Positions 1-64,000 of a stretch of DNA of 64,000 nucleotides are shown one piece after another. The notes below the pieces were generated by a model, which was not told the origin of the DNA, ran no database searches, and saw only the letters and a program-made list of their open reading frames with translations. The position numbers were made by a program, and so were the translations under genes. The number at the start of each line of letters is the position of its first letter. Within the stretch, counting starts at the first letter, position 1. The DNA lies in contig NZ_LR594487.1 of assembly GCF_901686465.1 (NCBI RefSeq), forward strand, positions 1,175,650 through 1,239,649, written 5' to 3'. The stretch comes from Halorubrum sp. DM2. GTDB lineage: Archaea > Halobacteriota > Halobacteria > Halobacteriales > Haloferacaceae.

Positions 1-7
1 TGCCGCG

Positions 8-421
8 GTGCTTGGTCTTGTTCTGTTTAACGGCTGGGTCTTGGGAGAGGGCAACAGGCCTCAGGGAGTTATCGCCACTACCATGTTCGTCAACTTTTCG
101 GCATTTCCCGTCCCGATTATCGCCGTCTGTGTAGCAACCGTCGTGTGGCGTGTGATGCTACCTGATAAGCCGGCACCAGTCCGCGGTGCCTTGGCAGGCA
201 TCGTTTCGGCACTTGGGACACTGGTTGTACTCGGGGTTTTGCAAGGTGTTCTGCGCTCTCTACGGGCGCTTTCGGTTGGAGCACTCAGTGATGTCGTCTC
301 AGAGTTCATCGTCACTTTTGCTGTAATCGCTTTCTGGGGGAGTTTGTTTAGTGCCATTCTCATCGCTCCGCTGGGTGTGATCGGTGGATATGGCTACGAG
401 CGGTACCTAGCCGGAAGATAG
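8..421 (+). CDS. Small integral membrane protein, possibly 5'-partial
   Basis: Reads as 137 residues from a GTG at the window edge. The frame stays open to base 2, so the true start may lie outside the window. Four hydrophobic segments are visible, at roughly residues 1-12, 27-47, 62-84 and 98-128. Short hydrophilic turns separate them and the protein ends in a basic tail. No family or catalytic motif is recognised. It ends 225 bp before the next gene and shows no operon partner. Confidence 0.6.
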   Translation: MLGLVLFNGWVLGEGNRPQGVIATTMFVNFSAFPVPIIAVCVATVVWRVMLPDKPAPVRGALAGIVSALGTLVVLGVLQGVLRSLRALSVGALSDVVSEFIVTFAVIAFWGSLFSAILIAPLGVIGGYGYERYLAGR

Positions 422-611
422 CGGTATTGTCTGGGTTGCTGCTTCCCGGTCGTTTTCTCCAGTGTACGTTGCCAAACAACCGACCAACATCCCGTCGATA
501 ACTGAACCGACCTGCTGTATGTTACACGCCAATTCTGATGATCCATTGATTGGTAGCAGATCTCACCGGTCACTGTATCTCCTGAAATGACCGCTCTCTA
601 CGTCTCAATAA

Positions 612-624
612 CTCTCTTATAGCC
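612..624 (+). promoter_or_regulatory. TATA-like element for the HEPN-like gene
   Basis: The sequence ctctcttatag lies about 28 bp upstream of the ATG at 647. This is the spacing expected of a haloarchaeal leaderless promoter, and no Shine-Dalgarno is present before the ATG. Confidence 0.45.
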
Positions 625-646
625 AAATCCAAAATATCATACCAAG

Positions 647-1390
647 ATGGGTATTCCAACCGATGAAGAATATTTACAAGAACTCCGAGAGGAGGTAGTC
701 AAGTTTCTCAATGAAATTGATGAAGCAATTGAGAGAGCAGGCGAGGAAAATATAGAAAGGCATCAGTTCGGATTAGTTCGAAACGTTTTGATTGATCTCG
801 AAGACCAGTTAGACCGCCAAGAGTTCATTCATAAATTAGGGCCCGGTACTCGGACATTCAGGGCACCGTATGATGAAGAGGATGCCTATGGAAACACAAA
901 TCGTCGGCGTAAAATGATATACATAAATCAGACTATCTTCCGCGCTTGGGGTGAAGCAACCTCCTCGTATATTGCTGGAAATTATTACGCTGCTACGATT
1001 ACGATTTCTGCTGCTTTAGAAGCCGTGTTGAAACACGAAATTGAGAAGGAGGAGGTAGATCATAATCCTTGGAAAATAACATTAGATGAAGCTGTCTCAA
1101 AAGCTCGTCACGGTGATATTGTACCTCATAATGGCGAGGTTTCAGAAGCTGCTGATAGAATCGTAAATATTCGAAACAATATCATTCATTTTAATTTTGA
1201 GCGAGGATTAGTGGAAAGCCCTATTTCTCCTCCAACAACGCAGGAACAGGAAGAGAATGATGTCTTTTTATCCATGGATGCGTTTTCCGATCAATACCAG
1301 TGCCTAGTTGCATCTATTGCGATAGTTGATTGCTACACTGTCGCAGAATATATTCATGAACAAGGTAGTGGGTCAAGTGCCCGTTCTTGA
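647..1390 (+). CDS. HEPN-like domain protein (putative RNase/accessory defence protein)
   Basis: 247 aa and markedly AT-richer than its neighbours, which suggests recent transfer. The N-terminal third is charged and helical. A helical segment near residue 105 (SSYIAGNYYAATITISAALE) resembles HEPN helices. Near residue 180 the string RNNIIH fits the R-x4-6-H signature of HEPN ribonucleases. HEPN proteins act as toxins or in defence and RNA processing. No MNT nucleotidyltransferase partner lies next to it, so the toxin role is only an inference. It appears to stand alone with its own TATA element. Confidence 0.6.
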   Translation: MGIPTDEEYLQELREEVVKFLNEIDEAIERAGEENIERHQFGLVRNVLIDLEDQLDRQEFIHKLGPGTRTFRAPYDEEDAYGNTNRRRKMIYINQTIFRAWGEATSSYIAGNYYAATITISAALEAVLKHEIEKEEVDHNPWKITLDEAVSKARHGDIVPHNGEVSEAADRIVNIRNNIIHFNFERGLVESPISPPTTQEQEENDVFLSMDAFSDQYQCLVASIAIVDCYTVAEYIHEQGSGSSARS

Positions 1391-1535
1391 TTCATACATA
1401 ATCCAGAAACGAAATCCGGTCGTGTGCCGCATACACCCTCCGTATCTTGTACGGTGGTCTTGCCAGGTATCTGGCAGATTCTGATCTACTGCGCTACATC
1501 ATCCACCTGTATTGAGCAAATGAAGTCTGTCTATT

Positions 1536-1791
1536 TCACTCGCTCAGGCTAACAACAGAACTGGTGTGATTACGCGTCGTCGGGGGGGGTTCTCGGGCAA
1601 CCAGTACCCGCCGTTGTGTTCGACGGTCTGGCCCTCTTCGACGTGCTGATCGAGCGCGTCGCCTAAACCCTCCGTGTCGCGATCCGCATGTGAGAGGACG
1701 ACGCCGATATTCGGCTTCCCGCGGTTGTGCTTGATGATTCCTCCACGACTTCGGTGAGCAGCTTCTCCGTCGACGCCTTGTAATCGCTCAT
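1536..1791 (-). pseudogene. Frameshifted small haloarchaeal gene
   Basis: The minus strand starts MSDYKASTEKLLTEVVE and loses frame at about 1740. Adding one base restores a continuous reading (IIKHNRGKPNIGVV, then LSHADRDTEGLGDALDQHVE, then NGGYWLPEN). This reading runs through an 8-base G/C homopolymer at 1582-1589 to a TGA at 1536. A single-base deletion explains the break. The family is not recognised. It is either a decayed gene of about 85 codons or a sequencing error. Confidence 0.5.
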
Positions 1792-1962
1792 ACCTGTCAC
1801 TAGAACTAAGAGTGTGGAAAACAGCTGGCCGGACACCAGTAGCTCTCTTCGGGACACTTTAGATTACTATACTATAGTAACAAGCAAGCGCAGCGGGGAG
1901 ACCCGCGGCGCGCAGGTGACCAGGCATGGACAAGACCACTGGCGGACACGGAAGTTGTATCG

Positions 1963-2652
1963 ATGACGAGTAACCACGTCGGCCCGATCATCTTTGGTGA
2001 CCCAACCGCCTGCGGGCAACTCCTCGAAGAAGGAGAGGTCTACACCTTCCGAACGAGTGACCGAACCACCGGCGACACATGGGCACGGGCCACGCGGACC
2101 GGCGAGAAGCTCGTCGACGTGACCGTCGAACTGATCGCCTCGTTCGATGATCCCGACGCCGGGTCGCTTCGCGACGAGTGGGCGCGGCACTCGGGATTCA
2201 GGACCGCTGACCGGTGGTGGGACGCTATCGAGGACATTCACGGTCCACCTGAGATCGGCTACGTGTATCGCGTCGAGACGCGCGGCATTGAGCGCGACGA
2301 TGTCGCCGAAACGCTGTTCGAGAACCGAATTGAGTCCCGAACGTACCGCCTCGCACTCGACGACGAGCGGACATTCGAGGTGACGGCTGTCGGTTCCGAG
2401 TACGAGCCTGCCGACATCCACGGTACCGGGAACTTCCAACAGAACATCGAGTTTTCCGAGCTTCCCGAGGTCGCCGTCGACGATGACCGCCACCCGACAG
2501 TTCAGGGTGAGATACAGACTGTCGAGACGGACGACGGCTGGGGAACGCCGGTGCTACACGCTGCGGTCCAGCACGTCGAAGACGACGAGCTTGTCCAGTG
2601 GGAGTATCCCGTCCTCGGAACAGTCGCAACGATTCAGGAGGTCGATGAGTAG
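1963..2652 (+). CDS. ASCH-like domain protein (first gene of three)
   Basis: 229 aa and acidic. The N-terminal half (residues 5-110) has an ASCH-like layout: GPIIFGD, a strand with VYTFRT, then DVTVELIASF, a W/R-rich helix and GYVYRVE. ASCH domains bind RNA or modified nucleotides and often occur in mobile regions. The assignment comes from memory of the fold pattern and is tentative. The stop at 2652 abuts the ATG at 2653, so it heads a tightly packed operon with the next two genes. Confidence 0.65.
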   Translation: MTSNHVGPIIFGDPTACGQLLEEGEVYTFRTSDRTTGDTWARATRTGEKLVDVTVELIASFDDPDAGSLRDEWARHSGFRTADRWWDAIEDIHGPPEIGYVYRVETRGIERDDVAETLFENRIESRTYRLALDDERTFEVTAVGSEYEPADIHGTGNFQQNIEFSELPEVAVDDDRHPTVQGEIQTVETDDGWGTPVLHAAVQHVEDDELVQWEYPVLGTVATIQEVDE

Positions 2653-3099
2653 ATGCCCAACCAACTGACGCCCACCGGCGACGGTCTCGCGCTCCAAGTC
2701 ACGAAACCCGTTCGGAGCGCCGGACTCATCGAGGAGGACGCCGACGGCGAGACGACCTCCCGCTCGGACGTCGTCGCGTACGGCTTCGCCGACCTAATCC
2801 TCGTGATCGGCCGCGATACGGAGTGCGTCCCGATAGCCGACCGCGCCGAACTGGTCGCGCTCGCGGCGCAAGAGACCGAGTCGATCCATCGCGGGATCGA
2901 CACGCGAATCCAGCACTCGGGGAACGGCTACCGCGTCCAGGTGCCGGCGACCGGAACCGCCTTCAACGCTGGCGACGCCCTCCCGTGCCACGCCGCCCCC
3001 GGCTTTCTGGTCATGGCCCCGGCCGATGCCTCGGTCGGCAAACACGAGCTATTGGAGACGCGTCGGACGCAGGCGCTCGATACCGCTGCTGATGAGTGA
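2653..3099 (+). CDS. Conserved haloarchaeal hypothetical protein
   Basis: 148 aa, starting on the base after the upstream stop, so probably translationally coupled. A central stretch (YRVQVPATG, then NAGDALPCHAAPGFLVM) has a strand-turn-strand pattern faintly like AbrB-type beta barrels. No catalytic motif is seen. The stop overlaps the next start (ATGAGTGA at 3092-3099). Confidence 0.6.
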   Translation: MPNQLTPTGDGLALQVTKPVRSAGLIEEDADGETTSRSDVVAYGFADLILVIGRDTECVPIADRAELVALAAQETESIHRGIDTRIQHSGNGYRVQVPATGTAFNAGDALPCHAAPGFLVMAPADASVGKHELLETRRTQALDTAADE

Positions 3100-3346
3100 G
3101 TACGACGCGCTCCTCAATGTGATCGCCGCTCACCCCGGTGCGTCCCGCAAGGAGCTTCGCGAGCTGGCTGGCGACGCCGAGCGCGCGATCGACCCGGACA
3201 CTGTCGATGACCTCCTCGACGACGCGCTCGCTCGCGAGGACGCCCTCGAAGCGAGCGGCTCGTACTGGGTCATGCGAACGGGGCGATTTCACCCAGACGA
3301 GTACGGCCACCCGATAACCAACGAGTGGCAGAACGAGACCCTGTAG
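3092..3346 (+). CDS. Small winged-helix-like protein
   Basis: 84 aa. The ATG at 3092 overlaps the upstream stop, and this coupled start is preferred to an upstream in-frame one. Residues 6-50 (YDALLNVIAAHPGASRKELR and a following acidic helix) look like a winged-helix DNA-binding fold, and the wing would fall around SGSYWVM. It probably regulates or partners the two genes before it. Function is otherwise unknown. Confidence 0.6.
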   Translation: MSEYDALLNVIAAHPGASRKELRELAGDAERAIDPDTVDDLLDDALAREDALEASGSYWVMRTGRFHPDEYGHPITNEWQNETL

Positions 3347-3429
3347 TAGGTCGATTGGAGCGGGGTATCTGCGCGTTTAATTTCACCATACGGCTATCAC
3401 TTATTCGAATACTCCCATGATGACTACTT

Positions 3430-4188
3430 GTGTATCCTCACAGACAGCCTATCCGAGGTCTCTGGGAGAAAAGCTTAGATAACACTGGCCGATTTGCAGC
3501 GTTCCATGAACAACGGGTCGACCCTGACCATGGCGTGAGATCGGAAGAGGACTACCCGCTTGCAGTTATCCATATTGCTCCACAATTAGCGTTCTCGAAA
3601 GCTGCAACGAGGTTTTCGGTACCTGACTTACTTGAAAGAGGTGTTCGTCTCCATTCCGGTTCTCCGCGTCCAACTCGTCCAGATATGATGCCCGGTGGGG
3701 TTGAATCGACTACTGATCCAGCTCCACAGCACGGCGAAGGCGGCAGGAAAATTAGCCTGTACGAAAATGCTGTCGTTGAAATCATCACGGCACGAGCGAC
3801 GTACACAAAGACCGATGAAACTATCATCTCCCACAATTCTCTTGTCGACTCGATCACGGGTAATTTGGCAACCGTCCTCTCGCTACTTGCGGAGCGACAT
3901 CAAGATCAGAACGTTCTCGTGACAGCAACGTACGTCGGATTTGACGGCTCAAAGTTGAAAATAGATTTCCCGACATCTCCGGTGACACACAACCACGTTC
4001 AAACACCAGTTCTCTCATTTCCATCCCACAACCCTGAAAACGGGGAGGATGCTGACACCTACAATCTCCGCGAAGAGCGTGTGAAAGAACTCTTTCGTCC
4101 GCTGTTCCATTCTGTGGATCGGAAAGACTTCCCGATGGAGATCCCCGGCTCGCTTGGATTACCTGATCTCTCGGTGGACGAATCTTAG
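3430..4188 (+). CDS. AlbA_2/Schlafen C-terminal-like protein, paralogue 1
   Basis: 252 aa from a GTG. It is clearly paralogous to the gene at 7230-7988. Shared features are RFAAFHEQRVD near residue 22, a VIHIAPQLAF strand near residue 50, an NLATVLSLL helix near residue 143, TATYVGF, and LRPL-H near the C-terminus. The layout resembles the region following the AlbA_2 (Schlafen) domain in prokaryotic ATP-binding proteins, but AlbA_2 itself is missing. The gene at 4197 follows closely. Function is unknown; a mobile defence-type gene is an inference. Confidence 0.6.
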   Translation: MYPHRQPIRGLWEKSLDNTGRFAAFHEQRVDPDHGVRSEEDYPLAVIHIAPQLAFSKAATRFSVPDLLERGVRLHSGSPRPTRPDMMPGGVESTTDPAPQHGEGGRKISLYENAVVEIITARATYTKTDETIISHNSLVDSITGNLATVLSLLAERHQDQNVLVTATYVGFDGSKLKIDFPTSPVTHNHVQTPVLSFPSHNPENGEDADTYNLREERVKELFRPLFHSVDRKDFPMEIPGSLGLPDLSVDES

Positions 4189-4196
4189 GTACAAGT

Positions 4197-4466
4197 ATGG
4201 GAAAAGTACGAAATCTAACTCAATCTGCTCTCCGTGAGTTCGTGTACGAGGATCTTGGCCCGGATCAGCTCAAACAGCGGCTAAGACGGATCGATCGAAA
4301 GACGACGGGCGCAAGCCCTCACAACATCGGGATGGCTACGTTCGCTTTTATCAATCGAGACATCATCAACAAAGATACTGAGCGTGAAATCAAGCAAATA
4401 CTCGCTGATACGTTTCCGGACCACGCGCTTCCGGGTACGTTCCCCGAGGAGTGGGCCGGTGAGTGA
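4197..4466 (+). CDS. Small basic hypothetical protein
   Basis: 89 aa, starting 8 bp after the Schlafen-like gene, so probably in the same operon. It is helical and basic at the N-terminus (QLKQRLRRIDRKTTG), with a middle segment containing NIGMATFAFINRDIINKD. No family is recognised. Confidence 0.5.
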   Translation: MGKVRNLTQSALREFVYEDLGPDQLKQRLRRIDRKTTGASPHNIGMATFAFINRDIINKDTEREIKQILADTFPDHALPGTFPEEWAGE

Positions 4467-4580
4467 GAATCGGATTTTGGAGCGTCGACCCTGAAATCGA
4501 TCTTGGCTTGATCGGTTCACAGCCACCCTAATTGAGCATATATCCGTACAATCCCCGTTGTCTATCTCACGAGGAACGGA

Positions 4581-4599
4581 GCGTCTCCACCTACAACCA
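4581..4599. repeat. 19-bp direct repeat, copy 1
   Basis: gcgtctccacctacaacca occurs here and again at 4817-4835. The two copies bracket a 54-aa acidic gene. No other copy was noticed in the window. Confidence 0.7.
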
Positions 4600-4633
4600 C
4601 GGTTCGTTCCGGTTCCTCGTGCTTGCGGTCTTC

Positions 4634-4798
4634 ATGAGCGATACGCCCACCGATAGCGAGTCGGCTACCGATGCCGACGCCGACGACGACAAGTCGGACG
4701 GAGACGATGGGTCTCCGCACACCCTCGACGTGCTGCGGACGATCAAGATGACGGCCGAGATAGTCATGTTGGCCGCGCGGCTCGTCGGGGTGCGGTAG
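4634..4798 (+). CDS. Small acidic protein with C-terminal hydrophobic helix
   Basis: 54 aa from the ATG at 4634, chosen over an upstream in-frame start because the N-terminus MSDTPTDSE is typical of haloarchaeal proteins. The first 30 residues are almost all Asp, Ser, Thr and Glu. The last 20 (VLRTIKMTAEIVMLAARLVG) form an amphipathic or membrane-associated helix. It is flanked by the 19-bp repeats. Function is unknown. Confidence 0.45.
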   Translation: MSDTPTDSESATDADADDDKSDGDDGSPHTLDVLRTIKMTAEIVMLAARLVGVR

Positions 4799-4816
4799 TG
4801 GAGCGCGCCACGTAGG

Positions 4817-4835
4817 GCGTCTCCACCTACAACCA
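4817..4835. repeat. 19-bp direct repeat, copy 2
   Basis: Exact second copy of the repeat at 4581-4599. The copies lie 236 bp apart, start to start. Confidence 0.7.
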
Positions 4836-4895
4836 GTCGTGTCTTATTACGGATTTTTAAACTGATGGGTCTGTACCGAGAAATCGATCTGTACT

Positions 4896-5579
4896 CTACG
4901 GGTCTTCTAAGAGTAGCTCAACCGGAACTTCGTGATCTGGAACCCGCCGGATCCCTTTGGCGTCGACCGGCAGTTGCGATTCGTCGACACGAGATAGGAC
5001 AGATGAAGACGCAGAGTATGAGGCTCTTCCCCATGCGTCGCTTTTCTCTGTGATTTCAACGTCCGCGAGCGTCGCACGAGCTGTCTGGACTTTTTTTCGA
5101 ACACGCCCGACCTTCCCGCGGTATGTCCCGACTGCAATACCAAGCGCATCGGCAACTTCTTTCTCACTGAGTTTGGGATTCCGGCTTCCGATGAAGACAG
5201 CGTACTCTTTTGGCGAGAACATCGACGCTTCTTGGTCGCTGCTGATCACGTCGATGAGATTTGTCTTCCATCGGCTGGCAACCTCTTCACAAAGCGCGTT
5301 GGCTTCGTCAAAGTCGTCGAGGAGTTCTGGTTGCGTTGTTGGATTAAACTCAAAATTAGTATCGTATCCGTACTGCCCGAGCGCTGAAGCGTATATCGGC
5401 ATCCCGATTGCTCCTCCGAACCGACCATCCTCGATCATTACTGTATACCACTCGGGTGATTCCCTCTGTATCGAGTCAATTGCTCGTTTTAATGACCGTT
5501 GATGCCACTCTGCGTTCTTTATTGACGGAGCGTACTTCATGGTGAACGCCGCGATCGCTTCGTCCATGCTATCTCTCAT
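4896..5579 (-). CDS. Regulator with C-terminal sigma-region-4-like helix-turn-helix
   Basis: About 227 aa from the ATG at 5579. A second ATG at 5567 fits a leaderless start better, because the TATA-like ataatatatc is centred near 5594. The N-terminal half is a helical domain of unknown type. Around two thirds along, FSPKEYAVFIGSRNPKLSEK and then VADALGIAVGTYRGKVGRVR form a sigma-70-region-4/LuxR-like HTH with a basic recognition helix. It is probably a DNA-binding regulator. No target is evident. Confidence 0.6.
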   Translation of the reverse strand: MRDSMDEAIAAFTMKYAPSIKNAEWHQRSLKRAIDSIQRESPEWYTVMIEDGRFGGAIGMPIYASALGQYGYDTNFEFNPTTQPELLDDFDEANALCEEVASRWKTNLIDVISSDQEASMFSPKEYAVFIGSRNPKLSEKEVADALGIAVGTYRGKVGRVRKKVQTARATLADVEITEKSDAWGRASYSASSSVLSRVDESQLPVDAKGIRRVPDHEVPVELLLEDP

Positions 5580-5587
5580 ACGGGCAT

Positions 5588-5600
5588 AGATAATATATCT
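5588..5600 (-). promoter_or_regulatory. TATA-like element for the HTH gene
   Basis: AT-only core (minus strand gatatattatc) 25-30 bp before the ATG at 5567. It supports a leaderless transcript from that codon. Confidence 0.4.
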
Positions 5601-5774
5601 ATCCCAACATATAGAATAGTCACAAGTGGTATTTAATGGCTCATTGGTTACTCCGTTTCTGAAACACCCGATCCGACCGCACGGACCGCGACTGCCTACC
5701 ATGCTTGACCCCATTCGAACAAACGCCGATAACGATTATATCTCAGGCAACGAGTGGGTAGTGATGAGTAGTAT

Positions 5775-6518
5775 TCACTCAGATTCTGTGTCTAAATTTG
5801 ACTCAATCGCTTCTAAAGCGGCAGATTGAGCTGTTACGAGGTCCTTAAAGAGTCTACGGATTCGCTTTTCTCGATTTTTACTTGTAGGTTGTCCGTATCT
5901 ACCTCCCGTTAGTTTTCGGGCAAGGTAGTTCAGAATCCCCTCATATCGTTCATAGAACTCTCTTGCCAGCCCCATCTCAAACGTTGTATCTAACTTCCGT
6001 TGCGTTTCAATTTCTGTCTGAATATGGTCTAATCGGGTATAGTACTCTACAATCAAATCCACTTCTTCGTCCTCCAGCAACCCGATTCTACCTGCATTCG
6101 ATTCATACACTGTGTTGGGGGCGGGAATCTGAAATATACTCATACCAGTTTCATACTTCTCGACATAATCTTCGTACGTACGCACTTTTCCGATTTCTTC
6201 ATGTAAACCCCGTCTTAGTGCCATGATCTCTCTTTCCTGCTCCTCTTTACGGAATTCTTTTCGCTGTTCCCTGTCGGACTCTGCTTCCTCAGCGAGCCGT
6301 TGAGTCATTTGAGCGTATTGGGCAGTTAACGACACGAGTAAGATCGTTGCAAATGCTGAGGCAACCGCGGCTAACTGGCCAGCCTGCTCGAATATACCGA
6401 AGAGTGTAGCAATGATCGCACTAACAGATATTGCGAACGTGATCGCTATTAGAATCCTCCTCACGCCACTCGAATGGAGTAACTTCGAGCCGACGGGTCC
6501 CTCTGAGGTAGAAGCCAT
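5775..6518 (-). CDS. Membrane-anchored coiled-coil hypothetical protein
   Basis: 247 aa from the ATG at 6518 (MASTSEG). There are two N-terminal transmembrane segments, at about residues 19-43 and 47-66. A charged coiled coil follows (RLAEEAESDREQRKEFRKEE), then a helical cytoplasmic domain ending in a basic stretch. AT-rich relative to the window mean. The architecture, two TM helices plus a cytosolic helical domain, recurs in uncharacterised accessory-region proteins. No motif identifies a function. Confidence 0.6.
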   Translation of the reverse strand: MASTSEGPVGSKLLHSSGVRRILIAITFAISVSAIIATLFGIFEQAGQLAAVASAFATILLVSLTAQYAQMTQRLAEEAESDREQRKEFRKEEQEREIMALRRGLHEEIGKVRTYEDYVEKYETGMSIFQIPAPNTVYESNAGRIGLLEDEEVDLIVEYYTRLDHIQTEIETQRKLDTTFEMGLAREFYERYEGILNYLARKLTGGRYGQPTSKNREKRIRRLFKDLVTAQSAALEAIESNLDTESE

Positions 6519-6552
6519 ATTCCAGACACACGCACTTGTCAAAAGAAACCTA

Positions 6553-7013
6553 CTATCCCTCCACGAATCCCGCTAACGTCTCGTCTGTCGTCTCAGATAG
6601 ATACTGCCGGATCTCACCCTCGCGCCACCCAACCGGAGCTAGTACGCTCTCGACGGCGCGCACGGCGGCGTCCTCGTACCACGCTGTATCATACCGCCCG
6701 AGGTCCTCGAACTCCAGCCGGACCCGCACAGCGCCGTGTGCGTCCGCGTCGACGACGACGTACCGAACTTGCTGTCCCGGCGACAAGCTGTCCCCCTGAA
6801 TCTGTACCCGCTTCAGGGCGGCGACGGTAAGCGTCTCCATCGAGTAGTCATCCACGTCCTTCGAGACCCGATTGTCGACGATCAGCTCGCCGGCGTCCAC
6901 CTCGTGCTCTCGTAACTCACGAAGCCGGCGGCGAAGCACGTCACTCACGGCCTCCGGCGACCGCGTTTCGTCGAACACTCGGAGTGCCTTGCCCTGGACA
7001 TCTTCGACCCACG
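6553..7013 (-). pseudogene. 5'-truncated family-B DNA polymerase, C-terminal fragment
   Basis: The readable segment begins near AWVEDVQGKALR at about 7013 and runs about 150 residues to a TAG at 6553. RVSKDVDDYSMET, PGQQVRYVVVDAD, then YDTAWYEDAAVRAVESVLAP and GWREGEIRQYL match the C-terminal (thumb) part of haloarchaeal PolB-type polymerases. All exonuclease and palm motifs are absent, so it cannot polymerise. Base composition is high-GC, unlike the AT-rich gene beside it. It is a remnant of a deleted polymerase gene. Confidence 0.7.
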
Positions 7014-7229
7014 CCGACGTCGACGAGCGTGACGCCCAGAATGAGATCGGGAAGATCGGTGGTCGGTCGTCGTCGTGCGTTCATGGATCCGACAATAAAC
7101 AGGTCTATAAAAGAGGTGAGCTACGGCCGGGCGGTGAAAGTGGAAGTGGTCGGTGTCCTGAACTGCGACTACCCCCCTCCCCCAACGAATATGATAATTT
7201 AATTACTATCTGAACTGAATTCCATAACA

Positions 7230-7988
7230 ATGTTTGTTCACCGTTGTCCGATCCGGCAAATCCGGAATGAGTATCGAAATACTGCCGACCGACTTGCTGC
7301 GTTTCACGAACGCCGTGTCGATAACGAAGCGCCCAGTAATAACGCAGACAGCGAGAATGGCGATTTACCCCGCATAGTCGTCCATTTTGTACCTGAACGA
7401 GCGTTTTCCGAAGATGCCATCCGTTTCTCTGCTTCGGAGTTATTCGACCGAGAAGCCTATCTGCGGCCCTATGGCGGACAGACAGGCAAATATGGAAAAA
7501 TGAAACCGGGTAGAATCGAGACGGTGAATACAGCAACAGCAGATTACAAGAGCGGTACTGAACGGCTTATATTGTTTGAGAATCTGGTCTTCGAGCTTGA
7601 TACAACGTGGGTAACAGAGCAATCGAACCGAGGTCGGATATTCGACGGAAATAGCTTCGTTGAACAGCTTGAACAGAACCTTGCTACTCTCCTTGGACTA
7701 TTGTCTGTCCATTCGGACGGTTGCGAGCTGCTGGCGACTGCCACCTACCGCGGATTTAATGATGCCCTTATCACTTGCTCGGGGAGGCCTGCACCCATCA
7801 CTGATGATGAGATCCCGACGAGAACTGTCTCCATGGATGTTCCAAAAAATAACCACGAGCTGTACGAGGGCCATGTTGAATCAATAAATGAGCTTCTCCG
7901 CCCTGTCGTACAATCGGCTGGCCGCCACGGGTGGGATCTGGAACGTCCCGACGCGATCAATATTCCTGATCTAATGATTGAGGAGTGA
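7230..7988 (+). CDS. AlbA_2/Schlafen C-terminal-like protein, paralogue 2
   Basis: 252 aa from an ATG, the same length as its paralogue at 3430-4188. It aligns throughout: DRLAAFHERRVD, IVVHFVPERAFSEDAIRFS, a VEQLEQNLATLLGLL helix, LLATATYRGF, then NELLRPVVQ. The intact pair with divergent sequence argues for two independently maintained genes and not a recent duplication. The 3' end overlaps the convergent gene at 7971 by 18 bp. Function is unknown. Confidence 0.6.
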   Translation: MFVHRCPIRQIRNEYRNTADRLAAFHERRVDNEAPSNNADSENGDLPRIVVHFVPERAFSEDAIRFSASELFDREAYLRPYGGQTGKYGKMKPGRIETVNTATADYKSGTERLILFENLVFELDTTWVTEQSNRGRIFDGNSFVEQLEQNLATLLGLLSVHSDGCELLATATYRGFNDALITCSGRPAPITDDEIPTRTVSMDVPKNNHELYEGHVESINELLRPVVQSAGRHGWDLERPDAINIPDLMIEE

Positions 7989-8717
7989 TTTGAGCCTACC
8001 CGCGGATTCCTCTTCTGTATCACTCTCTGAGGGTGGATCTTCCGTACTCTCGTCGCCTTCTTTTTCGCGGCGTCTTTCGAGAGCAGTTTCTTTCGTATCG
8101 ATAACGGTTACCTGCCGAATGTCGTCACCGAAAAACAGTTCAATATCTGTTCCTGAGCTCCTAAAACCGTCCATTCCGGGCTTGCGCCACTCTACATTTT
8201 TTAGTGCAATCTGTCGCTGCTTCCCGTCGTCACTCCACTGATATATTGTTCCGACGGCGATTGCTCCATCGGACGTAAGAATTTGAACACGAGCGGCTTC
8301 ACTAAGTGTCCCCTCCCACGGCTCGTGGAAATTTCGCCGACTTGACGACGGCAGTACCGACCACAATCCATCTCGGGTTCGTTTCGGGAGGTCGAGCGCA
8401 AGCCCGACGCCACCAACAAACCCAATTGCCCCAGAAAAAAGGAGCAGTGAGAGAACGCGTAGTGGACGAAATACGGGCGTGAAGAACACATCTCCAACTT
8501 CTTGAGGTTGCGTGACTGCTGCCCCTCCTGTGGCTTCAAGTCCCGCAAGAAACAGTGTTACAACGACGAGACTCGCAGTAAGGCTGGTAATCAGGATTCG
8601 CCACTTTGAGAGATCGGTCCGAAAAACACCGAGGGACACCGCGACCTGTGTCGTAATGAATCCCGGAACAACGACAACGAGAGCGAGAAATAGATCCTGA
8701 ACTGTTCCGGTAAGCAT
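7971..8717 (-). CDS. DUF6338-like membrane protein
   Basis: 248 aa with three hydrophobic segments in the first 115 residues, the first containing a PGF turn (VVVVPGFIT). A soluble domain of about 75 residues follows (VQILTSDGAIAVGTIYQWSD, then RQIALKNVEW), and the tail is acidic. This arrangement resembles DUF6338 proteins, whose function is unknown. It lies 8 bp downstream of the acidic gene at 8726-8935 and is probably co-transcribed with it. Confidence 0.55.
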   Translation of the reverse strand: MLTGTVQDLFLALVVVVPGFITTQVAVSLGVFRTDLSKWRILITSLTASLVVVTLFLAGLEATGGAAVTQPQEVGDVFFTPVFRPLRVLSLLLFSGAIGFVGGVGLALDLPKRTRDGLWSVLPSSSRRNFHEPWEGTLSEAARVQILTSDGAIAVGTIYQWSDDGKQRQIALKNVEWRKPGMDGFRSSGTDIELFFGDDIRQVTVIDTKETALERRREKEGDESTEDPPSESDTEEESAGRLKSLLNH

Positions 8718-8725
8718 CTATGTCT

Positions 8726-8935
8726 CTACTCCGAACCGGAATCGGAATTAGAGCCACCTTCAGAACTGGAATCCTCCGCGGAGGGCCGAATGAAGCCATA
8801 GCCACCTTCTGAGCCAATTTCTCCGTCCTCATCGCCTGTAAATCCTTTCTGCATTGTTCCGCCGAGTGCTTCCTGTCTGTCAGAGGAACTATCACCATTA
8901 TCGTCGGCGTCGCCGTTTGTGTTGTCCTCAGTCAT
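8726..8935 (-). CDS. Small acidic hypothetical protein
   Basis: 69 aa from the ATG at 8935 (MTEDNTNGDADD). It is rich in Asp, Glu, Ser and Gly and likely disordered, with one aromatic patch (GGYGFIRP). It is the first gene of a two-gene unit with the DUF6338-like membrane protein and may be its soluble partner. Confidence 0.5.
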   Translation of the reverse strand: MTEDNTNGDADDNGDSSSDRQEALGGTMQKGFTGDEDGEIGSEGGYGFIRPSAEDSSSEGGSNSDSGSE

Positions 8936-9169
8936 TGTGAAACAGGGTAGGGAAGTTTCATACAAAAGCGTTCTCCACCCACCGGGGTCTCGGAGGTTGA
9001 GACTAACTATCTCAATGTATACGGCCACAGCTTCGGAGGGTAGAACCGATGTGTGCCTTTCTTTCGACGCTAGTAATCGGGTGAATCACCTGTTCAGTAC
9101 GTCTGTGTATTGACCGCAATCAACTCAGAATATATCACCTACTGAGGATTTCAACAAAGCCTAATTCCC

Positions 9170-10041
9170 TCAAATACCGAGATCGCGGAACGTCCAATCA
9201 TTCGAGAGATCGGCATCGAAGCCCATCTCTTCGACGAGGTCGCAGATGCGCTGTTCGACTGTCTCGTCGAGTTCGAAGGCATACTCGAACTCATCGTACC
9301 AGTTGTAGTACCGTGGCATCCCCGGCCAGTAGTCGTCTGTTTTCAGTCCGTAGACGCAGTCGAGCAGGTAGTGACGATATGGCATATCGTCACGGGTGAC
9401 GCGAGGAAGCGTCCCATCGATCGATTCGTCTCGTACCAGCTGTTCGAGCAGGTCGACAGCAGCGTACTGGTCAGCGTAGAAGGCGTGTTCGACTGTTGGG
9501 TTGACCGAGAAGATGTCTTCCGTCGTACGGGCGTGGAGCTGGTCGATGACCGAGTGGTTTGGATGTCCGATTCCCCACCCATAGGCATGACTTCCTCGCG
9601 CGCGATGTCGTCGCTTTCGGGGGCGTTGACCGCGACAGTGTTCAGGTATTCGAGTGCCTTGACCGGAATCGCCTCGACACCATCGGTTATCCGCGTTCGA
9701 ATGAGGTATCGCCCGACAGCGTTTGCTATTGCGGGCGTGACGAGAGGGAATTCATCCCCCTCAGTGGGCTCATGCGCATCGATTACATCCGCAAGGAATG
9801 GCCAACCGTGTACTCTCGCTGCATCGTCGAGTTCGTTGCTGACGCGCTCGTAGTATGGCCAGAACACGTCCCGAAACGTGTCTCCACTGCTGTCTTCCTC
9901 GACTGCAACCGAGAGTGCTGCTTCGAATTCGACGACTGCGTAGTGTAGGGCATCTACGTCACCGTCGGAGAAACGATCAAGCAGGTCGCAGTCATCGGCG
10001 TCATCGGCACTGGCTACTTTCTGCTGTTCGGCGAAGGGTTT
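9170..10041 (-). pseudogene. Frameshifted haloarchaeal hypothetical gene
   Basis: The minus strand reads a good protein (LLDRFSDGDVDALHYAVVEF, then FWPYYERVSNELDDAARVHG). At about 9575 the frame degenerates into Ser/Thr-rich noise. One base changes it to a continuous C-terminal part (IGHPNHSVIDQLHARTTEDI, then HAFYADQYAAVDLLEQLVRD) ending at 9170. No in-frame ATG or GTG precedes the good segment, although TATA-like cttttatac lies near 10055, so the start may also be damaged. Family not recognised. Confidence 0.55.
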
Positions 10042-10177
10042 GAGGCGTATGTATAAAAAGAATAGTTTCGATGTCGTTCCCGGGAATCCGAGTGAAATTG
10101 GGGAATGTATCTGCCCGTGGTGAACCACCGGATTGAAGCCACTAGTTGCGAAACCCAATCGCATATCGACGAGACCA

Positions 10178-11185
10178 ATGACATCCTCTGACCAGCCGCC
10201 GTCACCAGATCAACTGTTTTCGCTCCTCAGTGAGGACGCTTTCGAGGAGGCGGTGACGTGGCTGAACGACCTCAGTACAGCAGACACTGAGACCCGTAAA
10301 CGTACCCTACAGACAGTTCGAAGCCACGCCGAAGCGAATCCAGGACAATTCGACGGGCTGGCAGCCCAGCTCACAACGTTCCTGACCGACGAAGACCGGG
10401 CGATTAGGCTGACGACCGCGAAGCTGTTCGTCACACTCGCCCGGACGGAACCGGCAGTCGCCCGTCCGGTCGTCGACGCGCTCGCTGACCGACTCGCCGA
10501 CGACGAGGAGTTCTACTACGTCCGGGCGCGGTGCGCCGAGGCTCTCGGCTACGTCGGCCGCGAGCATCCCGAAGCGGTCAGTGACCCAGCAATCCTCGCG
10601 GACTTCCGTATCGGCCTCTCGTTCGATGAACCGGAGGTCAAGGAGAAACTCGCGAAGGCGCTAGAGTGTGTCGCCCTGGGCGACCCGAGCCGGCTTCGCC
10701 ATCAGGTCGAGTCGCTCGCAGAGCACCTCGACGACGACGGAGAGCTGGTCCGGTATCACCTCTGTACGGCGTTGGCGGCGGTCGGCTGTGAGCACCCGGG
10801 GAAGCTCGCGGACGGCCGTGACGCCCTCGCGGGTCGGCTGTCGGATACAGACGAGAACCCGTACACTCGCGGTCGGGCCGCCGAGGCGCTGGGGCTACTG
10901 GAAGGCGTCAACGGTGAGGGCGTGGCCGTGCCCGACGAGATCGATGTCGATGGAGACGAGGCCGCCGAGTTCGTTCGCTCTCGTCTCGCGTTCTCTCGGG
11001 CCGCAGGGACGGAGCAATCGGTCGACAGAACCGCCAACGTAGGGACACTCGACTCACTCCAGAGCGGAACCGAGGCGGTCGTCGACGCGATGACGACACC
11101 TGACGGCGACGAGTGTCCACACTGTGGACTTGCGGTTCCGGAAGGCGGACCACCGATGTGTCCGCGGTGTGGCGCACCGCGCTGA
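10178..11185 (+). CDS. HEAT-repeat protein with C-terminal zinc ribbon
   Basis: 335 aa from the ATG at 10178 (MTSSDQPPSP), preferred to an upstream in-frame start at 10133. Residues 20-235 are a chain of helical HEAT-like repeats; YYVRARCAEALGYVGREHPE and HLCTALAAVGCEHPG mark two of them. The C-terminus has a CPHCG/CPRCG zinc ribbon. HEAT domains are protein-protein scaffolds. It sits just upstream of the iron-box promoter but has its own transcript start, and a hairpin at 11203-11223 may end it. Its link to iron uptake is positional only. Confidence 0.75.
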   Translation: MTSSDQPPSPDQLFSLLSEDAFEEAVTWLNDLSTADTETRKRTLQTVRSHAEANPGQFDGLAAQLTTFLTDEDRAIRLTTAKLFVTLARTEPAVARPVVDALADRLADDEEFYYVRARCAEALGYVGREHPEAVSDPAILADFRIGLSFDEPEVKEKLAKALECVALGDPSRLRHQVESLAEHLDDDGELVRYHLCTALAAVGCEHPGKLADGRDALAGRLSDTDENPYTRGRAAEALGLLEGVNGEGVAVPDEIDVDGDEAAEFVRSRLAFSRAAGTEQSVDRTANVGTLDSLQSGTEAVVDAMTTPDGDECPHCGLAVPEGGPPMCPRCGAPR

Positions 11186-11202
11186 CTGGGTGTTTGGCTG
11201 GC

Positions 11203-11223
11203 CTAAAATCCGGAAGGTTTTAG
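11203..11223 (+). terminator. Hairpin after the HEAT-repeat gene
   Basis: CTAAAATCC, loop GGAA, GGTTTTAG forms an imperfect stem with one bulged T, 18 bp after the stop at 11185. It could be a terminator, or part of the regulatory region just upstream of the iron box. Confidence 0.35.
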
Positions 11224-11227
11224 AGTA

Positions 11228-11243
11228 TTTAGGTGAGCCTAAA
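11228..11243 (+). promoter_or_regulatory. DtxR/IdeR-type iron box 1
   Basis: TTTAGG-TGAG-CCTAAA, a perfect 6-bp inverted repeat closely matching the known DtxR/IdeR core TTAGGTTAGCCTAA. It lies between an AT-rich TATA-like stretch (ttttagagtatt, 11218-11229) and the ATG at 11248. Binding here would block transcription initiation of the transporter operon. Confidence 0.75.
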
Positions 11244-11247
11244 GTAC

Positions 11248-11406
11248 ATGCTCATAGACGACGTCGAAAATGAGTTCGACGGAGTCAACGTCAAAAGCGC
11301 CGTTGACGAACTCGGATCGGACTTACTGCTCGACGCACTCGACGACGATGCGATCGAGACGTACGTGACCGACTACAGACTCGTGGAAGCAGGGGGACAC
11401 CGATGA
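11248..11406 (+). CDS. 52-aa acidic protein, first gene of the transporter operon
   Basis: Reads MLIDDVENEFDGVNVKSAV, then LGSDLLLDALDDDAIETYV, ending EAGGHR. The ATG lies 4 bp past iron box 1, consistent with a leaderless message. The stop overlaps the permease start (ATGA at 11403-11406), showing translational coupling. No homologue is recognised. The position suggests a role in the uptake system or in setting permease translation. Confidence 0.65.
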   Translation: MLIDDVENEFDGVNVKSAVDELGSDLLLDALDDDAIETYVTDYRLVEAGGHR

Positions 11407-12527
11407 GCGGTGAACCCGCCACCGAGACCGACCAGTCGAGCAGTACCCGCGACACCCGCCGGTTCGTCTGGCTTTTGGACCCGAAACTAGTGACAACCGC
11501 GATCGGTAGTCTTGTCGTCATCGTCTTTGCCGGGCTTGTCCAGGTGAGCTTCGGTGCCTACACGATGAGCATTGGCCAAGCGTGGGCGGCCGTGTTCAAC
11601 CCCGACGTGATCTTCAACCAGCAGGCGTGGAACGCGTTCCTGTTGGGCGGCGAGATGCCGGAAATGGGCAAAGAGAGCCTCATCGTCTGGAACATTCGCT
11701 TACCCCGAGTATTCGTCGGGGCTATCGTCGGGATGAATCTCGGCGTCTCCGGCGCTATCTTCCAAGCGATCACTCGCAACGAACTGGCGAGCCCGTTCAT
11801 TCTCGGCGTCTCCTCCGGTGCCGGGCTGATGATCCTGCTCGTGCTCGTCGTGTTCGGCGGACTAGCAGCATTCCTGCCGCTCATCGCTGCCCTCGGTGGC
11901 GCGGTCGCGTTCCTGATCGTCTACGTCATCGCGTGGAAGAACGGTACCTCACCGGTCAGGCTCGTCCTCGCGGGCGTGATCGTCGGCACCGTCTTCGGCA
12001 GCGTCCAGACGGCGCTGTTCTTTTTCGCCGACGACATCGGCATCGTCCAGTCGGCGATCGCGTGGACGACAGGCTCGCTGACGGGGACCGACTGGGAGCA
12101 AGTACGGATGGCGTTGCCGTGGTCGTTCGTCGCCATTCTGCTGGCGATCGCCGGCGCACGACAGTGTAACGTGATGCTGCTGGGCGAGCAGACCGCGAAG
12201 TCACTCGGGATGTCCATCGAGAAGGTGCGCTTTGCACTCTCTGGTGTCGCCGTGCTCGCGGCCGCGGCGAGCATCGCCGTCGCGGGTATCGTCGGCTTCG
12301 TCGGCCTCATCGTCCCGCACATGGTGCGGAACCTGGTCGGCAGCGACTACAAGAAAGTGATTATCGGCTGCCTGTTCGTCGGCCCGGCGTTGATGGTCGG
12401 CGCAGACGTGGGCGCGCGACTCGCGCTCAACCCGGTCCAGATCCCCGTCGGCATCGTCACCGGGCTCGTCGGCGGGCCGTACTTCCTGTACCTGATGCGA
12501 AAAAAGGAGAATATGGGGGAGATCTGA
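11403..12527 (+). CDS. FecCD-family ABC transporter permease
   Basis: 374 aa and very hydrophobic, about nine to ten membrane spans as usual for BtuC/FecCD proteins. Diagnostic segments are IRLPRVFVGAIVGMNLGVSG (about residue 98), NELASPFILGVSSGAGL, the coupling-loop region GIVGFVGLIVPHMVR (about residue 297) and PVGIVTGLVGGPYFLYL at the C-terminus. The family imports Fe-siderophores, haem or cobalamin as a homodimer in the cytoplasmic membrane. The ATPase gene starts 1 bp downstream. It is the only permease of this type here and must serve all eleven binding proteins, unless others are encoded elsewhere. Confidence 0.93.
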   Translation: MSGEPATETDQSSSTRDTRRFVWLLDPKLVTTAIGSLVVIVFAGLVQVSFGAYTMSIGQAWAAVFNPDVIFNQQAWNAFLLGGEMPEMGKESLIVWNIRLPRVFVGAIVGMNLGVSGAIFQAITRNELASPFILGVSSGAGLMILLVLVVFGGLAAFLPLIAALGGAVAFLIVYVIAWKNGTSPVRLVLAGVIVGTVFGSVQTALFFFADDIGIVQSAIAWTTGSLTGTDWEQVRMALPWSFVAILLAIAGARQCNVMLLGEQTAKSLGMSIEKVRFALSGVAVLAAAASIAVAGIVGFVGLIVPHMVRNLVGSDYKKVIIGCLFVGPALMVGADVGARLALNPVQIPVGIVTGLVGGPYFLYLMRKKENMGEI

Positions 12528-12528
12528 G

Positions 12529-13470
12529 ATGGCACGCAACACTACCGAGGCACAACAACGGAACGGCACCGAGAGAGCAGTTACAGATGAATCGCCAGCC
12601 GACGATACCGGCTCGGAGCCGGCCAGTGAGCTGTCCGGTGAGGACCTTGTCCTCCGATACCCCTCGATGGAGGAGCCGGTCATCGACGGCGAGCGGCTCG
12701 TCGCGACGCCAGGTGCCGTCACCGCGCTGGTCGGGCCGAACGGCTCCGGCAAGAGCACCCTGTTGAAGGGGCTCGCAAAGCAGCTCACGCCCGACGACGG
12801 CTCCGTGGTACTGGACGGTCGGGACGTCCACTCGATGGGGACGAAAGAGCTGGCTCGCAAACTTGGGCTGCTTTCTCAAGAGAGCATGTCGCCGGAGTCG
12901 ATCACGGTTGAGGACCTCGTCTACCACGGCCGATACCCCCACCGGGGGTTCTTCGAGACCACCACCGAGGAAGACGTGGACGCGGTCGACCGAGCCATCG
13001 ACCTCGCCGGCTGTGGTCACCTCCGCGACCGCGAGGTCGGCAGCCTCTCAGGCGGGCAGAAACAGCTGGCGTGGGTCGCGATGGTGCTCGCCCAAGACAC
13101 CGACGTGTTGCTGCTCGACGAACCGACCACGTTCCTTGACCTCCACCACCAGCTGGAGGTCATGGAGATCGTCGAGACGCTGCGCGACGAGAGCGACATC
13201 ACCGTCGTGGTCGTGCTCCACGACATCGAACAGGCAGCGCGGCTGGCCGACGAGATGGTTGCGCTCAAAGAGGGCGCGATCCAGGCGCGGGGGACGCCCG
13301 AGGAGGTCGTCACCGAGGAACTGCTCGCGGACGTGTTCGAGATCGACGCCGAGGTCGATATCACCGAACGCGGGCCGCGGGTCACGCCGATTCGGGCCCG
13401 GCACGACGATGACAAGGACGCGTCGGGGAACACCGAGACTACGCCGGCTCACGCGTCCGAGGCAGAGTGA
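12529..13470 (+). CDS. FecE/FepC-type ABC transporter ATP-binding protein
   Basis: 313 aa. Walker A GPNGSGKST near residue 68, Q-loop LLSQES, signature LSGGQKQ near 173, Walker B VLLLDEP near 195 and H-loop VLHD near 228 are all present, so it should hydrolyse ATP. It carries a 35-residue acidic N-terminal extension and a 40-residue acidic tail beyond the usual length of about 260. It energises the upstream FecCD permease. The start of the next gene overlaps its TGA by one base. Confidence 0.93.
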   Translation: MARNTTEAQQRNGTERAVTDESPADDTGSEPASELSGEDLVLRYPSMEEPVIDGERLVATPGAVTALVGPNGSGKSTLLKGLAKQLTPDDGSVVLDGRDVHSMGTKELARKLGLLSQESMSPESITVEDLVYHGRYPHRGFFETTTEEDVDAVDRAIDLAGCGHLRDREVGSLSGGQKQLAWVAMVLAQDTDVLLLDEPTTFLDLHHQLEVMEIVETLRDESDITVVVVLHDIEQAARLADEMVALKEGAIQARGTPEEVVTEELLADVFEIDAEVDITERGPRVTPIRARHDDDKDASGNTETTPAHASEAE

Positions 13471-15377
13471 TGGGCGACGAGGAGGTGTTCGAGACGGAGC
13501 TGGACGCCTACCGCGACCGCGCCGAGAAGCCGCTCTGGCGGCTGTTCAAACAGTATGGTCGCGGCGAGCAACGCTGGCTCGTTATCGGCCTCGTCACGAG
13601 CGTGTTCACCTACGCCGCGCTACTGGTGACGCCGATCGTGCTCGGGACGACCATCGACGCCGTATTCACCCAGGAGAGCGCGTACGCGCTCCCGTTAGTG
13701 CCGGAGCCGTGGCTGCCCGACGATCGGACCGACCAGTTCTGGCTGTCGACGGGAATTATCAGCGCGGCGCTGCTCGGTGGGGCGGTCCTCCAGTGGATCC
13801 GCGGCGTCTCGATCAACTTCTTCGCCCACGGCGTGATGTACGCGATCCGCGTCGACACATACGAGAAGATGCAGCGGCTGGACATGACCTTCTTTGACAA
13901 CAAGGAGACCGGTGAGGTAATGTCGATCCTCAACAACGACACCGGGAACCTGGAGGTCTTTTTCGACAACGCGCTGGGGGACGCGGTTCGGGTCGGCGTG
14001 ATCGTCCTCGGCGTCACCGCGGCGTTGCTGTACACGAACACCCAGCTCGCGCTGGTGACACTAGGGGCAGTCCCGTTGCTTGTGGGGTTCACGTGGTGGT
14101 TCGTCCGCGTCATCGAGCCGCGCTACACCCGCCAGCGCTCGGTCATTGGCGACCTGAACACCCGCATCGAGAACGGTCTCAGCGGCATCGAACTCGTCAA
14201 GACCGCGAGCACTGAGGAGTACGAGAACGAGCGAGTCCGCAGCGTCTCGCGGGACGTGTTCGACGCCGAGATGGACGTGCTGAAGCTGAGCTACTTCTAC
14301 CGCCCGGGGATGGAACTGGTCACCGGGACGGCGTTGCTCGCGACGTTCATCATCGGCGGGCTGTGGGTGTTCTCGGGACCGCCGCTGTTCTTTTCGGGGA
14401 CGCTCAGCGTCGGCGACTTCGTCGTGTTCATGTTGCTCACCCAGCGGCTGACGGGACCGATGGCCCAGCTGTCGAGCATCGTCGACTGGTACGAGAACGC
14501 CCGCGCCTCGGGCAAGCGCATCTGCGGGCTGATGGACGTACCCGTCCGGATCGAGAACGCGCCGAACCCCGTCTCCCTAGAGGACATCGACGGTCAGATC
14601 GAGTACGACGACGTGACGTTCGGGTACGAAGGCGAGGAGACGGTGCTCGATGGCGTCGATTTCGCGGTCGAGGCCGGTGAGACGGTCGCGCTGGTCGGTT
14701 CGACCGGGGCCGGAAAGTCGACAGTGGCGAAGCTCTTGCTTCGGCTGTACGATGTCAATGAGGGGGCAGTTCGCGTCGACGGCCACGACGTGCGCGATGT
14801 GGATGTGTCGGACCTCCGCGAATCCATCGGCTACGTCAGTCAAGACACGTTCCTCTTTGATGGAACGGTCGGTGAGAACATCCGGTACGGCCGGTTCGAC
14901 GCGGGCGACGAGGCGGTTCGGGAGGCCGCCAAAGCGGCCGAGGCCCACGAGTTCATCCAGGACCTCTCGAAGGGCTACGAGACGCGCGTTGGTGAGCGCG
15001 GCGTGAAGCTCTCGGGCGGGCAGCGCCAGCGGATCGCGCTGGCGCGGGTCATCCTGCGCGATCCAGCGATTATCCTGCTAGACGAGGCGACCGCGAGCGT
15101 CGACACCGAGACGGAGTACCTCATCCAGCGGTCGCTCGACCGGCTAACGGCCGACCGGACGACGGTCGCCATCGCTCATCGGTTGTCGACCATTAGGGAC
15201 GCCGACACAGTCCTCGTGTTGGAGGACGGCCGGATCGTCGAGCGCGGCAACCACGCGGAGTTGCTTGCGGTGAACGGGCTATACGCCAACCTCTGGGGCG
15301 TACAAGCCGGCGAGATCGACGACTTGCCCGAGGAGTTCGTCGAGCGGGCGTCCCGTGGGGATGTCAGCGGACAGTAG
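13470..15377 (+). CDS. ABC exporter-fold protein (fused TMD-NBD) in an uptake operon
   Basis: 635 aa. An N-terminal type-IV (MsbA-like) membrane domain spans residues 1-335 with six hydrophobic helices. An ATPase domain follows: Walker A GSTGAGKST at about 410, YVSQDTFLF Q-loop, signature LSGGQRQ at 514, Walker B IILLDEATAS at about 533 and H-loop AHRLST at about 569. It probably acts as a homodimer. Exporter-fold proteins in iron operons include siderophore exporters and the siderophore importers IrtAB and YbtPQ. It has no siderophore-interaction domain, so direction is undetermined. The ATG at 13470 overlaps the upstream stop. Confidence 0.88.
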   Translation: MGDEEVFETELDAYRDRAEKPLWRLFKQYGRGEQRWLVIGLVTSVFTYAALLVTPIVLGTTIDAVFTQESAYALPLVPEPWLPDDRTDQFWLSTGIISAALLGGAVLQWIRGVSINFFAHGVMYAIRVDTYEKMQRLDMTFFDNKETGEVMSILNNDTGNLEVFFDNALGDAVRVGVIVLGVTAALLYTNTQLALVTLGAVPLLVGFTWWFVRVIEPRYTRQRSVIGDLNTRIENGLSGIELVKTASTEEYENERVRSVSRDVFDAEMDVLKLSYFYRPGMELVTGTALLATFIIGGLWVFSGPPLFFSGTLSVGDFVVFMLLTQRLTGPMAQLSSIVDWYENARASGKRICGLMDVPVRIENAPNPVSLEDIDGQIEYDDVTFGYEGEETVLDGVDFAVEAGETVALVGSTGAGKSTVAKLLLRLYDVNEGAVRVDGHDVRDVDVSDLRESIGYVSQDTFLFDGTVGENIRYGRFDAGDEAVREAAKAAEAHEFIQDLSKGYETRVGERGVKLSGGQRQRIALARVILRDPAIILLDEATASVDTETEYLIQRSLDRLTADRTTVAIAHRLSTIRDADTVLVLEDGRIVERGNHAELLAVNGLYANLWGVQAGEIDDLPEEFVERASRGDVSGQ

Positions 15378-15380
15378 TCT

Positions 15381-15396
15381 TTAGGTTCACCTAACA
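15381..15396 (+). promoter_or_regulatory. DtxR/IdeR-type iron box 2a
   Basis: TTTAGG-TTCA-CCTAAC, four bases after the exporter-like gene stop. The arms match on five of six positions. Together with box 2b it gives the SBP array a tandem operator. Confidence 0.6.
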
Positions 15397-15415
15397 ATCG
15401 GTGGGTTTAAGATAT

Positions 15416-15432
15416 TTTAGGTAAGCCTAAAA
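15416..15432 (+). promoter_or_regulatory. DtxR/IdeR-type iron box 2b of the SBP array
   Basis: TTTTAG-TAAGC-CTAAAA has perfect 6-bp arms. It overlaps the downstream edge of the TATA-like agatatttta (15411-15420) and ends 4 bp before the ATG at 15437. The same TATA/box/attgtATG arrangement recurs at 29957. Confidence 0.7.
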
Positions 15433-15436
15433 TTGT

Positions 15437-16663
15437 ATGTCGAACGAAGACACGGCACACGAGGCACCGACGCGGCGAGACTACGTGAAGTACGGCGGGA
15501 CGGTCGTCGGCGGGGGACTGCTCGCCGGGTGTACTGGAGATGGGGGTGGAGACAGTCCTGAGACCGACACCTCGACGGAGGGATCGACGAATGAAGAGAC
15601 GGAAAATCCTGAGGATGCGTCCTACTCGGTGAATATGTCGCCTGTCGGGACGGTCGAATTCAAGGAACCTCCACAGAGCATCTTCACCGTCCTCGTCCAT
15701 CATGCCGATATGGCGCTCGCACTCGGATACGGCGACGCGATTAATGCGATGTACTCTCCCACAGAGTTCGATAGTCGCTACCGGTTATTCCTTGATCGTT
15801 TAGATGGTGTTTCTATTGATTGGTCGGACCTAGACAACGCTTGGAACATAGGTAAAGAGAGACTCTACGATCTAGACAGCGATATTCACCTCACAGATCC
15901 GGCCTATGTCGTGGCACAGATGGACAACTGGGACGTGGCAGACACCGAAGAAGTCCGAGAGAACATCGCCCCTTGGTTCGGAAACACACTAAGCGGGGAA
16001 CACAGCCAAGCCCCGTCGCCGTGGACGGACGACTACCAATACTACACGCTTTGGGAGATCTTCGAGAAGGTATCGAAGGTTTTCCAGGAGGAGCGACGGT
16101 ATCAGGTACTTACAGAGATTCACTCGAACCTCGTCTCAACTATCCAGTCGAATCTCCCGCCGGAGGTAGAACGGCCACGGACGGCATACCTGAACATCGC
16201 GCGAACTGGAATACAGGATGGGATCTGGGCGTACAGCCTGAACCAGCCAGGGTTCTTTCGCGCGAGTACTCGACCCCTAAGGGCGAATGATGCTTTCCCG
16301 GATCTCAAGCAGTTCCAACGGATTGATCGAGAAGCGCTCGTCGCTGCCGACCCGGATGTCATTCTACGCACTGGTTCGATGGGAGAAGGCAGAAATTGGG
16401 CCGAAATTAAGAACGAACTCAAAAACGACCCGGTTACGCAGGAGATTCTGGCAGTCCAAAACGATCGGATACACCCGCTAGCGGTCCAATATGGTGGCCC
16501 TATTCTAAATCTCTTCCAGCTAGAAATGGCCGCAAAGGAACTCTATCCTGAGCGGTTCGGCCAATGGCCGTCGTACGATGGCGGCCGGTATCCCGACTTC
16601 TCACCCGAAGAACAACTGTTCGACCACCAGCGGGTCGCGGACATCATCAACGGAGACATCTAA
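15437..16663 (+). CDS. Fe-siderophore-type substrate-binding lipoprotein 1 (class A)
   Basis: 408 aa. Twin arginines at residues 13-14 and lipobox LLAGC with Cys32 predict Tat export and lipid anchoring. A Thr/Glu linker follows, then a PF01497-like two-lobe body. Class A markers are VHHADMALALGYGDAINAMY (about 95), LDSDIHLTDPAYV and IAPWFGNT. The second lobe carries LVAADPDVI and ends QLFDHQRVADIINGDI. First member of the array, leaderless behind box 2b and only 2 bp from the next SBP. Ligand unknown; a ferric chelate is inferred from the permease and the boxes. Confidence 0.88.
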   Translation: MSNEDTAHEAPTRRDYVKYGGTVVGGGLLAGCTGDGGGDSPETDTSTEGSTNEETENPEDASYSVNMSPVGTVEFKEPPQSIFTVLVHHADMALALGYGDAINAMYSPTEFDSRYRLFLDRLDGVSIDWSDLDNAWNIGKERLYDLDSDIHLTDPAYVVAQMDNWDVADTEEVRENIAPWFGNTLSGEHSQAPSPWTDDYQYYTLWEIFEKVSKVFQEERRYQVLTEIHSNLVSTIQSNLPPEVERPRTAYLNIARTGIQDGIWAYSLNQPGFFRASTRPLRANDAFPDLKQFQRIDREALVAADPDVILRTGSMGEGRNWAEIKNELKNDPVTQEILAVQNDRIHPLAVQYGGPILNLFQLEMAAKELYPERFGQWPSYDGGRYPDFSPEEQLFDHQRVADIINGDI

Positions 16664-16665
16664 CA

Positions 16666-17865
16666 ATGAGTAACAACCACGACACGATTCAATACGAGTC
16701 ACCGACACGACGAGACTACGTCAAGTACGGCGGCGCGGTCGTCGGGGGCGGGCTGCTCGCGGGTTGTACCGGCGAGACAAGTCAGGAGTCGACCACTGAA
16801 GCGGAGTCGACGACTGAGACCGATACCGCAACTGATGAATCGTACTCAGTGACGATGGAGCCGATGGGAACCGTCGAGTTCGACGAACCGCCGGAGACCT
16901 GGTCGGCCTTCCTCAGCACTTACGGCGACATGGGTATCGCCCTGGGCAAGGCCGACGGCCTCCGAGGACTCTGGAATCCCGAAACCATGCCGACCGCGTT
17001 CTACGACGCGCTGCCGGGCGTGGATATCTCGCTGGAGAACGTCACGGCCATCGCCGAGGGCGGCGAGTTCGACAAGGAGGTCTTCTACGAGCTCGACTCC
17101 GATGTCCACCTGATCGACCCCAACTGGCTCGGCATCCTCAACGACGACTGGACCGAGGACGATGCCGACGAGGTCGCGGCTAACGTCGGACCGTTTCTCG
17201 GCAACTACATCCGTCGACGCGGTGACGACTGGCACGACTACCAGTACTACTCGCTGTACGAGGCCTTCGGGGTCGTCGCCGAAGCCTTCGACGAGCGCGA
17301 GCGCTACGAGGCGTTCGCGTCGGTCCACGACGACGCACAGGAGACCATCGACGACTCGCTCCCACCGGCCGAAGAGCGACTGACCGTCGGATTAGTGTCG
17401 GTCAACTCCGACTTCGAGGCGGGTTCGTTCTACGTGTATCCCGTCCAGGGGGGGAATAACCACAAACAGTACCGCGACCTCGAAATGCGCGGTGCCTTTG
17501 ACGACCACATCGACGGAAGCTACGGCGAGTGGGACTACGAGCAGTTCTTGCAGGTCGACCCCGACGCCATCGTCTTCCAGTACGGCTTCTCGCACGTCTC
17601 GGCGGCCGAGTTCGAGTCCCGACTGGAGACTATGCGCGAGGACCCGGTCGGCAGCCAGCTGTCGGCCGTCCAGAACGACCGGCTGTATCGCGGTGGCGGC
17701 TCTTACCAGGGACCAATTGTCAACCTCTTCCAGACGGAGGCAGCGGCGAGGCAGTTCTACCCCAACGCCTTCGGTGAATGGGACGGGATGGATACTCTCC
17801 ACGCGGAGTCTCTCACGCTGTTCGATCGCCAGCGGATTGCAGACATCATCAACGGAGACATCTGA
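16666..17865 (+). CDS. Fe-siderophore-type substrate-binding lipoprotein 2 (class B)
   Basis: 399 aa from the ATG at 16666, 2 bp after the previous stop. RR at 15-16 and lipid Cys34. Class B body: YGDMGIALGKADGLRGLW, LDSDVHLIDPNWL, VGPFLGNYIRRR, WHDYQYYSLYEAFGVV. Unlike class A members it carries an Arg cluster next to the conserved GN motif, which could contact an anionic ligand (inference). It lacks the THHAGM-type His-His motif of class A. C-terminus FDRQRIADIINGDI. Confidence 0.88.
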   Translation: MSNNHDTIQYESPTRRDYVKYGGAVVGGGLLAGCTGETSQESTTEAESTTETDTATDESYSVTMEPMGTVEFDEPPETWSAFLSTYGDMGIALGKADGLRGLWNPETMPTAFYDALPGVDISLENVTAIAEGGEFDKEVFYELDSDVHLIDPNWLGILNDDWTEDDADEVAANVGPFLGNYIRRRGDDWHDYQYYSLYEAFGVVAEAFDERERYEAFASVHDDAQETIDDSLPPAEERLTVGLVSVNSDFEAGSFYVYPVQGGNNHKQYRDLEMRGAFDDHIDGSYGEWDYEQFLQVDPDAIVFQYGFSHVSAAEFESRLETMREDPVGSQLSAVQNDRLYRGGGSYQGPIVNLFQTEAAARQFYPNAFGEWDGMDTLHAESLTLFDRQRIADIINGDI

Positions 17866-17867
17866 AC

Positions 17868-19097
17868 ATGAGGGATAACGACGCGAGCGAGACGAGTCGA
17901 CGGGAGGCACCGACACGGCGAGACTACGTGAAATACGGCGGGTCGGTTGTCGGTGGGGGACTACTCGCAGGCTGTACCGGCGGCAGCGGTGACGAGTCGA
18001 CCAGCGAATCGGCCACGGCAAGTGAGTCGACCGAGTCAACCGAGGAAAACACCTCCTACGAGGTGTGTATATCGCCGGTCGGGTGTGTCGAGTTCGACAG
18101 TGTCCCCGATCGGGTGCTAACCTACAGTATAAATTACGTCGACATGGCGGTAGCTTTTGGCTACGGTGAAGCCATTAACGCAATGCCGACGGAGCGCCTT
18201 TACACTGGATATTACGACCAGTTACCCGATGTCGAATTTGACCCATCTACGCGGATGACGAGCAGTTACGACAACAAGGAACTCATCTATGATGTCGATC
18301 CCGACCTCATCTTACTCGATCCGACGTGGTTCTCCATTTATAACGAGTACTACGACTTTGATGAGGACGATGTCGAGGAGATCGAAGAGAACGTGGCTTC
18401 CTACTTCGGGAATCGGTTCTCGCGGTCGCACAACAATCGAGTCGATCAAAGCGTCGAGAATTACGAATTCTACACTGCTTGGGAGTTATACAACAAGGTT
18501 GCACAGGTGTTCCGTGAGACCGAGAAGCAGCAGGCGTTAAAACGCGTTCGTGACGATCTTGTATCACTTGTCGAAGCCAACCTCCCGCCTGAGGACGAAC
18601 GCCCGACGGTGGCGCTAGTTGCGATGAACGACTGGGGTGTGTTCTCGCCGTACAAAATCGACAACGAGGGATACGGCGTCTCACACTACCGGCCGCTCGG
18701 CGTACGAGATGTTTTCGCCGAGAGCGACCGCACGTACGAATCGGACGCAGGAACGTACGACCTCGAAGCGATGCTTGAAATCGATCCAGACGTTCTCATT
18801 CACAACTTTGGCACGGGCGGATTCGACGAACGGTATCAGTCGATGCTCGAACTCAAAGACGATCCGGTTGGCTCAGAGTTGAGCGCGGTACAGAACGATC
18901 GGCTATACGGTGGCGGAGATTCGATGCAGGGCCCGATATACAATATCTTCCAGATAGAGATGGCGGCAAAGCAGATCTACCCTGAGCAGTTTGGAGCGTT
19001 CCCGACCTACAATGACGATGGGACCTACGATATCCCGGAAGACGAACAGCTGTTCGACCGCCAGCGGGTCGCAGACATCATTAACGGAGACATCTGA
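17868..19097 (+). CDS. Fe-siderophore-type substrate-binding lipoprotein 3 (divergent body)
   Basis: 409 aa, RR at 17-18, lipid Cys36. The first 75 residues are nearly identical to those of the protein at 23742 (GGSGDES linker, ENTSYEVC). The body fits neither main class: YVDMAVAFGYGEAINAMPTE, VDPDLILLDPTWF, VASYFGNRFSRSH. The signal and linker therefore appear to have been exchanged between paralogues. It keeps the QLFDRQRVADIINGDI ending. It is followed after 2 bp by a flavoprotein that may act on its cargo. Confidence 0.87.
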   Translation: MRDNDASETSRREAPTRRDYVKYGGSVVGGGLLAGCTGGSGDESTSESATASESTESTEENTSYEVCISPVGCVEFDSVPDRVLTYSINYVDMAVAFGYGEAINAMPTERLYTGYYDQLPDVEFDPSTRMTSSYDNKELIYDVDPDLILLDPTWFSIYNEYYDFDEDDVEEIEENVASYFGNRFSRSHNNRVDQSVENYEFYTAWELYNKVAQVFRETEKQQALKRVRDDLVSLVEANLPPEDERPTVALVAMNDWGVFSPYKIDNEGYGVSHYRPLGVRDVFAESDRTYESDAGTYDLEAMLEIDPDVLIHNFGTGGFDERYQSMLELKDDPVGSELSAVQNDRLYGGGDSMQGPIYNIFQIEMAAKQIYPEQFGAFPTYNDDGTYDIPEDEQLFDRQRVADIINGDI

Positions 19098-19099
19098 AC

Positions 19100-20038
19100 G
19101 TGGACGAAGCCACCGTACAAGCCGGTACTGACTTCGACCACGATCTCGTCATCGTCGGTGGCGGCCCAGCGGGTTGCTCGGCCGGGATCTTTACTGCCCG
19201 GTACGGACTCGACACCGTCATCTTCGACCGGGGACGCTCTTCGCTCCAACGACTCGCCCACCTCGAGAACTACCCCGGCTTCCCAGCGGGAATCGATATC
19301 GAGACGTTCTACGATCTACTACACGACCACGCTGAGACGGCCGGCTGTACGATCGTCCCCGATCTGGTCGAGACGATCGAACAGGACAGATCAGGGTTCG
19401 CCATCGAACCCCAGGACGGAGAGCATGTTACCGCCCGCCGGGTGATCGCCGCTACGCGCTACGACGCCGAGTACATGCGCGGACTCGGAGACGATGAGGC
19501 GATGTTCGAGACGTACGAGCACGATGGCGAGGAACACGAACGCTTCGATCGCGAGTATCCCGAAATGGACGGGACGACCCCGGTCGATGGTCTCTACATC
19601 GCCTCGCCGTCGGAAGAGGCGGACGCACAGGTAATCATCGCCGCCGGACGGGGCGGACGGGTCGCAACACAACTCATCAGGAACGTTCGACTCGAAGACG
19701 AGGGATTCTGGGAGGAGGTCGTCGATCACCACCGCGATTGGGTGTTTCTCGAAGAGGGCTACGGAGACGACGACTGGGAAGGGAAGGTCCGAAAGCACTT
19801 CAGAGAGACGATTCCAGAGAACTCGGATCACAGCAATGCGAAACTCGACCTGCTAGAAGATCAGCACGTCGCTGAGAAGCTCTCACAGCTTATGAGCCGA
19901 GAAGAGCAGGATGAGCGCCGGACCGAAGGGCAGCGGGCGCTTGCAACTCGGCTTGACGACGACGTACTGCGTGCGGAACTTGAATCACGGGAACTACTCG
20001 GAGCGGGAGCGGTGGCAGACGGAAATAGCGGTGACTAA
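19100..20038 (+). CDS. FAD flavoprotein lacking the NAD(P) domain, copy 1
   Basis: 312 aa from a GTG 2 bp after the SBP stop. N-terminal Rossmann motif VIVGGGPAGCSAGIF with RYGLDTVIFDRG, then HLENYPGF as in thioredoxin reductase-like FAD proteins. The segment VDGLYIASPSEEADAQVIIA resumes the FAD domain directly, so the central NAD(P)H domain and its CxxC are missing. A helical extension of about 110 residues begins HHRDWVFLEEGYG. It cannot be a thioredoxin reductase. Likely a flavin-dependent reductase taking electrons from a separate donor, perhaps reducing imported ferric complexes (inference). Confidence 0.8.
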   Translation: MDEATVQAGTDFDHDLVIVGGGPAGCSAGIFTARYGLDTVIFDRGRSSLQRLAHLENYPGFPAGIDIETFYDLLHDHAETAGCTIVPDLVETIEQDRSGFAIEPQDGEHVTARRVIAATRYDAEYMRGLGDDEAMFETYEHDGEEHERFDREYPEMDGTTPVDGLYIASPSEEADAQVIIAAGRGGRVATQLIRNVRLEDEGFWEEVVDHHRDWVFLEEGYGDDDWEGKVRKHFRETIPENSDHSNAKLDLLEDQHVAEKLSQLMSREEQDERRTEGQRALATRLDDDVLRAELESRELLGAGAVADGNSGD

Positions 20039-20039
20039 A

Positions 20040-21272
20040 ATGAGTGATAACGACACTAATGACACGATTCGACACGAGGCACCGACACGGCGCGACACGA
20101 TCAAGTACGGTGGCAGCGCCATCGGGGCGAGCCTGCTTGCGGGCTGTAGCGGAGATTCAGGCTCTGACGCGGCGTCCGAAGACACACAGACGGAGACGAA
20201 TACGTCGACGGAGGAGACCAAACCCGATGACGAGAGCTACTCGGTGACGATGGAACCTGTCGGTACCGTCGAGTTCGAGTCGGTTCCGGAGACGTGGATG
20301 GCGATTACGGGGCCCTGGGCGGATATGGCGATTGCGCTCGGACAGCGCGATGGGTTCCTCCCGGCAGGCTTCTACCCGCCAGGATACCTGTACGAGCGCG
20401 TCGGCGTCTCGATGCCAACAGAGGTTCCGAATCCACTCGCGGGAGGCGGCTGGGACCAAGAACTGTTCTACGAACTCGATCCAGACGTGATTCTCTGTGA
20501 TCCGAACTACCTGCACGGAACCGGGTTCGACAGCTCTTGGGACGAAACCGACACGGAGAGTATCGCGACGAACGTCGCACCCTTCTTCGGGAACAACATC
20601 GTCCGCCGTCGAGAGTTTCACGACTACGAACTCTACTCGATGTACGAGGCGTTCGATCGACTGGCTGATGTCTTCGACGAACGCGAACGGCACGAGGCGT
20701 TCGTCGAGGTTCACGACGACCTCCGCGCCGAAATCGATTCGAAACTGCCGCCCGAGAGTGAGCGCCCCGAAGTCGGACTAGTAAACTTCGGATCCGATCT
20801 CCAGGCCGGTGAGTTCGCCGCCATGACGACCGACTCCGAGGGGACCGAAATGAAGCAGTATCGAGACCTCGGAATCGAAAGCACGTTCAGCGAGGAACAA
20901 ACCGACGGGATGCTCGATTACGAGTCGATGGCGGAGATCGATCCCGACATCATCGTTATCCATGGCGGGATCCGCCTGACCGACGACGACGGCGAGTTCT
21001 CGGCGGAGGCGTTCCGTGAGCAGTTTGTCACGCCACTCAACGAGCACCCCATCGGCAGCCAGCTTACCGCCGTCGAGAACGACGCGGTCTATCCCGGCCC
21101 GTACTTCCTACAGGGGCCGATTGCGAGCCTCTTCCAGACTGAACTCGTCGCACGGCTGTTGTATCCGGATGCGTTCGGTACGTTCGATCCGGTACAGTTC
21201 CCAGATGTTCCGGCCGAGGAACAGCTGTTCGACCGCCAGCACGTTACGGACATCATCAACGGAGACATCTGA
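20040..21272 (+). CDS. Fe-siderophore-type substrate-binding lipoprotein 4 (class B)
   Basis: 410 aa from the ATG at 20040, 1 bp after the flavoprotein stop. RR at 17-18, lipid Cys36 (LLAGC). Body closest to the protein at 27456: WADMAIALGQRDGFLPAGF, LDPDVILCDPNYLHGTGFDS, VAPFFGNNIVRRREFHDYEL. The Arg triplet after GNN is shared. The linker TETNTSTEE matches the class A protein at 24971, another sign of end swapping. C-terminus QLFDRQHVTDIINGDI. Confidence 0.88.
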   Translation: MSDNDTNDTIRHEAPTRRDTIKYGGSAIGASLLAGCSGDSGSDAASEDTQTETNTSTEETKPDDESYSVTMEPVGTVEFESVPETWMAITGPWADMAIALGQRDGFLPAGFYPPGYLYERVGVSMPTEVPNPLAGGGWDQELFYELDPDVILCDPNYLHGTGFDSSWDETDTESIATNVAPFFGNNIVRRREFHDYELYSMYEAFDRLADVFDERERHEAFVEVHDDLRAEIDSKLPPESERPEVGLVNFGSDLQAGEFAAMTTDSEGTEMKQYRDLGIESTFSEEQTDGMLDYESMAEIDPDIIVIHGGIRLTDDDGEFSAEAFREQFVTPLNEHPIGSQLTAVENDAVYPGPYFLQGPIASLFQTELVARLLYPDAFGTFDPVQFPDVPAEEQLFDRQHVTDIINGDI

Positions 21273-21274
21273 CA

Positions 21275-22489
21275 ATGAGTGATAATAATGTGAATCGACG
21301 GGAGGCACCGACGCGGCGAGAGTACGTGAAGTACGGCGGCGCGGTCGTCGGCGGTGGCCTGCTCGCCGGGTGTACCGGCAACGCTGACGACGGCGCGACC
21401 GAAGATACCGAGAACACTGGGGGCACACCCACCAACTCGACGACTGACGATACGACCGAGAACGAGGACGGGCCCGAACCGTACACCGCGTCGATCGAGC
21501 CGGTGGGCGAGGTGACGTTCAAGCGACCGCCCGAGCGGTGGGTCGCGTACGACGGCGGCTACGCGGATATGGCGGTCGCGCTCGGTCAGGGCGACGGCCT
21601 CACGGGACTCGGCTACGCACCGCGGTACTACACGTACGTGTACGACGAGCTGCCTGGCGTCGGCGTTGACCGCGACGCCGTTGAGGCGCACCCGGAGGTT
21701 CGGACGAAAGAGGAGTTCTACGAGCTGGACGCCGACGTACACCTCTACGACCCGCAGATGCTCGTCAACTGGTTCGACTGGGACGACGACGACGTCGACG
21801 AGATCACCGAGAACGTCGCGCCGTTCTTTGGGAATCTGATCTTCCGACGTTCCGACGAGTGGCACGACTACCGCTACTACACGCTGTACGAGGCGTTCGA
21901 GCGAGTCGCTACCGTGTTCGACGAGACGGCGCGCTTCGAGGCGTTTGCCGCGCTTCACGACGAGTTCATCGCCGACCTACAGACCCGGCTGCCTCCGGTC
22001 GACGAGCGGCCGAACGTGTTCCTCACCTTCGAGGGCACCGAGGAGCCGGAGACCTTCTCCCCGTACCGCCTGATCGACAAAGGCACGAGCAAGAAACAGT
22101 GGCGCGATCTGGGCGTCACCGACGCGCTTGCGGGCACCGACATCGAGAACCTCAGTACGAGCAATCGCGGCGAACTCGACTACGAAAACCTTCTCGAAGT
22201 CGATCCAGACGTGATCCTCATTCGGGGCCACGAGCGGAAATCGGCCCAAGAGTTCCGCGACACCGTCCTCGCGTACATGAAAGACCACTCGGTCGGCAGC
22301 GAACTTGCGGCCGTACAGAATGGTCGCGTATACCGCGGCGGCTATCTCAATCAGGGACCGATTCACAACCTGTTCCTCACCGAACGGGCGGCCAAGCAGA
22401 TCTACCCCGAAGAGTTCGGTGACGTGACCGGCAACGAACAGCTGTTCGACCGCCAGCGGGTTGCGGACATCGTTAACGGAGACATCTAA
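21275..22489 (+). CDS. Fe-siderophore-type substrate-binding lipoprotein 5 (class B)
   Basis: 404 aa, RR at 14-15, lipid Cys33. Body: YADMAVALGQGDGLTGLGYA, LDADVHLYDPQML, VAPFFGNLIFRRSDEWHDYR. Higher GC and codon bias than the array mean. The C-terminal lobe lacks the Tyr/Pro insert seen in class A and ends GDVTGNEQLFDRQRVADIVNGDI. Its nearest relative here is the protein at 16666. Spacing to both neighbours is 2 bp. Confidence 0.88.
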   Translation: MSDNNVNRREAPTRREYVKYGGAVVGGGLLAGCTGNADDGATEDTENTGGTPTNSTTDDTTENEDGPEPYTASIEPVGEVTFKRPPERWVAYDGGYADMAVALGQGDGLTGLGYAPRYYTYVYDELPGVGVDRDAVEAHPEVRTKEEFYELDADVHLYDPQMLVNWFDWDDDDVDEITENVAPFFGNLIFRRSDEWHDYRYYTLYEAFERVATVFDETARFEAFAALHDEFIADLQTRLPPVDERPNVFLTFEGTEEPETFSPYRLIDKGTSKKQWRDLGVTDALAGTDIENLSTSNRGELDYENLLEVDPDVILIRGHERKSAQEFRDTVLAYMKDHSVGSELAAVQNGRVYRGGYLNQGPIHNLFLTERAAKQIYPEEFGDVTGNEQLFDRQRVADIVNGDI

Positions 22490-22491
22490 GA

Positions 22492-23739
22492 ATGAGTGAC
22501 AACGACAACGCGATTCGACACGAGGTATCGACACGAAGAGAGTACATCAAGTACAGTGGTGCGGTCGTCGGTAGTGGGCTGCTGGCCGGCTGTACCGGAA
22601 ACAGCACCGATAGCGACAACGCCGATACCGACACCACGACATCGACGGAGACGACGAATTCATCGATGGACTCCGACGAGGAAACGGACACCGCCGAAGA
22701 CGCGGCGTATTCGGTTTCGATGTCCCCGGCCGGGATGGTCGAGTTCGAGTTGCCTCCGGAGACCGTGTTCACACGGCTGACTCACCACGCCGGGATGGCG
22801 TTCGCACTCGGCCGGGGCGACGGCGTCAACGCCATGCACGCGCCGGACTACTACGACGCGCTCTGGAACCAGTTCGTCGAGCGGCTTCCGGGCGTTTCGC
22901 TGGACTGGTCGGGGCTGTACTCCTCGTGGGACCCTGACAAGGAGGTGTTGTACGAACTCGACAGCGACCTCCACTTGGCGGACCCCGCCTCGGTGGCCGC
23001 GCTGGACAGTTGGGACGACGACGACGTAGACGAGATCACTGAGGCGGTCGGCCCGTGGTTCGGAAACTCGTTCAGCGACCGTCATCAAGAACCGCCCGAA
23101 GGCTGGGCCGACGACTACGAGTATTACACGCTCTGGGAGCAGTTCGAACATGTTTCCCGAGCGTTCCAAGAGGAATCTCGGTACCGCGAGTTGGCATCGA
23201 TCCGAGAATCGCTGCTCGACACTATCGAAGCCGAGGTCCCATCGGCCTCGGACCGTCCGACTGTGGCGCTGGCCGGGATGAGCGATATTGAGAGCATATA
23301 CGTCTACACGGCAAATGCTCCGGGATTCTTGACGGCGCACCTGCGTCCGTTCGATCCGGTGGATGCGTTCGATGGCGCTGTTGCCTCCGGTGAACAGGTC
23401 GACATGGAGGCGATGCTTGAGGCCGATCCGGATGTCATCTTCTCACTCGGCGGTATGGCACCGAGCACGGACATGGTGGCGATCCGGGAGAGCCTCCGCG
23501 ATCACCCCATCGGTGGAAGCCTCACCGCGGTCCAGACCGATCGCGTGTACGCACAAGGAGCGCGGTACCAGGGTCCCATTCTGAACCTTTTCCAGCTGGA
23601 GATGACAGCTAAACAGCTATATCCCGAGCGGTTCGGTGAGTGGCCGACCTACGAGGAAGGACCGTATCCGGATATTCCGGACGGAGAGCAGCTGTTCGAC
23701 CGTGAGCGCCTCGCGGACATCATCAACGGAGACTTCTAA
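22492..23739 (+). CDS. Fe-siderophore-type substrate-binding lipoprotein 6 (class A)
   Basis: 415 aa, RR at 15-16, lipid Cys34. A serine- and acid-rich linker of about 45 residues precedes the body. Class A markers: LTHHAGMAFALGRGDGVNAM, LYSSWDPDKEVLYELDSDLH, VGPWFGNSFSDRH, then YYTLWEQFEHVSRAF. Variant ending FDRERLADIINGDF. The His-His pair near residue 100 recurs, conserved or as a single His, in all class A members and is a candidate ligand contact. Confidence 0.88.
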   Translation: MSDNDNAIRHEVSTRREYIKYSGAVVGSGLLAGCTGNSTDSDNADTDTTTSTETTNSSMDSDEETDTAEDAAYSVSMSPAGMVEFELPPETVFTRLTHHAGMAFALGRGDGVNAMHAPDYYDALWNQFVERLPGVSLDWSGLYSSWDPDKEVLYELDSDLHLADPASVAALDSWDDDDVDEITEAVGPWFGNSFSDRHQEPPEGWADDYEYYTLWEQFEHVSRAFQEESRYRELASIRESLLDTIEAEVPSASDRPTVALAGMSDIESIYVYTANAPGFLTAHLRPFDPVDAFDGAVASGEQVDMEAMLEADPDVIFSLGGMAPSTDMVAIRESLRDHPIGGSLTAVQTDRVYAQGARYQGPILNLFQLEMTAKQLYPERFGEWPTYEEGPYPDIPDGEQLFDRERLADIINGDF

Positions 23740-23741
23740 CA

Positions 23742-24968
23742 ATGAGTGATAACGACGCAAGCAAGACGAGTCGACGGGAGGCACCGACGCGACGGGACTA
23801 TGTGAAGTACGGCGGGGCGGTCGTCGGCGGGGGACTCCTCGCTGGCTGTACCGGCGGCAGTGGTGACGAGTCGGTCAGCGAATCGGCCGCGGCAAGCGAA
23901 TCGACCGAGTCGGCCGAGGAAAACACCTCCTACGAGGTGTGTATGTCACCGGTCGATTGCGTGGAGTTTTCAGAGCCGCCGGAAAGCGCGTTTACGGTTC
24001 TGCTCCACCACACCGATATGGCACTCGCTCTCGGCCACGGTGATGCGGTCAACGCCATGTATAGCCCCCAACTGTTCGGCAGGCTGTATAATATGTTTCT
24101 TGAGCATATCAACGGTGTCTCTGTCGACTGGGCAGATGTGCTCAATTCGTGGAACCCCGACAAAGAAACGCTGTACGAACTCGATAGCGACATCCACCTT
24201 GCAGATCCGGCGTACGTAACGAGCATGGACGCCTGGGATACCGAGGATATCGAAGAGATTCAGATGAACGTCGCTCCGTGGTTCGGAAACACGTTCAGTG
24301 ATCACCACAGGACCCCGCCAGAACCGTGGGCCGAGAAGTATCAGTACTACACGCTGTATGAGATTTTCGCGAAGGTAGCGGAGGTCTTCCAGCGACAAGA
24401 CCGGTACAAGGCGTTCGAAACGATACACTCGAATCTCGTCTCCGAGATCAGATCGAAGCGACCATCCGAATCGGATCGTCCACGAGTGGCACGCATACAG
24501 TTCGGTCTCTCGGACGGCGACCTCACGCTCTATCCGTTCAACATCAACGGACCAGGCTTCGAGCAAGCACACCTTCGTCCACTCGGTGTCGAAGATGCGT
24601 TTCCCGAACTAGAAGCGTATGCGACGGTCGACCTCGAAACGGTCGTTGAATCCGATCCCGATGTCATTCTCGCTACTCACGCGATGGGACCGGAACGAAA
24701 CTTCTCGGGAATTAAGGACGCTCTGAAATCTGATTCCGTGGCTCAGGAGATCTCGGCAGTCAAAAACAACCATATCTATCCGATGGCAATCCGGTACGGC
24801 GGCCCGATCGCGAACCTCTTCCAGTTAGAGATGGCCGCAAAGCAGGTCTATCCGAATCAGTTCGGTGAGTGGCCGGAGAACAGTGGCGGGTCATATCCCA
24901 AGTTTACGGAAGACGAACAGCTGTTCGACCGCCAGCGGGTTACAGACATCATTAACGGAGACATCTAA
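23742..24968 (+). CDS. Fe-siderophore-type substrate-binding lipoprotein 7 (class A)
   Basis: 408 aa, RR at 17-18, lipid Cys36. The leader and linker (GGSGDESVSESAAASE) are almost those of the protein at 17868, while the body is class A: LLHHTDMALALGHGDAVNAM, LNSWNPDKETLYELDSDIHL, VAPWFGNTFSDHH. Distal lobe includes VESDPDVILATHAMG. C-terminus QLFDRQRVTDIINGDI. It is one half of the clearest mosaic pair in the array. Confidence 0.88.
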   Translation: MSDNDASKTSRREAPTRRDYVKYGGAVVGGGLLAGCTGGSGDESVSESAAASESTESAEENTSYEVCMSPVDCVEFSEPPESAFTVLLHHTDMALALGHGDAVNAMYSPQLFGRLYNMFLEHINGVSVDWADVLNSWNPDKETLYELDSDIHLADPAYVTSMDAWDTEDIEEIQMNVAPWFGNTFSDHHRTPPEPWAEKYQYYTLYEIFAKVAEVFQRQDRYKAFETIHSNLVSEIRSKRPSESDRPRVARIQFGLSDGDLTLYPFNINGPGFEQAHLRPLGVEDAFPELEAYATVDLETVVESDPDVILATHAMGPERNFSGIKDALKSDSVAQEISAVKNNHIYPMAIRYGGPIANLFQLEMAAKQVYPNQFGEWPENSGGSYPKFTEDEQLFDRQRVTDIINGDI

Positions 24969-24970
24969 TC

Positions 24971-26194
24971 ATGAGTGACAGCGACAAAAGCAAGACGAGT
25001 CCACAGGAAGCACCGACGCGACGGGATACGATTAAGTACGGCGGGGCGGTCGTCGGTGGCGGACTGCTCGCTGGGTGTATCGGAGACTCGGACTCCGATG
25101 CAACACCCGAACAGACAGAAACCGAGACGAACACGTCGACAGAGGAGACCGAAACCGAGGATAGCAGCTACTCGGTGACGATGGCACCGATGGGGACCGT
25201 CGAATTCGAGAAGCCTCCCGAACGAGTGTTCACAGACCTAACTCATCACGCGGGAATGGCACTCGCGCTCGGTCATGGAGACGCAGTGACTGCGACATGG
25301 GGGGGAGAGAGATTCGGTCCGATCTGGAACAACGTTCTCGATGGCGTCGACGGCGTGTCAGTCGACTGGTCGGACCTCCCGGGTGGGTTTAATCCTGATA
25401 AGGAACTGTTCTACGAACTCGACAGCGACCTCCATCTCGCTGACCCGGCGTACGCGACGTGGATGGAGACGCTAACCGCCGACGATGTCGCGGAGATCGA
25501 GTCGAATATCGCTCCGTGGTTCGGAAACACGTTCAGTAACGGTCACGCAGAACCGCCTGAGGAGTGGGCCGATCGGTACGAGTACTACACGCTCTGGCAA
25601 ATTTTTGAACAGGTCGCACAAGTGTTCGATGAGCGAGAACGGTACGAGTCGCTGGCCTCAATCCGGTCATCAATGGGCGAGTTGATTGAAAATGAGCGTC
25701 CAACGGAGGAAGAACGACCGACGGTCGCAAGTGTCCAACCGTACAACGATGCGTTCTGGGGATACCAGATCAATGCGCCCGGCTTCCTGTACTCGCACAC
25801 TCGGCCGTTCGAGGCGCAGGATGCGTTTGCGCCCGTTCTTGACGAGAGCGGAGAGGTGGATCTTGAGGTATTGGTAGATGTCGATCCAGATGTTATTCTG
25901 GTAGTGGATTCAATCGGAGGATCCCGTATTAAAAATGTCCGAAGCCAGCTAGAATCGGATCCGGTTGGAGAACAACTCTCAGCGGTCGAAACAGGCCGCG
26001 TTCATGCGGGTGGCGTCAGGAACCAGGGGCCGATCCTAAACCTATTCCAGCTGGAAATGACGGCAAAGCAGTTGTATCCCGAGCAGTTTGGCACGTGGCC
26101 CGAGTACCAAGGTGGACCCTACCCAGAAATTCCCGAAGACGAACGGCTGTTCGACCGCCAGCGCGTCGCAGACATCATCAACGGAGACAGCTGA
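24971..26194 (+). CDS. Fe-siderophore-type substrate-binding lipoprotein 8 (class A)
   Basis: 407 aa, RR at 17-18, lipid Cys36 (LLAGC). Linker TETETNTSTEETETEDSS is like that of the class B protein at 20040. Body class A: LTHHAGMALALGHGDAVTAT, GGFNPDKELFYELDSDLHLA, IAPWFGNTFSNGH, YYTLWQIFEQVAQVFDER. Ends RLFDRQRVADIINGDS. It contains no premature stop or frame disturbance, so it should be functional. Confidence 0.88.
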   Translation: MSDSDKSKTSPQEAPTRRDTIKYGGAVVGGGLLAGCIGDSDSDATPEQTETETNTSTEETETEDSSYSVTMAPMGTVEFEKPPERVFTDLTHHAGMALALGHGDAVTATWGGERFGPIWNNVLDGVDGVSVDWSDLPGGFNPDKELFYELDSDLHLADPAYATWMETLTADDVAEIESNIAPWFGNTFSNGHAEPPEEWADRYEYYTLWQIFEQVAQVFDERERYESLASIRSSMGELIENERPTEEERPTVASVQPYNDAFWGYQINAPGFLYSHTRPFEAQDAFAPVLDESGEVDLEVLVDVDPDVILVVDSIGGSRIKNVRSQLESDPVGEQLSAVETGRVHAGGVRNQGPILNLFQLEMTAKQLYPEQFGTWPEYQGGPYPEIPEDERLFDRQRVADIINGDS

Positions 26195-26196
26195 AC

Positions 26197-27453
26197 GTGA
26201 ACGAAGACAACACAAATCAAACGAACCCACTAACCCGAAGAAACGCGATCAAGTACGGCGGCACACTCGCCGGTACGGGACTGCTCGCTGGCTGTACCGG
26301 ACAGTCACAGGAGGAGCCGAGTTCGGAGTCGACGCCGACCAACGAGTCGGGAGACGGGAGCGACGAGTCAGAGGAATCGACCGACACCGAAGAGTCGACC
26401 GAGGAACCGACGTACACTGCCGAGCTGTCGCCGGTCGGCGAGGTCACACTCGAGGAGCCGCCAACCGACGTGTTCGCGCACTTCCCGTGGTTCGCTGACA
26501 TGGCGACCGCACTCGACCGCGGCGAGAGCGTCAACAACGTCTGGTGGGACGGCACCGCCTCGACGCTGGAGTACTTCACCGCCGGGCTCGACGACATCGA
26601 GATCGCGTGGCGAGACAGAACTGGTGCGTACGGGTTCGAGAAAGAGCAGCTGTACGAACTCGACAGCGACCTCCACCTCGTCGATCCCGCCTGGGTGACG
26701 ACCCAGGACAACTGGGCCCGAGAGGACATCGACGAGATCGCCGAAAACGTCGGTCCGTGGCTCGGTAACTACTACAGCAGCTTCCACCAGTCGCCGCCCG
26801 ACGAGTGGGCCGACGGCTACGAGTACCACCGGCTCTGGGACGTGTTCGAGCAGATCGGGAACCTGTACGGCGAGCGGACCCGGTACGAGCAGCTGCGGGC
26901 CGTTCACGACGATCTCCTCGACACCATCGAGGCTGGGCTTCCGCCGGAGGACGAGCGCCCGATCGCGGCGTACCTCTCGATCTCGACGGATCTGTCCGCG
27001 ATCTACGTGATCCGACTCAACGCGCCGGGGTACTTCAACGCCCACACCCGGCCGCTCGGGGCGGTCGACGCCTTCGGCGGCGAGGAGTGGGACGGCGCGT
27101 TCAAACAGGTCGACATGGAGGCCGTGCTGGAGGCCGACCCCGACGCGATCCTCGCGCTGTGGACGGTTACGGACGCCGTCGACTTCGAGCAGATGCACCA
27201 GAACCTCGCCGACGACCCCGTCGGCCGCGAGTTGGCGGCCGTCCGGAACGACCGAGTGACTGTTCAGGGGACGCGCTGGCAGGGACCGCTGATGAACCTC
27301 TTCCAGCTGGAGATGACCGCCAAGCAACTGTATCCGGAGCAGTTCGGCGCGTGGCCGACCTACGAGAACGGCGACACGTATCCCGAGTTCAGCCGCGAGG
27401 AGCAGCTGTTCGACCACCAGCGCGTTGCGGAGATCATTACCGGAGACGACTGA
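26197..27453 (+). CDS. Fe-siderophore-type substrate-binding lipoprotein 9 (class A)
   Basis: 418 aa from a GTG 2 bp after the previous stop; a longer upstream reading would run into the preceding gene. RR at 14-15, lipid Cys33. The linker is long and acidic (about 48 residues). Body is a class A variant: HFPWFADMATALDRGESVNN, LDSDLHLVDPAWV, VGPWLGNYYSSFH. The His-His pair is replaced by HFPW, so ligand preference may differ. C-terminus QLFDHQRVAEIITGDD. Higher GC than the flanking members. Confidence 0.87.
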   Translation: MNEDNTNQTNPLTRRNAIKYGGTLAGTGLLAGCTGQSQEEPSSESTPTNESGDGSDESEESTDTEESTEEPTYTAELSPVGEVTLEEPPTDVFAHFPWFADMATALDRGESVNNVWWDGTASTLEYFTAGLDDIEIAWRDRTGAYGFEKEQLYELDSDLHLVDPAWVTTQDNWAREDIDEIAENVGPWLGNYYSSFHQSPPDEWADGYEYHRLWDVFEQIGNLYGERTRYEQLRAVHDDLLDTIEAGLPPEDERPIAAYLSISTDLSAIYVIRLNAPGYFNAHTRPLGAVDAFGGEEWDGAFKQVDMEAVLEADPDAILALWTVTDAVDFEQMHQNLADDPVGRELAAVRNDRVTVQGTRWQGPLMNLFQLEMTAKQLYPEQFGAWPTYENGDTYPEFSREEQLFDHQRVAEIITGDD

Positions 27454-27455
27454 CG

Positions 27456-28727
27456 ATGAGCGACACCGACGATACCAACGACACGATTCGACAGGGGGCA
27501 TCGACGCGGAGAGAGACGATCAAGTACGGCGGAACGCTCGCGGGGATCGGACTACTGGCGGGCTGTACCGGCGGCGGTAGCGGATCCACGGAAGCCACGA
27601 GCGGAGACGGGGACGACGGCGACGAATCGACGGCGGAGCCCGAGGCCGACGAGTCTGAGGACGACGAACCGGAGTCGACGAGCTACGAGGCGTGTATCGA
27701 GCCGGCCGGCTGTCTCACCTTCGAGGAGGTCCCCGAGACGTACGCCGTGTACAACGGCGGCTGGGCCGACATGGCGTTCGCCCTCGGCCAGCGCGAGGGG
27801 TTCCTCACCGCCGGCAACATGATTCCCGGATTTTTTTTCGAGCCGTTCGGGCTCGACGTGCCACCACAGGACGAACTCCCGTCGATGTGGTCCGAGGGCG
27901 GCTGGGACAAGGAGAGCTTCTACGAGCTCGACCCGGACGTGTTCCTCATCGATCCGAACTACCTGCACGGGACCGGCTGGGACAGCAACTGGGACGAGTC
28001 CGATACCCAGGAGATCAACGACAACGTCGCGCCCTTCTTCGGGAACAACTGCCGGCGGCGGCGGGAGTTCCACGACTACAAGCTCTACACGCTGTACGAG
28101 GCGTTCGACCGGCTCGCCGACCTCTTCCAGGAGCGCGAGCGCTACGAGGCGTTCGTCGAGATTCACGACGAGCTACAGACCGAGATCGCCGACAGGCTCC
28201 CGCCCGAGAGCGAGCGGCCGGAAGTCGGACTCATCAACGGAGGTTCAAATCCCGCGAAGGGTGAGTTCTACCCGCTGAACACGAAAGACGAGGGGTACGA
28301 AATGAAGCCCTATCGGGACCTCGACGTGAAGAGCGCCTTCTCCCAAGAGCTTGAGGAGGGCGGCCAGATCGACTACGAGCGCCTGCTCGAGATCGACCCG
28401 GAGATCATCATCGTCCACTGGGGGATCGGGACGACCGGCGACACGGACTCCTTCTCCGCGGCGGCGTTCCGCAAGCAGTACGTGACGCCGATGGAGGAGG
28501 ACGCCGTCGGAAGCGAACTCACTGCCGTACAGGAGGGCAACGTCTACCCCGGCGCGTACGGCGAGCAGGGGCCGATCGTCAGCCTCCTCCAGACGGAGAT
28601 GAAGGCCCAGCAACTCTATCCCGAGGAGTTCGGTGAGTTCGATCCCGAGGCGTTCCCCGAGGTGCCCGAGGAAAACCAGCTGTTCGACCGCCAGCGGGTC
28701 CGCGACATCATCGCAGGTGACGTCTGA
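27456..28727 (+). CDS. Fe-siderophore-type substrate-binding lipoprotein 10 (class B)
   Basis: 423 aa, the longest member, from the ATG at 27456. RR at 18-19, lipid Cys37. The acidic linker spans about 45 residues. Class B body: WADMAFALGQREGFLTAGN, LDPDVFLIDPNYLHGTGWDS, VAPFFGNNCRRRREFHDYKL with four consecutive arginines. A Cys in the GNNC motif is unusual in the array. Ends QLFDRQRVRDIIAGDV. The small gene at 28728 starts on the very next base. Confidence 0.88.
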   Translation: MSDTDDTNDTIRQGASTRRETIKYGGTLAGIGLLAGCTGGGSGSTEATSGDGDDGDESTAEPEADESEDDEPESTSYEACIEPAGCLTFEEVPETYAVYNGGWADMAFALGQREGFLTAGNMIPGFFFEPFGLDVPPQDELPSMWSEGGWDKESFYELDPDVFLIDPNYLHGTGWDSNWDESDTQEINDNVAPFFGNNCRRRREFHDYKLYTLYEAFDRLADLFQERERYEAFVEIHDELQTEIADRLPPESERPEVGLINGGSNPAKGEFYPLNTKDEGYEMKPYRDLDVKSAFSQELEEGGQIDYERLLEIDPEIIIVHWGIGTTGDTDSFSAAAFRKQYVTPMEEDAVGSELTAVQEGNVYPGAYGEQGPIVSLLQTEMKAQQLYPEEFGEFDPEAFPEVPEENQLFDRQRVRDIIAGDV

Positions 28728-28901
28728 ATGCGGGCGCGGGAGTGGGCCATCGCCGGCACGTTCGGTGACCCCTCGGAGTATGGGATTTCCGAGCCGCCGG
28801 CGGTGGAGGTGTGTCCGCTCGACTGCGGCGGGATCGCCCTCTCGGCGGACGGTAACGAGCCGTTCATCGCGGCCGACGAGCCGATGGAGGTCCGACGCTA
28901 G
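28728..28901 (+). CDS. Small DUF7331-like protein, copy 1
   Basis: 57 aa. The ATG abuts the SBP stop and the TAG is followed one base later by the flavoprotein ATG. C-terminal half VEVCPLDCGGIALSADGN, then PFIAADEPMEV. It parallels the protein at 34495 (SVCESAPGKAVFIECENTDG, then WIAIDEPVEV). This is the strand pattern of the short haloarchaeal DUF7331 family, whose function is unknown. Two Cys (VCPLDC) could bind metal (inference). Confidence 0.65.
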   Translation: MRAREWAIAGTFGDPSEYGISEPPAVEVCPLDCGGIALSADGNEPFIAADEPMEVRR

Positions 28902-28902
28902 C

Positions 28903-29901
28903 ATGACCACGAAACCGACCGCCACAGCCGCGAGCGACCCGGACGCCCCAATAGACCACGATGTCGCGGTCGTCGGCGGCGGCGCTGCCGGACTCGCGGC
29001 CGCCGTCTTCACCGCACGCTACGGGCTCGACACGACGGTGTTCGACGGCGGCAAGGCGGCGATCACGCAGTGTGCCCACGTCGAGAACTACCTCGGGTTC
29101 CCGGGCGGCGTCAGCCCGGAGCGATTCCTCGAACTGGGTCGCGCGCAGGCGAGCCACGAGGGAGCGACGGTCCGCAACGAGCGTGTCACGGCCGTTCGCC
29201 CGTACGAGGCGGGGTTCGTCGTCGAGACGGTCGACGGCGAGCACGTCGCCGGGCGGGTCGTCGTCGCGGCCGCGTACGACGGCGACGTCTTCGCGCCGGT
29301 CGCCGAGGCGTTCGACGGGGCCACGTCTGACGCCGACGACGGTGACGACCGCGACGGCGGCGACAACGAGGGCAATGCGGACGAGGGCGGCGACGACGAC
29401 AGCGACGACGAACACGACATATTCGTCCCGAGCGACGCGGGTCGGACCGAGCTCGACGGGCTGTACGTCGCCGGCTGGATGAGCGACGAAACCGCCCACC
29501 AGATCGGGATCAACGCCGGGCACGGGGCTCGCGTTGGCCTGGCGCTCGCACGCGACGACATGAGCGAGCGCTACTGGCCCGCGGTCGGCGAGCGCTACGT
29601 CGACTGGGTCGTCCACGAGGAGCGGTACGGCGGCGACGGCTGGGACGAGCACGTCGACGAGTGGTTCGACCGCGAGATGCTCCCGGCCGATGGCGACCTC
29701 GATCAGGGAACGATCGACGCTGCCCGCGAGGACTTGAAGGCGGAGTTCCTCGGTCGGGGGATCGACGCGGACGAACGGGACCGCCGGGAGCGCGAGGGCC
29801 AACGGATGCTCCTCGACCACGTCGACAACGACCTGATCCGCGAGCGCGCGAGCGAACTCAAAGCGAGTGGGAGTGTAGGGGAGACTGAGAGCGTCCGGTA
29901 G
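28903..29901 (+). CDS. FAD flavoprotein lacking the NAD(P) domain, copy 2
   Basis: 332 aa from the ATG at 28903. FAD motif VAVVGGGAAGLAAAVFTARY and HVENYLGFPGG. The NAD(P) domain is replaced by an Asp/Gly-rich disordered loop of about 50 residues (DADDGDDRDGGDNEGNADEG) before LDGLYVAGWMSDETAHQIGI. The C-terminal extension YVDWVVHEERYGGDGW resembles copy 1. No CxxC. Its last codons end the second transcription unit; the next gene has its own iron box. Confidence 0.8.
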   Translation: MTTKPTATAASDPDAPIDHDVAVVGGGAAGLAAAVFTARYGLDTTVFDGGKAAITQCAHVENYLGFPGGVSPERFLELGRAQASHEGATVRNERVTAVRPYEAGFVVETVDGEHVAGRVVVAAAYDGDVFAPVAEAFDGATSDADDGDDRDGGDNEGNADEGGDDDSDDEHDIFVPSDAGRTELDGLYVAGWMSDETAHQIGINAGHGARVGLALARDDMSERYWPAVGERYVDWVVHEERYGGDGWDEHVDEWFDREMLPADGDLDQGTIDAAREDLKAEFLGRGIDADERDRREREGQRMLLDHVDNDLIRERASELKASGSVGETESVR

Positions 29902-29956
29902 GAGCGCTATCTGTTTCCCGTCGATCGCGGCCGTTTACACCGGTACATTTTTGTAT

Positions 29957-29974
29957 TTTTAGGTTGACCTAAAA
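29957..29974 (+). promoter_or_regulatory. DtxR/IdeR-type iron box 3
   Basis: TTTTAGGT-TG-ACCTAAAA, a perfect 8-bp-arm palindrome and the best in the window. It lies between a TATA-like ttgtattttt and the leaderless ATG at 29979. Confidence 0.8.
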
Positions 29975-29978
29975 TTGT

Positions 29979-31223
29979 ATGCCGAAAGATGACGCGGCAC
30001 ATGAGGCACCGACGCGGCGAGACTACATGAAGTACGGCGGGGCTGTGGTTGGCGGCGGGTTGCTCGCTGGCTGTGCGGGGCAGTCTGATTCCGGATCGAC
30101 GCCGACTGAGACGGATAGTGGCGAGACAGAGACGGACACATCGACAGAAGAGAGTGAACCCGAGGACACGAGCTACTCGGTCACAATGGAACCAGTCGGT
30201 GAGGTGACCTTCGAGTCCGTTCCCGAGGAAATAATCGGTCACGGAGCTTCCACTGAGGCTGCTATCACCCTTGGACATGGCGACGCGGTTGTGAATACGG
30301 TCAGTGAAGGTGGCGGCTTATATACCGGATTCCTGAACCGTCTTCCTGATGTTTCGTTCCCAGATATCGACAATATGAGTGGGGTCCGAAACGAAGGGGC
30401 ACTCAACAAGGAGCAAGTTTACGAGGTCGATCCGGATCTGATCGGGATCGATCCGAACTGGCTGCTCACGTGGGCCTCCGCGGAGCCCTCCGACATCGAG
30501 GAGATCACCGGGAACGTCGCGCCGTTCTTTGGGAACTTCAGCCGCGAGAAGCGGGCCGACGACTGGGCTAACTGGCCGAACGGGGAGTACGCCTACTATA
30601 GCATCTACGACCTCATGGAAAAGTGGGGGGAGATGTTCCAAGAGCCGGAGCGAGCCCGAGCACTGAACGAGATGGGCCAGTCGTTCTACGAACAGCTTCA
30701 GTCGGAGCTCCCGCCTGTTGACGAACGACCGACGGTCGGACTTCCCAATTCATTCGGGATCGGACTTGACCTGGATATCGTTTTGTACAGCCTACAGACG
30801 GAAATCGACATAGCGAGCGGAAAGAAGCAGTACCAAGATATCGGCGTCACGGACGCCTTCGAGGGCTTCTACGACGGGAAGGCCCGGGCGACTGTAGATT
30901 ACGAGGCGATGCTCGAGTACGACCCCGATGTCCTCCTGCTTCACTTCGCTATCACCGGTCCGGAGACGTACCGCAAGGCGGTCGAAAAGCTACAAAATGA
31001 CCCGGTTGCCAGCCAACTGAGCGCCGTTCAGAACGACCGGGTCTATCCGGGCAGCTTCATCAACCACGGTCCGGTCAGCTACATGTTCCAAACGGAGATG
31101 GCAGCCAAGCAGGTGTACCCGGACATCTTCGGCGAGTTCCCCGGACTCGGCGAGCCCGTTCCTGAAAGCGAACAGCTGTTCGACCGCCAGCGCGTCGCGA
31201 ACATCATCAACGGCGATATTTAA
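29979..31223 (+). CDS. Fe-siderophore-type substrate-binding lipoprotein 11 (class B-like)
   Basis: 414 aa, RR at 13-14, lipid Cys32. It is the only SBP after the first with its own box and promoter, so it may respond separately. Body: TEAAITLGHGDAVVNTVSEG, VDPDLIGIDPNWLLTWASAE, VAPFFGNFSREKRADDW. It combines the class A-like GHGDAV with the class B-like basic segment after GN. Ends QLFDRQRVANIINGDI. A flavoprotein follows after 3 bp. Confidence 0.88.
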   Translation: MPKDDAAHEAPTRRDYMKYGGAVVGGGLLAGCAGQSDSGSTPTETDSGETETDTSTEESEPEDTSYSVTMEPVGEVTFESVPEEIIGHGASTEAAITLGHGDAVVNTVSEGGGLYTGFLNRLPDVSFPDIDNMSGVRNEGALNKEQVYEVDPDLIGIDPNWLLTWASAEPSDIEEITGNVAPFFGNFSREKRADDWANWPNGEYAYYSIYDLMEKWGEMFQEPERARALNEMGQSFYEQLQSELPPVDERPTVGLPNSFGIGLDLDIVLYSLQTEIDIASGKKQYQDIGVTDAFEGFYDGKARATVDYEAMLEYDPDVLLLHFAITGPETYRKAVEKLQNDPVASQLSAVQNDRVYPGSFINHGPVSYMFQTEMAAKQVYPDIFGEFPGLGEPVPESEQLFDRQRVANIINGDI

Positions 31224-31226
31224 CCC

Positions 31227-31958
31227 ATGAGCACCGTTCCATCGGACGTGGTCGTCGTCGGTGGCGGCGTCGCCGGCCTCTCGGCGGCGACGTTCACCTC
31301 GCGACACGGCCTCAACACACAGGTCGTCGACGCTGGGGAGTCAATCCTCCGACGCAACGCCCACTTAGAGAACTTTCCTGGGTTCCCGACCGGCGTCAAC
31401 GCTCGGCAGCTGCTCGACCTACTCGGCGAACAGGCCGAGGAGGCGGGCGCGACGCGCCGTGAGGCGACCGTCACGGGGGTTACGCGAACTGACGACGGGT
31501 TCGCGGTCGAAACTGCGGCCGGCGACCGCTACCGCACCGAGTACGTCGTCGCGGCGACGAAGAACGAGGTCGGCTACCTCGACGGCGTCGACGGCGTCGG
31601 GGTCATCGAACGCGGGAAGGCGTTCGTCGACGTCGATGAGCGCGGCCGAACGGGCGTCGAGGGGCTGTACGCGGCGGGCCGCCTCGCCGAGAAGCCGCAT
31701 CAGGCGATCGTCTGTGCCGGCCACGGCGCGGAGGTCGGTGTGACGATACTTGAAGACGATGACCGGCCGTTCTACCACGACTGGGTCACCCCCGAGGGGT
31801 ACTTCACCGACCGCGGCCGGGACCTCCCGCCCGGGTGTGAGGAGATCGACGCCGAGGAACGACGAGCGAGGGAAGACGCCTCGCTGGACGTGATGCGCGA
31901 GCGCTTCGCCGAGCCGCACCCCGACGAACAGGAGACGCATCCGAGTCTCGAAGAGTAA
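31227..31958 (+). CDS. FAD flavoprotein lacking the NAD(P) domain, copy 3 (short)
   Basis: 243 aa, well under the roughly 310 of thioredoxin reductases. VVVGGGVAGLSAATFTSRHG and HLENFPGFPTG form the FAD half. After VVAATKNEVGYLDGVDG the chain passes straight into VDVDERGRTGVEGLYAAGRL, with no pyridine-nucleotide domain and no CxxC. A short tail starts YHDWVTPEGYF, as in the other two copies. It lies 3 bp downstream of SBP 11. Confidence 0.8.
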   Translation: MSTVPSDVVVVGGGVAGLSAATFTSRHGLNTQVVDAGESILRRNAHLENFPGFPTGVNARQLLDLLGEQAEEAGATRREATVTGVTRTDDGFAVETAAGDRYRTEYVVAATKNEVGYLDGVDGVGVIERGKAFVDVDERGRTGVEGLYAAGRLAEKPHQAIVCAGHGAEVGVTILEDDDRPFYHDWVTPEGYFTDRGRDLPPGCEEIDAEERRAREDASLDVMRERFAEPHPDEQETHPSLEE

Positions 31959-31964
31959 CGACCC

Positions 31965-32126
31965 ATGACAGAACAGACACCGTTCCCGACGCCGGCCGAA
32001 CGACGAGCGGGTAGCAACCTACCCGTCGGTATCGGTAGTTTAGTCGCGGCGGGAGGGAACGGTGCTCGAAACCGCCCGGCCGACCTCCAGCCGTCCGAGT
32101 CAGCAGTACGAGAAACCCCTCCATGA
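31965..32126 (+). CDS. 53-aa hypothetical protein
   Basis: Begins MTEQTPFPTPAERRAGSNLP, followed by a Gly-rich VGIGSLVAAGGNGARN. It starts 6 bp after the flavoprotein stop. Its TGA overlaps the next ATG (ATGA at 32123-32126), which argues for a translated gene. It is Pro/Arg-rich and has no recognised family. Confidence 0.5.
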   Translation: MTEQTPFPTPAERRAGSNLPVGIGSLVAAGGNGARNRPADLQPSESAVRETPP

Positions 32127-33070
32127 TCGGCACAACACTCACCGAAATCCGAGACCACATCGAGTCACTAGCTAGCGACGACGGCGAGTACTACCTCGTC
32201 TGTGCGCGATACGGCGACCGTCCTGTCCCCGCGTCGGACCTCCGCTTTGACACGCGGGCGACGGCGAGAGCGGCCGCACAAGCGACTACACAGTACCGGC
32301 AGGCGCTCCGGCGGTACGACCCGCAGCTTCCGTACTACGACATCGTCGTGTGTCAGGCTGTGGACGTCCAGACTCGGTGTGCGCGTATCGAGGCGCACCG
32401 TGACTCGCAGTCGACGTATCCAGCAGCACTCGCCGAGCCGGTCGTAAACCGTTCGTCGGCGGTCGCCCGCGACCTCGTCGAGTTCTGTCACCGCGTCGCC
32501 GCGGCGGTGTTTGAGACGCTCTCCGACCACGGGTACGACGCCGTCGAATCCGCGATCATGGACGCGTACTTCGCACACGCAGAAGAGCTTGCTGACCCCG
32601 ACGGGTTGTGTATCCGACTCCTAGAGAGCATGGCGGTCGAACTTGCTGATCGCCTTGATCCGTCTGACCAGGTCGCCTTTCTCTCGGCAGCAGCAGAACG
32701 ACTGGAACACGGGCCGGGAGACGCGACCGACTCCCCGACGCGGTCCTCAGAAGCACAGTCCGTCAACGAATCGCTGTCTGCGCTTCAGGATATCGGTCTC
32801 TTTCGGCGGAGCGCCCAGACGATCGATACCGAGACGATGGGCGGACAGATTACAGAACTCGTTGTCGAGTTCTCCGGATACGTACTCCGGCCCCATGACG
32901 GGCGACTCCCGGTGCTTCCGATCGCGCTTACCGTCCACAGATGTGCGGAGGCGTGGGTTCCGACTCGAATGAACGCCTCCGACGACGGCCAACATATTGC
33001 GTTCCGGGCTGTCGAAGACACGGAGACGTTGGATCGCCCTGACCAGGTTTTCGCTCCGGAGGTGTGCTGA
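32123..33070 (+). CDS. Haloarchaeal conserved protein (DUF7551/DUF7552-like)
   Basis: 315 aa. The N-terminal domain (residues 18-80) has GEYYLVCARYGDRPVP, then ATARAAAQATTQYRQALRRY and PQLPYYDIVVC, the pattern of haloarchaeal DUF7552. The C-terminal domain (residues 100-300) is helical then beta-rich and may correspond to DUF7551. Function is unknown. Its place between flavoprotein and regulator in a coupled operon suggests an accessory role in metal uptake. Confidence 0.65.
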   Translation: MIGTTLTEIRDHIESLASDDGEYYLVCARYGDRPVPASDLRFDTRATARAAAQATTQYRQALRRYDPQLPYYDIVVCQAVDVQTRCARIEAHRDSQSTYPAALAEPVVNRSSAVARDLVEFCHRVAAAVFETLSDHGYDAVESAIMDAYFAHAEELADPDGLCIRLLESMAVELADRLDPSDQVAFLSAAAERLEHGPGDATDSPTRSSEAQSVNESLSALQDIGLFRRSAQTIDTETMGGQITELVVEFSGYVLRPHDGRLPVLPIALTVHRCAEAWVPTRMNASDDGQHIAFRAVEDTETLDRPDQVFAPEVC

Positions 33071-33071
33071 G

Positions 33072-33872
33072 ATGCCGATCGAGACGCACATCGACAGTGC
33101 GCTGACGCGCGTCGAGCGGGAGCAGACGCACTTCGACGCGGAGCGTCGGGCCTACGAGCGCTTCCAATCGGAAGTCGCGTCGCTGTCGCCACAACCGGCA
33201 ACGGCAACGTCGGCGAGCCCGTCAGCCGCTGGAGGGGCCCTCTCTGTCGCAGGCGGATCACAGCATGACGCGGCGACGACTGACGCCGATCGCGTCCGTG
33301 AACTGTTCACCGAGACCGTTCGTCCCCACAGCGTTGCCGACCTCGATACCGAGGAACCGGTACTCGAAACGATTCGCGAAGAGCTCGGTGACTCTCTCGC
33401 GTTCGTCCTCGCACCAGAAACGGATGCCGACGTAACCCCACAGGTTCAAAACGCGATCTGTTCGAAGGCCCAACAGCGACTCCAAGAAATCACTGCGATG
33501 AGTAGTGCGCTCAATCGCGAGACTGAGTCGCTCCAAGCGGCTGCTCGCGACTGCCAGAGCGTCACCAAGTGGGTGGAAGATCACAATCAGACCTCGCTTC
33601 TCGGGTTGGGATTCTCCGAGCTTCAGCAACGCCACGAACAGCTATCGGCCCACCGAGAACGGTGTGAGGAGCGACTTCTCGCCCGGCAGGAGACGATTCA
33701 TTCGACAACGAGTCGGGATGCACAAGTCGGTCTCGAACATCGTTCGCTCCTGACGTTTCTCTATCAGGAGTTCCCAGTTTCGTACCCTATCCTGTCAACG
33801 GTAACGCGTCTCGACGCGCTGTTGGCGGACTGTCAGCGATCTGTTCGCGATCATCTGACACAGAGGGTATGA
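33072..33872 (+). CDS. DUF7260-like coiled-coil protein
   Basis: 266 aa from the ATG at 33072. It begins with a charged helix HIDSALTRVEREQTHFDAER typical of haloarchaeal DUF7260, then a Ser/Ala linker, a helical core and a coiled coil (ELQQRHEQLSAHRERCEERL). It lies 1 bp after the DUF7552-like gene, a pairing that suggests the two work together. No enzymatic motif is seen. Confidence 0.65.
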   Translation: MPIETHIDSALTRVEREQTHFDAERRAYERFQSEVASLSPQPATATSASPSAAGGALSVAGGSQHDAATTDADRVRELFTETVRPHSVADLDTEEPVLETIREELGDSLAFVLAPETDADVTPQVQNAICSKAQQRLQEITAMSSALNRETESLQAAARDCQSVTKWVEDHNQTSLLGLGFSELQQRHEQLSAHRERCEERLLARQETIHSTTSRDAQVGLEHRSLLTFLYQEFPVSYPILSTVTRLDALLADCQRSVRDHLTQRV

Positions 33873-33875
33873 CAG

Positions 33876-34031
33876 ATGGGTAAACCACCTCAGTCTCAAC
33901 GTGCTCAGGCCTGGGCGTGGCTGTACGTCCAGCTGTTTGGAACCCCCGAAGATGGCGACGACGATTTTAAACAGGCTCGCGAAATGGCACAACAGACGAC
34001 TGAAGAGACCGCTGATAAGGAATTCAAATGA
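33876..34031 (+). CDS. 51-aa hypothetical protein preceding the regulator
   Basis: Reads MGKPPQSQRAQAWAWLYVQL, FGTPEDGDDDFKQAREM and an acidic tail. Its stop overlaps the regulator ATG (ATGA at 34028). The Trp-rich helix AWAWLYVQLF is amphipathic. It may modulate the adjoining regulator (inference). Confidence 0.6.
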   Translation: MGKPPQSQRAQAWAWLYVQLFGTPEDGDDDFKQAREMAQQTTEETADKEFK

Positions 34032-34438
34032 CCGCAGAATCAGACTACCTGCTCGCCTTGTTCATTGCGGAACAGCAGTCATCTCCACCCATATCGTCGG
34101 GGCAGGTTGCAACGGCACTTGACCGCTCACAGGCCGCGACGACAGAGATGTTCCAGCGACTTGAGACGGAGGGACTCGTCGAATATGAATCGTACGAGGG
34201 AGCAAAATTGACAGCTTCGGGCCGTGAGCAGGCGGAAGCGTTACACGAGACATATGTGACACTCTCGTGGTTTTTCCGCTCGGTGCTAGACCTCGATACA
34301 CACGAACGCGAGGCGATGCAAATGGCCGGACTGGTTAGTCCGGAAGTCGCTGAGCGACTCGCAGAGACGCTCGTTCCGACTGATGAAGGTCCGAACGGGG
34401 GCACGACGTTTTCTGGTGACGAGGTCGGTGAATCGTAG
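34028..34438 (+). CDS. DtxR-family transcriptional regulator
   Basis: 136 aa. N-terminal winged helix (SSGQVATALDRSQAATTEMF, then QRLETEGLVEYESYEGAKLT) and a dimerisation helix (EALHETYVTLSWFFRSVL), as in DtxR/MntR/SirR proteins; no SH3/FeoA domain. Aligned by eye to MntR, the usual ligands (His77, Glu99, Glu102, His103) fall on Tyr, Met/Gln and Ala/Gly, so classical metal sensing may be altered. It is the natural candidate to bind the four iron-box sites around it and is itself in the box 3 operon, which would give autoregulation. Confidence 0.82.
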   Translation: MTAESDYLLALFIAEQQSSPPISSGQVATALDRSQAATTEMFQRLETEGLVEYESYEGAKLTASGREQAEALHETYVTLSWFFRSVLDLDTHEREAMQMAGLVSPEVAERLAETLVPTDEGPNGGTTFSGDEVGES

Positions 34439-34470
34439 ATCATGAGTGCGTCCGGATCCGAACTGTTTTA

Positions 34471-34488
34471 TTTTAGGCCTACCTAAAT
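34471..34488 (+). promoter_or_regulatory. DtxR/IdeR-type iron box 4
   Basis: TTTAGG-CCTA-CCTAAA core with perfect 6-bp arms. It follows a TATA-like gttttatttt and lies 7 bp before the leaderless ATG at 34495. Confidence 0.75.
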
Positions 34489-34494
34489 ATTTGT

Positions 34495-34662
34495 ATGTCA
34501 ATTGGGAGGCAGCCGGAAACGGGGCAAGCTGTCGAGTCGGCTTCCGAAAGCAGGCCCGAACTTTCTGTCTGTGAGAGCGCTCCCGGCAAAGCGGTGTTCA
34601 TTGAATGCGAGAACACTGACGGCTGGATCGCGATTGACGAGCCCGTCGAGGTGACCCAGTAG
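34495..34662 (+). CDS. Small DUF7331-like protein, copy 2
   Basis: 55 aa. C-terminal half LSVCESAPGKAVFIECENT, then WIAIDEPVEVTQ, is homologous to the protein at 28728. It is the first gene behind iron box 4, so it is predicted to be induced with the uptake system. The stop is followed directly by the amphi-Trp gene. Biochemical role unknown. Confidence 0.65.
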   Translation: MSIGRQPETGQAVESASESRPELSVCESAPGKAVFIECENTDGWIAIDEPVEVTQ

Positions 34663-34947
34663 ATGTCCGACATCGACGACGAGCAATCGACGATTCGGTC
34701 GGGACGGAACTTCGAGGAGGAGTATCGGCTGGACGCGAGCGAGGCGGGCGAGTTCCTGATCGCGCTCGGCGAACAGCTCCGTGACGACGACGAACTGACG
34801 ATCGTCGGCGACGACTGGGAACTGCCCTTCGCGTTTGGGGAGCCGGTCGAACTGGAAGTCGAGTACGAGGGCGTCGACGAGCCGGAACTCGAAATCGAAT
34901 TTGAACTCCCGGGGCGAACCGACGAGAGTGGCCCCGAAATCAAGTAG
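34663..34947 (+). CDS. amphi-Trp domain protein
   Basis: 94 aa starting on the base after the upstream stop. Residues 15-85 (EEEYRLDASEAGEFLIALGE, then LPFAFGEPVELEVEYEG, LEIEFELP) fit the amphi-Trp domain, a small acidic beta-rich module of unknown function common in haloarchaea. The characteristic Trp appears once (DDWELP). Co-transcription with the DUF7331-like protein under box 4 places it in the iron response. Confidence 0.7.
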   Translation: MSDIDDEQSTIRSGRNFEEEYRLDASEAGEFLIALGEQLRDDDELTIVGDDWELPFAFGEPVELEVEYEGVDEPELEIEFELPGRTDESGPEIK

Positions 34948-34948
34948 C

Positions 34949-35158
34949 TTACTGCGTCGCCGACTCGAACACGACCGTGTCGTCTTCGAGGTAGTGCTCG
35001 ATGTGGTGAGTGTGCTCTTCGGGGGTTTCGGGCTGTTCGCGAAGCATCTCGACGATCGCGCCTTCGATGTTCCAGTGCTGTTTGTGGAGCTGGTGGTAGA
35101 GGGCGTACGCGTTCGCGAGATCCTCGATTCGACGTGGATCAGTAGATATAGAGACGAC
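34949..35158 (-). pseudogene. Internally deleted DpsA (ferritin-like) remnant
   Basis: The minus strand reads LANAYALYHQLHKQHWNIEG, the first ferroxidase helix of haloarchaeal DpsA, and then immediately LREQPETPEEHTHHIEHYLE with DDTVVFESATQ, matching the DpsA C-terminus. Roughly 90 central residues are missing and no start codon precedes the frame. DpsA stores iron and protects DNA. It lies tail to tail with the amphi-Trp gene and was probably once part of the same iron island. Confidence 0.75.
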
Positions 35159-35192
35159 CTCACTGAATTGTTCATCGCGAAAAGACAGTAGA

Positions 35193-36383
35193 ATGGTTTC
35201 TGACGCAATAGTGATCTCCGTCGTTCTCGCGGCGTTTGGACTGCTCTTTTTCCGACAGATTCGCGTCTATCCGCTCACTCGGTCGATCACTGCTGCAACT
35301 GGGGCGGTCGTTGTCGTCGCGCTCGGAGCCATTTCTCCCGAAGAAGCACTCCGTAGCATCGACAGCGAAACGATCCTGTTACTATTCGGAATGCTCGCAC
35401 ACGTCGAGGCGCTCTCAAGAAGCGGATTCTATCCGTGGGCCGCCGCGCAACTGGTCAGACGGACGGGGACGGTTCGGCGGCTGGTGATCGGGACACTCTG
35501 GCTGGCCGCCATCTTGAGCGCACTCGCGCTCAACGACGCCATCGTGCTGTTGATGACGCCAGTATTGATACAGGCGGTTCGAGACGCTGAGGTCAATGCT
35601 ACTGGGCCGCTCGTCGCGGTCATCCTCGGGGCGAATATCGGAAGCGTCGCGACGCCGCTCGGCAACCCACAGAACGCGTACATTCTCAGTCAGAGCGGCC
35701 TCACGACGCTCGAATTCGTGAGTGTGCTCGGCCCGATCGCCGGCGTCTCTCTCGTCGTCACGACGGCGATGCTCGCAGTACAGCACAACGGCACGCCGAT
35801 CAAATCGACCGTTTCAGTCCCCGATATCGACCGTCAGTGGGCGATCTCAAGCGGCACGTTTCTGATCGGTACGTTCGTCCTGATGGCTGCGCTTCCGACG
35901 GTACCAGCGGGGATTATCGCCGCAGGGATGGGGATCTGTCACCTCGCATGGCTCCAACTGTTTCGTCGACTTCCCGGTGAAGAAGTCCTCGCAGAGATGG
36001 ACTGGGGGATCCTTGTGTTGTTCGTCGGACTGTTCGTACTCGTAGGAAGCGTCGGTGACACCGTCCTGGTCGAAACGCTCCGGCAGGTCGGGAGCGGACT
36101 TGGCCTAGCTGGTGTGACGTTCGTCCTGTCGAACCTCGTCAGCAACGTGCCCGCCGTCGTGTTGCTGTCGACAGCCGTATCCGATCCCACTGGGTGGTAT
36201 CTTCTGGCAGCGGTCAGCACGCTCGCGGGAAATGCGACGCCGATTGCGAGCGCGGCGACGCTGATCGTCCTCGATCAGGCGAGTCGACGGGGAGTTGATC
36301 TCTCCGTCGTCCATCTCATTCGTGTTGGACTTCCGGTCGCTATCGTGACGAGTGTGCTCGCGACAGTAATCCTGTTAGTCTGA
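35193..36383 (+). CDS. ArsB/SLC13-type ion permease
   Basis: 396 aa with about ten hydrophobic segments. Repeated hairpin motifs typical of the ion-transporter superfamily are visible: LNDAIVLLMTPVLI near 112 and its counterpart SNLVSNVPAVVLLS near 312, each preceded by a long helix, plus GANIGSVATPLGNPQN near 147. Likely a Na+- or H+-coupled anion or metalloid carrier (ArsB, CitMHS or NhaD relatives). Substrate cannot be told. It has no obvious iron box. Confidence 0.75.
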   Translation: MVSDAIVISVVLAAFGLLFFRQIRVYPLTRSITAATGAVVVVALGAISPEEALRSIDSETILLLFGMLAHVEALSRSGFYPWAAAQLVRRTGTVRRLVIGTLWLAAILSALALNDAIVLLMTPVLIQAVRDAEVNATGPLVAVILGANIGSVATPLGNPQNAYILSQSGLTTLEFVSVLGPIAGVSLVVTTAMLAVQHNGTPIKSTVSVPDIDRQWAISSGTFLIGTFVLMAALPTVPAGIIAAGMGICHLAWLQLFRRLPGEEVLAEMDWGILVLFVGLFVLVGSVGDTVLVETLRQVGSGLGLAGVTFVLSNLVSNVPAVVLLSTAVSDPTGWYLLAAVSTLAGNATPIASAATLIVLDQASRRGVDLSVVHLIRVGLPVAIVTSVLATVILLV

Positions 36384-36494
36384 TAGAGTCAGTTTGTTGT
36401 GAAGTAGCGTTTTCGGTACTGTGATACGTTCTTTTGGCTCTATTGAAATCCTATTCTTCAGACATATTTGACTGAAATGACTGGTCACTAAACA

Positions 36495-36584
36495 GTGCGA
36501 ATTGACCGGACTGAACTCTGGCGATTCGAGATACCGTTCCGAACACCGTGGAAGAGACGAGTCGCACATGTACACTACCACGTA
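36495..36584 (+). pseudogene. Possible 5' remnant of an enolase-superfamily gene
   Basis: A GTG-started frame reads RIDRTELWRFEIPFRTPW, like the first strand of mandelate racemase/muconate-lactonising enzymes, and then runs into the 3' end of the convergent histidine kinase gene. At about 30 codons this is weak evidence. Confidence 0.25.
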
Positions 36585-37604
36585 CTAATCCACCGTCTTG
36601 ACGCCAGTAATCGCAAATCGTGCGCCTCCCGAGATACTCTCCGTAACCTGTATCTCCCAATCGTGGCCGGTAACAATCTGCTGGACGATATTCAACCCAA
36701 ATCCCGTCCCGTCCGGGTTCGTCGTGAACCCGGTCTCAAAAACACGATCACGCTCTTCGGGTGGAATTCCAGGTCCATCATCGGCGACTGAGAAGCCGTC
36801 CGACTGTGTTTCGACGGTTACCTCTACGTCTGCCCCGGCGTGTTCGATAGCATTTCGGAATAAGTTCTCAAACAACTCCCGTAATCGGGACTCATCCGCG
36901 AGTATCTGCGCATCGGAGCCTGCCAACCGCAAGTCGGCGTCGATCGTTGCGACTGAGTCCCAGGCTTTCGTCACGGTGTCGAACAACGACACTGGGTCTG
37001 TCTCCCCGACCGGTGTGTTCGTCCGTGCGAGCTGTAACAGCTCAGACACCAGCGAATCCATCCGTTCAAGCGCGTTGTCAACGAGAGTTATCTCATCACG
37101 GTCGATGTCTGCCTGTAGCATATCGACATAGCCCTGAGCGACGTTGAGTGGATTCCGAAGGTCGTGTGAGACGAGCCCGGCGAAATTCTCCAGACGTTCG
37201 TTCTGTTGTTGAATTTCACGCTCCTGCGCCTTGCGTTCAGTAATGTCTTTGATCGTCCCGAAGTGGTACGACGCCCCGTCAATCGTTCGCTGCGTCGTGA
37301 CCGTCGCCACGGGCACGCGGCTCCCACTGTACTCATGGACAGTCTCCGCCTGCCGTGTGTCACCATCAGCGAACGAGTCCCAGTACGCGTCGAACGTGTC
37401 GGGGTCGATCTCGGGTGCGACCTCCCAAATCGCTACTCCGACCAGATCGGCCGGCGTGACTGAGAACAGCTCAGCGTAAGAGTCGTTCACGTAGATATAC
37501 CGACCGTCTTGTCCGTATATCCCGACGCCGACGCCGACTGCCTCGACCATCTGCTGGAAAAACTCGGAGGAGAGATTATCCGGTTTCGAGTCGCCATCGC
37601 TCAT
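36585..37604 (-). CDS. PAS-domain sensor histidine kinase
   Basis: About 339 aa from the ATG at 37604 (MSDGDSK); an in-frame ATG at 37613 adds three residues. A PAS domain (residues 15-125) carries GIYGQDGRYIYVNDSYAELF. The kinase core has phospho-acceptor VSHDLRNP (about 149), N-box NLFRNAIEH (about 254), G1 DDGPGIP (about 279) and G2 GTGFGLNIV (about 304). No membrane helices, so it is a cytosolic sensor of haloarchaeal type. No response regulator is adjacent. Confidence 0.88.
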   Translation of the reverse strand: MSDGDSKPDNLSSEFFQQMVEAVGVGVGIYGQDGRYIYVNDSYAELFSVTPADLVGVAIWEVAPEIDPDTFDAYWDSFADGDTRQAETVHEYSGSRVPVATVTTQRTIDGASYHFGTIKDITERKAQEREIQQQNERLENFAGLVSHDLRNPLNVAQGYVDMLQADIDRDEITLVDNALERMDSLVSELLQLARTNTPVGETDPVSLFDTVTKAWDSVATIDADLRLAGSDAQILADESRLRELFENLFRNAIEHAGADVEVTVETQSDGFSVADDGPGIPPEERDRVFETGFTTNPDGTGFGLNIVQQIVTGHDWEIQVTESISGGARFAITGVKTVD

Positions 37605-37761
37605 ATGCCGCATTCTCTGTCGGCTGGTTACTTACTCTTTGGTAGGTCCGCACCGACCGATGGGCGCTTTACCTGTATTGACCGAAGCCACTCCAGGTCG
37701 TATCACCTGCTAAATATTTTAACAGACCACCATCCTAACTCTACTGATAGCTCAAAAAGGA

Positions 37762-38268
37762 TTAGAAACGGTCGTCATCAATTCGACGAAACAGATCTTG
37801 TAGCTTGGCCGGTAACTCTGTTGGATGTACCCGATTGCCAGCCCGCATATCTTCGGCATACGCTTCGATTGACTCTGGATTATCAACCCACTCAAGGAAA
37901 TCGCTTTTGCGGTCTTCGTATTCACGTCTAGCGGTGATGAGTCGCTCGTGGCTTTCTGTCACTCCAAGATGGCGCATCCGCTGTCGAAAGTAGTGGCCCA
38001 ACGCTGTGAGAGTCCACACACGGCGGACGGAGTCATCTCGGTATGCTTGGTCAGGAACAATGAGCCTGAGATGGACGGCTTCGTCTCGACGATCATTCAG
38101 ATACCCACGGCTGACATCCAGTAAATCGTCGATCTCGTCGAATCGGTACCCCTCATCATCAAGAAGAGAGATCAACTCAACTGCACCCTTCTTTTCAAAA
38201 AATCTTGATAGTTCATCGTAATCCACATCCTCTAGATTGGGCGCTGTATCCCGGATATCATCTGGCAT
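37762..38268 (-). CDS. Winged-helix regulator (PhiH1-repressor-like)
   Basis: 168 aa. Residues 28-95 form a winged helix (GAVELISLLDDEGYRFDEID, then RGYLNDRRDEAVHLRLI and a wing containing RRVWTLTALGHYF), as in haloarchaeal PhiH1-repressor-like regulators. The C-terminal half is helical and charged, probably for dimerisation. Two palindromes in its upstream region at 38343 and 38382 are candidate autoregulatory operators. Confidence 0.65.
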   Translation of the reverse strand: MPDDIRDTAPNLEDVDYDELSRFFEKKGAVELISLLDDEGYRFDEIDDLLDVSRGYLNDRRDEAVHLRLIVPDQAYRDDSVRRVWTLTALGHYFRQRMRHLGVTESHERLITARREYEDRKSDFLEWVDNPESIEAYAEDMRAGNRVHPTELPAKLQDLFRRIDDDRF

Positions 38269-38342
38269 TACATACTTCTCAGTGATGCAGCACTATTCAC
38301 CTTGTACATTAGTTCAAATTGTACTAGCATTTAGAATATACC

Positions 38343-38357
38343 TACATATTCTATGTA
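38343..38357. promoter_or_regulatory. Palindrome upstream of the wHTH regulator (site 1)
   Basis: TACATA-TTC-TATGTA, perfect 6-bp arms, 75 bp upstream of the regulator start at 38268. Confidence 0.5.
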
Positions 38358-38381
38358 CTACCGTTTGAGACGAACAGTGGT

Positions 38382-38396
38382 ATACAAATTTTGTAT
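38382..38396. promoter_or_regulatory. Palindrome upstream of the wHTH regulator (site 2)
   Basis: ATACAAA-T-TTTGTAT, perfect 7-bp arms, 39 bp from site 1. Its sequence differs from site 1, so the two may serve different proteins. Confidence 0.5.
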
Positions 38397-38838
38397 TTAA
38401 CTCTCTGTATCGAAGGTTATTCCAGAAACTTCGGAAACGACACGCCAGCAGTTATGTTCAAAATGAATCTACTATCGATACTAATGTCCTCACTCAACTG
38501 GGCTGTTGACAGCTCATTTTTGTCTATCGGCGGTGAGAGCCGATGAGCAATGAGAGCAGTCGAGTTCAAACTGGACTGACAAAGCAAGTTGATGATGTCC
38601 TTACCGCGGATACCGACTGGATCACACTTGCGAACGAACTTGACGTGGGTCGCTATACGCGACGAGATGGACACCCTGAGTGGAGTTCGTCGCTTCCGTT
38701 TCGGCCAATGTTTCTGGCGTATCTGTGGGCAACTGTCGAGCGTGAGTCACTGTCAGGAATCCCAGATCGCCTCTCTGACCGACCGGAACTCGCCCGCGCA
38801 TTTGGGTTTGAGATGGACGAACTCCCCTCAGAAAGTAG

Positions 38839-38846
38839 CTGTAAAC
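38839..38846. repeat. Target-site duplication, left copy
   Basis: CTGTAAAC immediately left of the nested IS, repeated exactly at 39784-39791. Confidence 0.85.
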
Positions 38847-39783
38847 GGCTCTGGTGAATCGCCAGAAGGCGTTTGATTTCACGGTTTCACGGCTCGCTTG
38901 ATGTTGTAGACCGCACACATCAGAACGATCTCACGAAATTCGCGGTACCACGCTCGGGCACGCACCGCGTGGCCGAGCGTCCGCTTGATCGTTGAGAAGA
39001 CGGCCTCAGACATCGCTCTCTGGCCGTATAGAGACTCGTCGATTCGCGCGTTATGCGCGCAATCGACGGGTCGGAACTCACGGTGCTTGATCAGCGGTCT
39101 CACGTCTTCTTCGCGCAATTTTTCGCGTAATCGCTGCCAATCGTAGCCTTTGTCGGCGGCGAGGCTGGCAATCTCGCCCGCGTTGCGGAGGGCGAGTTGC
39201 CAGCCGATCTGCGTGTCGTGGCGTTTCTCGGTCGTACAGTGAACGTCGAGCACAGCTTGCGTTTTTGTATCGACGAGAGCGGTCGTTTTCAGCGTTTGAA
39301 CGCGATAATTCGTCCGACGACAGTAGTGCTTGCTGGCGGTTTCACGGTCGAAGAACGTCGCGTCCATCGCGGCGTGATCGGCGGTATCGTGCAACTGCGC
39401 CGAGAGGCGCAGCAGCACTCGCCAGATCTCCATCTCTAACCTATCAAACGCCTTGACTAGCGTCGAGTGATGCGGAAGATCGCCCGCTTCGAGGCCGATC
39501 TCGGCCACTATTTGTGGCATTTCGCTCAGGAGATCGAGGGTGTCGCGGTAGGATTTCTCTAGGTAAATCCGGAGACAGTGGAGCGAAACGACGGCGTAGT
39601 CGGCGAAGCCCCCACCCCCTTCGGGGGCGGCGGCTTCGCCTCGGCCACCAACAGCATTTTTAGCTAACGTGACCGCCTTGCTCGTGAAGCGGGAGATCTT
39701 CGACATAGGCATCGCCGATTTCCCGCTTCACTTCCTTTGATTTGACGGCCTATCCTGCCGCCTTACAGCGATTCACCAGAGCC
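38847..39783 (-). mobile_element. IS5-family (ISH1-group-like) insertion sequence, 937 bp
   Basis: Both ends carry the 16-bp terminal inverted repeat GGCTCTGGTGAATCGC (38847-38862 and complement 39768-39783). The flanks are the 8-bp duplication CTGTAAAC. Size, one transposase gene and 8-bp duplications fit the ISH1 group of IS5. Perfect ends and an open transposase frame suggest a recent, possibly active insertion. Confidence 0.88.
38879..39712 (-). CDS. IS5-family transposase of the nested element
   Basis: 277 aa. First acidic residue in DHAAMDATFFDRETASKHY, second in SLAADKGYDWQRLREKL, third within QRAMSEAVFSTIKRTLG, giving the DDE triad. RRTNYRVQTLKTTALVDTKT is the usual inter-motif strand. 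It fills nearly the whole element and has no frameshift, so it should be functional. An upstream in-element Ala/Gly-rich segment (VGGRGEAAAPEGGGG) is part of the same protein. Confidence 0.85.
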   Translation of the reverse strand: MPMSKISRFTSKAVTLAKNAVGGRGEAAAPEGGGGFADYAVVSLHCLRIYLEKSYRDTLDLLSEMPQIVAEIGLEAGDLPHHSTLVKAFDRLEMEIWRVLLRLSAQLHDTADHAAMDATFFDRETASKHYCRRTNYRVQTLKTTALVDTKTQAVLDVHCTTEKRHDTQIGWQLALRNAGEIASLAADKGYDWQRLREKLREEDVRPLIKHREFRPVDCAHNARIDESLYGQRAMSEAVFSTIKRTLGHAVRARAWYREFREIVLMCAVYNIKRAVKP

Positions 39784-39791
39784 CTGTAAAC
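39784..39791. repeat. Target-site duplication, right copy
   Basis: CTGTAAAC immediately right of the nested IS, matching 38839-38846. Confidence 0.85.
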
Positions 39792-41242
39792 CAGTCCGGC
39801 TTGAAAGCCGATTCGGAACGTTACAGACGGTCGTCGAATCAGGTGCTGAAGAGATCCGCTCGCTCGCGGCTGAACGGGGCGCACCGATCGGGAATGATCT
39901 TCTCAAAACAGCGGACGGCGAGGACGGACAGTCGCTGTCAAATCGAACCGTCCAACGCTTGCTACGAAAGAAGGGCCACGAGGTGCTTGATGAGTTGAAG
40001 TCAGTAGCCATCCCCTCAATCTCACTCCCTCGGCCGAATGACGCGATCTACGACGACGATGAGTTACTCGTCTTAGAAGCAATCGCGTCGATCAAACAGA
40101 AGGCAGCACACGATTCGGGCCAGAAGCTGGGCGACATGAAAAATCCAGATCCCGATATTGATGACCCGTTCTACGAGGACGGCCCATCTGGTGAGACGCT
40201 GTTGGAAGCGCTCAAACAGATGTCCATTGAGGAGATCGCGACTGTGCTGAATTTCGCTCTCCGGAAAACCTACACACGCGCGAAGCCCCGAATTAGAGAG
40301 CTCGAACACGGGAACGGCTCACGGTTTGGGACTCGTGCGAAAGTCGCGCTAGATATGACGTACGTTGCTTACTATGGTGATCGTGACGAGATGGAATGGG
40401 TCCAAGGCGCACCAGAGGGAAAGGAGTACAGTTGGTGTCACAAGTTTGCGACGGTCGTGATCGTCGGCGAGAACACTCATTACGTCGTTGGGGTGTGTCC
40501 GCTCGGGAGTACGGATTACGCTGCGACAGATGCCTATCCCGGTAAGGATAGTTCCTACTACGTCGGGGATGTTGCACGGCGACTTCTCTCGATCGCCGAA
40601 GACTATGTTGACATCAGAATGGTGTATGCCGATCGGGAATTCCACGCTGTAGATGTCCTTCAGACGCTTATTAACAAGCGGTTGGATTACGTAATCCCTG
40701 CCAAAAAAAATCAACATCGGATTGGACCGATGTATGACCAGTTTGACCAACTCAAGCGGGGATATCACGAATCGAACGACACCCCGCTGTATGTCAAGGA
40801 GGATTTTGTCATGCACGGTACAGTGAAGGACGGCGTCTCAAACCACGCAGCACATACGAACGTCGTCGTGTTACCCCCCGCAGAAGATGATGACGTCCAT
40901 GAAGAGGGATCGCCACAGCCCTTCATTACGAGTCTTGACGCGAGTGACGAGGTCGCATTAGACCGGCGCTGGACGAAACAGCAGATCGAACAGTACAGTG
41001 ACCGCGGAGCGATCGAGAACTCATACTCGTCGATCAAGAACGCAGCAGCGTGGGCTACCTCGAAGGAGTTCGGAGTCCGGTGGTTCCATTTCGCCTTCGG
41101 GTGTGTGATCTACAATATGTGGCTGCTGGTCGATTTCCTCACCCAAGAGCGCATTGGAGTCATCAAAACCCGGAAGAAGCCACGGATAACGCTCAGCCGG
41201 TTTCTTGATTGGCTGGACAGGGAGCTGATCACACTCATGTAG

Positions 41243-41768
41243 AGTTCGGTCTGGGTTAGCCCTTCGAGAGAGGCATCACTGGTAGCTGGGGTATATTTCA
41301 CTAGATATGTTTAGATATTGTATTAATTCTGCTTGTTTGATGATTGTTAAAGAGTAATTGCGGCTGTTTCTATCGGGTATTGGCCCGAATAGCGTCGATC
41401 CCGTGAACGTTTTCAACGCCATTCGCAACTCCACTCTCTAGAATTACTATAGCGACATACAATTTATAATAACCGGAATGCCTATCTAAGGACATCTACC
41501 GTCCGATATAGCCATTTGAGCCTAATACACAGTTGGTTATGATTACACTGGTAATCACGACCACTTTGAAGTACCCCGCCGCCGTCGGTGAAGCACGAAT
41601 GCTGGAACCGCCTCACGACGACGCTTTCCCCGGGTAGAGCCGTCAAGAGTGGGTTTCCATATTGCTCTTGATCCAGTTGCTGTGGGTCGGCGGAATGGTG
41701 GGGGATTCCGATCCGATATAGAACGAACCACCTCAACCTATATTAAGATAAAGTGTGTACTGTAGCGT
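41243..41768. other. Gene-poor segment with probable gene remnants
   Basis: 526 bp without an intact gene. On the minus strand 41370-41460 reads VILESGVANGVENVHGIDAI and a stop, possibly a 3' remnant of an unidentified gene. On the plus strand 41570-41640 reads AVGEARMLEPPHDDAFPG and a stop, reminiscent of the C-terminal tail of IS605-type TnpB proteins. TATA-like ctatattaag at about 41736 would serve the gene at 41769. Confidence 0.3.
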
Positions 41769-42308
41769 ATGACCGAAGACGAAGCGAACTCAGAGAGCCT
41801 GATGGACCGTCAAACCACGGGTGAAGATCGCGTCCGCATGGTCGCCCGGCAGCTGTCGGAGCCGCGGACGGCAAACTGGATCGCATCTGAAGCGGAGTGG
41901 TCACACGAACCCACCAAGCGCGTCCTCAGACGGCTCGTCGACGACGGCATCCTCCACCGTGACGAGAGCGGCACTCACACCACGTACTATCCCGATTACC
42001 GGCGACAAGCGATGCAGGAGGCGATGCGGCTGCGGGACAGCGGCCACACTGTCGAGGAGCTTACGGACCGGCTTGGGGAGATGAAGGCACAAATCCGTGA
42101 CTGGGAGGACGAATTCGACGTTGAGTCACCGAACCAACTTCGCGGCACACTCGCCGACGAAACGCTTGACAGCGACGAAGAAGCCCGTCGACGTGAGATT
42201 GCTCGTGACTGGGAGCACCTCCAACGGCGCATCAAAATCGTCGGGTTCGCTATCCGCGAGTGGGACTTCCTCGCTCCGACGTCAGAGCCCTCCGAGGCCA
42301 GTAGCTAA
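41769..42308 (+). CDS. DUF7342-like winged-helix protein, probable antitoxin
   Basis: 179 aa. A winged helix (residues 22-75) contains RMVARQLSEPRTANWIASEA, then KRVLRRLVDDGILHRDESG. An extended helix follows (ELTDRLGEMKAQIRDWEDEF) and a C-terminal DWEHLQRRIKIVGFAIREWD segment shared in form with the protein at 62958. Such haloarchaeal regulators often precede TumE-like proteins. It is followed 3 bp later by one, so an autoregulating antitoxin is likely. Confidence 0.65.
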   Translation: MTEDEANSESLMDRQTTGEDRVRMVARQLSEPRTANWIASEAEWSHEPTKRVLRRLVDDGILHRDESGTHTTYYPDYRRQAMQEAMRLRDSGHTVEELTDRLGEMKAQIRDWEDEFDVESPNQLRGTLADETLDSDEEARRREIARDWEHLQRRIKIVGFAIREWDFLAPTSEPSEASS

Positions 42309-42311
42309 CGG

Positions 42312-42770
42312 ATGTCGGTCCCGCATCCCGGTGGTGACCCGAACGCGAATCTCTACGCCCAGCTGAAGCGGGACGTCCTTGACCGCGTGCCTCAGATCAC
42401 AGCCGTTGAGTACGTTCCTGACGATATTGAGGCCAAGCAACTGCGAGCAATTTTCGATCCGGCTCGTCTTGACCCGCCAACCGGTCCTAACTCACCGGAA
42501 CTGACCATCAAATGGTACCGACAGGATCCCCACGATTGGTTTCGTATCAACTACACTGACCCGAACACGGGCTTTCATGCTGGCTGGCACCAGGACGAGG
42601 ATCATCCTGACCTCGGACGGACCCATTTCCAGTGCTCAGTCGAGGATGAAGAGGACCGCTGGGGAATCACGTTCGAACACGAGACTCCGTCCCTGATTCT
42701 CTGGGAGATCGTCGAAGATCTCCTCGAGGAGGTTCGCACCAACCACCAATCCGGGAACGAGGACTCATGA
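42312..42770 (+). CDS. TumE/DUF6516-like protein, probable toxin
   Basis: 152 aa. The core LTIKWYRQDPHDWFRINYTD, then GFHAGWHQDEDHP, LGRTHFQCSV and ILWEIVEDLLEEV resembles TumE/DUF6516, with a beta-sheet body and His-rich loops. TumE-type proteins act with an HTH antitoxin. Gene order here is antitoxin then toxin. Its TGA overlaps the integrase start, so the pair may help maintain the element carrying the integrase. The assignment is pattern-based. Confidence 0.5.
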   Translation: MSVPHPGGDPNANLYAQLKRDVLDRVPQITAVEYVPDDIEAKQLRAIFDPARLDPPTGPNSPELTIKWYRQDPHDWFRINYTDPNTGFHAGWHQDEDHPDLGRTHFQCSVEDEEDRWGITFEHETPSLILWEIVEDLLEEVRTNHQSGNEDS

Positions 42771-44017
42771 CCTCCGAGAAGACGTCTGTGGAAGGTACCG
42801 AGCGGTCGCTCGCGAGTTCGTTCGAGCGGTACCTCCAGGACAAGGGGAAAGGTCGCGGTGGCGACGGCGGGAACTACCGACGCAACGCGGCACGCGAGCT
42901 TGAGCGGTTTGCCGAGTGGGCCGCCGGCGATCGCGGCCGTGACGATTGGCCCGGGATCGTCCCCGACGATGCCGATCGAGAGCCCACCTTCGGAGACCTC
43001 GATGAACGTGTCTTCCGGGAATACGCCAGGCACCTCGCTGGTGACCGTGGACTCAAGCAGAATACCGTACAAACCTATTACCGCTATATCTCTGCGTGGT
43101 GTGGCTGGTGCGTCAACGAGGGGTATCTCGAGGCACACTACGCACAGCGGGCCAGTGCGATGGCCCCGCTCCCCGAGGATGACGGCCGCAAGCCCGGCGA
43201 CCAGCAAGCGTGGACCTCCAAGCAGCGCCACGCATTCACCCGTTATGTCGATCAGCAGGCCCGTAACGCCATCGAAGAGTACACAACGCTTCCAGAGGGC
43301 ACAGACCCTCTCGACAAGCAGCGGGCCCGTTACGCCGCACTGAAAGCGGCTCGCGACCGCGCACTCGTTTTTGTCCTCGCTTACACGGCTGTCCGGGTTG
43401 GTGAACTCCTCCGCGATCCCGACGATCCACGACGTCGCGGTGTCCGTTGGGAGGACCTCTCGCTTGACGACGGAAGTATGGACGTCTACCGGAAGAAGCA
43501 GCAATGGGACGCCGCGAGCCTCCCTGAACCGGTGATTTCACCGCTCAAAAGCTACCGTCAGCTCCTCAACCCACCGACCGATCGATGGCCGGTATTCCCT
43601 ACTTTCGATCAGCGAACGCTTGCCGATCTCATTAATACAGAGTTGTCCAACCGTGGAGAGCAGCCGGCAGCGATCGACGACCGACGAGAGGAGTACGCTC
43701 GTGACTTCCTGCTTGCGCTTGAGGCTGACATTCGCCCACCGTCGATCACGACCGATGGTGCCCGGTCGATCCTCCGTCGACTCACTGAGTCAGCGGCGAT
43801 CGATGTTGACCACCCGAAACACGAGTATCTCGCGCCGCACGGTGGTCGACGTGGAATGGGCGAGGTACTCGTTCGTGCGTTCGGGTATACAGTCGCTGCC
43901 CGCTACCTCGACAACTCTGAGGAGATGGTTCGAGAGCGTTATTCACACATCGAAGCCGGCGAGTTGGGTGACATCGCAACGGAAGCGTTGGACGAGATCG
44001 ACATGGATCTCGAGTAG
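42767..44017 (+). CDS. Tyrosine recombinase/integrase
   Basis: 416 aa. N-terminal SAM-like DNA-binding domain (residues 15-130) with LKQNTVQTYYRYISAW. Catalytic domain: Arg in AYTAVRVGELL (about 210), HGGRRG box giving His and Arg (about 359), and nucleophile Tyr in RERYSHIEAG (about 391). The second-site residue after the Arg was not located. It overlaps the toxin gene by ATGA. It is an element integrase or resolvase; no paired att site was identified. Confidence 0.85.
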   Translation: MTSEKTSVEGTERSLASSFERYLQDKGKGRGGDGGNYRRNAARELERFAEWAAGDRGRDDWPGIVPDDADREPTFGDLDERVFREYARHLAGDRGLKQNTVQTYYRYISAWCGWCVNEGYLEAHYAQRASAMAPLPEDDGRKPGDQQAWTSKQRHAFTRYVDQQARNAIEEYTTLPEGTDPLDKQRARYAALKAARDRALVFVLAYTAVRVGELLRDPDDPRRRGVRWEDLSLDDGSMDVYRKKQQWDAASLPEPVISPLKSYRQLLNPPTDRWPVFPTFDQRTLADLINTELSNRGEQPAAIDDRREEYARDFLLALEADIRPPSITTDGARSILRRLTESAAIDVDHPKHEYLAPHGGRRGMGEVLVRAFGYTVAARYLDNSEEMVRERYSHIEAGELGDIATEALDEIDMDLE

Positions 44018-44048
44018 CGGACTACAAGGGCACGAATCGAACCTCACA

Positions 44049-44065
44049 TCTCCACCAGTTGGAGA
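44049..44065 (+). terminator. Hairpin downstream of the integrase
   Basis: TCTCCA-CCAGT-TGGAGA forms a perfect 6-bp stem 32 bp after the integrase stop. It may stop transcription or be part of an attachment or IS-end structure. Confidence 0.35.
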
Positions 44066-44262
44066 ACTGACCTCGTTTAGGCGGTTTTAGATGAAAGTAG
44101 GCGCTAAGCCCCCTTCCTCGGCGAGCGCCGACCGAACGGGAGGCGCGAGCAGGGAGGAGGATACAGAGCCGCACAGTCCTCATACACAATTCGGTGGCAG
44201 GCCCACAGGCCCACGCAATCGCAATTCTTTCGCAGTAGAGTAACATAAATTGACCGAACCCA

Positions 44263-44667
44263 ATGGAGTACGACCTCGACTCGGGAGCGCACTCGACGTA
44301 CCCCCTACACTACCACCTGATACTCACCACAAAGTATCGGCGTAGGGTGCTAACCGAAGAACGAATCCAATTCATTCACGAGGTCATCAGCGGGTTCACG
44401 GACAACTACGGTGTCGAACTGACGAACCTCGATGGCGAGGACGATCACGTACACATCCTGTTCCGAGCGAAACCCACCACGGACCTCGTGAAGTTCATCA
44501 ACACGGTCAAGGGCGCGACCGCCCGCTGTATCCGCAACGAGTACGCGGACGAACTGAAGACCGAACTGTGGGGCGACTCGTTCTGGAACGACTCTTACTG
44601 TCTCATCTCGACGGGGCAGGTATCGCTGGATGTGCTGAAACAGTACGTAGAGGACCAACGCGAGTAA
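44263..44667 (+). CDS. tnpA: IS200/IS605 TnpA, Y1 HUH transposase
   Basis: 134 aa, normal size. HUH motif HVHILF at about residues 62-67 and catalytic Tyr in VLKQYVEDQ at about 128. YHLILTTKYRRRVLTEERI is the conserved first strand. It cuts and joins single-stranded element ends. All key residues are present, so it should be active. Confidence 0.9.
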   Translation: MEYDLDSGAHSTYPLHYHLILTTKYRRRVLTEERIQFIHEVISGFTDNYGVELTNLDGEDDHVHILFRAKPTTDLVKFINTVKGATARCIRNEYADELKTELWGDSFWNDSYCLISTGQVSLDVLKQYVEDQRE

Positions 44668-44671
44668 CGCC

Positions 44672-45913
44672 ATGTACTACGCCTACAAGTACCGTCTCAA
44701 GCCGTCCGACGCCCACCGTGAAGAGTTGGACCGTCACCGTGACATTTGTAGGCAACTCTACAACCACACGCTCTACCGCCTCAACGAGTACCAAGACGAA
44801 CACGGCGAACTGCCGTCCATGACCACCCTGCGGTCGGAACTGCCCGATCTCAAGAAGTGGTGGGACGGCCTCTCGGACGTGTACTCGAAGGTTCTCCAAA
44901 CCGTTGTGGAACACCTGTTCGACAACCTCAAAGGACTCTCAACGCTCAAAAAGAACGGCTACGGCGTCGGTCAACTCAAGTGGAAGCCGCCACGGGAGTT
45001 CCGTAGTTTCACGTACAGTCAGTCTGGCTTCAAGCTCGACAAGAAGGGCGGTCAGACTGTCCTGTCGCTCTCGAAACTTGCGGACATACCGATTCGGCTC
45101 CACCGCACCATCCCCGACGAGGCTACTGTGAAACAGGTCACGGTCAAGAAGGAACCGACGGGCGAGTGGTTTGCCACGTTCGGCGTCCAAATAGACCGTG
45201 AACCACCCGAACCGCCTGAGAACCCTGAGAAGTGCGTCGGCATCGACGTTGGGATTCTCAAGTACGCCCACGACACCGACGGCACGGCGGTCGGGTCGCT
45301 CGACCTCTCAGAGGAACGTGACCGCTTGGAGCGCGAGCAACAGAAGCTCTCGCGCAAACAGCACGGGTCGAACAACTACGAGAAGCAACGGCGTCGAGTC
45401 GCGGAGTGTCACGCCGACCTCCGGCGGAAGCACCGCGACTTCTTACACAAGCTCTCGGCGTACTACGCTCGGGAATACGACCTCGTGGCAGTCGAAGACC
45501 TGAACGTGAAGGGGATGATGGAAAGTCCGTCGAACAGCCGCAACACGGCGTCTGCCGCGTGGCGAACGTTCCTCTCGCTGCTCGAATACAAGTGCGAGCG
45601 TGAAGGGACGCACTTCGTCGCGGTCAACCCGAGAGGGACGACCAAGGAGTGCGCGTCGTGCGGCGTTTCGACCGACAAGCCGTTGTGGGTCCGTGAACAC
45701 TCCTGTCCCGCCTGCGGGTTTGAGGCGGACAGGGACGCGAACGCGGCGTGGAACATCCTTTCTCGCGGTCTACAAGATTTAGGAGTGGGATACTCCGAAT
45801 CAACGCCTGTGGAGACTGCGCTCCCTGTGGATACGCCTGTATCTGCAAAGCGCGTCGTGGAAACAGGAAGCCCTATCCTCAAGGAGCGAACGGCTGACAC
45901 CGTGAGCGAGTAG
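44672..45913 (+). CDS. tnpB: IS605 TnpB, RNA-guided nuclease family
   Basis: 413 aa. RuvC-like triad: Asp in GIDVGILKYA (about 191), Glu in VAVEDLNVKG (about 274) and Asp in FEADRDANAAWNI (about 353). Zinc finger CASCG...CPACG lies between the last two. The N-terminal KYRLKPSDAHREELDRHRDI is typical. TnpB proteins are omega-RNA-guided DNA nucleases, the ancestors of Cas12. The guide RNA is expected from the 3' end of this gene and the right end of the element. Confidence 0.9.
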   Translation: MYYAYKYRLKPSDAHREELDRHRDICRQLYNHTLYRLNEYQDEHGELPSMTTLRSELPDLKKWWDGLSDVYSKVLQTVVEHLFDNLKGLSTLKKNGYGVGQLKWKPPREFRSFTYSQSGFKLDKKGGQTVLSLSKLADIPIRLHRTIPDEATVKQVTVKKEPTGEWFATFGVQIDREPPEPPENPEKCVGIDVGILKYAHDTDGTAVGSLDLSEERDRLEREQQKLSRKQHGSNNYEKQRRRVAECHADLRRKHRDFLHKLSAYYAREYDLVAVEDLNVKGMMESPSNSRNTASAAWRTFLSLLEYKCEREGTHFVAVNPRGTTKECASCGVSTDKPLWVREHSCPACGFEADRDANAAWNILSRGLQDLGVGYSESTPVETALPVDTPVSAKRVVETGSPILKERTADTVSE

Positions 45914-45924
45914 GGTAGGGTAGT

Positions 45925-46644
45925 TCACATGAACTCGGAGTTCTGGGACCCGTTCGTGATATGGACCTCAAACGGCTGGGTACTGACATTGTCTTGTTCG
46001 ACGAGGTGCCAGTACGTCTCAGCCATCTCGTCAGGATCAAGGAACGTCTCGCCGTCTCGATCCGGCAACCGTTCACGGACTGCCTCTGAGTCAATCTGCC
46101 CGTCGATGACGACGTGAGCGACATGAACCCCCTCAGGTCCATATTCTTGCGCGATATCCATTGCCATCCCGCGAGCTGCGAACTTTGCGGCGGTGAAGCC
46201 AATCGAACCGCCGAGACTCCGCACAGCAGAGGTCGCACCGGTGAAGATGACTGTCCCACCGTCTGTGTCGAGCATGTCGCCAACGGCTTCCTGTGAGCAG
46301 ACGAACGCGCCACGTCCGTTGACAGCCCAGGCCTCTTCGAACTCTTCAACACTTGTGTCCATCAGTCCAGTCCAGGAGGCGGCACTCGCGTGGTTGACGA
46401 GGATATCAACCGGACCAAATGCGTCTCGAACGGTGTCGAACCCCGCCTCAATCGATTCGACATCGGTGAGATCAGTCGTGACTGCTAGACCCTCCCCGGA
46501 CTCTGGGAGGTCATCTGCGAGTTCCTCGATGTAATCCGTTGATCGCGCGAATAACGCAACTTGACAGCCCTCAGCTGCGAATCGCCGTGCCAACGACTCA
46601 CCGAGACCAGGGCCTACGCCCGCAATTACTGCTGTTCGACTCAT
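45925..46644 (-). CDS. SDR-family oxidoreductase with Phe in place of the catalytic Tyr
   Basis: About 239 aa from the ATG at 46644 (MSRTAVIAG). Cofactor motif GVGPGLGES, DLTDVESIEAGF for adenine binding and NHASAASW in the NNAG position. The YxxxK site reads FTAAK (about residues 149-153), so the usual Tyr is Phe. GVHVAHVVIDGQID is typical of one SDR subgroup in which this change seems common. Activity is therefore uncertain. Its 3' end abuts the IS605 element. Confidence 0.8.
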   Translation of the reverse strand: MSRTAVIAGVGPGLGESLARRFAAEGCQVALFARSTDYIEELADDLPESGEGLAVTTDLTDVESIEAGFDTVRDAFGPVDILVNHASAASWTGLMDTSVEEFEEAWAVNGRGAFVCSQEAVGDMLDTDGGTVIFTGATSAVRSLGGSIGFTAAKFAARGMAMDIAQEYGPEGVHVAHVVIDGQIDSEAVRERLPDRDGETFLDPDEMAETYWHLVEQDNVSTQPFEVHITNGSQNSEFM

Positions 46645-46864
46645 ACGGTCCTCTTCACATTCGAACAACAAAAACTAGCCCGACTGTGAGGGGTTCTGAG
46701 CGTGGTTACCGGTTCCGTTCACTTGGCCTACATCCAACTGTTCTCGCTGTCCCACTGTCGTTTCTCACACGAGTTCGTGACGCTCTTTCCGGACTCGTCG
46801 TGGCGGTGTTGAACGCCGGTACCGCGGTCATCGCGTTTTTGTCGTTCACTCCCAATGAATTGAT

Positions 46865-48028
46865 ATGGCGACGCCAGGTGAATTCGGTGAGTTTGGTGGT
46901 CGACACGTTCCAGAGCCGCTTGAAGAACCACTGGACGAATTAGCAGCGGCGTACGAAGCTGCGATTTCCGATCCGGAATTCATGGCTGAGTTCCGCGATC
47001 TGCTCGAACATTTCGCGGGCCGCCCAACACCGATATTCCACGCAGAGACTCTGAGTGAACGGTACGACGCCGACATTTACCTCAAACATGAGGACCTGCT
47101 TCACGGGGGTGCCCATAAGCTCAACAACACGCTTGGCCAGGGACTGTTAGCCAAGCGAGCAGGGAAAGATCGTCTCATCGCTGAAACCGGTGCCGGTCAA
47201 CACGGGACGGCGACGGCGATGGTAGGGGCGCTGCTGGATTTGGACACGACCGTCTACATGGGTCGACACGACATGCAGCGGCAGGAGATGAACGTGTTCC
47301 GAATGCGGTTGATGGGTGCCGATGTTGAGCCGGTCGACCGCGGTAATGAGGGCCTCGCCGAAGCAGTTGATGCCGCACTCGAGGATTTCGCTGAGAACGT
47401 TGACTCCACACACTACCTTGTTGGGAGTGTAGTCGGGCCGGATCCGTTCCCACGGATGGTGCGCGAGTTCCAATCTGTTATCGGAAAAGAAGCACGCGAA
47501 CAAATCCAAGAGCTCCATGGTGACCTTCCCGATGCCTGCGTCGCCTGTGTCGGCGGTGGCTCAAATTCGATCGGGCTTTGGCACGCGTTCAAAGACGATG
47601 ATGTCGCCTTCTATGGCGCTGAGCCAGGTGGCAAAGATGCGGAGAACCACTCCGCCCCACTCTCCCGCACGGCGCAGGATGAGCCACAGATCTTCCAAGG
47701 CATGAAGACGAAGACGATCGGCGAGGATACCCGCAACCACTCAATCTCAGCTGGCCTTGACTATCCGGCTATCGGGCCAGAGCATGCCGCGCTTCAGGAG
47801 ATGGGGCGTGCTGAGTATCACGCTGTCTCCGACGAGGAAGCGTTAGCTGCCTTCCGTGAGCTGAGTGAAGCTGAGGGTATCATCCCAGCACTGGAACCGG
47901 CTCACGCGCTCGCACTCGCCGCAAAGCTCGCTGAAGCGGACCGCCACGACACCATCTTAGTCAATCTGTGTGGTCGTGGGGACAAGGACATGCAGACGGC
48001 TGCTGAACACTTCGATCTCAGCGACTAA
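46865..48028 (+). CDS. trpB: Tryptophan synthase beta chain (stand-alone)
   Basis: 387 aa. GEFGGRHVPEPL start, PLP lysine in HGGAHKLNNTLGQG (about residue 86), IAETGAGQHGTATAMVGALL, CVGGGSNSIG phosphate-binding loop and LVNLCGRGDKDM near the end, all canonical for TrpB1-type enzymes. It joins indole and serine to make tryptophan. No trpA or other trp gene is nearby, so it is probably an extra copy or an indole scavenger. Confidence 0.92.
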   Translation: MATPGEFGEFGGRHVPEPLEEPLDELAAAYEAAISDPEFMAEFRDLLEHFAGRPTPIFHAETLSERYDADIYLKHEDLLHGGAHKLNNTLGQGLLAKRAGKDRLIAETGAGQHGTATAMVGALLDLDTTVYMGRHDMQRQEMNVFRMRLMGADVEPVDRGNEGLAEAVDAALEDFAENVDSTHYLVGSVVGPDPFPRMVREFQSVIGKEAREQIQELHGDLPDACVACVGGGSNSIGLWHAFKDDDVAFYGAEPGGKDAENHSAPLSRTAQDEPQIFQGMKTKTIGEDTRNHSISAGLDYPAIGPEHAALQEMGRAEYHAVSDEEALAAFRELSEAEGIIPALEPAHALALAAKLAEADRHDTILVNLCGRGDKDMQTAAEHFDLSD

Positions 48029-48070
48029 TCTCCGAGGGCTCCAGATCAACAGTCACCCGGATTGACTCGG

Positions 48071-48652
48071 TCACAGCCGTCTTTCGTAGTGGACAAGTTC
48101 GTACTCCCCAGCTGTGGATCGTTCCACTTCTTCGTATCCCTGATCAGGATAAAACGAAAGTGCCGCTGACTGCCTTGTTGATGTCGTTGCCAGTATGGAT
48201 TCGAACCCAGCAGCCGTCGCTCTGCGCTCTAACTCTGCGATAAGTTTTCGACCAAATCCTTGCCGCTGGTATGGTGGTGCGACACGCATCCGATGGAGTT
48301 CAGCCGCACCGGATCGATCGCGCTCGTCAGCGTGGCCAGCATCATTGGGCATGAATCCACCCATTGCGACGACCCTTCCGTCATGCGTTGTGAGAGCATC
48401 CAGTGCGCTTGTCTCAGCCGTTTTTGCTGTTTCACCCTCCTCGTAGCCATTTTCCGGTGCTGACTCAGCAATACCGACGAGAAACGCTCCTCCTGGGTCG
48501 ATATATGTTGTCTGGATTGCTCGGAGATCGTCGGTTCCTGGGACGTCACTCGGATCGACGCCAGTTTCTCGCATTGCCCATTGATGGAGCTCCCAAACCG
48601 CGTCATCATCCGATGGCTCGTACGAACGGAATCTCAACGTCTCTGATCCCAC
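48071..48652 (-). CDS. GNAT-family N-acetyltransferase
   Basis: 193 aa. Strand 4 and the acetyl-CoA loop read ELHRMRVAPPYQRQGFGRKL (the R/Q-x-x-G-x-G motif). The C-terminal helix-strand SAALSFYPDQGYEEVERSTA is usual for GNAT enzymes. A 25-residue acidic insertion lies before DGRVVAMGGF. Substrate unknown. It is convergent with trpB, 42 bp away. Confidence 0.8.
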   Translation of the reverse strand: MGSETLRFRSYEPSDDDAVWELHQWAMRETGVDPSDVPGTDDLRAIQTTYIDPGGAFLVGIAESAPENGYEEGETAKTAETSALDALTTHDGRVVAMGGFMPNDAGHADERDRSGAAELHRMRVAPPYQRQGFGRKLIAELERRATAAGFESILATTSTRQSAALSFYPDQGYEEVERSTAGEYELVHYERRL

Positions 48653-48774
48653 GTTCTTACCGAATGTCGGTCTGGTTCACACATACAGATGTCGGTACAT
48701 ACCCAGCGCAGCGTGCCGTACAGCACCACTACCACACTCGAAGAAACCCAACCCCATGACGACTGACTGTTGAG

Positions 48775-49098
48775 TTACGATTCCCCGTTCCGATACTCGA
48801 GTGACTGCTGGTTCAGTTTGTCGACGAGTGGCTCTCCCTCCTCAAGTAGCTGCTCAGCGGTCTCAATTGCCTCTCGGAGTTCGGACGCCGAGAGATGTTC
48901 ATATGCCGGCCGACCTGCCATGTGGTCATACCAGATATCGTCGAACACGTCGTCGAGAATGACTCTGGCGAAACAGTGATCCTCACGGATCGGCCAACTC
49001 TGCTGCTGAGCTGCCTGTGGTAACGCTGCCATCACCAAGTGTTGGTATCGTTGACGGAGTTCAGATAGATCAGCACCACCGAGGGTTCGCTGGCCCAT
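48775..49098 (-). CDS. Conserved haloarchaeal hypothetical protein
   Basis: 107 aa and mainly helical. WPIREDHCFARVILDDVFDD, then WYDHMAGRPAYEHLSASELR, are the distinctive parts, with an invariant-looking DHCFAR. The pattern is familiar from small conserved haloarchaeal proteins of unknown function. Monocistronic here. Confidence 0.6.
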   Translation of the reverse strand: MGQRTLGGADLSELRQRYQHLVMAALPQAAQQQSWPIREDHCFARVILDDVFDDIWYDHMAGRPAYEHLSASELREAIETAEQLLEEGEPLVDKLNQQSLEYRNGES

Positions 49099-50563
49099 AT
49101 CAGTGACTAGGCCGCGAGAGATTTGTACCTGTCTCAGTCAGCGCTGCGGAGAGTCTGTGATCGCGTCATTGACGACCCCGTAATGTCTACGCTGTCCTCC
49201 GATCGGGATCCGGGAGTTCCTCGGCAACAGCCACATCGTGTCCGGCGACGTACCCATTTAGCTTGGCAGCGATCGGTGACTTACATGGGGCAATTCGTTG
49301 ATCGACCGCACGGACTTCGACCGCTGCGAGGGACGGCGAGCGTGCGCTCGGCTCGACTCCTCGGCCCACGACGACTCATCCACGGTCGGCTCTCACGACG
49401 ACTGGCTGGCGCTTGATGGGTCGCTGGCGCTCGCGGTCACGCTTTCACTACGCTCGCTCGAACCCTCTGATCAAGACAATCTGATCCGCGGTCCACACGT
49501 CCACCCCACGCACGGATACTTGGTGTAGATTACAATCTAAAAATAACTGCGGGATCGACGACGGATCGATGGTGGGGGAGAGGCGCTCAACACTCTCCGA
49601 CTCAACTCTCACTCAACACTTCACACTCCACACTCCACGGCTCGCTCTCACTCCGGATCGCTGCTCACTGCTGAGGGGTCGGCGAGCGCGACGCGCTCGA
49701 CGTTGCGGATCAACTCGCGGTCGACGGTGCGCTGTCACGGTGCGCTCACTCGCGGTCGATGGCGGCGACGATCACTCGCGACGGTCCACGTCACGACGCG
49801 CACAACGACGCGAGCAACGCGACGATCGACGGTGGGCTATCGCGACGGAATCACTCGCGGTCAACACGACTCGATCGGCACTCGTTGTGCGTCGTCGACG
49901 GCGTCGATCCCTCGTAGCGGGGCGCACCCCACGTGCGGAAAGTTGTAGAAGCGAATACACTGAAGGAATACGGTGCGTCACTCGGTCGACGCGGTCAACG
50001 ACGCACTGATCGCTACTGTGGTCGCGTCGATCGCGGTGCTGTTCACGAGCGGTCTGCGTTGCTGTTGCTGTCACGAGCTGGTCTACTGACTGCGCGATCG
50101 ACTCCTGCTGTGCTGTCTGTTGACGGCGGCGACTTGTCGCTCTCACTCGGGGTTCAACTGTGCGCTGCGCGCTCGTCTATCCTCGGTGTCGAGGTTATCG
50201 ATCCTCTCACTTGGCGTCCGAGATCGTGGCGTCATTGCGACGGTCCACGTTGTTCTTTTCTCTGCGTTCTGATATACTTCGATAACTCGTCTTCTGGTGT
50301 CGACGGCGACGATCACGGTGCTGTTTCAAGCGCGATCAGCGCACTCTCTCATGTCGGGCTTCGCGTCGTCGTCTCCACGGTCCACGGTCGCACCTCGTGG
50401 TGGATCGATTCTCATGTCGGGGCGAGGGACCCCTCCTACTTCTCCTTCTCCCCTTGTTGGAGGGGGGTATCGCCCCTATTAGTGCGGGAAGGGTGGGGGT
50501 GCCTCATATTATGGGGGGTATTGTCCCCTTAATTTTGAGTACCAGCTATTAGGCCCTGTTTCT

Positions 50564-50577
50564 GGTATTTGAATACC
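50564..50577. repeat. 14-bp palindrome
   Basis: GGTATT-TG-AATACC, perfect arms, in the AT-rich end of the gene-free region. Confidence 0.6.
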
Positions 50578-50578
50578 T

Positions 50579-50743
50579 GATATTCTCTATTAAGACCAGA
50601 TATTCTCCCCGTGAAAAGCTGGCTTTCGGATGGGTGGTTAATATTACTACCCCATTATGGGGCTTAATATCTAGTAGTATGTATTATGGGCTTGGTATAG
50701 AGGTAGATTATAGGGTATTCGCTATTGAGGCTCTGATATTCTC
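50579..50743. repeat. Three gatattctc direct repeats
   Basis: Copies at 50579-50587, 50599-50607 and 50735-50743, with 20-bp spacing between the first two. They could be iteron-like or regulator sites. Confidence 0.5.
50650..50662. repeat. 13-bp palindrome
   Basis: CCCCAT-T-ATGGGG, perfect arms, 150 bp upstream of the ATG at 50814. Confidence 0.6.
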
Positions 50744-50813
50744 ATATAATATACTGGGGCATAACTACTAAGGGGCTATCTATTCTGATGAATTGTAGGG
50801 AGAATAAGAATAC

Positions 50814-51524
50814 ATGACCACGCTTAGGGAGTACGGACTGAAGCCTGCTGACGTAGAGTTTTTGTTAACTGTCCAAGATATAGAGAATAGCCCTCAAGAT
50901 TATGATAATACGGAACCGGGTGAAACACCTGCGAACGTGACTGTCATCCGTGAGGAAACCAGCCTCTCGAAATCGCAGGTCGCGTACCGATCTCGGGATG
51001 GCGAGAGCGGGCGGGGGTTCGCCACAGACGACATGGGGCTCCTCCGGGTTCACCCACCGACTGTGGAGTCGGGACAGTTTGGTCCACGGAGTGTGGAGCT
51101 GACTGATCAGGGGCGACGAGTAGCCTCCGAGGTTCGGGCGGAGCGGTCGGACTCGATGGACTCGGATGGAGCCGTAGCGGAAGCAGAAATTGATGAGTTA
51201 GAGCGGCAGGTTTCTGAGTTACAAGAAGATATTGAAAAAATCTCGGAGACCTTAGAGAAGATCGACCGCTCACAGATGGGCGCTATCGACTCAGACATGG
51301 CGGATCGTCTCACCGCTGCGCTTCGCTTCTTCCCCCGCCACCAGTTCATACTAAGCGAGGTCATGGGGATCGACATGGACGCCCTCTCGGACGCTGGTGA
51401 TCTTGACTCGGTCGACAAAGACGAGCTTCGACAGGAAGTGCTTGAGACACTTTCGGCAGCGAGCGATGGTGGGGGTAGTGGGGACTCAGCGGGGGGCGGT
51501 TCCGCCTCACTCGCTGACGAGTGA
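50814..51524 (+). CDS. HTH/coiled-coil protein beside the conjugation unit
   Basis: 236 aa. Residues 1-105 resemble a winged-helix domain (EYGLKPADVEFLLTVQDIEN, then VTVIREETSLSKSQVAYRSR, with a wing ending SVELTDQGRRVASEV). A coiled coil spans residues 120-155 (EIDELERQVSELQEDIEKIS). The tail is Gly/Ser/Asp-rich. Convergent with the large ATPase gene. Possibly its regulator or a partition-type DNA-binding protein (inference). Confidence 0.65.
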   Translation: MTTLREYGLKPADVEFLLTVQDIENSPQDYDNTEPGETPANVTVIREETSLSKSQVAYRSRDGESGRGFATDDMGLLRVHPPTVESGQFGPRSVELTDQGRRVASEVRAERSDSMDSDGAVAEAEIDELERQVSELQEDIEKISETLEKIDRSQMGAIDSDMADRLTAALRFFPRHQFILSEVMGIDMDALSDAGDLDSVDKDELRQEVLETLSAASDGGGSGDSAGGGSASLADE

Positions 51525-51741
51525 GTCCCACCAAACTGACGTTCTCCGGCCCAGTTCTACCCGGTGATCTGTGTGCGTTTTTCGCGGCGATTTCTACTCA
51601 AAATCACGCCACCTCTGTTCGTTGATTACCGCCTGAAAATTACTCTTGGCTGATGGTGGTCGACGACGGTGTAAGACACGGTGGTCGTGTAGCTACTCGA
51701 CAGGTAGATTCTCGAAATGAAGTTCCCACCGGGGGGTATCG

Positions 51742-54700
51742 TTAGTCGGCGCTGCTCTCGTCGTCCTCGTTCTGTTCGCTATTGAGTACGTCACTCAAGT
51801 TGGGCTCTGACCGGCCCGATCGCTCACCGGTGGATGCCTCGCTATCGTCGGTGCTGCTGTCTGTATTGGGATCCTGTTCGGTAGGACCAGTCCCCTGTTG
51901 CTCGTGGCCTTCTGCGGGTGCTCCTCCGAATGTTTCTGGGGAGCTCTCGGAGTCGGACAACTCCGCATCTATCAGGCTGTCCCACGCTTCATCATCCATG
52001 TCGATTTCCTCTGGATTCGGTTTTGCGTCTGAGTTGTTCTCTGCTGCCGGAGAGGCCTCACCCGTAGCCTTTGTCCGGTCCGTGTTGGGCTCGGGCTGGG
52101 TATCGGGTGAATCGTTGGCCTCGCCGACTTCGCTGGATTCGCTTGACCCGTTGGTGACGATCTCCTTGACGGGGTCAGCGTCCAATCCGATAGGTGGCTC
52201 CTCGCCTACTGAGAAGTCGGTAAGTGCCGCTCGCAGGGTTCCCTCCTGTTCGCGTGAGAGGGTCGCATCTCCGTCTCTCGCGGCCCGGAGAAGCCCGGGT
52301 GATACGGACACGTCTGGGTGGGACGATATGTTCACGGGCGTCGGCTCTGTCTTGTAGGTCACTTCCCCCTGCTCCTCGACGATCTCCGCGGCCTCCTCCG
52401 GCGTAATCCCGCTGTCAGTCCCTTCGTCGCGGGAAGACTCATCTGCCGGTTCACCAGCCGCCTCCTCGTCAGTCGCGTACGCGCCGACACCGTCGACGGG
52501 GATGACGATCTCCCCGGGAATCTCCTCAGTGGGGTACTCGGGGGTCCCCTTTGCGAGCCGCTTGAGGATCGATTGGAGGATCACGGCCTCGTCGACGGTC
52601 ATGTCCCGTTCACCCCGGGCGATCGCCGCGATCTCCTCGGGCGTGAGCTCTAATCGGTCGTCCTTCGCGATCTCTGTCGGTGTCGGTGCCGTGTTGTATC
52701 CCGGGTGCGAGAGGCCGGGGTTCTCTGGGGACATACCGATCGTCTCGTCGTTCTCATCGGGCGCTCTCTCGCCTTCCTCGCCGCGCTCGTCGGCTTCGGA
52801 TGACGCCTCACCCGTTGCCGTGGCCTCGGCCGACTCGTCACTCTCACCGGTTGTCGCTTCTTCGGTTGTGCCTCCCTCGTCGACTTCCTCGGGAAGCACG
52901 ATTAGGTCGGCCACCTCGTCGGGCGTTGTCGCCATGTAATCGGGGTCGGCGGCGAGAGAGTTCACGATCGTCAGGAGAACAGTCTTCTGCTGCGTGGGCG
53001 GCGTGTATTCGCCCTCTGCGGTGGCGGTGATCTCCTCGACGGTAAGGTCGACTCGATCGTCGCTCGCGATACGCGCCGGTGTGGGCGCTTCCTCGAAGCC
53101 TTCAACTGCCGGGGCGTCGCTGGCGGGGGTGTCGCCACTCGACCCGCTCTCCGCCGGGCTCTCGCCGCTTTCGTCGGGTTCACCGTCGCCCGCCGTTTCT
53201 TCCTCATCCGCAGGCTCGTCAGCGGTCGCGTCCTCGACCTCGCCGGGGCCTTCGATCTCGCCGGCGTCGACGTCGTCGACAGACTCGACGCCAAGGTGGT
53301 CGAACAGCGGGGTACACTCGCCGCGGTGGTAGAGTTGCGGCTGGTCGTATTCGTCGTTGTCCCCGTCCGGGAAGATGATGATCTCGAAGTCCTCGTGGTC
53401 GGGCCACTCCGGGAAGCGGGCTTCGGGAATGAACGGCCCTCTGAACGTGACCCAGTTCGCCTCAAGCTCCTCTTTGCTCGGGTAGTATAGCTTCTCGCCG
53501 TCGTGGTAGACGACGTACTCGCCCTCGCTCTGGTCGTACTCGTAGTAGGCTGGGACGGCGTTTTTGTCACCCTCATGTGCGGCCTCCGGGCCGTCAAACC
53601 GGGCTATCTCCCCGTCAGGTGCCGGCTCTTTGTCTCCGACCGCGGCCACGACCTCTCCGGTATCGGTGTCACGATACCAGATCATGCTCATCGTTCCGTT
53701 CCCCTCGTCGTCTTCTTCGCGTCGCTCGCGAACAGCGACCTTCTCGTCACCGACACGGTAGTCGCCTCCACCGTCGTTGTAGTACCGGAGATTCCCGTCT
53801 TTACCGGGTGATTTGCGGAAGGCAATCTCGTCGCTGACGACCTCGGTGTTCTGTCGCTGCCCTTCTGTCTCGTAGATGACCTTCTCGGCGCGCTCGCCCC
53901 AGTAGGTGAAACTGCCGTGGTTGGCGCTCCCGTCTTTCACCGCGAACACGCACTTTTCGCCCTTCTCCATCGCTTTCCGGAGGTTGGTGAACGTCTGGAA
54001 GGGGTACTTGATCGTCGACGTTTCCGCCTCGATCGATACGTCGTCCGCGCCGGCGAAGTTCCACACGCCGGGGTACTCCTCGCGAAGCTGCTCGCGACGT
54101 TCGTCGATCGCGTCCAGCATCTCCGAGCGCGACTGGTCTTCATCCACGTCGGTTACGTCGATCGGCGCTTCTGCGACGCCGTCCGGCATCTCCTCGCCTT
54201 CCTGTTCGGGGAGCCACGACACGTAGCCGATCTGCGTGAACGCGACGTAGCATTGGCCGAGAATCCACCGGTGGTCGTCGCCGCCGCCGGAGCCGGCACT
54301 CCCTGTGTCCTGTTGGAGAACGACCCCACGACCCTCGGGTGTGAGCCGGATGACCGACTCGCCGCCCTCGCGCTCTGTCTCGGCGTAGCTGCTGTTGACC
54401 CGCTCGTAGATGTTCGACAGTTCGGAGAGGCTGTCAATCGTCGCATCCTCAAGGCGAGCAACGAGCTCGTCTTTCGCGTCGTCGACGGGGACATACTGGT
54501 CGGCCTGCTTGCCCGCGCGGAGCCGTGCCGCGAAGATGGACTCCAAGACCGTATCGAGATGGCGCTCGACGACGCTCTCGGCGTCGTCTGCCGTCGATGC
54601 CCCGAACGCTCCGGGGGTCTCGCCGGCGCTCCCGCTGCCCTCGCCGCCGGACATGGGCGTCGTCGACGCCGCGGTCGCGTCTCCGCTCGTGCCGCCGCCT

Positions 54701-56697
54701 ATCCCCGGGTTCTCCGGCCCCGGGACGGCGTTTTGGAGTTCACGGGCGTAGAACAGCTTTTCATCCTTGTCCTCGACCATCGCCATTTTCTGCCCGATAC
54801 CGGTCTCCCACCGGCCCTGTCCCTCGTTGAACAGAAGGTTCTGGTACACTTCCTCGTCGGACCGCCGTTCGCGACCGACTTCCTGAAGGCTCGCATCGAT
54901 CGCTTCCTCGCGGGCATCCACGTCACGGACGGGCGGGAACGGAGGATGAGCGTACACACGGAACGCCTCGGACCGCTCCATGTTCTCGGAGATCGTCGTC
55001 CGCATCCAGTAGTGGTAGTTGACTTCCTCGGTCAGATCCTCGGGGTCAAGCCCCAACTGCGTACAGTAGGTCCGGGCGGATTTCTTGTCGCCCGGGTTGA
55101 ACGACATGATCGTATCGCAGTTGGTCGTGATCGCGTCGATGACCTTTTGGGGGAGCTGGTCCGGGTACTGGTTGGCGAGCGTCATGGCGAGCCGGTACGA
55201 CCGGCTCTCGGAGATCATCGACGGGATCGTTTCGTCGGCGAGCGCGAGGTTGTCGAACTCGTCGCAGAACAGGTAGAAGGGCGACCGCTCGTGTTCGGAG
55301 GTGGTTGCCCGGCCGCGGATATGAGACCAGATCCGCCGGATGACCGACATACCGAGCATCTGCTTGAGTTGTCTCGGCTCTGACCCCATCCGCACGATGA
55401 TGATCTTGTCGTTGTCGATCGCATCGGGGATGGACACTCCACCCGAGCGGAAGCCGATCATCCGGCGGGCGACGGGGTTCTGGATCCACGGGAGGAACCG
55501 TCCGAGTAGCGGCTCCAGATCGTCCTCGGGCATCTCTGCGACCGTCTCCATGTGCGGCGTAATGAACCGCATCCCGGCCTTTTTCAGTCGGGCGGTAAAC
55601 TCGTGGCGAGAGGCCTCCGACTTGAGGACGTAGTACATATCCACGAAGTTCATCTCGGGGGCATCGTCGGGGGTCATGGCGTTGTACTGGTTCATCCCCG
55701 TGATGATCGACTGAGCTACTCGGTCCATCCGTGGCCCCCAGTAGTCGTCGTTCGCAGCGAGCATCTGCTTCAGGTCCTCGACGAGCGACGCGAGCGCGGC
55801 GTTGTACCCGTCCTCATCGGGGTCCATGTTGAGTGAGATAAAGTTGAACCCAGAGAGGTAGTCGCCCGTCGCCCCCGGCTCAATCCACACGACGTCGTCC
55901 AGCCGGTGTTCGGGCATGACCTCCATGAGCCGGCGAGCGTCGTCGCCCTTCGGGTCGATATAGCAGAGTCCAGCACCGGACTCGATGAGCTGGCGAGCGT
56001 CGTTCGTCAGTAGCGTGGACTTCCCGTAGTCGGTGACGCCAAAGATCGCGCGGTGGCGGAACAGGTGGTCCTTCTCGATCGACGCGTCGCGACCGTTTCG
56101 CGTCCCCTTCCCGACGAATAGGGGCACGTCGTCGTAGTTCCGGGGGAGGTCCTCAAGGACTTTCCGCGACTCGCCGGCGGCGTAGACCTCTTTCCCACTC
56201 TCTCCCGCATCGAGTTCGTCGGGATCGACGTGATCTGGGATGCCGATAGACTGTATCTCCGCGCCGTACTCGGTCCGGCGATCGCGTTCCTCGTATGCGT
56301 AGCCAAACTCGGGCATCTCGCTGATCGCGTTCTCGATCTGAACGAGGTCCCGTTGGATGGCCTGTATCTGACTTCTGGTGGTGCTTTTCGGGAGTCGATC
56401 GAGGGTGATGAAGTCCTTGAGGTCGCGTAGGTCGTCCGCGATGTGGTCTGTCGTTGGATTCTGGTCTGGGTGGGTCCACACCGGTGACTCGTCGTTGTGG
56501 GTCAGCTCATCGACCGTAGTGAGCAAGTTTGCGACGTGGCCGGAGAGCTCATCGCGGTGATCGATACTGAGCTTCCGGCTCTCGACGGTCTCCGCTGTCC
56601 TCTCGATTTTCTGGTAGAGTGTTCCCAGATGCTTCTCGTTCACGTATTCGGTGTTCTCGTCCTCATCGTCGCCGCCGCCGAATATGCTTTCAAACAT
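51742..56697 (-). CDS. VirD4/HerA-like conjugation ATPase with long repeat tail
   Basis: 1651 aa. Helical N-terminus, then a P-loop ATPase: Walker A GVTDYGKST (about 220), Walker B YLFCDEFDN (about 478), LANQYPDQLPQ and TIMSFNPGDKKSARTYCTQL as in VirD4/TraG coupling proteins. After residue 680 come a Gly/Ser linker, a beta-rich domain (about 790-1150) and an acidic tail with three copies of a roughly 65-residue module (starts near 1202, 1336 and 1452) sharing TPxxI..D and a leucine-rich helix. No N-terminal membrane helices. It likely powers DNA transfer or packaging. Confidence 0.8.
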   Translation of the reverse strand: MFESIFGGGDDEDENTEYVNEKHLGTLYQKIERTAETVESRKLSIDHRDELSGHVANLLTTVDELTHNDESPVWTHPDQNPTTDHIADDLRDLKDFITLDRLPKSTTRSQIQAIQRDLVQIENAISEMPEFGYAYEERDRRTEYGAEIQSIGIPDHVDPDELDAGESGKEVYAAGESRKVLEDLPRNYDDVPLFVGKGTRNGRDASIEKDHLFRHRAIFGVTDYGKSTLLTNDARQLIESGAGLCYIDPKGDDARRLMEVMPEHRLDDVVWIEPGATGDYLSGFNFISLNMDPDEDGYNAALASLVEDLKQMLAANDDYWGPRMDRVAQSIITGMNQYNAMTPDDAPEMNFVDMYYVLKSEASRHEFTARLKKAGMRFITPHMETVAEMPEDDLEPLLGRFLPWIQNPVARRMIGFRSGGVSIPDAIDNDKIIIVRMGSEPRQLKQMLGMSVIRRIWSHIRGRATTSEHERSPFYLFCDEFDNLALADETIPSMISESRSYRLAMTLANQYPDQLPQKVIDAITTNCDTIMSFNPGDKKSARTYCTQLGLDPEDLTEEVNYHYWMRTTISENMERSEAFRVYAHPPFPPVRDVDAREEAIDASLQEVGRERRSDEEVYQNLLFNEGQGRWETGIGQKMAMVEDKDEKLFYARELQNAVPGPENPGIGGGTSGDATAASTTPMSGGEGSGSAGETPGAFGASTADDAESVVERHLDTVLESIFAARLRAGKQADQYVPVDDAKDELVARLEDATIDSLSELSNIYERVNSSYAETEREGGESVIRLTPEGRGVVLQQDTGSAGSGGGDDHRWILGQCYVAFTQIGYVSWLPEQEGEEMPDGVAEAPIDVTDVDEDQSRSEMLDAIDERREQLREEYPGVWNFAGADDVSIEAETSTIKYPFQTFTNLRKAMEKGEKCVFAVKDGSANHGSFTYWGERAEKVIYETEGQRQNTEVVSDEIAFRKSPGKDGNLRYYNDGGGDYRVGDEKVAVRERREEDDEGNGTMSMIWYRDTDTGEVVAAVGDKEPAPDGEIARFDGPEAAHEGDKNAVPAYYEYDQSEGEYVVYHDGEKLYYPSKEELEANWVTFRGPFIPEARFPEWPDHEDFEIIIFPDGDNDEYDQPQLYHRGECTPLFDHLGVESVDDVDAGEIEGPGEVEDATADEPADEEETAGDGEPDESGESPAESGSSGDTPASDAPAVEGFEEAPTPARIASDDRVDLTVEEITATAEGEYTPPTQQKTVLLTIVNSLAADPDYMATTPDEVADLIVLPEEVDEGGTTEEATTGESDESAEATATGEASSEADERGEEGERAPDENDETIGMSPENPGLSHPGYNTAPTPTEIAKDDRLELTPEEIAAIARGERDMTVDEAVILQSILKRLAKGTPEYPTEEIPGEIVIPVDGVGAYATDEEAAGEPADESSRDEGTDSGITPEEAAEIVEEQGEVTYKTEPTPVNISSHPDVSVSPGLLRAARDGDATLSREQEGTLRAALTDFSVGEEPPIGLDADPVKEIVTNGSSESSEVGEANDSPDTQPEPNTDRTKATGEASPAAENNSDAKPNPEEIDMDDEAWDSLIDAELSDSESSPETFGGAPAEGHEQQGTGPTEQDPNTDSSTDDSEASTGERSGRSEPNLSDVLNSEQNEDDESSAD

Positions 56698-56726
56698 TGA
56701 TGGTCGGTATCTGCTTGGTGTGGGGG

Positions 56727-58238
56727 TTAGTCGCCACTCCGGCGGTTGTTCCCCAACGGGTTCTGGTCGTCTTCGTCTTCTTCATCTTCTCTCTCGCCGT
56801 TGTCAGCGGCGAGTGGGTCCGGGTCTAATATCCCGCTGTCGCGCTCGTCGTGGCTGGGCGGGGTGTCAGCGTTGCCGTCGGCCCCTTCCGGTTCTGACTC
56901 GCCTGTGTGGTTATCAGGCGTGTTCCTCTCCGGGACACCGCCTGCTTCGGCGGCCGGTTCTGATACCGGCGAGGGGTCGGCGCTTGTGGGTGGCCCAGTT
57001 TTATGGCCGCCGAACGTACTTTTCTCCGGGCCCTCGGATCCGTCCTCTCCCACTGCCCGTTCCACGTCGTCGGACTGGCGGGATTCGGCTGGGATCCCCG
57101 GACCGGTCTGCTGTTTCGCCCAATCGACGACGGGCGTGTTGATGCTCTCGTTGGGGATGTGGGCGATCGACCCGAGTGCGCTGACCGTTTGGAGTGGCGC
57201 TCCTCCCGCGGGGCCGACCTTGAGGCGGTCGGTCCATGAGATCGAGTGCGTCCGCTCGGCCATCTGTTCAAGATGGTTGGGGACTTCCTCAGGTTCAATC
57301 GAGACGGGCGTGAGGCCCTGCTCGGTGAACGAGTTGTAGTATTTCTCGAAGTCGCTCGCGACGGTGTTACACCGGCGCTCGGCGATCTCCTTGTGGGGGG
57401 AGATAGCCAGCACGCGGACGGTGAAGTAGTAGCCCTTGGCCCCGTGGAGTTTGTCGATGATCTTCGCGGTTCGGGTGCGCTTGGAACCGGGGTCGCGGAC
57501 CTCGTATCCTTTCGCCATGTTGCCGACGAGCTCTCCCTCTTTGATCTTGGCAGCGGCCTCGGTGACGTTGATGCCGTAGGGGCGCTGCTTGGTCCACACG
57601 TCGCGCGCAGGCTCGAAGACGGTCTGGACCATCACGCGACAGTCTTCGGCGAGGACGCGCTCGCCGCTGGAGGTCTGGTCCTCCTCGACGACCATGTCTG
57701 AGGTGATGTCGCCGTAGGGGTCCATCTCGAAGTCCTCCTCGGCGATTTTACACTTGATGGGGTAGTAGAACGGCCGCTTGAGCCGCATCTTCGCCATCGC
57801 GATGTGGTCACCGCGATCGATGGTCGGGAACTGCTTGTTGGCCTCGGTGATCTGGGCGTCAGGGTAGTTTTTCCGAATCTGCCGTTCGACCTGATTAGCG
57901 TCGACGCGGGTTTCGGGCTTGAAGAAGAACTGTAGTTTCCCCTCGTCGTAGACCATCTCGTGACTGTGGATGTGAGAGTCGGTAGAGACGAGCTGGTGGC
58001 GGCCGAGTCCGATCTTGCTCTCGCGGGGTTCGTGGATGGTCTCGTAGAGGTTGATACTGGCGTCCATCCCGGGGTTCTCCCGCGGTGGTCGGATACGGAG
58101 CCGTGGGCCGGAGTCGGATTCGGCGGTCGAAATCCCTTCGTTAAACTCGCTGTAGAGGTCTTCATCTACTTGGATCGCCGGGTATCGTGACCCCTCTGTA
58201 ACCAGCCTATCAAGGATTGAGTTCAGTATTCTGTTCAT
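56727..58238 (-). CDS. Partner protein of the conjugation ATPase
   Basis: 503 aa, 29 bp upstream of the ATPase gene in the same direction and clearly co-transcribed. The first 350 residues are folded (HQLVSTDSHIHSHEMVYDEG, then FFFKPETRVDANQVERQIRK, YPDAQITEANKQFP, YYFTVRVLAISPHKEIAERR). The last 130 are Pro/Asp/Glu-rich and disordered. The order resembles the separate N-terminal partners found before VirB4/VirD4-like ATPases on archaeal plasmids. No enzyme motif seen. Confidence 0.65.
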   Translation of the reverse strand: MNRILNSILDRLVTEGSRYPAIQVDEDLYSEFNEGISTAESDSGPRLRIRPPRENPGMDASINLYETIHEPRESKIGLGRHQLVSTDSHIHSHEMVYDEGKLQFFFKPETRVDANQVERQIRKNYPDAQITEANKQFPTIDRGDHIAMAKMRLKRPFYYPIKCKIAEEDFEMDPYGDITSDMVVEEDQTSSGERVLAEDCRVMVQTVFEPARDVWTKQRPYGINVTEAAAKIKEGELVGNMAKGYEVRDPGSKRTRTAKIIDKLHGAKGYYFTVRVLAISPHKEIAERRCNTVASDFEKYYNSFTEQGLTPVSIEPEEVPNHLEQMAERTHSISWTDRLKVGPAGGAPLQTVSALGSIAHIPNESINTPVVDWAKQQTGPGIPAESRQSDDVERAVGEDGSEGPEKSTFGGHKTGPPTSADPSPVSEPAAEAGGVPERNTPDNHTGESEPEGADGNADTPPSHDERDSGILDPDPLAADNGEREDEEDEDDQNPLGNNRRSGD

Positions 58239-58470
58239 CGGTTTTGTGTCTGACTTTCACGGCGGATACCCGTTTTAGAGGCCATCGCCCCGTCCTCCAT
58301 CTGGGTGGCATAAATATCTGATTTTGGTGTAATCACTTTTAATAACTAGACATAACCATAAAAAATATTCTATTATTTACTGTATGGTCATTTTTGTAGG
58401 AGAGATAGAATAACGTCAGATGTGCCGGCACTAGTGAAACGATTTTACTCCTGCGCTAGGACGCACAAAT

Positions 58471-59307
58471 GTGGCTGATTCAGCGACGTCGAACCAGTCA
58501 GTCCCCTTGCGTGATGTGGGAATCCTCGTGGCGATTGTCGTTCTCTTGGGGATTGTCCACGTCGTTGTTCCTGACGAGATTCGGTTTGAACTCCTGTTTT
58601 ACTACGGAGAGCCGACGGCATACACACCGTGGACGGCAGTCCTGATTCACGACAGTCTCGATCACCTCACTTCAAATCTGGTCGGATACGGCATCGTTCT
58701 CGTGCCGACCTATCTGCTGTCACTCGCAGTTGCGACCCGACGTCGATTCTGGATGCTGTTCGGCGGGATTTGTCTCATCACGCCGCCGGCGACGATCGCT
58801 GTCGATTATCTAGTGTTGTACCGGTATCTGAACCTCGCGAGTTCACAGACTGTCGGCTTCGGATTTTCAGGTGTGGTGAGCGCGCTTGTCGGAATGCTGC
58901 TGCTCACAACGGTTGCTGCTGTCGAGGACTGGTATAATCGACACTATGCGATTGTCGCTGCCGTCGCGATGATTACCGCGGGCGGTGCGGGGGCCGCCTT
59001 CCAGAGTGGGTTTCTGACCGCAAGCCAGTCGGTGCTCGTCGTCGGAGCTGTGGCTGGCATCGCTGGACTCATCGTGGTTGCTCTCTCCAACCTGACGTTG
59101 GATCCGTTCCGTTACTGGGACGTCGCCAACCGGGAGACACTGATCCTTGTGGGAACCAGCGGCGTCATCGTGAGCCTGTCTCTGGCGACACTTTTCCGTG
59201 TCGAACTGGGCCCCGCTGGCCGGTTCGTAAGTGTGCTTGGCCACGGAACAGGGATGCTCACTGGCATCGCGCTCACCCTCATTGGGGACCATCTCTCTGG
59301 GTCCTGA
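58471..59307 (+). CDS. Rhomboid-like intramembrane serine protease
   Basis: 278 aa from a GTG, with six to seven hydrophobic segments. HDSLDHLTSNLVGYG near residue 65 matches the HxxxN region, GFGFSG near 130 holds the nucleophilic Ser of the GxSG motif, and GHGTGMLTGI near 257 supplies the His of the dyad. Rhomboids cut membrane proteins within the bilayer. Substrate unknown. It is preceded by an AT-rich 230-bp gap and convergent with xseB. Confidence 0.75.
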   Translation: MADSATSNQSVPLRDVGILVAIVVLLGIVHVVVPDEIRFELLFYYGEPTAYTPWTAVLIHDSLDHLTSNLVGYGIVLVPTYLLSLAVATRRRFWMLFGGICLITPPATIAVDYLVLYRYLNLASSQTVGFGFSGVVSALVGMLLLTTVAAVEDWYNRHYAIVAAVAMITAGGAGAAFQSGFLTASQSVLVVGAVAGIAGLIVVALSNLTLDPFRYWDVANRETLILVGTSGVIVSLSLATLFRVELGPAGRFVSVLGHGTGMLTGIALTLIGDHLSGS

Positions 59308-59370
59308 TTCCGCACCACGAATGGCCGACATAGCCCATTGAGACCGACCTCGACGAGCCGGGAGTGGCAA

Positions 59371-59586
59371 TCAGTCCTCGATACTGGTCTGCCTCTGTCC
59401 TTCTTCGATCTCGATGATGTCTCCATCTCCAACATCCAGGGCACTCCGAAGCGCTTCGAGATGTGTATCAGCCTCTTCCCGAAGTTCCTTGGCGGTCGTG
59501 AGCCCGACATCTCCCTCTTCGAGGGTCTCAGCAATTTCCTCGAGTCGGGCAATCGTGTCCGCGATATCGATGTCTCCCTCGTTCAT
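59371..59586 (-). CDS. xseB: Exodeoxyribonuclease VII small subunit
   Basis: 71 aa, the family's usual size. IARLEEIAETLEEGDVGLTT and the following acidic helix match XseB. It lies 42 bp downstream of xseA in the same orientation. It binds the large subunit to form the ssDNA exonuclease. Confidence 0.85.
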   Translation of the reverse strand: MNEGDIDIADTIARLEEIAETLEEGDVGLTTAKELREEADTHLEALRSALDVGDGDIIEIEEGQRQTSIED

Positions 59587-59628
59587 ACCGCGTAGTTGTC
59601 GGGCGGATTCTTGAATACCCTGCTCTCA

Positions 59629-60999
59629 TCACACGATTCCGAGTGCCCACGCAGCAGCGGCGATCACCAGTAGGACCACGAGGAGAAGGATAACGATCCG
59701 AAGCCGCTGTGCTTCTTGTTTTGCTTTCTGGACATCGGCCTCCGATTCGATGTCCTGATAGGCACTCTCAATTCGCTGCTCAAGCGCAGTGGTTTCCTGG
59801 CGAACGTTGGTCGTATATGCTTGGTCAACACGGGCTTCGAGTCCAGCAACTCGGTCTCTCGCGGCTTGGGTCGTGAGTGCCTCTGTTTCTGCGGCGTGTG
59901 CTATCTCTTGGAGCCCACTGTCGATTTGATCATCGACTTCGGTGAGGCGGGTTGCGGTGAGTGTCGTGTAGGCGGTCTCGATCCGCTGTTCGAGGTCGGC
60001 TGCGCGTTGAATTTTTGCGCGGCGTGTTTCCGACGCCTGCTCGAGTCCCGTCATGGCCGTCTCGAGACGCCGCTCAAGCGTGGTGAGTTGATCGGCGACA
60101 ACAGTCTGGTACGCTCGCCCGACGCGTTGTTCAACTGTCTGGACTCGCTCACGGACGCCCGCCATGTCTGGGGTCGCCGCAATCCCGGCGTCTGTAGGTG
60201 TGATTGCTACTCGATCGGCGACATCCTCGGCGAGAGTGGAGTCGTCTTCGTGGCCGACAGCGACGATCGTTGGGGTGTTACAGTCAGCAATCGCTCGCAC
60301 GACTGGTTCCTCGTTGAAACACCACAGCGTGTCGTCAGCGCCACCGCCACGGGTGACGACAATCAAGTCAATATCGGGGTCAGCGTTTGCGCGCCGCACC
60401 GCGCTGACGAGCGATGGGGCTGCGTTTGCCCCTTGGACGGTTGCTCCAAAGATGGTGATCGTCACTCCTCGGGCCCGAGTGTGTGCTGCCTCTTGGAAAT
60501 CTTCTCGCGCCGATCCCGTCAGTGAGGTCACGACGCCGATGTTCGATGGGTATTCGGGGAGCGCCTGCTTTCGGTCAGCATCGAATAGGCCCTCAGCCTC
60601 GAGTGCCGCTCGCAGTGCCTCTAGCTCTTGGGCACGCTCGGAATCACCCACTGCCCAGTAGTCTTTGACGTTGAGTTGGGTGCGGCCGCCATCAGTGTAA
60701 AAGTCGACATCAGCCCGGACAATGACCTCCTCGTCCGCTGTGATGCTGTCGGCAAATTGGTCTCGAAACGATGACCACGCGATACACTGGATCGTCTCGG
60801 AGCCGTCGACGTCATTGAGTTTGAAGAACGTTCCATACGGCTTCGCGGTTACTTCGGACACCTCACCGACGACGTACGTGGGGAACCGGCTGGCAGCATC
60901 TTCGAGTGTGTTCGCGATCTCGTCGTTGAGCCGAGAGACCGACCACGCGGACTCGTCTGGATCGAGTTGATCTGCTCCGCTATCGTCATCGACGGCCAT
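59629..60999 (-). CDS. xseA: Exodeoxyribonuclease VII large subunit with C-terminal membrane helix
   Basis: 456 aa. N-terminal OB fold (WSVSRLNDEIANTLEDAASR, then KPYGTFFKLND, IQCIAWSSFRDQF), catalytic domain with IGVVTSLTGSAREDFQEAA, LIVVTRGGGADDTLWCFNEE and VGHEDDSTLAEDVADRVA, then coiled coil. The last 22 residues (IVILLLVVLLVIAAAAWALG) are a single transmembrane helix not expected in XseA, suggesting membrane tethering. It forms an operon with xseB. Confidence 0.88.
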   Translation of the reverse strand: MAVDDDSGADQLDPDESAWSVSRLNDEIANTLEDAASRFPTYVVGEVSEVTAKPYGTFFKLNDVDGSETIQCIAWSSFRDQFADSITADEEVIVRADVDFYTDGGRTQLNVKDYWAVGDSERAQELEALRAALEAEGLFDADRKQALPEYPSNIGVVTSLTGSAREDFQEAAHTRARGVTITIFGATVQGANAAPSLVSAVRRANADPDIDLIVVTRGGGADDTLWCFNEEPVVRAIADCNTPTIVAVGHEDDSTLAEDVADRVAITPTDAGIAATPDMAGVRERVQTVEQRVGRAYQTVVADQLTTLERRLETAMTGLEQASETRRAKIQRAADLEQRIETAYTTLTATRLTEVDDQIDSGLQEIAHAAETEALTTQAARDRVAGLEARVDQAYTTNVRQETTALEQRIESAYQDIESEADVQKAKQEAQRLRIVILLLVVLLVIAAAAWALGIV

Positions 61000-61379
61000 T
61001 CAAATCGGTGTATGGCAGGTGGTGGTTTAGTTTGTCGGCTCTGAGCGTCGGCCGTTGGCAGTCAGAATGCGACGGGAGTCGGCATGTGGTTCCAGCTCTC
61101 GGTGGGGACTGTAAATCTTAACCAACAATATCCGATTAGAGCACTCTATGTAGGTTAAAGCTACTGCTCGGTGTCAGGCCCGGGGTATACCTCGATACAG
61201 GTACTCGTTTCCTGTTCCGTTATTTCAGACACTGTCTGAATCCAGACAACGAGGTATAAACGAGCACCACTGTTCAGCTAGCAAGACCTGAAATAGTCCA
61301 CCCTCTACCGCTGTTACATGGGTACCGGAATTGGTGTTGTTGACTCGATTTCTATAGTCAGCCTCAGAGCAATCACATC
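61000..61379. other. Intergenic region with a 17-bp palindrome
   Basis: 380 bp between the divergently read xseA start and the hydrolase 3' end, no gene seen. It holds TTCAGACA-C-TGTCTGAA at 61224-61240 and a TATA-like gaggtataaac near 61250. Both could regulate xseA or an undetected small transcript. Confidence 0.45.
61224..61240. promoter_or_regulatory. 17-bp palindrome
   Basis: Perfect 8-bp arms TTCAGACA/TGTCTGAA around one C, 225 bp upstream of xseA. Candidate operator for an unknown dimeric regulator. Confidence 0.5.
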
Positions 61380-62513
61380 TTACTCACACAACGCAAGCCG
61401 GACCGCGTCGGATAACCCACTAACCCGGGCAGCGTGTTCCCAGGATTCTTCGCGAATCCCGTTGGTGACATACGCAAAGCCGACGTTCAGCTCTGGGTCA
61501 CCCCACCCAAAGATGCTGCCGAGTCCGGCGTGGCCGAACATCCGCTCGCGGCTGAGCGATCCAAACATGTCGTTTGCGAGGCCGCCGGTCCAGACGCCGA
61601 GTCCGTAGCGGGCCGGCCGGGAGAGGGTACCGTCCGACTCTGTTTCCGCGTGGGTCTGCGTTGCGTGGGCGACAGTGTCCTCGTCGAGGAGTCTGATGCC
61701 GTCAAGCGTCCCACCGTTTGCGAGGCACGCGTAAAACCGCGCCATGTCTCGGGCGGTGCTGATTCCGTTAGCAGCTGGAATCACGGCCCGACGGACGGCC
61801 TCGTCGTTGAAGGCAGCCGCTGACTCGGCTGCCGGGATGCCCAGCCCCTCTCCGGGATCTCGGCACCGGTCGTACATCTCGAAGCCGGCGAGGGTGGCGA
61901 CGTCGTCTTCTTCGTCGGCGTCGAGCCCGATCGATGTCTGCTCCATTTCGAGTGGATCGAATACGTGTTCGGCGACGTACTCGTCGACTGGTTGGCCGCT
62001 AAGCCGGCGGATGAGCTCGCCAACGAGCCAGCCGTAGTTGAACGTGTGATAGGCCGGCTGCTCACTTGGTTCAAACACTGGCTCGATTGCCTCCATTGCT
62101 TCCACCACGGCGTCCCAGTCGCCCCAGTCTTCGGCTTGGTCGTCGAACTCGCCGTAGGGGATTCCGGCCGTGTGGCTGAGGACGTGTCTGATCGTGATCT
62201 CGGCTTTTGTGGTGCCGGGGTCAGCGAATTCTGGCCAGTGGTCGATAACTTGGTCGTCGTAGTCGGCTTCGCCCTCTTCGACGAGTTGGTGGAGCCCGAC
62301 GCCGGCATAGGGTTTTGTACACGAGAAGATGAGATGGCGCGTCTCAGGGGTTGTCGCTTCGCCTTCGGGGGCTGTCGTCCCACCGGCGAAATCAACCACA
62401 AGCTCGCCGTCGACGTAGACTGCGAGTTGGCTCCCGTGATGGAGTCCGACGTCGAGTTGGCGGTCAAATTCAGCACGAAGCTGCTCGCGATCTGTCTCGG
62501 ACAGTGCTGGCAT
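61380..62513 (-). CDS. Beta-lactamase/EstB-type serine hydrolase
   Basis: About 377 aa from the ATG at 62513 (MPALSETDREQ). Catalytic SxxK is SCTK near residue 64. HVLSHTAGIPYGEF follows, the Tyr motif is in TFNYGWLVGEL and the third motif is HAGLGSIFGWG. It belongs to the class C beta-lactamase/esterase fold with no signal peptide, so likely a cytosolic esterase or peptidase-like enzyme and not drug resistance. Confidence 0.85.
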   Translation of the reverse strand: MPALSETDREQLRAEFDRQLDVGLHHGSQLAVYVDGELVVDFAGGTTAPEGEATTPETRHLIFSCTKPYAGVGLHQLVEEGEADYDDQVIDHWPEFADPGTTKAEITIRHVLSHTAGIPYGEFDDQAEDWGDWDAVVEAMEAIEPVFEPSEQPAYHTFNYGWLVGELIRRLSGQPVDEYVAEHVFDPLEMEQTSIGLDADEEDDVATLAGFEMYDRCRDPGEGLGIPAAESAAAFNDEAVRRAVIPAANGISTARDMARFYACLANGGTLDGIRLLDEDTVAHATQTHAETESDGTLSRPARYGLGVWTGGLANDMFGSLSRERMFGHAGLGSIFGWGDPELNVGFAYVTNGIREESWEHAARVSGLSDAVRLALCE

Positions 62514-62648
62514 GGTTGACACTACTGACAACAATCATTAAAGATTCGCCCCAACCGAGTTGATGTCCGCGGCATGGCGACCGTGTTACATCCTTCCCAG
62601 TGACCGTTGTCGGCAGGTCTATGCGGAACAACTCAGTTTGTGACTGTA

Positions 62649-62933
62649 TTAGTCGAGGTTGTTGCTCTGGCTGCGTTCACGGAACTCATGAAGGAGTTTG
62701 GTAGCAGATTTGTCGGTTGACGCCTCCTTTTCTGCGGCGAATCCTCTCATCTCACTTGGTGAACGGACGGCTTCGACCACTACATCACCCGATTCTGTCT
62801 CACAGAATATGATCCGCCCGGGAGCCTTGATGCCCAACTTCTCACGGATTCGTTTAGGAATCTGTGTTTGGCCGTCTTCAGAGACTACTACGGCCTCCTT
62901 GTCTTGGCTCTGTGGATCTGTGTTCTCTTCCAT
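62649..62933 (-). CDS. AbrB/SpoVT-type DNA-binding protein
   Basis: 94 aa. The swapped-hairpin core VVVSEDGQTQIPKRIREKLG, then RIIFCETESGDVVVEAV, is the SpoVT-AbrB fold, as in archaeal antitoxin-type regulators. An acidic C-terminal tail follows. No toxin gene is adjacent; the next upstream gene is another regulator, 24 bp away. Confidence 0.8.
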   Translation of the reverse strand: MEENTDPQSQDKEAVVVSEDGQTQIPKRIREKLGIKAPGRIIFCETESGDVVVEAVRSPSEMRGFAAEKEASTDKSATKLLHEFRERSQSNNLD

Positions 62934-62957
62934 GATTACTTACTGCGTGTTTGCTAC

Positions 62958-63512
62958 CTAATCATTTTCACGCGTATCGATGGGATCCTCAGAGTGGTTT
63001 GCTCCGGCCCTGTCTGGGTAGCGTTGATACGCGTCGAGTGCGGTATTCACGATCGAAATCCGGTGGCGGAGTGTTTCCCACTCATTAGCTCGGTCTCTGA
63101 CGTGCCGAGTTGTCGCTGCTGTCTCAGTGGTCGCAGCCTGCGCTCGGAGGTCGCTGGGTGAGTTTGCTGAACTGTCTTTGGCGAACTCTTCGATTCGCTG
63201 TTGTATGTCTGTCTTCAGTTCGACCAGCTCCTCGTAGCTCTCGTTTTCGATGAGTTCTCGAACTGCTTGGAATCGGGAATACAGCGGATCTGGCTCGTAC
63301 CGTGTCGCGCTCTCGCCAGCCACCGACTGAACGATATTTATTTCGACAAGGCGCTTGAGATGTCTACGGGCAGTGGATTCTGCGACCGCAGCCTCTGTCG
63401 CGATGTACGATACCGTTCGGGGTTGATCGAGCGTTTGTGTCACCGACTGAACTCGCTCGAAGGCGGTCGTGTGTTCTTTCCATGTCTCAACACCCCGACT
63501 CGTACTGTCCAT
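62958..63512 (-). CDS. DUF7342-like winged-helix regulator
   Basis: 184 aa. Winged helix: QTLDQPRTVSYIATEAAVAE, then ARRHLKRLVEINIVQSVAGE. A helix (ELVELKTDIQQRIEEFAKDS) and ANEWETLRHRISIVNTALDA correspond segment by segment to the probable antitoxin at 41769. Here no TumE-like partner follows; an AbrB-like gene takes its place, so this may be an orphan regulator. Confidence 0.7.
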   Translation of the reverse strand: MDSTSRGVETWKEHTTAFERVQSVTQTLDQPRTVSYIATEAAVAESTARRHLKRLVEINIVQSVAGESATRYEPDPLYSRFQAVRELIENESYEELVELKTDIQQRIEEFAKDSSANSPSDLRAQAATTETAATTRHVRDRANEWETLRHRISIVNTALDAYQRYPDRAGANHSEDPIDTREND

Positions 63513-63697
63513 ACCGTCTTCGGGGATGTCGTCTCAATAAAACTACCTCCGAGGTGCTTGACACAGTGATCGGATGGTCAGGGTTCTAGTACGATATTAG
63601 TCACAATTGTGAGGAGAGCGTCCACCACCGCTATTACGGGTATCGCCGATAGCTAATCTAGTACAATGGGTTGCGGCCCACATGAGGCGGTCCCAAC

Positions 63698-63706
63698 AGG
63701 AGGTGA
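63698..63706 (+). promoter_or_regulatory. Strong Shine-Dalgarno sequence
   Basis: AGGAGGTGA, 9 bp before the ATG at 63716. This is unusual in a window where most first genes look leaderless, and it fixes the start of the next gene. Confidence 0.7.
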
Positions 63707-63715
63707 CCGACGTCA

Positions 63716-64000
63716 ATGACAGACGATTCCACCACAGCGGAACGCGATGGAGTAGAATATCCTGAAGTCCTCCGGGTCGAGGTCGGCTCCACCGAAGAAA
63801 TGTTTGCTGACGCGATCGCGACCGCAGAAGCGTTTGAGACTGGAGAGACTGAGTCACGAGGAGTTACTGAGGCAGTCCTGACGTTCGAAAGTATCGGCCA
63901 ACTCTGGAAGGTATTTACTGCTCGTCGAATCGAACTTCTTGAGTCCCTACTAGCCGCACCAACTGAAGGCATCACACAACTGGCTGAGCGAGTTGACCAG
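63716..64000 (+). CDS. HVO_A0114-family putative DNA-binding protein, 3'-partial
   Basis: The first 95 codons are seen and the frame is open at the window edge. LRVEVGSTEEMFADAIATAE, then LTFESIGQLWKVFTARRIEL and PTEGITQLAERVDQ match the haloarchaeal HVO_A0114 family, MarR-like HTH proteins. These often accompany toxin-like partners, which would lie beyond the window. Confidence 0.75.
   Translation, partial: MTDDSTTAERDGVEYPEVLRVEVGSTEEMFADAIATAEAFETGETESRGVTEAVLTFESIGQLWKVFTARRIELLESLLAAPTEGITQLAERVDQ

Follow-up and report, generated by a model that had tools for sequence, protein, structure and literature searches.

The window, a 64,000-nucleotide stretch of Halorubrum sp. DM2 (contig NZ_LR594487.1, positions 1,175,650 to 1,239,649), carries eleven intact ORFs on the + strand (S1-S11) for predicted Tat-lipoprotein substrate-binding proteins (SBPs), which lie downstream of the genes for a FecCD permease, an ATPase and an ABC exporter. 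The array is broken by two flavoprotein genes (OX1 and OX2), a third (OX3) follows S11, and S11 is set apart from S1-S10 with its own operator. All three flavoproteins, which like the operator palindromes went unnoticed in the initial annotation, are truncated and thioredoxin-reductase-like. The features, by position in the window, are as follows.

10178-11185, + strand: HEAT-repeat protein (PF13646)
11193-11242, no strand: operator pair upstream of unit 1, TTTGGCTGGCCTAA (one mismatch) and TTAGGTGAGCCTAA (exact, at 11229)
11403-12527, + strand: FecCD permease (PF01032, 298.9 bits; closest solved chain FhuB 7lb8, E 1.2e-68; 97% aa to Halomicrobium katesii)
12529-13470, + strand: importer ATPase, FecE/FhuC-like (PF00005, 103.5 bits; best NCBIfam match FecE, under its cut-off)
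13467-15377, + strand: putative ABC exporter-type protein, TMD and NBD (PF00664, PF00005)
15381-15430, no strand: two exact operator palindromes, TTAGGTTCACCTAA and TTAGGTAAGCCTAA, 36 bp apart (15381, 15417); the second ends 6 nt before the S1 start codon
15437-16663, + strand: SBP S1 (PF01497, 39.9 bits)
16666-17865, + strand: SBP S2 (36.1 bits; body 85% aa to Natrinema salsiterrestre)
17868-19097, + strand: SBP S3 (32.5 bits; body 91% aa to Natrinema versiforme; signal and tail S7-like)
19100-20038, + strand: OX1, truncated thioredoxin-reductase-like flavoprotein (PF07992, 28.3 bits, over cut-off)
20040-21272, + strand: SBP S4 (43.6 bits; body 97% aa to H. katesii)
21275-22489, + strand: SBP S5 (54.1 bits; body 95% aa to H. 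katesii)
22492-23739, + strand: SBP S6 (40.5 bits; the S6-S8 block is missing from the H. katesii array)
23742-24968, + strand: SBP S7 (60.8 bits; structure model pLDDT 88.1, siderophore-SBP fold)
24971-26194, + strand: SBP S8 (33.1 bits)
26197-27453, + strand: SBP S9 (43.2 bits; body 95% aa to H. katesii)
27456-28727, + strand: SBP S10 (41.8 bits; body 92% aa to Halobaculum sp. CBA1158)
about 28903-29901, + strand: OX2 flavoprotein (PF07992, 32.0 bits; start codon taken from the alignment)
29959-29972, no strand: exact operator palindrome TTAGGTTGACCTAA, 6 nt before the S11 start
29979-31223, + strand: SBP S11 (54.4 bits; most divergent, best body identity outside the window 0.42; model pLDDT 76.3)
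31227-31958, + strand: OX3 flavoprotein (PF07992, 45.8 bits)
34028-34438, + strand: DtxR/MntR-family metal-dependent regulator (PF01325 over cut-off, PF02742 slightly below)
34473-34486, no strand: exact operator palindrome TTAGGCCTACCTAA, downstream of the regulator gene

In the Pfam profile scan all eleven SBPs (32.5-60.8 bits) were over the PF01497 cut-off of 27.5 bits, which bears out the initial annotation of eleven intact Tat lipoproteins of this type in one orientation. The mostly 2-bp spacing that it described was found at all eight direct SBP-SBP junctions, and the signal of RR followed by Cys 18 residues past the second Arg is common to 11/11 (in S2, which also has an upstream TRR, the spacing was read from the alignment). 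The shared ending exists as a consensus but not as a fixed string, with the exact FDRQRVADIINGDI only in S3 and 1-4 changes in each of the remaining ten. The locus does have a single FecCD permease and ATPase; however, these do not directly adjoin the array, as the exporter gene stands before S1. Aligned as whole proteins, S2-S11 are 37-58% identical to S1, and a repeat family (D1) has 11 copies, one at each gene start. The dN/dS of the SBP bodies of S1-S10 against their relatives was 0.07-0.20 in nine of ten comparisons, the tenth (S8) being saturated; these receptor genes are under purifying selection and have been kept.

A FecCD subunit, an adjoining ABC ATPase and PF01497 SBPs with a lipoprotein/Tat signal, which define a FecCD/BtuCD-type importer, are all present. 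The exporter-type gene recurs in five related loci (L020, L023, L119, L128 and L139), and the HEAT-repeat protein is a recurrent neighbour of the importer in relatives, with a HEAT-repeat/PDS5-annotated gene at Natronorubrum, Haloterrigena and Natrinema loci and matches in other loci too.

Permeases, docking and predicted regulation

The genome has 15 PF01497 genes and three FecCD genes over cut-off, one of which is in the array; a fourth FecCD match (18.6 bits) was under cut-off, and the dedicated permease for each SBP that was sought elsewhere in the genome was absent. A second FecCD of the array type, with two adjoining SBPs of the same kind, is located at 2.40-2.41 Mb (the native locus), and the "one channel" fed by the repertoire in the initial annotation may therefore be two. 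No IucA/IucC match and no NRPS condensation domain match was found in the genome, which fits the use of xenosiderophores.

Two of the eleven SBPs, S7 and S11, were folded, and both models have the two-lobed siderophore-SBP fold. The S7 model matched the siderophore SBPs HtsA, YiuA, YfiY-schizokinen, CeuE, FeuA and YclQ (Z 19.5-22.7 over the best 50 matches), and the S11 model belongs to the same fold family. Haem and molybdate SBPs (2r7a, 3psa), to which this fold is common, were also among the structure matches. For the three SBPs scanned, no substrate name was over the NCBIfam cut-off, and the matches of S7 below it were to F420-0 and haem (IsdE) models. Haem or corrinoid may be among the ligands, but they are not favoured.

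In an alignment of 70 SBPs (the 11 of the window and 59 hand-picked out of 120 candidates) only 14 columns were invariant, including E142 and E299, one Glu in each lobe; RR and Cys were invariant as well. E142 and E299 align with the E in SLEKVLETEPDLI and SWEAIIDANPDVI of 4mlz, and we take them to be docking residues of the BtuF E72/E202 kind. Both glutamates are kept in 11/11 SBPs, which are expected to dock through them on the permease.

The exact palindrome TTAGGYNNRCCTAA was found ahead of the transport units at 11229, 15381, 15417 and 29959. There were five exact palindromes in the window compared to none in 100 shuffles, and 20 places in 3.45 Mb compared to one for the reversed control, with five of the 20 in the window and three at the native locus. 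At least one palindrome was present in 33 of the 34 other stretches examined, the native locus among them, and a pair 33-37 bp apart in 18 of the 34. We take the consensus to be a DtxR-type box, and it may not be the signal of FerR, whose regulon was reportedly the subject of a paper by Leyn and Rodionov in 2015. The position of such palindromes before each presumed unit suggests repression by a DtxR-family protein, which would come off the TTAGG(Y)NN(R)CCTAA operators when iron is limiting. Transcription would then proceed in three units, the first made up of permease, ATPase and exporter, the second of S1 to S10 and OX1 (perhaps also OX2), and the third of S11 and OX3. The permease shortage, iron-repressor-type operators, siderophore-SBP-like folds and docking glutamates agree with the proposed repertoire of ferric-chelate receptors, here feeding into a small number of permeases.

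Foreign affinity and related arrays

The locus appears to be foreign to this Halorubrum and a laterally acquired mosaic. A 4.1 kb region around the RNA polymerase B domain shares 95.6% nt identity with Halorubrum coriense and 81.5% with H. katesii, whereas the FecCD gene of the window shares 90.6% with H. katesii and no more than 82.2% with any Halorubrum locus compared. The native FecCD stretch, in contrast, has 87-93% nt identity to its four best matches, all of them Halorubrum. OX1-S4-S5 are mostly 90-100% identical (nt) to H. katesii, and S3 is 88% identical to Natrinema compared to 82% for the RNA polymerase B region. The GC content of the locus is 0.615 against 0.67-0.73 in 8/10 other chromosomal stretches, the remaining two being an operator-rich contig start. 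Mobile genes lie near the locus, and a gene with a phage-integrase SAM-like domain is at 42767-44017, outside the array. Among the 39 Halorubrum genomes searched, no other had more than 10 PF01497 genes in total. Judged by these affinities, the locus was most likely acquired from a Halomicrobium-like lineage.

The initial annotation overstated the size of the array as undescribed; relatives commonly have the same set-up, of which this is an unusually large but not unique example. Natrialba aegyptia DSM 13077 (NZ_AOIP01000060.1; L101, L119) has, like the window, HEAT, FecCD, ATPase and exporter genes, and behind them a same-strand run of no fewer than 11 SBPs, of which 10 are complete and one is truncated where the contig stops. 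S3 (82% aa), S4 (73%), S5 (70%) and others have counterparts in it. Its array differs in composition and order, and there was no flavoprotein match in the stretch read. Halomicrobium katesii (L024/L170, L121) resembles the window in OX1 (97% aa), S4 (96%), S5 (93%), S9 (94%), OX3 (92%), DtxR (96%) and FecCD (97%), but its run has five complete SBPs without S6-S8, and the exporter is truncated. Unlike in the window, its permease half lies ~1.4 Mb from the receptor half on the scaffold, which means that close linkage can be dispensed with, unless the draft is misassembled.

The Haloferax volcanii tags HVO_1464, A0557 and B0047, B0144, B0198 presumably represent three replicons. These belong to the five SBPs, out of 11 FhuD paralogues, described as rising more than 4-fold under iron starvation (PMC11349517), whereas the eleven of the window are at one locus. 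As far as that account goes, the fhu system is similar to ours in having many SBPs and few FecCD-type permeases (11 and two paralogous ones), iron-repressor-type operators and a predicted ferric-siderophore substrate, and differs in that Haloferax volcanii has siderophore synthesis genes (PMC11349517). In Gram-positive bacteria, SBP (PBP2) repertoires for xenosiderophores, 1-47 per genome, were read by the authors as siderophore piracy; these are genome-wide counts, with the word "tandem" absent from the text, in contrast to the one-locus array here (PMC13293324).

Origin of the receptor repertoire

"Diversified by duplication", as the array had been described, is not supported as a recent local event; on the best explanation of the sequence comparisons, the bodies would be old types shared among distant haloarchaea, with a match at 1e-20 in 300 of 392 genomes of the order. 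The nearest body relative was in another locus for 11/11 window SBPs, and for 187/188 overall, among 42 hand-chosen loci, a count which argues against recent, not ancient, duplication and is biased toward other loci because the chosen set includes related species. Outside the window, the closest bodies are in other genera and share an identity of 0.60 or more with 10/11 and 0.85 or more with 6/11. Taken quarter by quarter, the bodies of S2 and S3 reach 78-91% nt identity to Natrinema, and that of S10 to Halobaculum. The rival idea of tandem duplication at this site and later divergence, with the conserved ends as a remnant of the ancestor, is difficult to reconcile with none of the eleven having its closest body relative in the window, and we regard it as improbable; it would explain the signal, tail and mostly 2-bp spacing common to all members, and an ancient duplication series must underlie the receptor types. 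It would also explain why, in the window, the ends are closer than the bodies at fourfold-silent sites (tails 0.66, signals 0.51, bodies 0.38), an excess matched by 0/400 random sets for tails and 4/400 for signals. Such homogenisation of ends is not general, as tails are below bodies in L119 and L120 and about equal in L139. The breadth of the receptor types could also suit a large ancestral array, passed down vertically since an early haloarchaeon but dropped by most lineages, of which the window is a relic and not an assembly. Natrialba aegyptia, Natrinema versiforme (exporter fragment only) and one further genome (G337) do have S3, S4 and S5 types following FecCD, ATPase and exporter, in the same relative order as the window. 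However, the identities of S3 and OX1-S5 exceed those of the RNA polymerase B region, the host has a separate Halorubrum-type locus, and the low GC and nearby mobile genes also make vertical descent improbable.

Another possibility, which we consider unlikely, is that few of the eleven receptors serve this permease, the rest being passengers, partnering the native permease, or sensing or scavenging other ligands (haem, corrinoid, molybdate-like). Some relatives contain broken members (L139 has a split SBP, L171 and H. katesii have fragments), the fold is shared with haem and molybdate SBPs, and in Haloferax volcanii the five paralogues above, out of 11, are reported as induced (PMC11349517). 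In the window, however, 11/11 are intact with both docking glutamates, the dN/dS values are low, and a single operator pair precedes S1 to S10 and OX1, which are spaced 1-2 bp apart.

In the reading we hold to be probable, the locus encodes an ABC importer for ferric siderophores that is repressed by iron and has many exchangeable receptors, on foreign DNA in which receptor bodies would have been swapped by recombination. Haloarchaea have no outer membrane, and the eleven membrane-anchored lipoproteins would capture different ferric chelates, mostly xenosiderophores because no NIS or NRPS synthesis gene was found. They would dock via the same two glutamates on the shared FecCD permease, and possibly also on the native paralogous one. 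The excess of receptors over permeases suggests that the binding lipoprotein, not the channel, sets which iron chelates are used in haloarchaea. With eleven receptors and one presumed docking interface, the array is a natural panel in which the rule dividing ligand specificity from docking is directly testable.

Exchange of bodies of old haloarchaeal types would proceed by homologous recombination in the conserved gene ends. By its sequence the S3 body matches Natrialbaceae: against Natrinema, nt identity is 84-91% in the body, 65% in the signal, 26% in the linker and 75% in the tail, while against S7 it is 88% in the signal and 96% in the tail. Homology to H. katesii stops in the S5 tail and restarts in the S8 tail. 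These breaks inside conserved gene ends suggest receptor-body exchange by recombination, a reading in favour of which the higher silent-site identity of the window's tails and signals also counts. Separately, fast evolution of signals and linkers may alone explain their low identity.

More tentatively, and with somewhat less than even confidence, haloarchaea could draw on a common stock of receptor bodies that passes horizontally among them, an "integron without an integrase", in which the conserved 5' signal, 3' tail and 2-bp gaps act as handles for homologous recombination and bodies or blocks are swapped behind a common permease. The repertoire would change by cassette exchange, not mutation, and this array would be among the largest snapshots. 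The permease region and S4, S5 and S9 would come from a Halomicrobium-like donor, the S3 body from a Natrialbaceae-like source within S7-shared ends, and the S6-S8 block would have been inserted (or lost) at tail-to-tail junctions. If receptor bodies do move as cassettes, siderophore piracy could evolve fast by this route with no need of site-specific recombinases. The site-specific integrase expected within an integron-like cassette array was absent from the 17 genes examined between 11403 and 31958.

The flavoproteins would plausibly help to free iron by reduction. OX1 matched TIGR01292 over model positions 1-116 of 300, far under the cut-off. A flavoprotein is present at 43 of the 66 named loci having an SBP, so these genes are not obligatory.

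Receptor genes and permeases

Eleven intact PF01497 genes (S1-S11), each encoding a Tat-lipoprotein substrate-binding protein (SBP), follow one another on the + strand, and wherever two SBP genes adjoin directly (eight junctions) the gap is 2 bp; the run of eleven intact receptors in one direction described in the initial annotation is real and well-formed. The genes 5' of S1 are, in order, those for a HEAT-repeat protein, the FecCD permease, its ATPase and an ABC exporter-type protein, while the SBP run itself is broken by OX1 and OX2 and followed by OX3.

Features of the window
11403-12527: FecCD permease
15437-31223, + strand: S1-S11
19100-20038: OX1, flavoprotein gene interleaved with the receptors
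28903-29901: OX2, flavoprotein gene interleaved with the receptors
31227-31958: OX3, flavoprotein gene after the receptors
34028-34438: DtxR-family regulator

Features elsewhere in the genome (native locus)
2403668 and 2408212: two further array-type SBPs
2406078: second FecCD permease, flanked by these two SBPs

The genome (one contig, 3.45 Mb) carries 15 PF01497 and 3 FecCD genes that exceed the cut-off, with 1 FecCD match below it, and a dedicated permease for each SBP elsewhere in the genome was therefore rejected. Array-type SBPs, detected with the array profile at 1e-40, number 13, being the array's 11 and the two of the native locus, the FecCD of which is 74% identical to the window FecCD at the amino acid level. 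The idea of a receptor repertoire, put forward in the initial annotation, stands, and all eleven SBPs presumably feed the window FecCD.

The models of S7 and S11 adopt the fold of ferric-siderophore binding proteins. Haem and molybdate SBPs were also present in their structure match lists and, because these binders have the same fold, the ligand cannot be read from it. None of the three SBPs (of eleven) that were scanned gave an NCBIfam substrate name over the cut-off. An alignment of 70 SBPs (the 11 from the window and 59 chosen out of 120 candidates) had just 14 invariant columns, including the Tat arginines, the lipobox cysteine and two glutamates. The latter, E142 and E299 in S7 numbering, each lie close to where a predicted helix begins and align with glutamates of the solved chain 4mlz; we take them to be of the type that docks on permease arginines, as in the work on BtuF-BtuC. 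The presumed docking points would thus be constant while the ligand-binding bodies vary.

Neither IucA/IucC nor NRPS condensation domains were found in the genome, which argues against siderophore synthesis by these two routes, leaves room for other siderophore pathways and fits the use of foreign siderophores. One published account relates that Halobacterium salinarum is said to produce no siderophore, while several foreign ones promote its growth (PMC7407949).

The OX1-OX3 products are truncated thioredoxin-reductase-like flavoproteins, with their best match over the first third of the thioredoxin reductase profile and a score far below the cut-off. Flavoproteins of this type occurred in 43 of the 66 named permease loci with at least one SBP, and are candidate iron reductases. 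The ABC exporter-type gene (13467-15377) lies between the importer ATPase and the receptors and recurs at that position in several relatives; its protein may export a siderophore or a product.

The bodies of S1-S10 gave dN/dS values against relatives of 0.07-0.20 in nine of ten comparisons, values which are rough for S1, S6 and S7 (dS >1), with dS saturated for S8. The array as a product of chance or gene calling was rejected on its repeat families, PF01497 matches and dN/dS. An RNA element as its identity was ruled out, as no Rfam match at gathering scores was found in the window.

Array size among haloarchaea

In a set of 39 Halorubrum genomes that was taken from a larger group and includes Halorubrum sp. 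DM2, the latter has the most PF01497 genes (15), followed by genomes with 10 and 8. The array profile found a match in 300 of 392 genomes of the order at 1e-20 and in 66 of 88 at 1e-40; within the set of 88, where at most 21 candidates were scored per genome, the largest totals of array-type SBPs were 14, 13 (Halorubrum sp. DM2) and 11. The longest run of SBP ORFs, counted with fragments included in 80 named permease loci whose flanks were limited to 10 kb or by contig ends, was 0 in 14 loci, 1 in 27, 2 in 19, 3 in 11 and 4 in 6, with runs of 6, 7 and 8 in one locus each. Further 20-kb stretches were picked as SBP-rich, and no frequencies can be derived from them.

Long arrays were present in Natrialba aegyptia (at least 11 SBPs, 10 complete and the final one running off the contig), in genome G337 (10 SBP genes, one split into two ORFs), in a Natrinema versiforme stretch (8) and in a stretch of genome G202 (8, with no permease in the stretch read). 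From these arrays and the run lengths, the window array is at the top of a continuous size range; it is a very large example of an importer type that is widespread in haloarchaea. Its size, for which the initial annotation knew of no described parallel, is not unique, being equalled at least by the array of Natrialba aegyptia (at least 11, compared with 11 here). Searches of open-licence papers yielded no description of such a tandem array. On another contig of Natrialba aegyptia (L171), a second, decayed SBP lies beside a HEAT-repeat gene, so array-type members also die.

Origin of the receptor bodies

The most interesting point is whether receptor bodies move between arrays as cassettes. The nearest body relative was in the same locus for only 1 of 188 complete SBPs (4.6 expected by chance) and for none of the 11 from the window, in a set of 42 loci of our own choice whose inclusion of related species biases the result towards other loci. 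Diversification by duplication, as initially proposed, is therefore not supported as a local event, since the closest relatives of the window bodies lie in other loci in all 11 cases. Only S4, S5 and S9 were best matched in the locus of the nearest relative, Halomicrobium katesii. The best matches of the others were in G202 (S1), Natrinema salsiterrestre (S2), Natrinema versiforme (S3), Haloterrigena salina (S6), Haladaptatus (S7), Natrialba aegyptia (S8) and Halobaculum (S10), and S11 alone had no close body relative (best 0.42).

From OX1 to S5 the window is mostly 90-100% identical to Halomicrobium katesii at the nucleotide level. This homology stops in the S5 tail (~22400-22460), restarts in the S8 tail (~26120-26180) and ends again in the S9 tail, indicating a block S6-S7-S8 that is absent in Halomicrobium katesii and has its junctions in conserved tails. 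A second case is S3, which, compared with its Natrinema versiforme match, has 84-91% nucleotide identity in the body, 65% in the signal, 26% in the linker and 75% in the tail; compared with S7 in the same array, it has 88% in the signal and 96% in the tail, a likeness also touched by repeat family D8.

Agreement at fourfold-degenerate sites of shared codons among the window members was highest in tails (0.66), lower in signals (0.51) and lowest in bodies (0.38). Of 400 random sets from 11 other arrays, none attained the tail excess and 4 attained the signal excess; these sets mix genomes, so that codon usage shared within a genome is controlled only through the difference to the body. An end excess as in the window was seen in three other loci (L122, L140, L145), while tails were below bodies in L119 (Natrialba aegyptia) and L120 and about equal to them in L139. 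Recombination at the ends of SBP genes is therefore likely in the window array, and not established for arrays in general.

Operators and foreign affinity of the locus

The palindrome TTAGGYNNRCCTAA, a consensus for DtxR-type regulators, was used as the operator pattern. Its exact form occurs at 5 places in the window and at none in 100 shuffles; allowing 3 mismatches gives 19 places where chance would give 29 on average, so only the exact form is significant. Four of the five immediately precede units (11229, 15381, 15417 and 29959), with those at 15381 and 15417 being 36 bp apart and those at 15417 and 29959 each ending 6 nt 5' of a start codon. Genome-wide there are 20 exact places, compared with 1 for the reversed control: 5 in the window, 3 at the native locus, 8 at 4-30.1 kb, 3 at ~1.95 Mb and 1 at 1.49 Mb. 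At least one was found in 33 of 34 other stretches (the native locus and several from the same genomes included), and a pair 33-37 bp apart in 18 of the 34. A possible 52-aa ORF (11248-11406), directly after the operator of the first unit, overlaps the permease start, and in Natrinema versiforme a small ORF is likewise annotated before the permease.

A similar system, with many FhuD SBPs for few permeases, is reported in a study of Haloferax volcanii, which has 11 FhuD paralogues and two permease paralogues; its fhu genes carry a ferR regulon signal, and five of these SBPs and one of the permeases are induced by iron starvation (PMC11349517).

The host is a Halorubrum, as 4.1 kb around an RNA polymerase B domain is 95.6% identical to Hrr. 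coriense and 94.1% to Hrr. saccharovorum at the nucleotide level, while none of the 12 other genera compared exceeds 86.9%. The native FecCD is of Halorubrum type (87-93% to its four best matches, all Halorubrum), while the window FecCD has 90.6% identity with Halomicrobium katesii and no more than 82.2% with the Halorubrum loci compared. GC is 0.615 in the locus and 0.57 in the rest of the window. Of ten chromosomal stretches read elsewhere, eight have 0.67-0.73 and two (the contig's first 40 kb) have 0.61. Transposase, integrase-like, IS605 OrfB and TraG-like genes lie 4-22 kb downstream of the locus. The low GC and the mobile genes fit acquisition of the locus, the direction and date of which we infer. 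The window has no tRNA, so a tRNA integration site is not evident there.

The transposase, integrase-like and IS605 OrfB genes are at 38879-45913, and a 1.8-kb stretch that contains the OrfB gene shares 93% nucleotide identity with Haloarcula mannanilytica. A 1651-aa protein with a TraG/TraD C-terminal match (51742-56697) suggests an integrated conjugative element. On the Halomicrobium katesii scaffold, an importer half with a truncated exporter and an SBP (L024/L170) lies ~1.4 Mb from a receptor half (L121); unless the scaffold is misassembled, this is a rearranged version of the window locus.

A block of OX3, DUF7551, DtxR and CitMHS-like transporter genes occurs twice, with copies at window positions 31497-36391 and near the contig start (C1:6106-14673, in L177) that are 83-89% identical at the nucleotide level. 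The latter copy sits in a low-GC stretch rich in iron-type operators (L177/L178, C1:1-40000), with eight palindromes between 4 and 30.1 kb. Near these are genes for a TOBE-domain ABC ATPase, a permease, an SBP_bac-family protein, a GMC oxidoreductase and a PAS histidine kinase, and the stretch is probably a second iron-regulated island.

Follow-up and report, generated by a model that had tools for sequence, protein, structure and literature searches.

The window, as the whole stretch of DNA analysed here is called, comprises 64,000 nucleotides of Halorubrum sp. DM2, and forms part of a haloarchaeal chromosome (one contig of 3.45 Mb). A reverse-strand open reading frame at 51742..56697 starts with ATG, contains no internal stops and encodes a VirD4/TraG-type translocase subunit of 1651 amino acids, with orthologues at 57-77% identity. 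Only 29 bp upstream of it, on the same strand, is the gene for a 503-aa partner protein (56727..58238). Converging on this pair from the other side is a forward-strand gene for a 236-aa protein (50814..51524), whose predicted domains are a winged helix (wHTH) and a coiled coil. This is preceded by a stretch of conserved non-coding DNA (50149..50519, forward strand). A 278-aa neighbour is a rhomboid-like membrane protein with no counterpart among the called genes of the other loci carrying these genes.

The motor domain of the 1651-aa protein spans residues 190-660 (54718..56130, reverse strand). It has a Walker A motif, GVTDYGKS (residues 220-227; 56017-56040, reverse strand), and a Walker B motif, LFCDEFDN (residues 476-483; 55249-55272, reverse strand). 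Pfam TraG-D_C (PF12696), the TraM-recognition domain of TraG/TraD, matches the motor with 32.2 bits against a cut-off of 22, thus providing the RecA-like motor with a TraG/TraD C-terminal signature that is expected of a type IV coupling protein. Profile searches also match the motor to DotL and to PHROG 5156 (E 1e-21, profile positions 406-803). A first-pass annotation of this DNA had called the protein a transfer ATPase of the VirD4/HerA type, and that assignment holds. It had overlooked the VirB4-like 503-aa partner, the convergent gene for a DNA-binding-type protein and the conserved non-coding DNA. A viral origin was considered and rejected: a phage collection gave only Bacillus phage G (23%), and viral contigs gave no match.

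The 503-aa protein appears to supply the domain that usually precedes such a motor in VirB4. In an AF2 model of residues 1-400 (mean pLDDT 82), the top PDB matches found by Foldseek are all R388 TrwK/VirB4 (E 4.7e-5, prob 1.0), so that the protein has the N-terminal domain of VirB4. The same PHROG profile matches it at positions 49-150, elsewhere on the profile than the motor, and the two genes thus correspond to one fused protein elsewhere. In VirB4 itself, the N-domain and motor occupy a single chain; here they are encoded by two genes, and are fused only in some relatives. Most likely, the 503-aa protein and the 1651-aa motor together make up a two-subunit translocase. Compared with VirB4/TrwK, the arrangement differs not only in its two chains but also in its TraG/D-like motor signature, and relatives linked to a type IV secretion system (T4SS) encode a separate VirB4 as well. 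Compared with the bacterial coupling proteins VirD4, TrwB and TraD, with which it shares the motor signature, the 1651-aa protein has no N-terminal transmembrane domain, its VirB4-like N-domain resides on another chain, and it carries an additional region of winged-helix, nuclease-like and beta-rich parts.

Some relatives are giant stand-alone proteins of 2407-3342 aa, in which the N-part, VirD4 motor and post-motor domain form one chain. They are encoded at L062:4634-14662(-), L064:3364-13245(-), L061:8525-15748(+), L070:8303-17938(+) and L072:8324-17917(+). Towards the C-terminus, some give weak matches to DnaG_N, Toprim_2 or Pox_D5, and it is possible, judging from these matches, that the giants are translocase-primase-helicase polyproteins.

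The region that follows the motor is conserved and partly beta-rich, and was modelled with AF2 across residues 735-1152 (pLDDT ~86). The order of helices and strands suggests that it opens with a winged helix (residues 735-795; 54313..54495, reverse strand), for which Foldseek gives a weak match to 3o3k (AF1382; prob 0.89, E 0.73). Residues 805-925 (53923..54285, reverse strand) form a candidate nuclease core. Here, H809, D839 (within PDG), E890 and E892 (both within IEAETST) are invariant in 36 out of 36 homologues, as are Q832, P899 and N905; the acidic active-site signature of the PD-(D/E)XK superfamily is therefore present. The modelled order is helix, strand, strand, an insert, strand, helix and strand. 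Several relatives lack the insert, and there the two acidic stretches lie near each other in a hairpin-like arrangement. This layout agrees with a PD-(D/E)XK core whose signature ends in ExE, as that of BamHI does, instead of ExK. Structural matches are all below significance: the best nuclease in the PDB is the BsaWI endonuclease (E 0.29, prob 0.13), and among viral models a putative endodeoxyribonuclease I was matched (prob 0.44). The core has no match in Pfam or to PDB sequences. The chances that it is a nuclease are about even.

A beta-rich domain completes the post-motor region (residues 926-1140; 53278..53922, reverse strand), as seen in the AF2 model and in family-wide conservation. The first-pass annotation had noted a beta-rich domain fused to the motor and proposed an AlphaFold model of it. 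The beta-rich part is indeed there; it is, however, found throughout the family in haloarchaea, and the model places winged-helix and nuclease-like parts before it. Two other ideas about this region were discarded. One was membership of Replic_Relax (PF13814): none of 18 members gave this Pfam match, and when the family was searched for in 39 haloarchaeal genomes and 14 controls, it turned up only as sub-threshold stretches, in three of the haloarchaeal genomes and, among the controls, in Haloferax volcanii. Proteins of ~1540 aa, which had looked like motor-less users of the post-motor domain, turned out to be fused VirD4 proteins.

The remainder of the protein is a long acidic tail, described earlier as carrying three degenerate copies of a helical module. 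This description was confirmed by a non-circular test, in which a profile built from relatives only finds module 1 (residues about 1203-1271; 52885..53091) with 88 bits, module 2 (about 1337-1402; 52492..52689) with 74 bits and module 3 (about 1451-1504; 52186..52347) with 21 bits, all on the reverse strand, against a best score of 7 bits in 200 shuffled tails. Direct alignment of copies 1 and 2 scores 122, compared with 28.8 +/- 5.6 for shuffles, and none of 1000 shuffles reaches this value. Copies 2 and 3 score 53 (0 of 1000 shuffles), and copies 1 and 3 score 47 (4 of 1000). Module 3 is stronger at the corresponding position in the Halorubrum laminariae locus (L002) and in Halorubrum Atlit-26R (L003). 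The modules were seen only in the Halorubrum clade to which the window belongs, with a fourth copy in the genome G049.

The family as a whole is widespread in haloarchaea. It is present in 86 of 242 sampled genomes of the class and in 38 of 74 genera. Tblastn searches of plasmids matched 112 records with the motor, mostly haloarchaeal among the matches listed, and 53 with the 503-aa protein. At most inspected plasmid loci, a pair of the 503/1651 type closes a full T4SS operon. Gene order is fixed across the annotated loci and is clearest on pNATPE02, where a pilin (T4SS_pilin), a secreted or anchored surface protein, VirB6 (TrbL_3) and a VirB4-like ATPase are followed by a ~395-aa N-part and a ~1000-aa VirD4-like motor. 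This TraM-recognition protein and its 395-aa neighbour share the gene pair, the motor, the post-motor region and the lack of transmembrane segments with the genes in the window; they differ in belonging to a full T4SS operon and in having no long module-bearing tail. For the 578-aa surface protein encoded on pNATPE02, the PDB gave no sequence match. VirD4 on this plasmid is followed by a gene (L017:19529-20785) whose product has an NrS-1 polymerase HBD domain, and several haloarchaeal T4SS loci have a homologue in this position.

The closest T4SS-linked relative is the Atlit-26R orthologue, which is 77% identical and lies within an operon encoding a transmembrane pilin-like protein, a 773-aa surface protein, VirB6, a split VirB4 (395 + 797 aa) and the 523 + 1555-aa pair. 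A second full T4SS copy of the same clade is found in a different genus (G072, locus L135). VirB4 is likewise split into genes for an N-part and a motor, resembling the VirD4 pair, in the haloarchaeal T4SS of L003, L135 and L131-L134.

The absence of a membrane anchor, which the first-pass annotation had pointed out, is real: no transmembrane-like segment was detected in the 1651-, 503- or 236-aa proteins, so that the N-terminal transmembrane domain common, if not universal, among type IV coupling proteins is missing from the pair. The anchor is also missing in the T4SS-linked relatives tested, and hence this state is not peculiar to the 1651-aa gene. The same applies to the long tail, since the Atlit-26R protein has one and the orthologues in Atlit-26R and G072 belong to full T4SS operons. 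What is unusual about the locus is its orphan state. As had been claimed, no pilin, VirB4 or relaxase-like gene lies beside the 1651-aa gene, and no canonical T4SS adjoins it, but those two orthologues do have one. VirB4 was not found by two queries in the whole genome, from whose assembly plasmids may be missing; the second query was positive in the same search in G017, G018, G004 and pNATPE02.

Three other Halorubrum genomes have related orphans, each with a convergent winged-helix/coiled-coil gene. The pair thus occurs without T4SS genes in the inspected DNA of the window, Hrr. laminariae (L002), Hrr. amylolyticum (L004) and G049; laminariae and amylolyticum have common flanks and count as one orphan lineage. 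One explanation is decay, in which the 3' end of the operon of an integrated conjugative element was left by chance and is now out of use. T4SS genes have been lost, two genomes hold only remnants (G031 and G032: in one the 236-aa gene is broken, in the other it is intact and accompanied by a fragment of the tail), and integrase-like and IS genes lie ~7 kb away from the module described here. Against this, both large genes are intact at all four orphan loci and retain the Walker and nuclease-like residues. Furthermore, a comparison of two orphan loci gives dN/dS values of 0.06 for the motor, 0.15 for the post-motor region, 0.33 for the 503-aa protein and 0.18 for the 236-aa protein. By this sequence comparison, the orphans are under purifying selection, and decay is an unlikely explanation. 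The motor tree unites the five clade members at 100/100. Atlit-26R, although T4SS-linked, falls among the orphans there, with the inner fork open; this placement fits a loss of T4SS genes from a full element. An empty-site comparison gave no clean empty site, as the xseA neighbour is itself patchy.

The 236-aa gene is present at every complete locus inspected (L002, L003, L004 and L057) and in L135, and weak homologues are found in the same convergent arrangement behind VirD4 genes of other haloarchaea, among them the H. jeotgali group. The conserved non-coding DNA upstream of it is 0.35-1.1 kb long and was detected in six other genomes of the genus among those searched or inspected. It is common to three of the four Halorubrum orphan loci, with no detectable copy in G049. 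Its identity to the Atlit-26R sequence is 81%, higher than that of the adjacent 236-aa gene (75%), and it contains short repeated motifs. Our guess is that it serves as a transfer origin or regulatory site. A structured RNA was rejected, given that both strands fold, compensatory changes are few and Rfam gives no match.

Other parts of the window also deserve mention. Positions 49550-50810 comprise ~1.2 kb without a convincing gene, where GC-rich repeats give way to an AT-rich stretch with TATTA...GGGG-like repeated motifs; the sequence GGGGGGTATCG from this region also terminates the gap behind the 1651-aa gene. At 41769-44017, a trio of DUF7342 wHTH, 152-aa and integrase-SAM-like genes resembles in order, and nearly in gene lengths, a trio just upstream of the pNATPE02 T4SS operon (L017:3673-5915). 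The genes of a long forward-strand run at 11403-31958 (FecCD, ABC, flavin oxidoreductases and several Peripla_BP_2-like substrate-binding proteins) resemble an expanded cluster for uptake of the iron or cobalamin type.

Taken together, the reading that we find somewhat more probable than its rivals combined is that the locus encodes a two-subunit DNA translocase derived from a haloarchaeal T4SS and retained as an orphan mobilisation module. This is because relatives of the pair follow pilin, VirB6 and VirB4 in T4SS operons, the genome itself has no VirB4 detectable with a query that is positive elsewhere, and selection keeps the orphans. It is also because the 503-aa protein is a VirB4 N-domain by fold, the motor is of the TraG/TraD and DotL kind, and nuclease-type invariant residues occur together with conserved non-coding DNA and a convergent gene. 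Counting against it are the nuclease fold without a significant match, the lack of detectable non-coding DNA in G049 and the little covariation in predicted folds of that DNA.

In such a module, the 503-aa and 1651-aa subunits would form a ring, and the winged helix, aided by the 236-aa protein, would recognise the non-coding site. The nuclease-like core might then take the role of a relaxase by cutting or nicking the DNA, and the motor would pump it: a full element would feed its own T4SS, and an orphan the T4SS of a co-resident plasmid. The tail modules would dock a partner. Action with a T4SS in trans is thus the most likely mode, and action alone the less likely one. In the latter case, the locus would support stand-alone conjugation for which Streptomyces TraB/clt is the basis of comparison: the motor and winged helix would act on the non-coding repeats, and dsDNA would pass through the cytoplasmic bridges of haloarchaea, with neither a T4SS nor a relaxase involved. 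The persistence of orphans without VirB4, the modelled winged helix beside the motor and the repeated motifs would suit this. However, the VirB4-like nature of the partner points to docking on the inner-membrane complex of a T4SS, and relatives retain their T4SS, which makes the stand-alone mode quite improbable. An anti-virus defence module built from a HerA/VirD4 ATPase and a nuclease domain is least probable of all: the PADLOC mad8 profile matches the motor (E 1.3e-12), the core is nuclease-like and the distribution patchy, but mad8 also matches the motor of a giant relative and is hence a superfamily marker, relatives lie within T4SS operons, no defence partner genes were seen nearby, and PADLOC gives no match for the 503-, 236- and 278-aa neighbours, leaving the motor without the partner genes of HerA-type defence or MADS.

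VirB4/VirD4-like genes on archaeal elements are already known (PMC9259645, PMC9905601, PMC12857230), and the fsx1-bearing integrated elements of haloarchaea also carry VirB4 and TraG/TraD/VirD4-family genes (PMC9259645). The DNA-import ATPases CedB and TedB embody the similar idea of a domesticated archaeal T4SS ATPase (PMC9905601), but partner genes resembling CedA/CedA1 were not seen at the present locus. New, as far as checked, are the candidate nuclease domain, the orphan module and the pairing of a TraG-type motor with a VirB4-like N-domain on a chain of its own.

According to published accounts, archaeal conjugative plasmids have no recognisable relaxase (PMC9905601, PMC12857230), which raises the question of how DNA is prepared for transfer in archaea. 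It is tempting to speculate, although we regard this as doubtful, that haloarchaeal T4SS motors bring their own nickase: a fused winged helix and PD-(D/E)XE domain would replace the relaxase, and the orphan 503-, 1651- and 236-aa genes with the non-coding site would be a minimal relaxase-free mobilisation unit. The conserved nuclease-like domain on a haloarchaeal transfer motor is a direct candidate for DNA preparation, with four residues to mutate, and the compact orphan module with its conserved DNA site offers a small, testable system.
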